Source: Bacillota bacterium (lineage in GTDB: Bacteria > Bacillota_I > Bacilli_A > Acholeplasmatales > Acholeplasmataceae). Taken from it: a stretch of 22,039 nucleotides of DNA. The stretch lies in the NCBI GenBank assembly GCA_006226985.1, contig SBGC01000148.1, forward strand, positions 1-22,039, given 5' to 3'. Below, in pieces: positions 1-22,039 of this stretch (position 1 is its first letter; every line of letters starts with the position of its first letter). The notes below the pieces were generated by a model. It did no database searches and was not told the origin of the DNA. It was given only the letters and a program-made list of their open reading frames with translations. The position numbers were made by a program, and so were the translations under genes.

Positions 1-2
1 TG

Positions 3-92
3 CCTTATAAGCTTATCTCACTCGTACTTATTTTAATTGGACTCTTCTGGATCTCTAAAGAGTTAAAAACAGGTGTATGTAAAATAAAATAA
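3..92 (+). CDS. C-terminal fragment of a membrane protein (partial, 5' end outside window)
   Basis: An open frame enters from the left edge in frame 3 and stops at TAA 90-92. The 29 visible residues contain a hydrophobic run (LISLVLILIGLFWIS) followed by a basic tail ending KTGVCKIK, which looks like a last transmembrane helix with a positively charged end. No family can be assigned from so little sequence. No clear intrinsic terminator follows before the next promoter. Confidence 0.5.
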   Translation, partial: PYKLISLVLILIGLFWISKELKTGVCKIK

Positions 93-94
93 AC

Positions 95-123
95 TTGCTA
101 AATCTCTCTTGAAGGCTTAAAAT
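95..123 (+). promoter_or_regulatory. Probable sigma-A promoter for the small His-rich gene
   Basis: TTGCTA (95-100) and TAAAAT (118-123) are separated by 17 bp and lie about 35 bp upstream of the TTG start at 158. The -35 box is imperfect. No competing promoter was seen in this gap. Confidence 0.45.
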
Positions 124-157
124 AATGGTGTAGGTGTGAGAGAGAGGGAGTGATACT

Positions 158-448
158 TTGCCAAGAAAAGTAATTATTGAAACAGATGGTGTAAGACAAG
201 AGTTTAACAATAACGAATTTATGCGACAATTTAGACACATGCGTCATCACCATGAAACAGAAAATGAAGTAAAACTATTTACTGATAAATCAGAAATGGT
301 TAATTATGTTAATCAATTAACAGGTATTCAAAATGTTGAAATCTTCAAAATTGAAGACAATCTTTACAAAGTTTTAGTAACAAAAAAAGTAAAACATGAA
401 CATCGTTGCTGTCATGAGGACGAGCACGAAAGCGAAGAAAAAGAATAA
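158..448 (+). CDS. Small His-rich hypothetical protein (96 aa)
   Basis: The start is TTG at 158, chosen because a GGGAG ribosome-binding site lies 7 bases upstream; the first in-frame ATG is 20 residues further on and lacks a comparable site. The protein is small, charged and has no signal peptide or membrane segment. Residues 22-31 contain an HMRHHHE cluster, and the C-terminus reads HEHRCCHEDEHESEEKE, a His/Cys/acidic tail that could bind a transition metal. The middle (about 35-78) has the strand-helix pattern of a small folded domain. I do not recognise a family. It has its own promoter and a strong terminator immediately downstream, so it is probably monocistronic and independent of the exporter operon that follows. 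Confidence 0.75.
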   Translation: MPRKVIIETDGVRQEFNNNEFMRQFRHMRHHHETENEVKLFTDKSEMVNYVNQLTGIQNVEIFKIEDNLYKVLVTKKVKHEHRCCHEDEHESEEKE

Positions 449-469
449 TTGATTCCAAAAAACACCTAC

Positions 470-500
470 AAAGAGGATGAGCAATCGTCCTCTTTCTTAT
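470..500 (+). terminator. Rho-independent terminator after the His-rich gene
   Basis: AAAGAGGATGA (470-480) and TCGTCCTCTTT (485-495) form an 11-bp stem with one wobble around a GCAA loop, followed by CTTATT. It lies 22 bp after the TAA stop and just before the next promoter. Confidence 0.8.
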
Positions 501-528
501 TGACATCCTAAAAAATAGCGCGTATACT
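500..528 (+). promoter_or_regulatory. Sigma-A promoter of the TetR-ABC exporter operon
   Basis: TTGACA (500-505), a 17-bp spacer and TATACT (523-528) give a near-consensus promoter. The predicted transcription start at about 535 falls at the palindrome described next. Confidence 0.8.
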
Positions 529-535
529 ATAAATG

Positions 536-549
536 TGACAGGGTTGTCA
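536..549. promoter_or_regulatory. Probable TetR operator (palindrome TGACA-gggt-TGTCA)
   Basis: A perfect inverted repeat, TGACA (536-540) and TGTCA (545-549) with a 4-bp centre, overlaps the predicted transcription start and sits 13 bp before the regulator's ATG. Position and symmetry fit an autoregulatory operator for the TetR-family repressor encoded next. This is inferred from geometry only. Confidence 0.55.
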
Positions 550-561
550 TATGAGGTGAAT

Positions 562-1179
562 ATGCCAAAAGAAACATTTTTTAACCTATCAAAAGACAAA
601 CAAGAACGCATTATGCACGCGATCATTACCGAGATGGGTTTACACACATATGAACATATAAATATCAACAGTATTATTAGACAAGCTGGGATACCTAGAG
701 GATCTTTCTATCAGTATTTTGAAGATAAAGATGATATGTATACGTATTTCTATCAGTATATCGGAGAAAAGAAATTTGCCTATTGGGGATCTCTACTTAA
801 TTTTGAAATCGATATGCCTTTTATGGAAAGATTTTATGCAATCTACAAGAAGGGTATTAACTTTATGCTTGACTATCCTGATTTGGTCAAAGCTGGACAA
901 AAAATTATAGCTTCTGATTTTTTGAAACAAAATGATCAATATAAAAAATCAATGCAAATTGCGATTGATTTATATGCGAAATATATTGAAATCGATCAAC
1001 AAAAAAATCGGATAAGGAATGACATTGATCCTAAATTTCTTGCATCTGTCTTGCTAGATATGCTTAATCGCACAGCACTTGAAGACTACTTAAACGATCA
1101 AATATCTCCAGAAAATATTGAAAAACACGTTATGATGATTATAAATTTATTAGAGAAAGGAATAAAACCTCATGTTTAG
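562..1179 (+). CDS. TetR/AcrR-family transcriptional regulator
   Basis: The 205-residue protein has the TetR layout. An N-terminal helix-turn-helix (about residues 25-50: INSIIRQAGIPRGSFYQYF, followed by DKDDMY) matches the family signature of a recognition helix ending in FYxYFxxKddl. The rest is all-helical and would be the ligand-binding and dimerisation domain. I chose ATG 562, preceded by GAGGTG, rather than the GTG at 535, because the GTG would lie on the predicted transcription start and inside the operator. The stop overlaps the ATPase start by 8 bp, so the two are translationally coupled. It probably represses its own exporter operon until an effector binds; the effector cannot be deduced. 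Confidence 0.88.
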   Translation: MPKETFFNLSKDKQERIMHAIITEMGLHTYEHININSIIRQAGIPRGSFYQYFEDKDDMYTYFYQYIGEKKFAYWGSLLNFEIDMPFMERFYAIYKKGINFMLDYPDLVKAGQKIIASDFLKQNDQYKKSMQIAIDLYAKYIEIDQQKNRIRNDIDPKFLASVLLDMLNRTALEDYLNDQISPENIEKHVMMIINLLEKGIKPHV

Positions 1180-2032
1180 TGTGAAAGATTTACGTTTTAC
1201 GTATCCAAAGAATAAAGAAGAAACAATTAAAGGTATCTCATTTGAAATAGCTAAAGGAGAAATCTTTGGCTTTTTAGGACCTAGTGGTGCTGGAAAGAGT
1301 ACAACTCAAAAAATATTGATTAAACTTCTTGATCAATATAAAGGAATCATTTCCTATAATGGTGCAAACATCGCTGAACTTGATGATTCATTCTTTGAAA
1401 ACATCGGTGTATCTTTCGAAATGCCTATCCATTTTTCAAAAATGACAGCCATGGAAAACATCAACTTCTTCTTAAAGCTTTATAAAAGAAACGCAAATGT
1501 CGAGGAACTTATGAAGTCTGTAGGTCTATGGGAAGATCGCGACAAAATGGTCTCTGAATATTCAAAAGGAATGAAGATTCGACTTAATTTTGTGCGTGCA
1601 ATGCTCAATGAACCTGAAATGCTCTTTTTAGATGAGCCAACAAATGGTCTTGATCCTGCAAATGCAATGGTTTTAAAAGATTTAATTAAAGCATTTAAGC
1701 AACGTGGTGGAACCGTCTTTATCACATCACATATTATGACAGATATTGATCAATTATGTGATCGAGTTGCATTTATTGTCGAAGGCGAAATCAAAGAGAT
1801 TGATTCACCAAGAAATTTAAAGATCAAATATGGCAAACGAACCATTAAAGTAGAATATAAAGAAAACGGATCAACGAAGACAGAAACATTTAATATGGAT
1901 AATTTTGGACAAAACAAAGCTTTTCTTGACCTCATTCAAACAAAAGATATTGAGACGATTCATAGTGGAGAGACAACACTTGAAGAAATTTTTATTAAAG
2001 TCACAGGTGTTGGACTAAATCATCATGAATAG
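1172..2032 (+). CDS. ABC transporter ATP-binding protein (ABC-2 / drug-export type)
   Basis: This 286-residue nucleotide-binding subunit would power the two permeases encoded next. Visible motifs are Walker A GPSGAGKST (residues 36-44), signature YSKGMKIRL (130-138, SKGM in place of LSGGQ), Walker B MLFLDE (150-155) with the D-loop NGLD, and the switch histidine in ITSH (H187). The Q-loop region reads SFEMP, with Glu where Gln is usual, as is common in this CcmA-like branch. After about residue 225 a short C-terminal extension follows, typical of exporters of this class. The start overlaps the regulator by 8 bp and the end overlaps the first permease by 8 bp. The substrate is unknown; drug, lipid or peptide export are all possible. 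Confidence 0.93.
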   Translation: MFSVKDLRFTYPKNKEETIKGISFEIAKGEIFGFLGPSGAGKSTTQKILIKLLDQYKGIISYNGANIAELDDSFFENIGVSFEMPIHFSKMTAMENINFFLKLYKRNANVEELMKSVGLWEDRDKMVSEYSKGMKIRLNFVRAMLNEPEMLFLDEPTNGLDPANAMVLKDLIKAFKQRGGTVFITSHIMTDIDQLCDRVAFIVEGEIKEIDSPRNLKIKYGKRTIKVEYKENGSTKTETFNMDNFGQNKAFLDLIQTKDIETIHSGETTLEEIFIKVTGVGLNHHE

Positions 2033-2759
2033 ATTACTCATTTTAATTAAGGGAGAACTCCAAAGACTCAATAAATATCATGTGACTACAGTAAGTTTTA
2101 TTGTTGCTGTCATCTGGTTTCTCTTACTATTCTTTATCGATGATGCTGATCTTTTAGCCCAAATGTTGCCGTTTGTCATTGTCATAGATGCAACCATGAT
2201 GAGCATAATTTTTATTGGAGCTATCATGTTCTTTGAGAAAACAGAACAAACATTTTCAACGATGCTTGTCACACCAGTTTCCAATCAAGAACTCATCTTA
2301 TCGAAAGCTATCGCGAATACGATTCATACCGTCTTATCATCTTTTCTTATTATCCTTGTCTTTTATTTCGTTAAAGATGTTGATGTGAATTGGATAGGTG
2401 TCATCATAGCACTTATTATTTCAGTGATGTTTCATAGCTTGTTAGGATTCGTCTTTTCATTCCATGGTAAAGATTTTACAACAATGCTCGTCAATGTCAT
2501 GCTATATTCATTTTTATTTACGATTCCTTCTGCACTAAACTTTTTCAATATCATTTTTAAAGGACAGATTTGGGAATACATTCTTCTAATATCTCCAACA
2601 CAAGCAGCAATTAAACTAATTGAAGTAGGTTTTGGTGGACCTTTATCGTGGAAATACTGGATAAGTCTAGGCGTTTTAGTGATTGGTGGTATCTTAGGCT
2701 ACATCTACTATATTAAACCTAATTTTAAAAAATATGCTGTTAAGCAAAGTGGGGTGTAA
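2025..2759 (+). CDS. ABC-2 type transporter permease, subunit 1
   Basis: The 244-residue protein is highly hydrophobic, with about six predicted membrane segments. The first is near residues 18-36, further ones lie at about 45-68, 100-118, 125-145 and 150-170, and the last is near 212-232. It begins with a short amphipathic cytoplasmic stretch (MNRLLILIKGELQRLNKY), as in ABC-2 permeases that contact the ATPase through an N-terminal helix. The tail KKYAVKQSGV is basic. The gene overlaps the ATPase gene by 8 bp and is followed by the second permease after 2 bp, so the pump is probably a heterodimeric permease pair with an ATPase dimer. The arrangement resembles fluoroquinolone-type exporters, but substrate assignment would be speculative. 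Confidence 0.88.
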   Translation: MNRLLILIKGELQRLNKYHVTTVSFIVAVIWFLLLFFIDDADLLAQMLPFVIVIDATMMSIIFIGAIMFFEKTEQTFSTMLVTPVSNQELILSKAIANTIHTVLSSFLIILVFYFVKDVDVNWIGVIIALIISVMFHSLLGFVFSFHGKDFTTMLVNVMLYSFLFTIPSALNFFNIIFKGQIWEYILLISPTQAAIKLIEVGFGGPLSWKYWISLGVLVIGGILGYIYYIKPNFKKYAVKQSGV

Positions 2760-2761
2760 TC

Positions 2762-3478
2762 ATGTTTAAACGCATCCTTTTACATGAAATAAAAAATATT
2801 AAACGCGATAAAATGTATGCATTTTTTGCCATCTATTCGGTTGTTTTAATTGTTGTTGCTTACTTTCTCATACCTTATATAGTTGAAAATGCAAATATCT
2901 TAGCTGCTCATCTTGTTACATTAGTCTTTATTTTAATGATCAGTTTTTTATTTGGAGCAGTTACAGGTTTTACATTACTTGATGATCAAGATGATAATGT
3001 CTTATTATCGCTTAAAATTACACCAATTTCAGTTAAAAAATATATTGGGATAAAATTGGTTACCAGTTACTTATTTGGTGTTATCTCAACGCTTCTACTT
3101 ATTTTAGTGACTGAACTTATCCATACAGCAACACCCCTTGAAATACTTATGATAGCAACCCTCGCACCTTTTCAAGCACCTATTATTGCATTACTTATTA
3201 ATATGCTTGCAACCAATAAAGTAGAAGGTTTTGTTATTATGAAATTATCAGGTATTCTTCTCTTAGCTCCTATTGCAGTTTTATTTCTTACCAATTGGAC
3301 CGAAATCTTTTTAATGATACTTCCTGGCTTTTGGCCTGCACGCATGGTATCTATGCTTCTAACGAATGAAAGTTATCTTTTTAATTCATTTTTCCTTTAC
3401 TTCATCTTAGGGTTATTCATTAATGGCTTAACTTTATTTTTATTCTTTGCAATCTATAAAAAAAGAATTCACATATAG
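2762..3478 (+). CDS. ABC-2 type transporter permease, subunit 2
   Basis: The 238-residue protein has about six membrane helices and the ABC-2 opening MFKRILLHEIKNIKRDKMYAF, a cytoplasmic amphipathic helix before the first membrane span. The loop LDDQDDNVLLSLKITPISVKKYIGIKL (about residues 73-99) matches the conserved cytoplasmic loop of this family, with the P-I-S turn and following basic residues. It lies 2 bp after the first permease and 9 bp before the small membrane protein gene. It is expected to pair with subunit 1 in the membrane. No truncation is seen. Confidence 0.88.
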   Translation: MFKRILLHEIKNIKRDKMYAFFAIYSVVLIVVAYFLIPYIVENANILAAHLVTLVFILMISFLFGAVTGFTLLDDQDDNVLLSLKITPISVKKYIGIKLVTSYLFGVISTLLLILVTELIHTATPLEILMIATLAPFQAPIIALLINMLATNKVEGFVIMKLSGILLLAPIAVLFLTNWTEIFLMILPGFWPARMVSMLLTNESYLFNSFFLYFILGLFINGLTLFLFFAIYKKRIHI

Positions 3479-3487
3479 GAGGTTTAT

Positions 3488-3682
3488 ATGCAAATACTAG
3501 GAATTATTTTACTTATTTATGGTGCATTTTTACTCGTAGGATTCATCATGCAGTTTCCATTTTTCTATCAAAATGCAAAATCAAAAGTACTTATTAAAAT
3601 GATGGGGAAAACAGGATACAATATTTTACTTATCATCCTAGGTGGTATCGCACTAACGTTTGGCATCATCATTTTGACATAA
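3488..3682 (+). CDS. Small two-helix membrane protein (64 aa)
   Basis: A strong ribosome-binding site (AGGAGG at 3478-3483) precedes ATG 3488, which argues that this short frame is real. The protein is two hydrophobic segments (about residues 2-22 and 45-63) joined by a basic loop containing FFYQNAKSKVLIKMMGKTG. The pattern resembles the Imm17-like two-helix family, but I hold that resemblance loosely. It is the last gene of the exporter operon, immediately before the shared terminator. It may be an accessory subunit of the pump or an unrelated passenger. Confidence 0.7.
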   Translation: MQILGIILLIYGAFLLVGFIMQFPFFYQNAKSKVLIKMMGKTGYNILLIILGGIALTFGIIILT

Positions 3683-3683
3683 G

Positions 3684-3705
3684 AAAAGGGACTTAGGTCC
3701 CTTTT
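3684..3705. terminator. Bidirectional terminator between convergent operons
   Basis: AAAAGGGAC (3684-3692), loop TTAG and GTCCCTTTT (3697-3705) form a 9-bp hairpin with T-runs on the 3' side in both orientations. It ends the exporter operon on the + strand. On the - strand it ends the giant-protein operon, whose stop codon is at 3709-3711. Confidence 0.9.
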
Positions 3706-3708
3706 TTG

Positions 3709-6700
3709 TTAATCTTCTATGCGTTCCCATGTTGAATCATGGTCAGTAAATCCATAGTCTCTTGTACGTTCATGTGCATTATAGATCGTAATAACAAAAC
3801 TTCTTGTACGATTCTTCGTACTACTATTGATATAGTAATACTTACCTGTATCATTCGAATCTAGATCTAAGTCATTGACTGTTTGTAATTCATCAGTACC
3901 ATTAAGCTCAATTCGGTAATCATATAAGTAGTTGTCTGGATCTAAAATTTTCACATTAAATGAGAAATATCCACTCTTGTTACGACCAAATCTAAACTTG
4001 TAAGCACCTTGATCTAGCATATAGAATAGGTTTGTTGAATTGGTATATCTGATGACTGTACTAAATTGAGGTAATGTTGTAACGATTGAGTCACCAACAG
4101 GTAGATTTGTATCCATATTTCTTACATTGATCACTATCACTTTTCCATCAAGCGATGGAACAAGTGCATTGCCTTCATAAACAACTTCAAAGATATACGA
4201 AACGTTATAGGTAACGTCAGTCACTGTGATATGGTAATAAACCATATTGTTTTGGTCTTCTGATGTAACACGATAAATGATAATGATGTCTTCATCTTCA
4301 CTACCTTCATTCGCTGTAAAATCGGCAGCAAGCTCACTAATATAAATAGATTCTGGACCATCGACTTCTGTTGTCCATAAATCATTTGTTGCATCATAGC
4401 GAGAAATCGTCGCACCTAAAGGTAAATAATTCAAGAAATAAGGAATATAGGAATCTAGTGGAATATTGGAAACTTGTCCATCGACTCTAAAATCAGTGAC
4501 AAGTGCAGTGTCTGCACCATCATAGTCAATACCAGCGTAGTATATCGACATTGCATAGTCGCTTGGTGTAATGACATTACCTAAATTATCCGCCTCATAG
4601 ATAGGAGCGTATATTGTTTCTGTTGCTAATTCAGCAAATTGGATGTTGGATAAATAAGCATTCGTACCTGGATTCTTTCGAATATAGACATTACCCATAT
4701 TAATTGGGCTATCACCGGTTCTTTGGTAAGTCACTGTAAACGTGTAATCTCCAGCATCAGCTGTTTCATCAACTGTAAATACTAAGTAATTGTCAGTTAC
4801 AGATAAAGTTATACCTGTAATATCGGATGGTGTCACATTAAAATAACTATCTGGATTTTCGCTTTGTAAATTATAAACATCACTTGAATATGTGCGATCA
4901 ATTCCATAGTCAATTGAAATGGATGTTGAAAAAGCTTCACGTGTAACAATAACTGGATTTAAACTTGTCATCGTCACCTTATTATTATTTCGATAGACAT
5001 TGGTAATAGAAACAGCTCTTTCACGAATCTGATGTGTATAGTTTGTTGTTGATCCTGATTCTGATAAAAGAGAATACGTAATATTATAAATTCTAAATCC
5101 ATTATCATAAGTGATACTACCAATGGACACATTCGATATTGTAGAAAAGTCACTAATTTGTATACGATCCAAGAAGGGCAATGTATAATAGAGCACATTT
5201 TCTTCATAGGGTTTAGCAAGTGGATCAGTCACTGCAGTAAGTGTTGTATTCGAAAAATCGAGTGGATAACCAAAATTAAGATATGATGTTAGTGTTGTTC
5301 CTGATGGTGTCACAGCACCTGATGAGTAATGTTCTATTTCTTCCACTGCACGAAGTGTAGATGCACCTTTCGTAAATGTGTAATAGATACGATTCTCATA
5401 TGGCAATAATCTAAATCCTACCCGATACTCACCATTTCTAAGTTGAGGGCTCACATCAAGTGTTAGTGTAAATGGATAATATGTGGCATTTTGTACAAGT
5501 GTTGATGATAAACCAAAATCTTCATAATCAACATTGACATAGCTACTGGTGTTTGGATCATAGTATTCTAAAACAACATTATCATTTTCTGTTGTACCTA
5601 TGGATAAAATGTCAGTTCCAATAGGTAATACTTGACTGTTATTTCTAAAATTAATACGAAGGGATGTATCGACATTCTCAACAGTTATGATAGATGGTAC
5701 ACCTGTTCTTACTGTACCTCCATCGATTTGGTAGCTATATGCATAAGGTAGTGTTGGACTTGCTTGATAAGTCACATTAAGTCGAATTAAATAATCCGAT
5801 ACGTAATTTTCATTTAAGAATGCATTATAATATTGCGAGACCTCTGAATAAGATGATATATATCCGATATTAATGAGACCTGTTTGTAGATTGTTTAGAT
5901 CAAACGTATAGGTAAATAATGGATTCAAATCTGGCTTATTTTCAGGTAATACATTGGGATCAGCATAATCATAAAGTAGAGGTCTAAAACTACTAATATA
6001 TGCACTCATGTTGGTTCCATATGGGAATCCATAATAGTCTTCAATCGTCTTAGCTACAACAGCGTTATTTGGCGTCATAGCGCCATATATACGATAGTTA
6101 ACAGTAGATAGTCCACCACTAAATTGAAGCTGTGATAAATGGAGATTAAACGTGATTGTACCCGTAGGATTTTGCGTTGTTGGATGCACGACAGTTGGTA
6201 AATAGAGTTTCGATGATGACCCTCCCTCTTCTTCTAAACTAAGTGTAGATGAGGTGTCATCAAGTAATCGAGATTTATCACTATACATGGTCTGAAAGAG
6301 CTCTTCATATTGTGCTAAAAGATTCGTATATGTCACACTTTCGCTTGCTAAAATACGTGTTGGATTATCGTAGTCAATATCATAAGAAGGTAATAATCCT
6401 TCATTATCTGCAAGTGGTAATAGCTTATCAAATGTCATATTTGCAGGTAGAATGGAACCGAATGTTGAACCTGATGATGTCGCTAAGACATACATACCGT
6501 TCGGTCTTGAATTCATAAATGTTGGAGATAAGTTACCATTTTCTGAATAATAAATATATTGTTGTAAAACAGGGTCTGTTTGCATCGCAAACGATGGTGA
6601 ATAGACATATTCACCGACTGGATCGTTTGGATCTTCCGTAATAACGGGTACCCCTTGAGGACGAGCAAAGAAATAATATGATGGCATATTATTACTATAA

Positions 6701-9700
6701 TTGATGGTTGATCCTATAACTTTCGTTGATTCATCATCCCATACTTGATTATAAAGTGGCAAATCATGTTCATACTTATATTCATTGAGTGTCCCTACAT
6801 TAACCGTACTACCAGATACTACACTCCAGCCTGTGCTACCATGTGTTGGAGCATCAGTCCTAGAAATGATTTCTGTTTGATAGGTTTGATTCGTAGAATA
6901 TCCACCATTTCTTAAATATCTTCTACCATATATGGTTACTTCTGAACGATTAGCAGTTTTTGTATAGGTTGTTCTTTCCCAATAGCCTGTATTAATATTA
7001 TAATTATATTCATATTTTCTTGAGGTTATTGTAATATTATAGTTATGTCTTTCAGCATTACTTGAGTTCCCAACACGTGTACTTGAATCTTGGAACCAAT
7101 AAATTCCGGTAAAAACAGCTTGTGTTGTATCATTTTTTCTAGCACTATAATAAACTGCATTTCTAAAATCAAAGAAATAAATCGATGAGTTATAGTTATC
7201 TACTTGGTCGAGTCTTCCAATTAAGTCAACATTGGGGTCCATATTAACAATGAAGTTAAACGTTGATGTTGATGTATTATTACCATACATATATAAACTT
7301 GACCCACGTTGAAGACGACCAAAAATGCCACCAAATCCACGTTTGTCTTCAGGGTAAAGTCTCATATCACTATATGTATCAGGGAAAATGAATGTTGAAT
7401 CAACAGGATAAAAATAATCTCTTATTGTTTCATAGTCCATAATATCAATTTGTGCATAATTTGCATAAGCTGATGCAGTCCCACGATTAAAAGCTCTAAC
7501 TGTTCCATAATTAATAGCTGTATCAATTTTGACATAAAATGAAGTTGCAATAACAACAGTCGCTCCTGCGATACCGCCAGCAACATCTGTTGAACTGACC
7601 TGACCATGGTTCATCATGCGTCGCATAATCGATAAACCATAACCAATAATACCACCTGCAGATGCATTAATACCTGGTCTTTCTTCTGTTGATTCGCGCA
7701 TGTATACGCGCACGTCACCATTATATAATCTCGAATAATATGTATTATCATAAGCTGGTACAATCGCATCTTGTGTAATGTCATGACGCATAAGGTTACC
7801 ATTATATGAAGACAACGTACGATATTCATGGGTTGTCACATAATTTGAAATCGAAATTGTTAATGCTGAAACAATACCATAGTTAATACAGTTTGATAAT
7901 ATCGAATCCCAAATCGATGCTGTATTTGCTGTTCCATAAGGTGTATACACGTTACCATTACCAATTTCAATATATATCGCAATACCTAAAATACCACCAG
8001 CACGAACAAAGTTCTTAGAAACCCCAATAATACTTCCGCTATTTGATGAGTCATAGATTCTTGATTGTTCTGACATAACTGCAGATGAAATACCGCCAAT
8101 CACGATACCATAACGATATTTTGTGTTTGATCCACCTGATGTAGAAGTTGTTCCAAATGTTACATTTCCTGTATCAACATTCGATGTATTTTCAAAACGA
8201 ATATCGCCCATGTTTGCTGAGTTTTGGATATCCCCATCATTAAATGTTACTAATCCACCAGCATAGACGTTTGCATGTCCAGAAATTCCACGATAAATGC
8301 CATATGTTGAATACATTTGTGCATTATTAATCGAGTTTAATATACCCATGGTAGCAATCGGCATTGACTCCGTTCCAAGAGGATCCATATTACCTGAATT
8401 ATTATAGTTTACAAATCCACCAATGTAGATATTATTTCTTTGTGAGTAATTAAATTGGTTTGATGTTATACCTGAAACAACGATCTCGCCGTTAACTAAA
8501 CCATTTTTAATATAACGATTCATCGTTAAAGTCTTTGTTATACCAGCGATAAATAATTGTTTCTCGTTAACATTATCTCCTTGCATGATAAGGTTGTAAG
8601 CATAAATACCACCATCAAATGTTACATTTAAATAATCAACATTTTCAGATAGTGTTATACCTGCTAGACTTGTTGTTTGAGATAATGTTTGATTCTTCAA
8701 TGTAATATCAGCATTGTTTTCAACAAATCGAAGTAATGTATACGCATTTTGTGTACTATAATAAACACCTGAATAATTATAAACATTGACAATTTCCATA
8801 TCCATATCGTTTCTTGATTGTGATATGGTTAAAGATTGCCCAATATTATAGACAAGTGTTGTAAAATCTAAGTTTGAAAAATCTCCAGATAGTGGTGATT
8901 CTGTATAATAATCAAGTGATGCATTCGTATGATTGAATAAATGTATAAACTCAGCTGTTTCACTATGATTAGACACTAAAACACCTGATGAAATGATTTG
9001 ATTGGTTCCTCTAGATTGAGGATCAATCGTGCCTTTATGTGTATAATTACCAACCGCTATACTCATTTCTGGGGCATAGCCTGTACTCATACCAATGACA
9101 CCACCAACATACTGAGTCTCTGTCGATGCACTTTTCATTTCATATGTTTTGAGTGTGCCTTCACTCGTGAGTAAACCTAAAATATGACGATTGAATTCTG
9201 TATTGTTAACATATCCGATGACACCACCCATATACATGGTTGGTGCTGATGAAACATTCATCGTTGTTGAGGTTGTTCCTATACCCAAAATATCTAGGCT
9301 ATTATAAGCATCTGTTAAGATGAGTTTTTCATTTCCGGTTGCTCCAACAATTCCACCAAAATGATATGTTGGATTGATTAAGATATCTGTTCTATAAACA
9401 TGATTTTGTTTTGCATCTAATGTTCCATCGACATAAACAGATGAAATAAAGCCTGAAGCTCTACCTGCAATACCACCCGCATAAAACTGACCTAACGTCT
9501 TTGTTCCTAAATCAAATTCAACATCTGCAAGAACATTGCGAATAGTACCATCAATTAAATCACCTGCAATTAAACCGATATAATTGTTTACACCTGCATA
9601 ACTATCTGTTTGTGTTAAGCTTACACGTGCATTTAAAAACATTAAATTATAGACTGATCCACGTAATATACCAAATAAACCTGTGTAATAAGATTCTTGA

Positions 9701-11172
9701 ACCATACCATCAACAATATGAAGGTCTCTAATATAAATCGAATTATTTGCACCAGCAAACACACCTGAAAATTCTACAGTTGGTGTTGTATAACCGCGAG
9801 GTGCAACCCCACCCATATCAATATTGCCTGTAATAATATAGTTAAGTTCACGAAAAGGAGTTAATCCTTGTGGTCGTGTATAGTTAAGCATTTTAGAAAA
9901 TGCAATCAAGTCTCTTTCATCATTAATAATGAAATAATTGGGAACTGTTATAATCTCATTTTCTTCACTGTTTAATGTAATTTGATAACTGCTATTAACA
10001 AATTCAAGTCCAAGAGTCGATGGGTATTTAGGATAAGGATTACTTTCTGCAGGATAATAATACCAACCTGAACCTAAAACTACATTTGTATTTCTTAGTG
10101 CTTGTGTTGTCATCGGAGTCGCATAACCGTTCGGTGTCGTAATATTATATGTATTACCTGCAATCGTTACGGTTTCTTGATAGAGTGTATCATCATATGC
10201 AAGATTCGAAATGGTACCTCCAATTGCATTATTAAATAATACGGGTTGTGCATCAAATCTTGAACCATATGAAGCATTGACAACAACTCTACCTGCAAAA
10301 TAAGCATCTGTAAATGAACCATAGTTGTTATAAACAATGCCTGATGCATATCCTTCAGATGCAACCATACGAATACCAGCAACTAAAGCTGTTGATCGAT
10401 AGTCAATAACGTAAACGTGATTGACGTCTCCAGTAGCTCTATTCTCACCAACGAGATTTGCTGCTTTATATAATGAATCACTTTCAAAGGTATATTCATA
10501 TGTTGGATTGATAATACCAAGATTTTGAATGGTTCCTTCATTATATGCAAACATCGCATAAAACTCGATATAGGAAACGGTTGTTTCAAATTCTGTACCT
10601 TCATATAGAATTTGTGTTAATTTATCATATCCTGAAAAATATAGATTCCATATTTCAAAACCATTACCATCAAATGTTCCTTTAAATGCTTGTTGATAAG
10701 TCGTTCCTTCGATTTCAAAGTGATAACCAATTGGATTAAATTGTTTCGATTTCATGACTGTATAGTCGATATCTTGACCTAAAATATAGTCTAAGCTCAT
10801 CAAAATATTGATCGCTGCAGGTGTTAGTTTAGTTTCAAATTGTGTATATTTTAAATCATATGAAACATCAAGAGAAAAACGATAGAGCTCTTCAGCTGTA
10901 TCAAATCGAATAATTTTACCCCAAGTTAAAGGATTGATAAGGACAATTTGTGCTGAGGTTTGAGCAACACTATCTCTAAAATCCGTATAAGAGATATACG
11001 TCGATTCAGGAAGTGTAATTTCTGGCATTTCTTCATATGTATGTGTTCCTGTATTTCCATAGTTTTCTTCTGCAACGGAAATATGTTTAGGAGAAACAAC
11101 AAAAACCATCATAAATGCGACAGATGTGAGTAAGAAAAATCCGATTGTAATCTTCTTTAAGATAGATTTCAT
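3709..11172 (-). CDS. Giant secreted surface protein with GLUG-like repeats and beta-rich C-terminal half (about 2487 aa)
   Basis: Start: ATG 11172 overlaps the preceding gene's stop as ATGA and is preceded by GGAGG; a TTG two codons upstream is possible but less likely. Residues about 8-32 form a hydrophobic signal segment after a basic N-terminus. From about 160 to 1290 there are repeated glycine-rich units of the GLUG type (for example GTFDGNGF, AGGIAG, GGVIGY, GGIVG, followed by N-x-G-x-V turns), expected to form a beta-solenoid. After a Tyr/Asn/Ser-rich stretch and a short EEEGGSSSK linker near 1645, the rest is beta-strand-rich sandwich-like sequence. I saw only one Cys. There is no LPxTG motif and no C-terminal membrane helix, so anchoring must be non-covalent, through the N-terminal segment, or through the fibre. 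It is the last gene of the operon, behind the second c-di-GMP switch. Likely a large adhesin or fibre-associated protein (inference). Confidence 0.85.
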   Translation of the reverse strand: MKSILKKITIGFFLLTSVAFMMVFVVSPKHISVAEENYGNTGTHTYEEMPEITLPESTYISYTDFRDSVAQTSAQIVLINPLTWGKIIRFDTAEELYRFSLDVSYDLKYTQFETKLTPAAINILMSLDYILGQDIDYTVMKSKQFNPIGYHFEIEGTTYQQAFKGTFDGNGFEIWNLYFSGYDKLTQILYEGTEFETTVSYIEFYAMFAYNEGTIQNLGIINPTYEYTFESDSLYKAANLVGENRATGDVNHVYVIDYRSTALVAGIRMVASEGYASGIVYNNYGSFTDAYFAGRVVVNASYGSRFDAQPVLFNNAIGGTISNLAYDDTLYQETVTIAGNTYNITTPNGYATPMTTQALRNTNVVLGSGWYYYPAESNPYPKYPSTLGLEFVNSSYQITLNSEENEIITVPNYFIINDERDLIAFSKMLNYTRPQGLTPFRELNYIITGNIDMGGVAPRGYTTPTVEFSGVFAGANNSIYIRDLHIVDGMVQESYYTGLFGILRGSVYNLMFLNARVSLTQTDSYAGVNNYIGLIAGDLIDGTIRNVLADVEFDLGTKTLGQFYAGGIAGRASGFISSVYVDGTLDAKQNHVYRTDILINPTYHFGGIVGATGNEKLILTDAYNSLDILGIGTTSTTMNVSSAPTMYMGGVIGYVNNTEFNRHILGLLTSEGTLKTYEMKSASTETQYVGGVIGMSTGYAPEMSIAVGNYTHKGTIDPQSRGTNQIISSGVLVSNHSETAEFIHLFNHTNASLDYYTESPLSGDFSNLDFTTLVYNIGQSLTISQSRNDMDMEIVNVYNYSGVYYSTQNAYTLLRFVENNADITLKNQTLSQTTSLAGITLSENVDYLNVTFDGGIYAYNLIMQGDNVNEKQLFIAGITKTLTMNRYIKNGLVNGEIVVSGITSNQFNYSQRNNIYIGGFVNYNNSGNMDPLGTESMPIATMGILNSINNAQMYSTYGIYRGISGHANVYAGGLVTFNDGDIQNSANMGDIRFENTSNVDTGNVTFGTTSTSGGSNTKYRYGIVIGGISSAVMSEQSRIYDSSNSGSIIGVSKNFVRAGGILGIAIYIEIGNGNVYTPYGTANTASIWDSILSNCINYGIVSALTISISNYVTTHEYRTLSSYNGNLMRHDITQDAIVPAYDNTYYSRLYNGDVRVYMRESTEERPGINASAGGIIGYGLSIMRRMMNHGQVSSTDVAGGIAGATVVIATSFYVKIDTAINYGTVRAFNRGTASAYANYAQIDIMDYETIRDYFYPVDSTFIFPDTYSDMRLYPEDKRGFGGIFGRLQRGSSLYMYGNNTSTSTFNFIVNMDPNVDLIGRLDQVDNYNSSIYFFDFRNAVYYSARKNDTTQAVFTGIYWFQDSSTRVGNSSNAERHNYNITITSRKYEYNYNINTGYWERTTYTKTANRSEVTIYGRRYLRNGGYSTNQTYQTEIISRTDAPTHGSTGWSVVSGSTVNVGTLNEYKYEHDLPLYNQVWDDESTKVIGSTINYSNNMPSYYFFARPQGVPVITEDPNDPVGEYVYSPSFAMQTDPVLQQYIYYSENGNLSPTFMNSRPNGMYVLATSSGSTFGSILPANMTFDKLLPLADNEGLLPSYDIDYDNPTRILASESVTYTNLLAQYEELFQTMYSDKSRLLDDTSSTLSLEEEGGSSSKLYLPTVVHPTTQNPTGTITFNLHLSQLQFSGGLSTVNYRIYGAMTPNNAVVAKTIEDYYGFPYGTNMSAYISSFRPLLYDYADPNVLPENKPDLNPLFTYTFDLNNLQTGLINIGYISSYSEVSQYYNAFLNENYVSDYLIRLNVTYQASPTLPYAYSYQIDGGTVRTGVPSIITVENVDTSLRINFRNNSQVLPIGTDILSIGTTENDNVVLEYYDPNTSSYVNVDYEDFGLSSTLVQNATYYPFTLTLDVSPQLRNGEYRVGFRLLPYENRIYYTFTKGASTLRAVEEIEHYSSGAVTPSGTTLTSYLNFGYPLDFSNTTLTAVTDPLAKPYEENVLYYTLPFLDRIQISDFSTISNVSIGSITYDNGFRIYNITYSLLSESGSTTNYTHQIRERAVSITNVYRNNNKVTMTSLNPVIVTREAFSTSISIDYGIDRTYSSDVYNLQSENPDSYFNVTPSDITGITLSVTDNYLVFTVDETADAGDYTFTVTYQRTGDSPINMGNVYIRKNPGTNAYLSNIQFAELATETIYAPIYEADNLGNVITPSDYAMSIYYAGIDYDGADTALVTDFRVDGQVSNIPLDSYIPYFLNYLPLGATISRYDATNDLWTTEVDGPESIYISELAADFTANEGSEDEDIIIIYRVTSEDQNNMVYYHITVTDVTYNVSYIFEVVYEGNALVPSLDGKVIVINVRNMDTNLPVGDSIVTTLPQFSTVIRYTNSTNLFYMLDQGAYKFRFGRNKSGYFSFNVKILDPDNYLYDYRIELNGTDELQTVNDLDLDSNDTGKYYYINSSTKNRTRSFVITIYNAHERTRDYGFTDHDSTWERIED

Positions 11173-11933
11173 GCCCAACTACCTCCCCATGGAGGAGTTA
11201 GTAAACCCCAATTATAAACAGGTGCATTATTTCCTGCTTGAATCGCTTCAACAATGATTGAAAATTGTAAGTGATAACCTACAGATTTTGTATCAAATTC
11301 ATCACCATCGAACGCTTCAATAAACGGAATGGTTAATTGTGTTGATGACATATCTCTTTCAATCAGCTCTGAATAATAATAGTATCCATCTTCAAGTGAA
11401 TTATTAAACCATTTTGTTCCTGGAACAACCACATCATTTGATGTAATACCACCTAAAGCGATTTCTGCATCAATTAAATCTTCATAATACACATCATTGA
11501 CTAAAAAATAGCGATCAATGGCGTAGTTAATGGGTTTATCTACAATAGCTACTTCACCACGATTACCTTCATAATCAATGGTTGATAAAATAAGCGAGTC
11601 TACGATTGCAACACGAATATATGTATCTACTGTACTATTTACGCGGATATCAATACGTAAATTCGTAATATAATCTTCTGCATTCGTATCAGAGACATTT
11701 ATATGGTAAACACCGGATTTTACAACTGCTGAACCTTCATATAGAAGTCTTTGACTGGGTTCGATATAGATACTATCTAAATACGCATGATAGTCAACTT
11801 GAACATTGGCAGCAGTCATAATAAATGAGTCTGTTCGGTTAATCAGCACAATCCAAGCAAAGCTAAAAGACCCAAAAAGGATCAAAATAAGCGATGTGAT
11901 AGACATGACGAGTAAACGATATTTTCTACGCAT
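11169..11933 (-). CDS. TasA-like secreted protein E (254 aa)
   Basis: ATG 11933 has an AAGGAG site 4-5 bases upstream. The N-terminus is basic, then hydrophobic, then SFAWIVLINRTDSF (about residues 24-37). This is the same A-W junction after the hydrophobic core seen in the other subunits here, and is typical of substrates of SipW/ER-type signal peptidases. The rest is beta-rich with no Cys. Near the end IPFIEAFDGDEFD aligns with the WLEGWD motif of subunits A-C in degenerate form, followed by the strand YHLQFSIIV. The protein ends in WGGSWA, and its TGA overlaps the giant gene's ATG, so the two are translationally coupled. This suggests a fixed ratio or a partnership such as a fibre tip or adaptor (inference). 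It is not a recognised named gene. Confidence 0.78.
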   Translation of the reverse strand: MRRKYRLLVMSITSLILILFGSFSFAWIVLINRTDSFIMTAANVQVDYHAYLDSIYIEPSQRLLYEGSAVVKSGVYHINVSDTNAEDYITNLRIDIRVNSTVDTYIRVAIVDSLILSTIDYEGNRGEVAIVDKPINYAIDRYFLVNDVYYEDLIDAEIALGGITSNDVVVPGTKWFNNSLEDGYYYYSELIERDMSSTQLTIPFIEAFDGDEFDTKSVGYHLQFSIIVEAIQAGNNAPVYNWGLLTPPWGGSWA

Positions 11934-11944
11934 AGTGCTCCTTA

Positions 11945-12676
11945 TTATTCTTCTTCTCCAATAAATGAATATAATCCATCAATGAGTAATTCACCATTTT
12001 GAATACCTGTACCATCATTTGGTGTATATGGATCAAACCCAATAACAAATTCAACAACAAGGATATGGAGTGAAGGTAGGTTTGTTGGATCTAAAATACC
12101 AATGTTATTCGTAACAACTAAATTTTCACCCTCATATGTATAATCAAATAAATTACTTAAGCGATAATTTTCTAAAGGTAATCCTTGATAAATGATTTCA
12201 TCATTGCTAATCGTGTCTAATCCAATATTTTGGATTAAATAGCTTGTATCATTTTCATAATCTGCTAATGATGAATACCATGTTAATTTAATATTAGCAT
12301 TTTCAAGGAAGAAAAAGTTTGTTAAGTCGTAAGGAAGATCAGAAATTGTTGATCTTATATTTTTTAAGCTTAATTCTACTTGCATATCAGGTGCTAATAT
12401 ATCGTTATTATTTTTGATTGTAACACGAATATTGACATAATCAGCAGGTAAACTGTTTTGTAAGTAAGCATTTAGGTCAGCAGGTTCATCAAATGATGTA
12501 TATGAACCACCATTTTTACCATATTCAACATCAAGCTCAACATCACGTCTCATGACATCAACATTGACTGGTTGTACTTCGTTAGTGGTTGTATTGGTAA
12601 ACCAAGCATAAACAACAGTCGTAAATAATGCGAATGCGATGAAGAACATAACAAATGATTTAACTAAGTTTTTCAT
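11945..12676 (-). CDS. TasA-like secreted protein D (243 aa)
   Basis: I chose ATG 12676 (MKNLVKSFVMFF), which has AAGGAGG 9 bases upstream. The longer frame to 12736 would run through the riboswitch terminator and lacks a ribosome-binding site. Residues 1-22 are a signal segment ending VVYAWFTNTTTNEVQPVNVDV, the A-W-F junction of SipW-type substrates. The mature part is beta-rich with no Cys. It contains LVVEFVIGFDPYTPND near the C-terminus, a degenerate version of the IWLEGWD motif of the first three subunits, and ends in EEE. It is the first gene after the internal c-di-GMP riboswitch, 11 bp before gene E. Most likely a minor or accessory fibre subunit. Confidence 0.8.
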   Translation of the reverse strand: MKNLVKSFVMFFIAFALFTTVVYAWFTNTTTNEVQPVNVDVMRRDVELDVEYGKNGGSYTSFDEPADLNAYLQNSLPADYVNIRVTIKNNNDILAPDMQVELSLKNIRSTISDLPYDLTNFFFLENANIKLTWYSSLADYENDTSYLIQNIGLDTISNDEIIYQGLPLENYRLSNLFDYTYEGENLVVTNNIGILDPTNLPSLHILVVEFVIGFDPYTPNDGTGIQNGELLIDGLYSFIGEEE

Positions 12677-12695
12677 GTGGCTTACCTCCTTTAAC

Positions 12696-12742
12696 AAAAT
12701 AAAAAGCCAATTGACCCCAAATCTCTTTGAGAGCAACTGGCT
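12696..12742 (-). terminator. Riboswitch-controlled intrinsic terminator, internal to operon
   Basis: Read on the - strand, AGCCAGTTG (12742-12734) pairs over 9 bp (one wobble) with CAATTGGCT (12713-12705), followed by TTTTATTTT. Its 5' arm starts inside the conserved GGUAGC and the following AGUU of the upstream aptamer, so aptamer and terminator are mutually exclusive. Confidence 0.85.
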
Positions 12743-12800
12743 ACCTAATGTTTAGGCCCTATAGCTTTGCGTCACTAGGTCACCCTAGTTTTGCCAAAAT
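12730..12800 (-). ncRNA. Cyclic-di-GMP-I (GEMM-I) riboswitch, internal copy
   Basis: On the - strand the RNA shows the GEMM-I core in order: GGCAAAAC; P2 hairpin ACUAGG-GUGA-CCUAGU with a GNRA loop; GACGCAAAGC; GGGCCUAAAC with closing UUAGG (tetraloop-receptor arm); and GGUAGC followed by AGUU. AGCU and AGUU can close the lower P3 helix. The first G of GGCAAA, which I align with Vc2 G20 (ligand recognition), is present, favouring c-di-GMP over cGAMP. It lies between the second signal peptidase and TasA-like gene D. There is no convincing promoter of its own, so it probably acts on read-through transcription. Because the terminator consumes the aptamer's 3' part, ligand binding should allow read-through (ON switch, inference). 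The P1 partner strand is not clear by eye. Confidence 0.9.
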
Positions 12801-12805
12801 TATAA

Positions 12806-13498
12806 TTACTGATTTGATTGTTTAAGTTTTTCTTTTTCTTCTTCGAGTATCTTTTCATACTCTTGTTTCCGTTTTTCTTCTAAATCTTTTTTAAACTGTT
12901 CTTGTTCTTCAAGAAGTTTTTTTTCTTTTTCTAAGTTCCACTCTTTAAATAAGTGAATGACTTCAAAAACTAAGATGATAAGTAAGATAACGATAACAAC
13001 TGGGAAGATGACATTTCTTGATTCAACAAGAATTTTAACAATCGGTTTTAAGAACGTTATCTTTGAAGAGAGTGTACCTTGATAAAGATCTTCTGTGATA
13101 TATGGATCAGTACATGTACTTCCTTGCTGATCACTAACTTGGTTATTATCACCTTTTGTGATGAAACCATCGATAGGATTACCACTAACGATACGATGTA
13201 TTTTTAATATTTGAATACATCCGTTTGTTGATGTTCGTAATGATTTAAAGACGATGACATCACCTGGAACTAAATCTTCATAAGGTTTTTTTTCGATAAT
13301 CGCTAAGTCATATTGATCGAGAGAATCAGAATTATTTCCTACCATTGAATCGGATGGAATCAATGAGAATGAGGTATCTAAGATATAGAGTAGATTATTG
13401 TTTTTTTGAGCAATGGTTGCCATAAACATAATGCCTATGGAAAGGATAAAGAATAATCCTGCTATGATTGATATGATAATCGTCAATACTTTCTTCAT
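12806..13498 (-). CDS. ER-type (SipW-like) signal peptidase I, second copy, with coiled-coil tail
   Basis: This is a membrane serine protease predicted to remove signal segments from exported subunits. Of 230 residues, about 5-28 form the N-terminal anchor. The catalytic Ser is in PSDSM (S51). The position that is Lys in classical bacterial enzymes is His in KIHRIV (H101), and the acidic region is TKGDNNQVSD (D117, D123): the Ser-His-Asp arrangement of the archaeal/ER branch. A second membrane span covers about 164-184. The final 45 residues are a highly charged Glu/Lys coiled coil on the cytoplasmic side, which ordinary SipW proteins lack. The region 87-130 includes two Cys (C94, C129). It lies 20 bp after the coiled-coil partner gene and just before the internal riboswitch. 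Confidence 0.88.
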   Translation of the reverse strand: MKKVLTIIISIIAGLFFILSIGIMFMATIAQKNNNLLYILDTSFSLIPSDSMVGNNSDSLDQYDLAIIEKKPYEDLVPGDVIVFKSLRTSTNGCIQILKIHRIVSGNPIDGFITKGDNNQVSDQQGSTCTDPYITEDLYQGTLSSKITFLKPIVKILVESRNVIFPVVIVILLIILVFEVIHLFKEWNLEKEKKLLEEQEQFKKDLEEKRKQEYEKILEEEKEKLKQSNQ

Positions 13499-13518
13499 CG
13501 ATTAATCCCTCTAAAAAC

Positions 13519-15372
13519 TTAAGATGCTTTCTTTAGTTTTTCCTCATAATCCTTTTGTATTTTTTCTTTTGCTTGTTCAATTCTTTGTTTAGACAAAGCT
13601 TTCGTCTTTTCTTTTTCTACTTTAAGTTTTTCTCTTTGAATGCGACGTTGCTCTTTAATTTGTTTTTCTAGTTTTAGTTTTTCTTGTCGCTGTTTAGTAC
13701 GAAGTGCACGCATTTCTTGTTGATACTTTTGAGCTGCCTTTTTCTTTTCAAGAGCGATAACTTCTTTTTCTTCTTCTTTGAGTTTACGTTGATTTTCTTT
13801 AAGTTTTTCCTCAAATGCTTTTTGTTCATCCGTAAGGATTTGTTTTTGTTCAGATACAATCGATAAGTAGTCTGTGAGGATACCTTGATTTTTTGCTAGG
13901 TTTTCACGTTCAATACGAATACGTTCTTCAATTGCTTTCTTCTTCGCATCATCGATGATCTTACGTTTGTTTTCCTTGATGAGCTCTTTATCTAAGCGAT
14001 CAATTTCTTTAAGCATTCTTTTCTCAAGACGAATTGCATTATTATAGTCAACTTCTTTTGTTTCACGAATAATTCTTGCAACTCTTGCCTTATCTTTTGC
14101 TTTATTAACACTTTGTTCTAAATCTTCTTTTACAAGTTGTTGGAAGAAAATATCTTCTAAATCTTCATCATCTGTGTCAAATTCGAAGTATGAGTTATAT
14201 AAAGCATTGGTAATCGCGATGGTGTCTCTTAAAGCTTTTCTTAATGCCACATCATAACTTGATGATCCATCAAGATGTTTATCAAGATTTTTCTTAAAAA
14301 TAGCCTTATTTTGTTCAAGATAATATTGATTAATCTGTGTGTTTTCAACTTCATAAGGATCAGGGTTTTTCACAATATCCTTTAAATGTCTTTTCACATT
14401 TTTAATTGACTTTTTCTTGTACTCATTAACATCGATAAATTCAAAGCGATCTTTTAAATCTTTTTGGTTACCGATGATTGATGTGAAAGCCATTAAAACT
14501 GTTTGATTGATATTTTTTAAGTAAGGTTTATCAAGTGGTAAATTGGATTCTTTAACCTCTAAATCAAAATCGAGTAAGTTATACTTATCAAGATATAACC
14601 ATAGGATGTAGCAGTTGTTGTAATCAACGTTTTTTAAGATAATGGACGTCTTCATAATCGGTGGAACAACAGGTTTTGCATTTTTTAACTCAATCATGAA
14701 TGGTGTTTCTCTTAAACCATTGATTTTCTTTAACAGGTTCATGACACGTCGTAACAGTTCATGATTTCCTTCTTTAATCGATTCATCATCTAATTCTTCT
14801 TTTATATTCAAATCAATATTCAAATCAACTTCTGATTCACGAATATTGAACTTTGATTTCAAATTGAAATGTTTCTTTTCGAAAGATTCAACATTGTTTT
14901 TAATAATTTCATAACGACTATTTACAAAACGGAAGAGACGATCGATCAGTGTTTTGATAAAACGATTTTCATAGATAGCATATTCAATTTCTGCATTTGT
15001 GACTAAGATTTTTTTAGGAACTACCATATCATCTCTAATTTCTTTGATAAGATGAGTATTAGCTGCTAAATGTCTGACTGAATCGCTATTTATTTTCTTA
15101 GCTTTTTCTATCACTGTCACTTCTTGTTCATAGCGTAAACCTGATTTTGCATTATTGGTGATCTTGTTTAAACTAGGAAAAAACGATTCAATCGTTCCAA
15201 TCCAATCTTCATGAAAATGTTTGATTTCAGAAATTGATTTTTGATAGATCTCGTTTTGTCCAGATAGGAAAGCGTGATAGAAGACATTTGGAAACTCTTC
15301 ATTCAACTCTACCTCGTAGAACACCTCATTCATCGTTTTCAATAACTGGGTTAGATCGCTAACTTTTTTCAT
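13519..15372 (-). CDS. Coiled-coil protein with DUF2357-like N-terminal half, partner of the AAA+ ATPase
   Basis: The 617-residue protein has no signal peptide and no membrane span, so it should be cytoplasmic. Residues about 110-155 contain VPKKILVTNAEIEYAIYENRF followed by an IKTLIDRLFRF helix. This resembles the P-E-N-R-F-V-K core of DUF2357 proteins that accompany McrB-like ATPases; the assignment is by eye. Residues about 430-617 are an almost uninterrupted basic and acidic coiled coil (Lys/Glu/Arg/Gln). I see no PD-(D/E)xK nuclease motif. ATG 15372 has GGAGGG upstream, and the gene follows the ATPase stop by 12 bp. A plausible role is a scaffold or adaptor coupling the ATPase to the coiled-coil tails of the signal peptidases (inference). 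Confidence 0.8.
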   Translation of the reverse strand: MKKVSDLTQLLKTMNEVFYEVELNEEFPNVFYHAFLSGQNEIYQKSISEIKHFHEDWIGTIESFFPSLNKITNNAKSGLRYEQEVTVIEKAKKINSDSVRHLAANTHLIKEIRDDMVVPKKILVTNAEIEYAIYENRFIKTLIDRLFRFVNSRYEIIKNNVESFEKKHFNLKSKFNIRESEVDLNIDLNIKEELDDESIKEGNHELLRRVMNLLKKINGLRETPFMIELKNAKPVVPPIMKTSIILKNVDYNNCYILWLYLDKYNLLDFDLEVKESNLPLDKPYLKNINQTVLMAFTSIIGNQKDLKDRFEFIDVNEYKKKSIKNVKRHLKDIVKNPDPYEVENTQINQYYLEQNKAIFKKNLDKHLDGSSSYDVALRKALRDTIAITNALYNSYFEFDTDDEDLEDIFFQQLVKEDLEQSVNKAKDKARVARIIRETKEVDYNNAIRLEKRMLKEIDRLDKELIKENKRKIIDDAKKKAIEERIRIERENLAKNQGILTDYLSIVSEQKQILTDEQKAFEEKLKENQRKLKEEEKEVIALEKKKAAQKYQQEMRALRTKQRQEKLKLEKQIKEQRRIQREKLKVEKEKTKALSKQRIEQAKEKIQKDYEEKLKKAS

Positions 15373-15384
15373 CTAAACCCTCCG

Positions 15385-16929
15385 CTAGAATTGTCGTTTA
15401 ATGTTGTTTAAGTAAGCTTGGCATTCCACAAATTGATTTTTACCAAATAAACGATCTATAAGTATTGATAATTCATTGATTTCAGTTTGCAAGAATGGTA
15501 AGTTTAAACTTTCGAACTTTCTAAAAATTTTACGTGCAACCATATAATCAAGACCTTCGTATTCTGTTCCACCACATGCTACATAAACAGGAACGAATGC
15601 ACGAATTTGTTTCATGATACGGTTACCAAACGTAACTTTTAAGTTTGTTGTAATAAAGGCATCTAGTTTTTCTAAGTTTTCAAGAGCTTTAATCGATAAT
15701 GCATGATCTTTAGAAGCGATTCTAAAGAGATCTTGAAGATAGTCGTTACTAAATGTAATTCCCTCAGTTTGTGGAGCATCGATATAACTTGACTTAGTGT
15801 TAATTTCTATCGGTGTCGCACGGTCATATACCTTGTCTGTAATGGTAAATGTCGAGTCATCTTTATTTGCTGTACCGACGAACCATACGTTTTGAGGTAA
15901 AAGGATTTTCCCATTTTTAATATGTTTAGGATCTCCTGGTTGTGAATCTGGAACAATGTCAACCCACCATTGATCAGGGTCAGGCATTTCCATTAAGGAT
16001 AGGAACTCAGCAAAATAATATTCAACACGGGCTAAGTTCATTTCATCTAAGACGATGATACATATATCATCACGATAGGTTGTTTCATAGATAGCTTTTA
16101 AGAAGTCTGTTTCATTGAATTTCTTCGTAAATTCATTTAAGTATCCAACCATTTCTGCACGATCTCTCCAAGAAGGTTGAACAGCGATAATGTCAGCATT
16201 TTTACCAAAGAATTTTCCCATAGCGTATGGTAATGATGTTTTCCCGGTACCAGATATACCTTCTAGAATCATGGTTTTTGAAGTCGCCATCCCTGCAAAG
16301 AATGCTGAGATAATTTTCCGATCATAGAATAATCCTAATTTAGATGCTGAGAAGTTAATAAAACGTTTCACTAAGTCTTTTAAATTAATCATGTCTTCAT
16401 CACGCATGTGTATTGCAGTAATCGTATTCTCATACTCTTTATCGACATGGATTAATTTAACAAATCGAGATGGTCCTGTATATGCGTCTTTTTTTGAATC
16501 TTCTGGAAAATCTTTATCGTTATCAGAACCGGTTCCAATACCTCCACCAATTTCACCAACTTTAAGAGCAAGAATTTTATTCTTTTCTTCAATCAGTTCA
16601 ATCGTCTTCTGGTTAAGGAATGTGATTTCTTCAAGAAGTTCGTCTTTTTCAATCTCTTTTCGGGTAAATTTAACAAATTTACGACCTATTTGATACCCTT
16701 TTAACGACAAAAAGGCAACAAATGCTATGTTGATCAGTAGTACCACGAATGCCATAACCCAGTCAAGTAAACTAAAGTTACTACTAGCAGCGATGAAGTT
16801 TTTAAAATACCCTGCAACATCATTAAATAGTAAATCGGCAAATGCTTCAAATAATCTTTTGAAAAATTCACCGATATTCGCAAATAAGTTTCTAATGAAG
16901 TTGATATAGTATCGTGCGAACTCTACCAT
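15385..16929 (-). CDS. Membrane-anchored McrB/MoxR-type AAA+ ATPase
   Basis: This is a 514-residue ATPase. The N-terminal 50 residues are amphipathic and a membrane span follows at about 56-77 (DWVMAFVVLLINIAFVAFL). Residues 90-122 look like a coiled coil, then comes a Gly-rich linker (GGGIGTGSDND). The AAA+ core has Walker A GISGTGKT (224-231), Walker B IIVLDEMN (291-298) followed by LARVEYYFAEFLSLME, sensor 1 VGTANKDD (351-358) and the DRATPIEI arginine-finger region (R370). The DEMNLARVEYYF block is characteristic of the McrB-like AAA_5 group. Unlike McrB there is no DNA-recognition domain. ATG 16929 has AAGGTG upstream. Its place between two signal peptidases in a secretion operon suggests a remodelling motor at the membrane rather than restriction of DNA (inference). 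Confidence 0.87.
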   Translation of the reverse strand: MVEFARYYINFIRNLFANIGEFFKRLFEAFADLLFNDVAGYFKNFIAASSNFSLLDWVMAFVVLLINIAFVAFLSLKGYQIGRKFVKFTRKEIEKDELLEEITFLNQKTIELIEEKNKILALKVGEIGGGIGTGSDNDKDFPEDSKKDAYTGPSRFVKLIHVDKEYENTITAIHMRDEDMINLKDLVKRFINFSASKLGLFYDRKIISAFFAGMATSKTMILEGISGTGKTSLPYAMGKFFGKNADIIAVQPSWRDRAEMVGYLNEFTKKFNETDFLKAIYETTYRDDICIIVLDEMNLARVEYYFAEFLSLMEMPDPDQWWVDIVPDSQPGDPKHIKNGKILLPQNVWFVGTANKDDSTFTITDKVYDRATPIEINTKSSYIDAPQTEGITFSNDYLQDLFRIASKDHALSIKALENLEKLDAFITTNLKVTFGNRIMKQIRAFVPVYVACGGTEYEGLDYMVARKIFRKFESLNLPFLQTEINELSILIDRLFGKNQFVECQAYLNNIKRQF

Positions 16930-16959
16930 AGGTCACCTTGTAATAAGAATTTTTAAAGA

Positions 16960-17709
16960 CTATTTTTGTTCTTTCTTTAATTCTTCTAATATTTGTTGAC
17001 GCATCTTTTCTTTTTCAGCTTCTAGATTAGCTAATGCTTGTTCTTTCTCTTTTTCAAGATCAGAGGTTAGTTTTTCTTTATTAATCATAAACACATTTTT
17101 CACAAGGAATACAGTTTCAATAATTAATAACAAAAGAACTGGGAATACAACAAACATTAAAAATCCATTAGGGGTTTGAATCGTTTTCATTGCTTGACCA
17201 AAACCAGGTAATTGTCCTGTATATACACCTAATACATTTTCATAAGAGATAGCTTCTAGATATGTTTCTTGATAATTCACATAACCTGGATCTTCTTCAT
17301 CCGGCATCTCTGGAGCAGCATCTCCGCGTGTAATATAAACAACTTTACCATTATTGTCTTCAGTAACTTCAACAATTCTATGTGTAATCAAACCATTTCC
17401 ACCAATACCAGGAATGTTCATTTTGAAGTAAGTGATAATATCTCCAACTTTTAAGTTTTGTTTCTGTGATTCACTGGGAATACGCACAAAAATCAAGTCT
17501 TTAGTTGAAAAAGAATCTTCTTCATCTCCATCCATAGAACTCGTTAAAACAGTTAAGAATCCACGTCCACCAATATTTGCAATATCACCGGTTGTTTTTA
17601 GCTTAGTGTTTGCAACAGCGAATAATATTAAAATGAGCAATGCAGAATAAAATATAACATTCAGTGAGATTTTTGTAACTCTCTTGACTACAAGTTTTTT
17701 ATTGCTCAT
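16960..17709 (-). CDS. ER-type (SipW-like) signal peptidase I, first copy, with coiled-coil tail
   Basis: I chose ATG 17709 (MSNKKLVV), which has AAAGGA 5 bases upstream; the longer frame to 17763 would start inside a hairpin and lacks a site. Of 249 residues, about 14-34 form the membrane anchor. The nucleophile is in LTSSMDGDEED (S58), the general base is His in LITHRIVEV (H110), and the acidic site is ITRGDAAPEMPD (D130), so this is the Ser-His-Asp archaeal/ER branch, as in SipW. A second membrane span covers about 183-207, and residues 210-249 are a Glu/Lys-rich coiled coil. It directly follows the probable major subunit gene, as sipW accompanies tasA in Bacillus. It probably processes the A-W-type signal segments of the subunits encoded here. 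Confidence 0.9.
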   Translation of the reverse strand: MSNKKLVVKRVTKISLNVIFYSALLILILFAVANTKLKTTGDIANIGGRGFLTVLTSSMDGDEEDSFSTKDLIFVRIPSESQKQNLKVGDIITYFKMNIPGIGGNGLITHRIVEVTEDNNGKVVYITRGDAAPEMPDEEDPGYVNYQETYLEAISYENVLGVYTGQLPGFGQAMKTIQTPNGFLMFVVFPVLLLLIIETVFLVKNVFMINKEKLTSDLEKEKEQALANLEAEKEKMRQQILEELKKEQK

Positions 17710-17739
17710 AAATATCCTTTCGATTTTCCTAAATGGGTG

Positions 17740-17769
17740 ATCCGTGTGACCTAAGTCGATCACACGGAC
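17740..17769 (-). other. Intercistronic RNA hairpin after subunit C, without U-tract
   Basis: GTCCGTGTGA (17769-17760 on the - strand) and TCACACGGAT (17749-17740) form a 10-bp stem with a 10-nt loop. No T-run follows in either direction, so it is not an intrinsic terminator. It lies between the likely major subunit and the signal peptidase, where an mRNA-stabilising or processing hairpin would raise the level of the upstream message. Confidence 0.6.
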
Positions 17770-17812
17770 CAGACTAGAATAGGAAATTAGTAATTAAATG
17801 TTTTAGTACTTA

Positions 17813-18745
17813 TTAAGCAGCAGCAATGAATCTCAAACCAGTAGTAATTGTTCTACCTAAGATACCATTAAGAGCTTCTGCATCCCAACCTTCTAACCAA
17901 ATACGGATCACGATAGTTCCATAATATTCTTGGTCATGAATAGCTGATTGACCTGAAGTCATTGTTAAAACCTTAAGACCAACGCCTGGAGCGATTGAAG
18001 TTACTGTTGAAACAGTAGTCACTGAATCTGCACCACCAGGAAGTGTGTTTGTACTTTCATAGTAGAAGTTAACTGCACCATCAACACCTATACCACCATT
18101 TGTTAAGTCAGCTGCTGATAAACCACCAAGTACTGTGTTTGTATTTAATGCTGGGTTTTCATAAACGTGAGTAGTTACTTCTGGACCTGTACCAGGATCA
18201 ACCATACCAGTAATTGATAATCTCATTGCATCAGCTGCATCAGTTGGATATGTTTGTGTAGTATTTCTTGGATTTCCAAGTGAGTCAACGAATGGAACAG
18301 CTGGACGATATTGTACAACACCACTTGTTAATGATACTTGATCCCAAGCGATTTCATCTGCTGAGTTAGATCTGAAGTGTAGAGGAATTTCTACATAACC
18401 TGATGTTGTAATGTCACCGATTGCTCCAATACCTAATGTTCTAAATGTTCTACCATCTTGTGAAGTCACATGTGTGAACAATGGTTGTCCGCCATATGCT
18501 GCATCGAGGTAAGCTAAGATATCAGCAGTTGTTAATGTAGTTCTCCACACTAAATCTTCTGGTAATGTAGCTAAATCGTCAACTGCGATTTCGATACCGG
18601 CATCCATAATAATGTCTACTTCAAAGTCTTGAATTACTGATGTATTGGTTAAAGTAAACCATGCAAATGTTGTTGTTCCAAGTGTTGCAACTGTTACAAC
18701 AACTGTTAATACGGCAAGTATTAATTTTCTAGTCATTTTTGTCAT
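17813..18745 (-). CDS. TasA-like secreted protein C, probable major fibre subunit (310 aa)
   Basis: ATG 18745 has GGGAG 10 bases upstream. Residues 7-27 form a signal segment followed by TTFAWFTLTNTSVIQDFEVD, the A-W-F junction characteristic of SipW-dependent proteins. The mature chain is rich in Thr, Ala, Gly and Val, lacks Cys, and is beta-rich, as expected for a polymerising subunit of the TasA/camelysin type. The C-terminal motif IRIWLEGWDAEAL followed by a last strand ending RFIAAA is shared with subunits A and B. It is directly followed by a signal peptidase gene and is flanked by two non-terminating hairpins, which suggests its message is handled separately. Its composition differs from the neighbours (more Ala/Gly/Thr). 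The major-subunit role is inferred. Confidence 0.82.
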   Translation of the reverse strand: MTKMTRKLILAVLTVVVTVATLGTTTFAWFTLTNTSVIQDFEVDIIMDAGIEIAVDDLATLPEDLVWRTTLTTADILAYLDAAYGGQPLFTHVTSQDGRTFRTLGIGAIGDITTSGYVEIPLHFRSNSADEIAWDQVSLTSGVVQYRPAVPFVDSLGNPRNTTQTYPTDAADAMRLSITGMVDPGTGPEVTTHVYENPALNTNTVLGGLSAADLTNGGIGVDGAVNFYYESTNTLPGGADSVTTVSTVTSIAPGVGLKVLTMTSGQSAIHDQEYYGTIVIRIWLEGWDAEALNGILGRTITTGLRFIAAA

Positions 18746-18782
18746 TTTTCTAGTCTCCCTATATTTCTTTTTATTTTTTTAT

Positions 18783-18807
18783 GTTAATTAACCTTCGTTA
18801 ATTTAAC
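18783..18807 (-). other. Intercistronic RNA hairpin before subunit C
   Basis: GTTAAATTAAC (18807-18797) and GTTAATTAAC (18792-18783) form a stem with a single bulge around a GAAG loop, just after the stop of subunit B and 38 bp before the subunit C start. On the - strand it is followed by A-rich sequence, not a U-run, so it is not a terminator. A role in mRNA processing or 5' protection is plausible. Confidence 0.5.
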
Positions 18808-18809
18808 CC

Positions 18810-19781
18810 TTATTCGTTTGCTGGGTTAGCTAATTTGAATTGCAACTGGATTCTAATTTGATCATTCCCAATTGCATCAAATGCATCTGCATCCCAACCT
18901 TCAACCCAAATGTTTATTCTGACTTTGGATTGGTAATACGTTCTTTCCTCATCACTGATTAACTCTGTTTCTTGTAGAGTTGCTATCTGTGATTCATTAT
19001 CGAGTGCTTGATACGGATTTTGTGGGTCCATCAAGGACAATCGATAGGTAGTGTTTGGGAATGTTGTCGGTGGAAACAAGTATAATCTTGCTCTTTTGTT
19101 GAAGTAACTGAGCATTCCAAACGATACACCATAACCTCTTGCACTATTTTCTGAAGGATCATAGATGATATTCTTTAATTCATCTATTGATCTTTGATCG
19201 AGAGGATTCATATCATCTCTTAATTCTCTAATACCAATTCTTAATGCATCACTTGCGTAATATTGATCAATTGAACCTACATTAACTGTATCTTCTGGAA
19301 GTGGTCCATTGAAGAATGTTTCATTCGACATCCAATATACACCACGTGAGACAACAAACGTTCCAAGCATATCGTAGTTGTAATAGTCAATCAAAGTATT
19401 TATATTGTTGAATAAATAGATTGCTCTTTCAGGTCTTGTTGATCTAAACCATAAATCAAATGTGACATAGTGGAAATTAGGAATTGCTTCGTTATGTCCT
19501 CTTAATCCTCCGGTGTAAAAGTTAATGTTATCAAGTGTTGTTGCATCATAGAGTGTTACACCTTCAAATAATTCTGCAATTTCTTCTCTCGGTAAGCTAT
19601 TGTAAAATGTTTCGCCGTCAATTGAAATTTGTAAATCATCTCCAGCTGAGGCTGTTAATCCAATACCATCAATATTATTAATGGTTGCGAGTGATACCCA
19701 TGCATATGCGATCACTCCTATTGTGATGATCATCGAAGTTGAAATCAGTAAGATGAGAAGAATTCGTCTTAAAATTCTCAT
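18810..19781 (-). CDS. TasA-like secreted protein B (323 aa)
   Basis: ATG 19781 is preceded by a weak GGTGAT site and lies 10 bp after the stop of subunit A, so translation may be coupled. The N-terminus is MRILRRILLILL with a hydrophobic core ending IAYAWVSLATINN, the A-W signal junction of this set. The mature region reads ASAGDDLQISIDG and continues beta-rich with no Cys. Near the C-terminus INIWVEGWDADAFDAI matches the motif of A and C, and the last strand is IRIQLQFKL. I read it as a structural or minor subunit of the same fibre family. It is moderately similar in layout to C but richer in Asn, Tyr and Arg, which argues against an interchangeable copy. Confidence 0.8.
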   Translation of the reverse strand: MRILRRILLILLISTSMIITIGVIAYAWVSLATINNIDGIGLTASAGDDLQISIDGETFYNSLPREEIAELFEGVTLYDATTLDNINFYTGGLRGHNEAIPNFHYVTFDLWFRSTRPERAIYLFNNINTLIDYYNYDMLGTFVVSRGVYWMSNETFFNGPLPEDTVNVGSIDQYYASDALRIGIRELRDDMNPLDQRSIDELKNIIYDPSENSARGYGVSFGMLSYFNKRARLYLFPPTTFPNTTYRLSLMDPQNPYQALDNESQIATLQETELISDEERTYYQSKVRINIWVEGWDADAFDAIGNDQIRIQLQFKLANPANE

Positions 19782-19791
19782 ATCATCACCA

Positions 19792-20502
19792 CTAATCGAA
19801 TGTGTTAACTGTGAAGTTCATCGTCAATCTGATTCGACCACCGATAATTTCATCGGTTGTATCAGGATCATATCCTTCTAACCATATAAGTATACTGAAT
19901 TTTTTAATTTGCCCTGGTTTGAAATTTGTGAATGTCTTACGCATAACCATTTGTTCAGTAATGAATGGAGTACTTTCTGGCATAATGTCTGGGTAATATG
20001 GAGGATTTTCTAAATCAATTCGATCTTCCATTTGATACATCGACTGTACACCATCTTCAATCACGAGTACTCTTACAGCGTGATCTAATCTACGGTTAAC
20101 ATCGGTAATTCTCACGTAATATGTGATATCTACTGTCTCGTTACCTGTGTTTTGAATATAGAAGGTATACGCAACGTATTCATGATCAGGATCTGTATAA
20201 TTACCATTGGTTGCTTCAACTTCTTCAATCTTTAACCAAGAGTATGTCATATCTCTTGCTTCATCGATAGGTTCAGTCATCAATCTCGATAGTTGTTCGT
20301 TAAATGAAGGTTCCTCTGAGATGACGATTCCTCTTATTGCTGCTGCTTCATCAACTGAAATGACGAAGTTACCAGCATTTTGTCCATAAAAGGTAATAAT
20401 CGCGAATGCAATGGATAACATGCCTGAGATAATAATACCGAGTGTTACAATTCGATTTCTTATTCTTCTTTTTCTAAATCCTAACACATTCGATAATCTC
20501 AT
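19792..20502 (-). CDS. TasA-like secreted protein A (236 aa), first gene of the operon
   Basis: ATG 20502 has AAGGAGG 7 bases upstream. The start has an unusually long basic region (RKRRIRNR) before the hydrophobic segment at about 19-38, which ends AFAIITFYGQNAGNF; Trp is replaced by other residues at the junction. The mature part contains ISVDEAAAIRGIVISEEPSF and then a beta-sandwich-like region with YTFYIQNTGNETVDITYYVRI, the N-T-G-x-x-x-V-D-x-x-Y strand pair common in SipW-associated proteins. The C-terminal motif ILIWLEGYDPDTTDEI and the strand IRLTMNFTV tie it to B and C. It could be an anchoring or initiating subunit because it is first behind the promoter and riboswitch (inference). 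Confidence 0.8.
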   Translation of the reverse strand: MRLSNVLGFRKRRIRNRIVTLGIIISGMLSIAFAIITFYGQNAGNFVISVDEAAAIRGIVISEEPSFNEQLSRLMTEPIDEARDMTYSWLKIEEVEATNGNYTDPDHEYVAYTFYIQNTGNETVDITYYVRITDVNRRLDHAVRVLVIEDGVQSMYQMEDRIDLENPPYYPDIMPESTPFITEQMVMRKTFTNFKPGQIKKFSILIWLEGYDPDTTDEIIGGRIRLTMNFTVNTFD

Positions 20503-20509
20503 GGGATAT

Positions 20510-20516
20510 CCTCCTT
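20510..20516 (-). promoter_or_regulatory. Shine-Dalgarno site of operon gene A
   Basis: AAGGAGG on the - strand, 7 bases before ATG 20502. It lies beyond the riboswitch terminator, so control here is by transcription termination rather than by masking this site. Confidence 0.8.
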
Positions 20517-20561
20517 TACATCGTTTTGATGATTCCTTTTTTGATGTTAATGTTAAGAAAC

Positions 20562-20595
20562 AAAAAAGCCAGTGTCATCTCTAATGACAACTGGC
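20562..20595 (-). terminator. Riboswitch-controlled intrinsic terminator in the operon leader
   Basis: On the - strand AGCCAGTTGTCAT (20595-20583) pairs with ATGACACTGGCT (20578-20567) apart from one bulged T, and a run of six T follows. The 5' arm overlaps the conserved GGUAGC and AGUU at the aptamer's 3' end, so the ligand-bound aptamer should prevent the terminator. It is also the first terminator downstream of the GGDEF-EAL gene. Confidence 0.88.
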
Positions 20596-20660
20596 TACCA
20601 TTTCAGGCCCTTTAGTTTTGCGTCCCTAGGTTTCCCTAAGTTTGCCTTTTACATTCGGTA
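20585..20660 (-). ncRNA. Cyclic-di-GMP-I (GEMM-I) riboswitch, operon leader
   Basis: On the - strand the core reads GGCAAAAC; P2 CUUAGG-GAAA-CCUAGG with a GAAA loop; GACGCAAAAC; GGGCCUGAAAUGGUAGC; then AGUU. AACU and AGUU close the lower P3 helix, so the A replacing G in GACGCAAAGC is compensated (A-U instead of G-U). The G aligned with Vc2 G20 is retained, so c-di-GMP is the expected ligand. The position I would align with Vc2 C92 appears to be U here and C in the internal copy, but the alignment by eye is uncertain. A small GUAUCA/UGAUAC hairpin lies just upstream of the core. Expected action: c-di-GMP binding permits read-through into gene A. Confidence 0.92.
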
Positions 20661-20681
20661 TCAAGAAACTGATACACCTTG

Positions 20682-20710
20682 ATTATATTGCAAGTGATTC
20701 TAATTGTCAA
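20682..20710 (-). promoter_or_regulatory. Consensus sigma-A promoter of the fibre operon
   Basis: On the - strand TTGACA (20710-20705), a 17-bp spacer and TATAAT (20687-20682) form a perfect consensus promoter. The predicted start at about 20675 is just upstream of the riboswitch. A promoter this strong implies that regulation rests mainly on the downstream RNA switch. Confidence 0.92.
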
Positions 20711-20728
20711 CACATTTTTTTACATTTT

Positions 20729-22039
20729 TTAAATATTTTTCCAACCTTCAGTTCCGATGTACCCACGTAATGCCTCTGCAGAGAGTGGCTTACTAAAGTA
20801 AAAGCCCTGCATGATGTCAATATTATACTTCTTCGCTTCATCAAGCATTTCTTTATTTTCGATCACTTCACATACAACTTCATACTTATTTCGCTTAGCA
20901 AACTCAACTAAAAGCGATGCGAACTTAGCTTTCATGTAGGATTCTTCTTCTTTTAAAAACTCGTTGTCAAGCTTAATAATATCAATATCAAGTTCCTCAA
21001 CGCGAGATAATGTTGCATAATCAAGTCCGAAACCATCAATAGCAATTTTAAATCCTAACTCTTTTAGTTTCTTCAAGTTTTTAAAGATATTGATTTGCTT
21101 ATCGAAAACAGCAAATTCGATGATTTCAAGAATAATACTATCTGCACTCATGCGATACTTCTTTAAAATCTTTTGGAAATCCATTGCAAGTGAATCATTC
21201 ATCAACTGTTTTGGTGATAAGTTCATTGAGAATAAAATTTCTCTTTTTGGAAATTCTTGTTTAAGTTCTTGATATGTTTTAATCAATGTCTCAATACCCC
21301 ATAAACCAATCCAGTTAATATCACCAGATTGTTCCATAATACCTAAGAACTTAAAGGGTGATAATAAACCGTGTTCAGGGTGATTCCAACGAATAAGTGC
21401 TTCAACACCATAAAGATTGTTTGTTTTTACATTAATCATCGGATGATAGAATAATTGGAATTCTTTATGTTGAATCGCATGCTTAATCTGATAATAGTAT
21501 TCAACATGTTCACCAGCTTGATCACTCATTTCTTCATTATAGACTCTAACAGCATTACCACCATTCTTTTTAATGATGTATGTAGCAATCTTTAATGAAT
21601 CAAGCATATCTTTAAGTGTAGAACCGTGCACGGGATAGAAGGCAATCGCAATCGATCCGGTAGCGTTAATTTGTGTATCACCAAATAATTTAATGGATCG
21701 ACCAATCGCTACTTTTAATTTGTTTCCTAAATCGACAACTTCTGTTCGGTCATAGTCCATGGTGAGAAAAATAAGAAACTCATCGTTTTGAAGTCTAGCA
21801 ATTTTAACACCTTTTGGTAATACATATTCAATATTTTTTACAATTTTTTCTAATATTTTCTCTGATTCAGTTTGACCAAAGGCATTAATAAAGTCTGAGA
21901 ACTTATCTAAGTCAATATATATTAGTGAGAATTGACCATCTTTACCTAAGCGTGCCATATATGATGTTATCATCGATGTAATTTCTGTTTTAGATAGTAC
22001 ACCTTCAATAGATAATGCTCTTTCTTCAAGAATTCTTTT
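20729..22039 (-). CDS. GGDEF-EAL cyclic-di-GMP protein with altered active sites (partial, N-terminus outside window)
   Basis: The frame runs to the window edge; the ATG at 21973 is internal. The visible part is a GGDEF-like domain followed by an EAL domain. The GGDEF loop reads RLQNDEF (about 21776-21793), so both glycines of GGDEF are gone, although the metal-site region YIDLDKF is kept. No RxxD I-site is seen. The EAL domain retains EALIRW, NLSPKQL, LEIIE, IIKLD, CEVIE and MQGFYFSKPL, but the DDFG loop reads IDGFGLDYATL (about 21026-21037), so the second conserved Asp is Gly. Cyclase activity is unlikely, and phosphodiesterase activity may be reduced or lost. It may instead bind c-di-GMP or act as a weak phosphodiesterase. 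It lies directly upstream of the riboswitch-controlled operon with no terminator of its own. Confidence 0.9.
   Translation of the reverse strand, partial: KRILEERALSIEGVLSKTEITSMITSYMARLGKDGQFSLIYIDLDKFSDFINAFGQTESEKILEKIVKNIEYVLPKGVKIARLQNDEFLIFLTMDYDRTEVVDLGNKLKVAIGRSIKLFGDTQINATGSIAIAFYPVHGSTLKDMLDSLKIATYIIKKNGGNAVRVYNEEMSDQAGEHVEYYYQIKHAIQHKEFQLFYHPMINVKTNNLYGVEALIRWNHPEHGLLSPFKFLGIMEQSGDINWIGLWGIETLIKTYQELKQEFPKREILFSMNLSPKQLMNDSLAMDFQKILKKYRMSADSIILEIIEFAVFDKQINIFKNLKKLKELGFKIAIDGFGLDYATLSRVEELDIDIIKLDNEFLKEEESYMKAKFASLLVEFAKRNKYEVVCEVIENKEMLDEAKKYNIDIMQGFYFSKPLSAEALRGYIGTEGWKNI

Follow-up and report, generated by a model that had tools for sequence, protein, structure and literature searches.

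We propose that ten minus-strand genes in the window, meaning the whole 22,039-nucleotide stretch that was analysed, form an operon that c-di-GMP switches on and that encodes a surface fibre together with the machinery assembling it, with a CoCoPALM-type membrane GTPase derived from McrBC at its centre (probability roughly 0.6). The gene row is confirmed as real, and a chance arrangement is excluded because its gene order and riboswitches recur in relatives. On sequence grounds, both its control by c-di-GMP and the CoCoPALM-type, McrBC-derived character of its AAA+/DUF2357 pair are well supported.

Results

The window is a single contig (C14) of a 1.29-Mb, 88% complete assembly from a wall-less bacterium. 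As the first-pass annotation had listed, ten co-directional ORFs run from 20502 to 3709 (Table 1). In the GGDEF-EAL gene upstream, the GGDEF motif is degenerate (RLQNDEF) and the EAL motif present (VEALIRW); the assembly holds 13 GGDEF and 3 EAL matches, and this gene supplies one of the EAL proteins. The consensus promoter claimed ahead of the operon, of sigma-70 type, lies directly after the stop of this GGDEF-EAL gene and is the sole 12/12 site in a scan of positions 3000-22039. Sites with at least 9/12 matches numbered 94, against a shuffle mean of 99.3, and this lack of excess means that only the 12/12 site carries weight. No promoter-like site at aptamer 2 was among the stronger sites listed in that scan, which also gave 34 weaker ones. 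We infer that all ten genes would be transcribed from this promoter as one RNA.

Table 1. Features of the operon and its flanks, in order of transcription (positions in the window)
Feature	Position	Strand	Basis
GGDEF-EAL gene, open at window end	20729..22039	-	Pfam EAL 200.8 bits, GGDEF 54 bits
Promoter, TTGACA-17-TATAAT	20682..20710	-	12/12 consensus positions
c-di-GMP-I aptamer 1, operon leader	20583..20656	-	Rfam RF01051 63.6 bits, E 1.4e-10
Terminator 1, first arm AGCCAGTTGTCAT overlapping last strand of aptamer 1	20561..20596	-	sequence and folding scan
spA, secreted subunit, AFA-ITFYGQ-type signal end, C-terminal W.EG.D motif	19792..20502	-	sequence
spB, secreted A-W subunit, W.EG.D motif	18810..19781	-	sequence
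spC, A-W secreted subunit modelled as a beta sandwich	17813..18745	-	alignment, model, fold comparison
SP1, SipW/ER-type signal peptidase, charged cytosolic helical tail	16960..17763	-	TIGR02228 55.2 bits
AAA, membrane-anchored McrB-like AAA+ GTPase, NxD motif GTANKDD	15385..16929	-	sequence, PDB match
McrC-like DUF2357 protein, long C-terminal helix (model residues 418-616)	13519..15372	-	Pfam, model
SP2, second signal peptidase, also tailed	12806..13498	-	TIGR02228 34.4 bits, below cut-off
c-di-GMP-I aptamer 2, within gene row	12729..12805	-	Rfam RF01051 56.9 bits, E 6.2e-9
Terminator 2, first arm AGCCAGTTG overlapping aptamer 2	12700..12742	-	sequence and folding scan
spD, secreted A-W protein	11945..12676	-	sequence
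spE, secreted A-W protein, VEAIQA end	11169..11933	-	sequence
Secreted giant protein, 2489 aa	3709..11178	-	ORF, motif search
Terminator-like hairpin between convergent gene rows	3682..3707	+	scan of the region, + strand only

The claim of two c-di-GMP-I riboswitches holds, as both aptamers exceed the Rfam gathering score of 35; the 5' edge of aptamer 2 is the base immediately after the SP2 gene. In both copies the last aptamer strand (AGCCAGTTG..) doubles as the first arm of a terminator, and because of this overlap both look like c-di-GMP ON switches. A folding scan recovered such an overlap, with the hairpin at -8 kcal/mol or lower, for 78 of 84 aptamers (71 on operon loci, the 2 in the window and 11 distant sites; the operon-linked aptamers of G019, G057 and G058 were left out). 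When the downstream DNA was shuffled it persisted at 32 of 83, versus 78 of 83 unshuffled, and at a cut-off of -12 kcal/mol the counts were 75/84 native and 10/83 shuffled. The test is lenient, yet the excess over shuffles is real.

The AAA+ protein had been read as a membrane McrB-like ATPase, which a sequence match to McrB in the PDB corroborates (E 0.0028). It has a transmembrane segment and a coiled-coil-like stretch. CoCoPALM proteins are described with an FtsB-like N-terminal domain of this kind, but when 14 members were compared with the DivIC/FtsB Pfam model a single one matched (E 0.0033). Across 148 distinct relatives, a hydrophobic stretch precedes Walker A in 135, and NxD is present in 134, the other 14 not being matched by the search pattern. 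The protein has at least 8000 homologues, and names among the 120 matches listed are mostly "hypothetical", with a few "MoxR-like ATPase". Its partner is a DUF2357-like coiled-coil protein as claimed, given a Pfam score of 39.5 against a cut-off of 23.3 and a modelled helix of about 200 residues, and McrC chains were the best four rows for it. As for the PD-(D/E)xK nuclease that McrC bears in type IV restriction, no nuclease Pfam model matched, and past the DUF2357 domain the full-length model shows helices only. The alignment used (A1) comprises 51 sequences from 85 candidates, many of which repeat a genome that is entered under both a named and an unnamed locus.

The two ER-type signal peptidases of the first-pass annotation differ in standing: SP1 passes the TIGR02228 cut-off of 51.85, whereas SP2 stays below it, yet is related. 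For SP1, an ATG at 17709 looks a likelier start than the GTG of the listed ORF. Charged helical tails follow the last transmembrane segment in both. Among distinct proteins, 36 of 60 for SP1 and 39 of 43 for SP2 have tails of at least 30 residues, half of them E/K/R/D/Q, and a motif near EKERIRxELLEEL recurs in them by eye. The family model finds four TIGR02228-type peptidases in the genome, and an SP1 query recovers just SP1 and SP2; the other two (contigs C171 and C147) end 11-13 residues past the membrane stretch. With tails on 2/2 peptidases in the GTPase operon versus 0/2 elsewhere, long tails therefore go with the operon.

Of the five small secreted proteins claimed to be of A-W type, four qualify: spB, spC, spD and spE. 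spA instead reads ..AFAIITFYGQN.., which is a feature of its family, [AS]W occurring within residues 11-75 of 1 of 40 members. For spD the most probable start is the ATG at 12676, beyond riboswitch 2, rather than 12736 (listed ORF 11945-12736), and spE matches the BsaA family below threshold (E 0.089). For spC there are 195 homologues; among the 120 matches listed all are without Pfam domains and the named ones are "hypothetical". The spC alignment (A2) comprises 40 sequences from 51 candidates, with many such repeats of a genome among them. The predicted beta sandwich is compatible with pilin/TasA folds, and in the fold comparison TasA and glycosidase-domain beta sandwiches score equally well. 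Foldseek alone gave no E below 0.001 for the spC or DUF2357 model, and PDB sequence searches with the two profiles returned nothing useful. A SipW-type peptidase and A-W signal ends, both features of TasA fibres, are present in the operon, and the subunits likely form a surface fibre. The giant protein, described earlier as a beta-repeat protein, contains a loose [AG]G[IVL]-type motif eight times, but no Pfam domain above cut-off; its designation as a GLUG protein was dropped, as it had the motif alone and no support from Pfam. It is a candidate adhesin or cargo.

Linkage of the AAA gene, the coiled-coil gene and two peptidases, which had been put forward for checking in related genomes, is strongly kept, and scattering of these genes, named beforehand as the refuting outcome, is itself refuted by synteny. 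The DUF2357 protein occurs in 42 of 61 relatives (four, G041, G051, G055 and G059, match weakly), including 20/20 genomes of the genus and, within the family but outside the genus, 7/17; the ten of these 17 that lack it are 0.9-1.5 Mb in size. The order spA-spB-spC-SP1-AAA-DUF2357-(extra)-SP2 recurs among 40 regional loci, with SP1 immediately before AAA in 30; of the other ten, six belong to another type, two are cut by a contig end, one has a gene inserted and one a partial AAA. More widely, 104 of 296 genomes across the class contain an AAA, whatever its subtype; with all subtypes pooled, a signal peptidase precedes the AAA at 98 of 167 loci, a total that includes duplicate genomes. The named relatives are mostly Acholeplasmataceae, including Tenericutes bacterium MO-XQ and the cultured Peloplasma aerotolerans, whose strain M4Ah carries the operon (L074), and extend to MAGs labelled Clostridia and Christensenellaceae.

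The riboswitches recur with the genes. Where a regional operon has 150 nt or more ahead of spA, one to four aptamers lie there in 23 of 24 cases, and the single exception has 159 nt before its contig end. The gap between SP2 and the next gene contains one to three aptamers in 23/27 regional operons, where the first aptamer lies -46 to 83 nt from the SP2 stop; a promoter would hardly fit into this distance, which favours two serial gates on one transcript. In an Rfam scan of 21 distant named loci, eight (L099, L107, L112-L116 and L119) carry a c-di-GMP-I-type aptamer on the cassette strand, either ahead of the cassette or within it, L103 has one after it, and 12 have none; many of these 12 carry little upstream DNA, while L102, L106, L109 and L111 include at least 1 kb. 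An aptamer model (A3) built from 37 of the 84 aptamers gave 36 matches across 67 loci, all on the strand of the AAA gene, a count that includes some same-strand matches 6-10 kb from that gene and a partial match of 33.5 bits at a contig end (L159). No P value is given for the association, because the loci are related. The matches sit in 23 of 43 fibre-type loci, a remainder class left once the other four types are set apart; the 43 belong to 60 further loci, the rest being of other subtypes. There were none in seven cadherin-giant/GGDEF-EAL, five tandem-AAA, eight 600-aa-AAA and three 900-aa-AAA loci, nor in L134, and the idea that c-di-GMP switches govern all AAA subtypes was rejected (0/23 other-subtype loci).

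Discussion

The preferred role for the AAA protein is GTP-driven assembly. At high c-di-GMP, aptamer 1 would fold and sequester the starting strand of its terminator, allowing polymerase to transcribe spA through SP2; aptamer 2 would repeat the decision ahead of spD, spE and the giant gene, so that this last module would require two successive antitermination events. The subunits would be exported via Sec and cleaved by SP1 and SP2, whose charged tails may dock on the coiled coils of an AAA+ ring in the membrane and of the McrC-like protein that would activate it. Spending GTP, this ring would arrange or power the release of subunits and their polymerisation, probably through donor-strand exchange as in TasA, with the giant protein serving as adhesin or cargo. 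Of the regulated fibre or adhesin assembly first suggested, c-di-GMP control is conserved and the switches have an ON layout; the fibre itself we infer. It is possible, though doubtful, that the pair is specifically a GTP-powered fibre-assembly motor of McrBC descent that recruits the tailed peptidases, with the serial gates letting the apparatus be made early and holding back the giant adhesin until c-di-GMP is higher or sustained.

The first-pass annotation knew of no described system of this kind, which proved too strong: a clade with a core of membrane McrB-like GTPase, DUF2357 coiled-coil protein and signal peptidase was named CoCoPALM in 2024 (PMC11090510). The operon shares with it an NxD McrB-type GTPase with N-terminal transmembrane segment and coiled-coil-like stretch, a McrC homologue with coiled coil, and linked signal peptidase genes; to CoCoPALM as described in the excerpted account it adds riboswitches, secreted substrates, peptidase tails and the giant protein (PMC11090510). 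A dedicated SipW-type peptidase encoded with filament proteins in one operon is also found in Bacillus subtilis SipW-TasA-TapA and in Clostridium perfringens sipW-bsaABCRSD, the latter under two-component control, whereas the AAA+ and DUF2357 proteins and two tailed peptidases set the present operon apart from those systems as excerpted (PMC7395162). The pair has the GTPase domain and McrC N-terminal fold of McrBC type IV restriction; unlike McrBC, it is membrane-anchored, carries NxD rather than NxxD and stands among surface-protein genes, and neither a DNA-binding domain nor a nuclease was found in it. The aptamer family and terminator-based platform are those of c-di-GMP-I (GEMM-I) riboswitches; what differs is the placing of two serial sites in one gene row, and tandem copies of up to four in relatives. 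In the open-licence literature searched we found no account of this operon, nor of SipW in Acholeplasma. The CoCoPALM core is named but uncharacterised; the system is not wholly undescribed.

The McrBC ancestry of the pair, together with a 135-bit match to the PADLOC candidate-defence model PDC-M26A, could indicate an anti-phage, type IV restriction-like module within or guarding a surface-structure operon. We regard this as improbable, as the nuclease was not found, a membrane anchor is present, and the pair occurs throughout the genus in fixed order with subunits and switches, whereas defence genes are patchy. A less remote alternative, though still an unlikely one, is a membrane-bound sensor, anchor or quality-control device, which would link the fibre with the cytoplasm, pull it back or remove subunits that have stalled. 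The long coiled coils and membrane anchor would suit such a role, as would occurrence of the same pair beside cadherin-like giant proteins and GGDEF-EAL genes with pilin-like neighbours absent; against this, the constant partnering with tailed peptidases in the fibre subtype suggests export and processing.

Two further alternatives, both rather unlikely, concern parts of the operon. If spD, spE and the giant gene were transcribed independently, from a promoter of their own at riboswitch 2, there would be no series gate. A TATAAT at the 5' edge of aptamer 2 and a module that varies among relatives behind this switch are consistent with that arrangement, but RNA from this TATAAT would begin within the aptamer, and neither the promoter scan nor the scant space outside SP2 favours it. 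The subunits might also make no fibre and serve instead as a sheath, a matrix layer or carbohydrate binders: glycosidase-domain sandwiches equal TasA against the spC model, and a protein coat could be of use to wall-less cells. A donor-strand fibre, however, fits several different subunits that share one C-terminal motif and SipW-type processing, as well as the low-confidence segment (residues 23-36) that follows the signal peptide in the spC model.

Under the preferred reading of GTP-driven fibre assembly, an uncharacterised McrBC clade gains a functional setting that moves it from "restriction-like" towards surface biology, and its pairing with likely fibre proteins suggests that a defence-type machine was re-used for building at the cell surface. 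The operon also provides an RNA-level link between c-di-GMP and a putative fibre apparatus across many Bacilli and Clostridia-labelled MAGs. Wall-less bacteria are among these, and their wall-independent surface assembly is poorly understood.

A 3.9-kb contig of the same genome (C171), with no GTPase on it, begins with a c-di-GMP-I aptamer, followed on the same strand by genes for two small secreted proteins, their signal ends of A-Y-W or A-F-W form, then for a protein of 529 aa that bears CBM_5_12 carbohydrate-binding modules, and lastly for the untailed peptidase. From this aptamer and SipW-type gene set, a second c-di-GMP-linked export operon is probable, so that in this genome two or more SipW-type export operons are probably under c-di-GMP control.

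Related loci in the same genome and in relatives

The genome that contains the window holds a further SipW-type operon, on contig C171. Its products are a pair of small secreted proteins, a protein of 529 aa that bears CBM_5_12 modules, and a signal peptidase that lacks a long tail (TIGR02228, 63.5 bits); this contig encodes no GTPase. The 522-aa DUF2357-related protein of contig C73 carries zinc-ribbon-like CxxC pairs, as judged by eye, and no aptamer was found at this locus. The target of the aptamer on contig C178 falls outside the contig.

Features in the window, in other contigs of its genome (G000) and in one relative
Feature	Position	Strand	Remark
TetR regulator and ABC transporter genes, four in all	window 535-3478	+	
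c-di-GMP-I-led SipW-type operon, second in genome	G000:C171 = L136:192-3885	-	
Second membrane AAA (895 aa) and DUF2357-related protein (522 aa)	G000:C73 = L134:3662-7910	-	
Further c-di-GMP-I aptamer	G000:C178:3664-3738	+	contig end, following GAPDH-like gene
Gut-1 RNA match	L106:3064-3149	-	antisense, directly before spA-like gene

In the window, the TetR and ABC transporter genes are convergent with the giant gene, and homologues of all four are present in the fetched loci L039, L042, L044, L046, and L048.

Several relatives (L089, L090, L092-L096, L196) possess a paralogous cassette adjoining the operon, which comprises spA-spB-spC-SP1-AAA and a giant protein and from which the DUF2357 gene is absent; in L196, no aptamer was found by our c-di-GMP-I model. 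The cassette with the Gut-1 match (L106) belongs to a Clostridia-labelled MAG, and no c-di-GMP-I aptamer was found in it.

Another CoCoPALM-like context (L061-L063, L065-L067, L145) combines a giant protein, a GGDEF-EAL-type gene, AAA, and DUF2357, with no riboswitch in any of these loci; the giant protein contains cadherin-like domains in both loci tested (L061 and L065). In L179-L183, a single DUF2357 gene is flanked by two AAA genes, and very long proteins adjoin these sandwiches. An AAA subtype of 600 aa (L184-L191) is preceded by a signal-peptidase-like gene and followed by further genes in a row that looks conserved.

Among the matches listed, one AAA homologue (P0203, 70% identity) belongs to a data set for the eukaryote Anaeramoeba ignava; the source of this protein is perhaps a bacterium associated with that organism.
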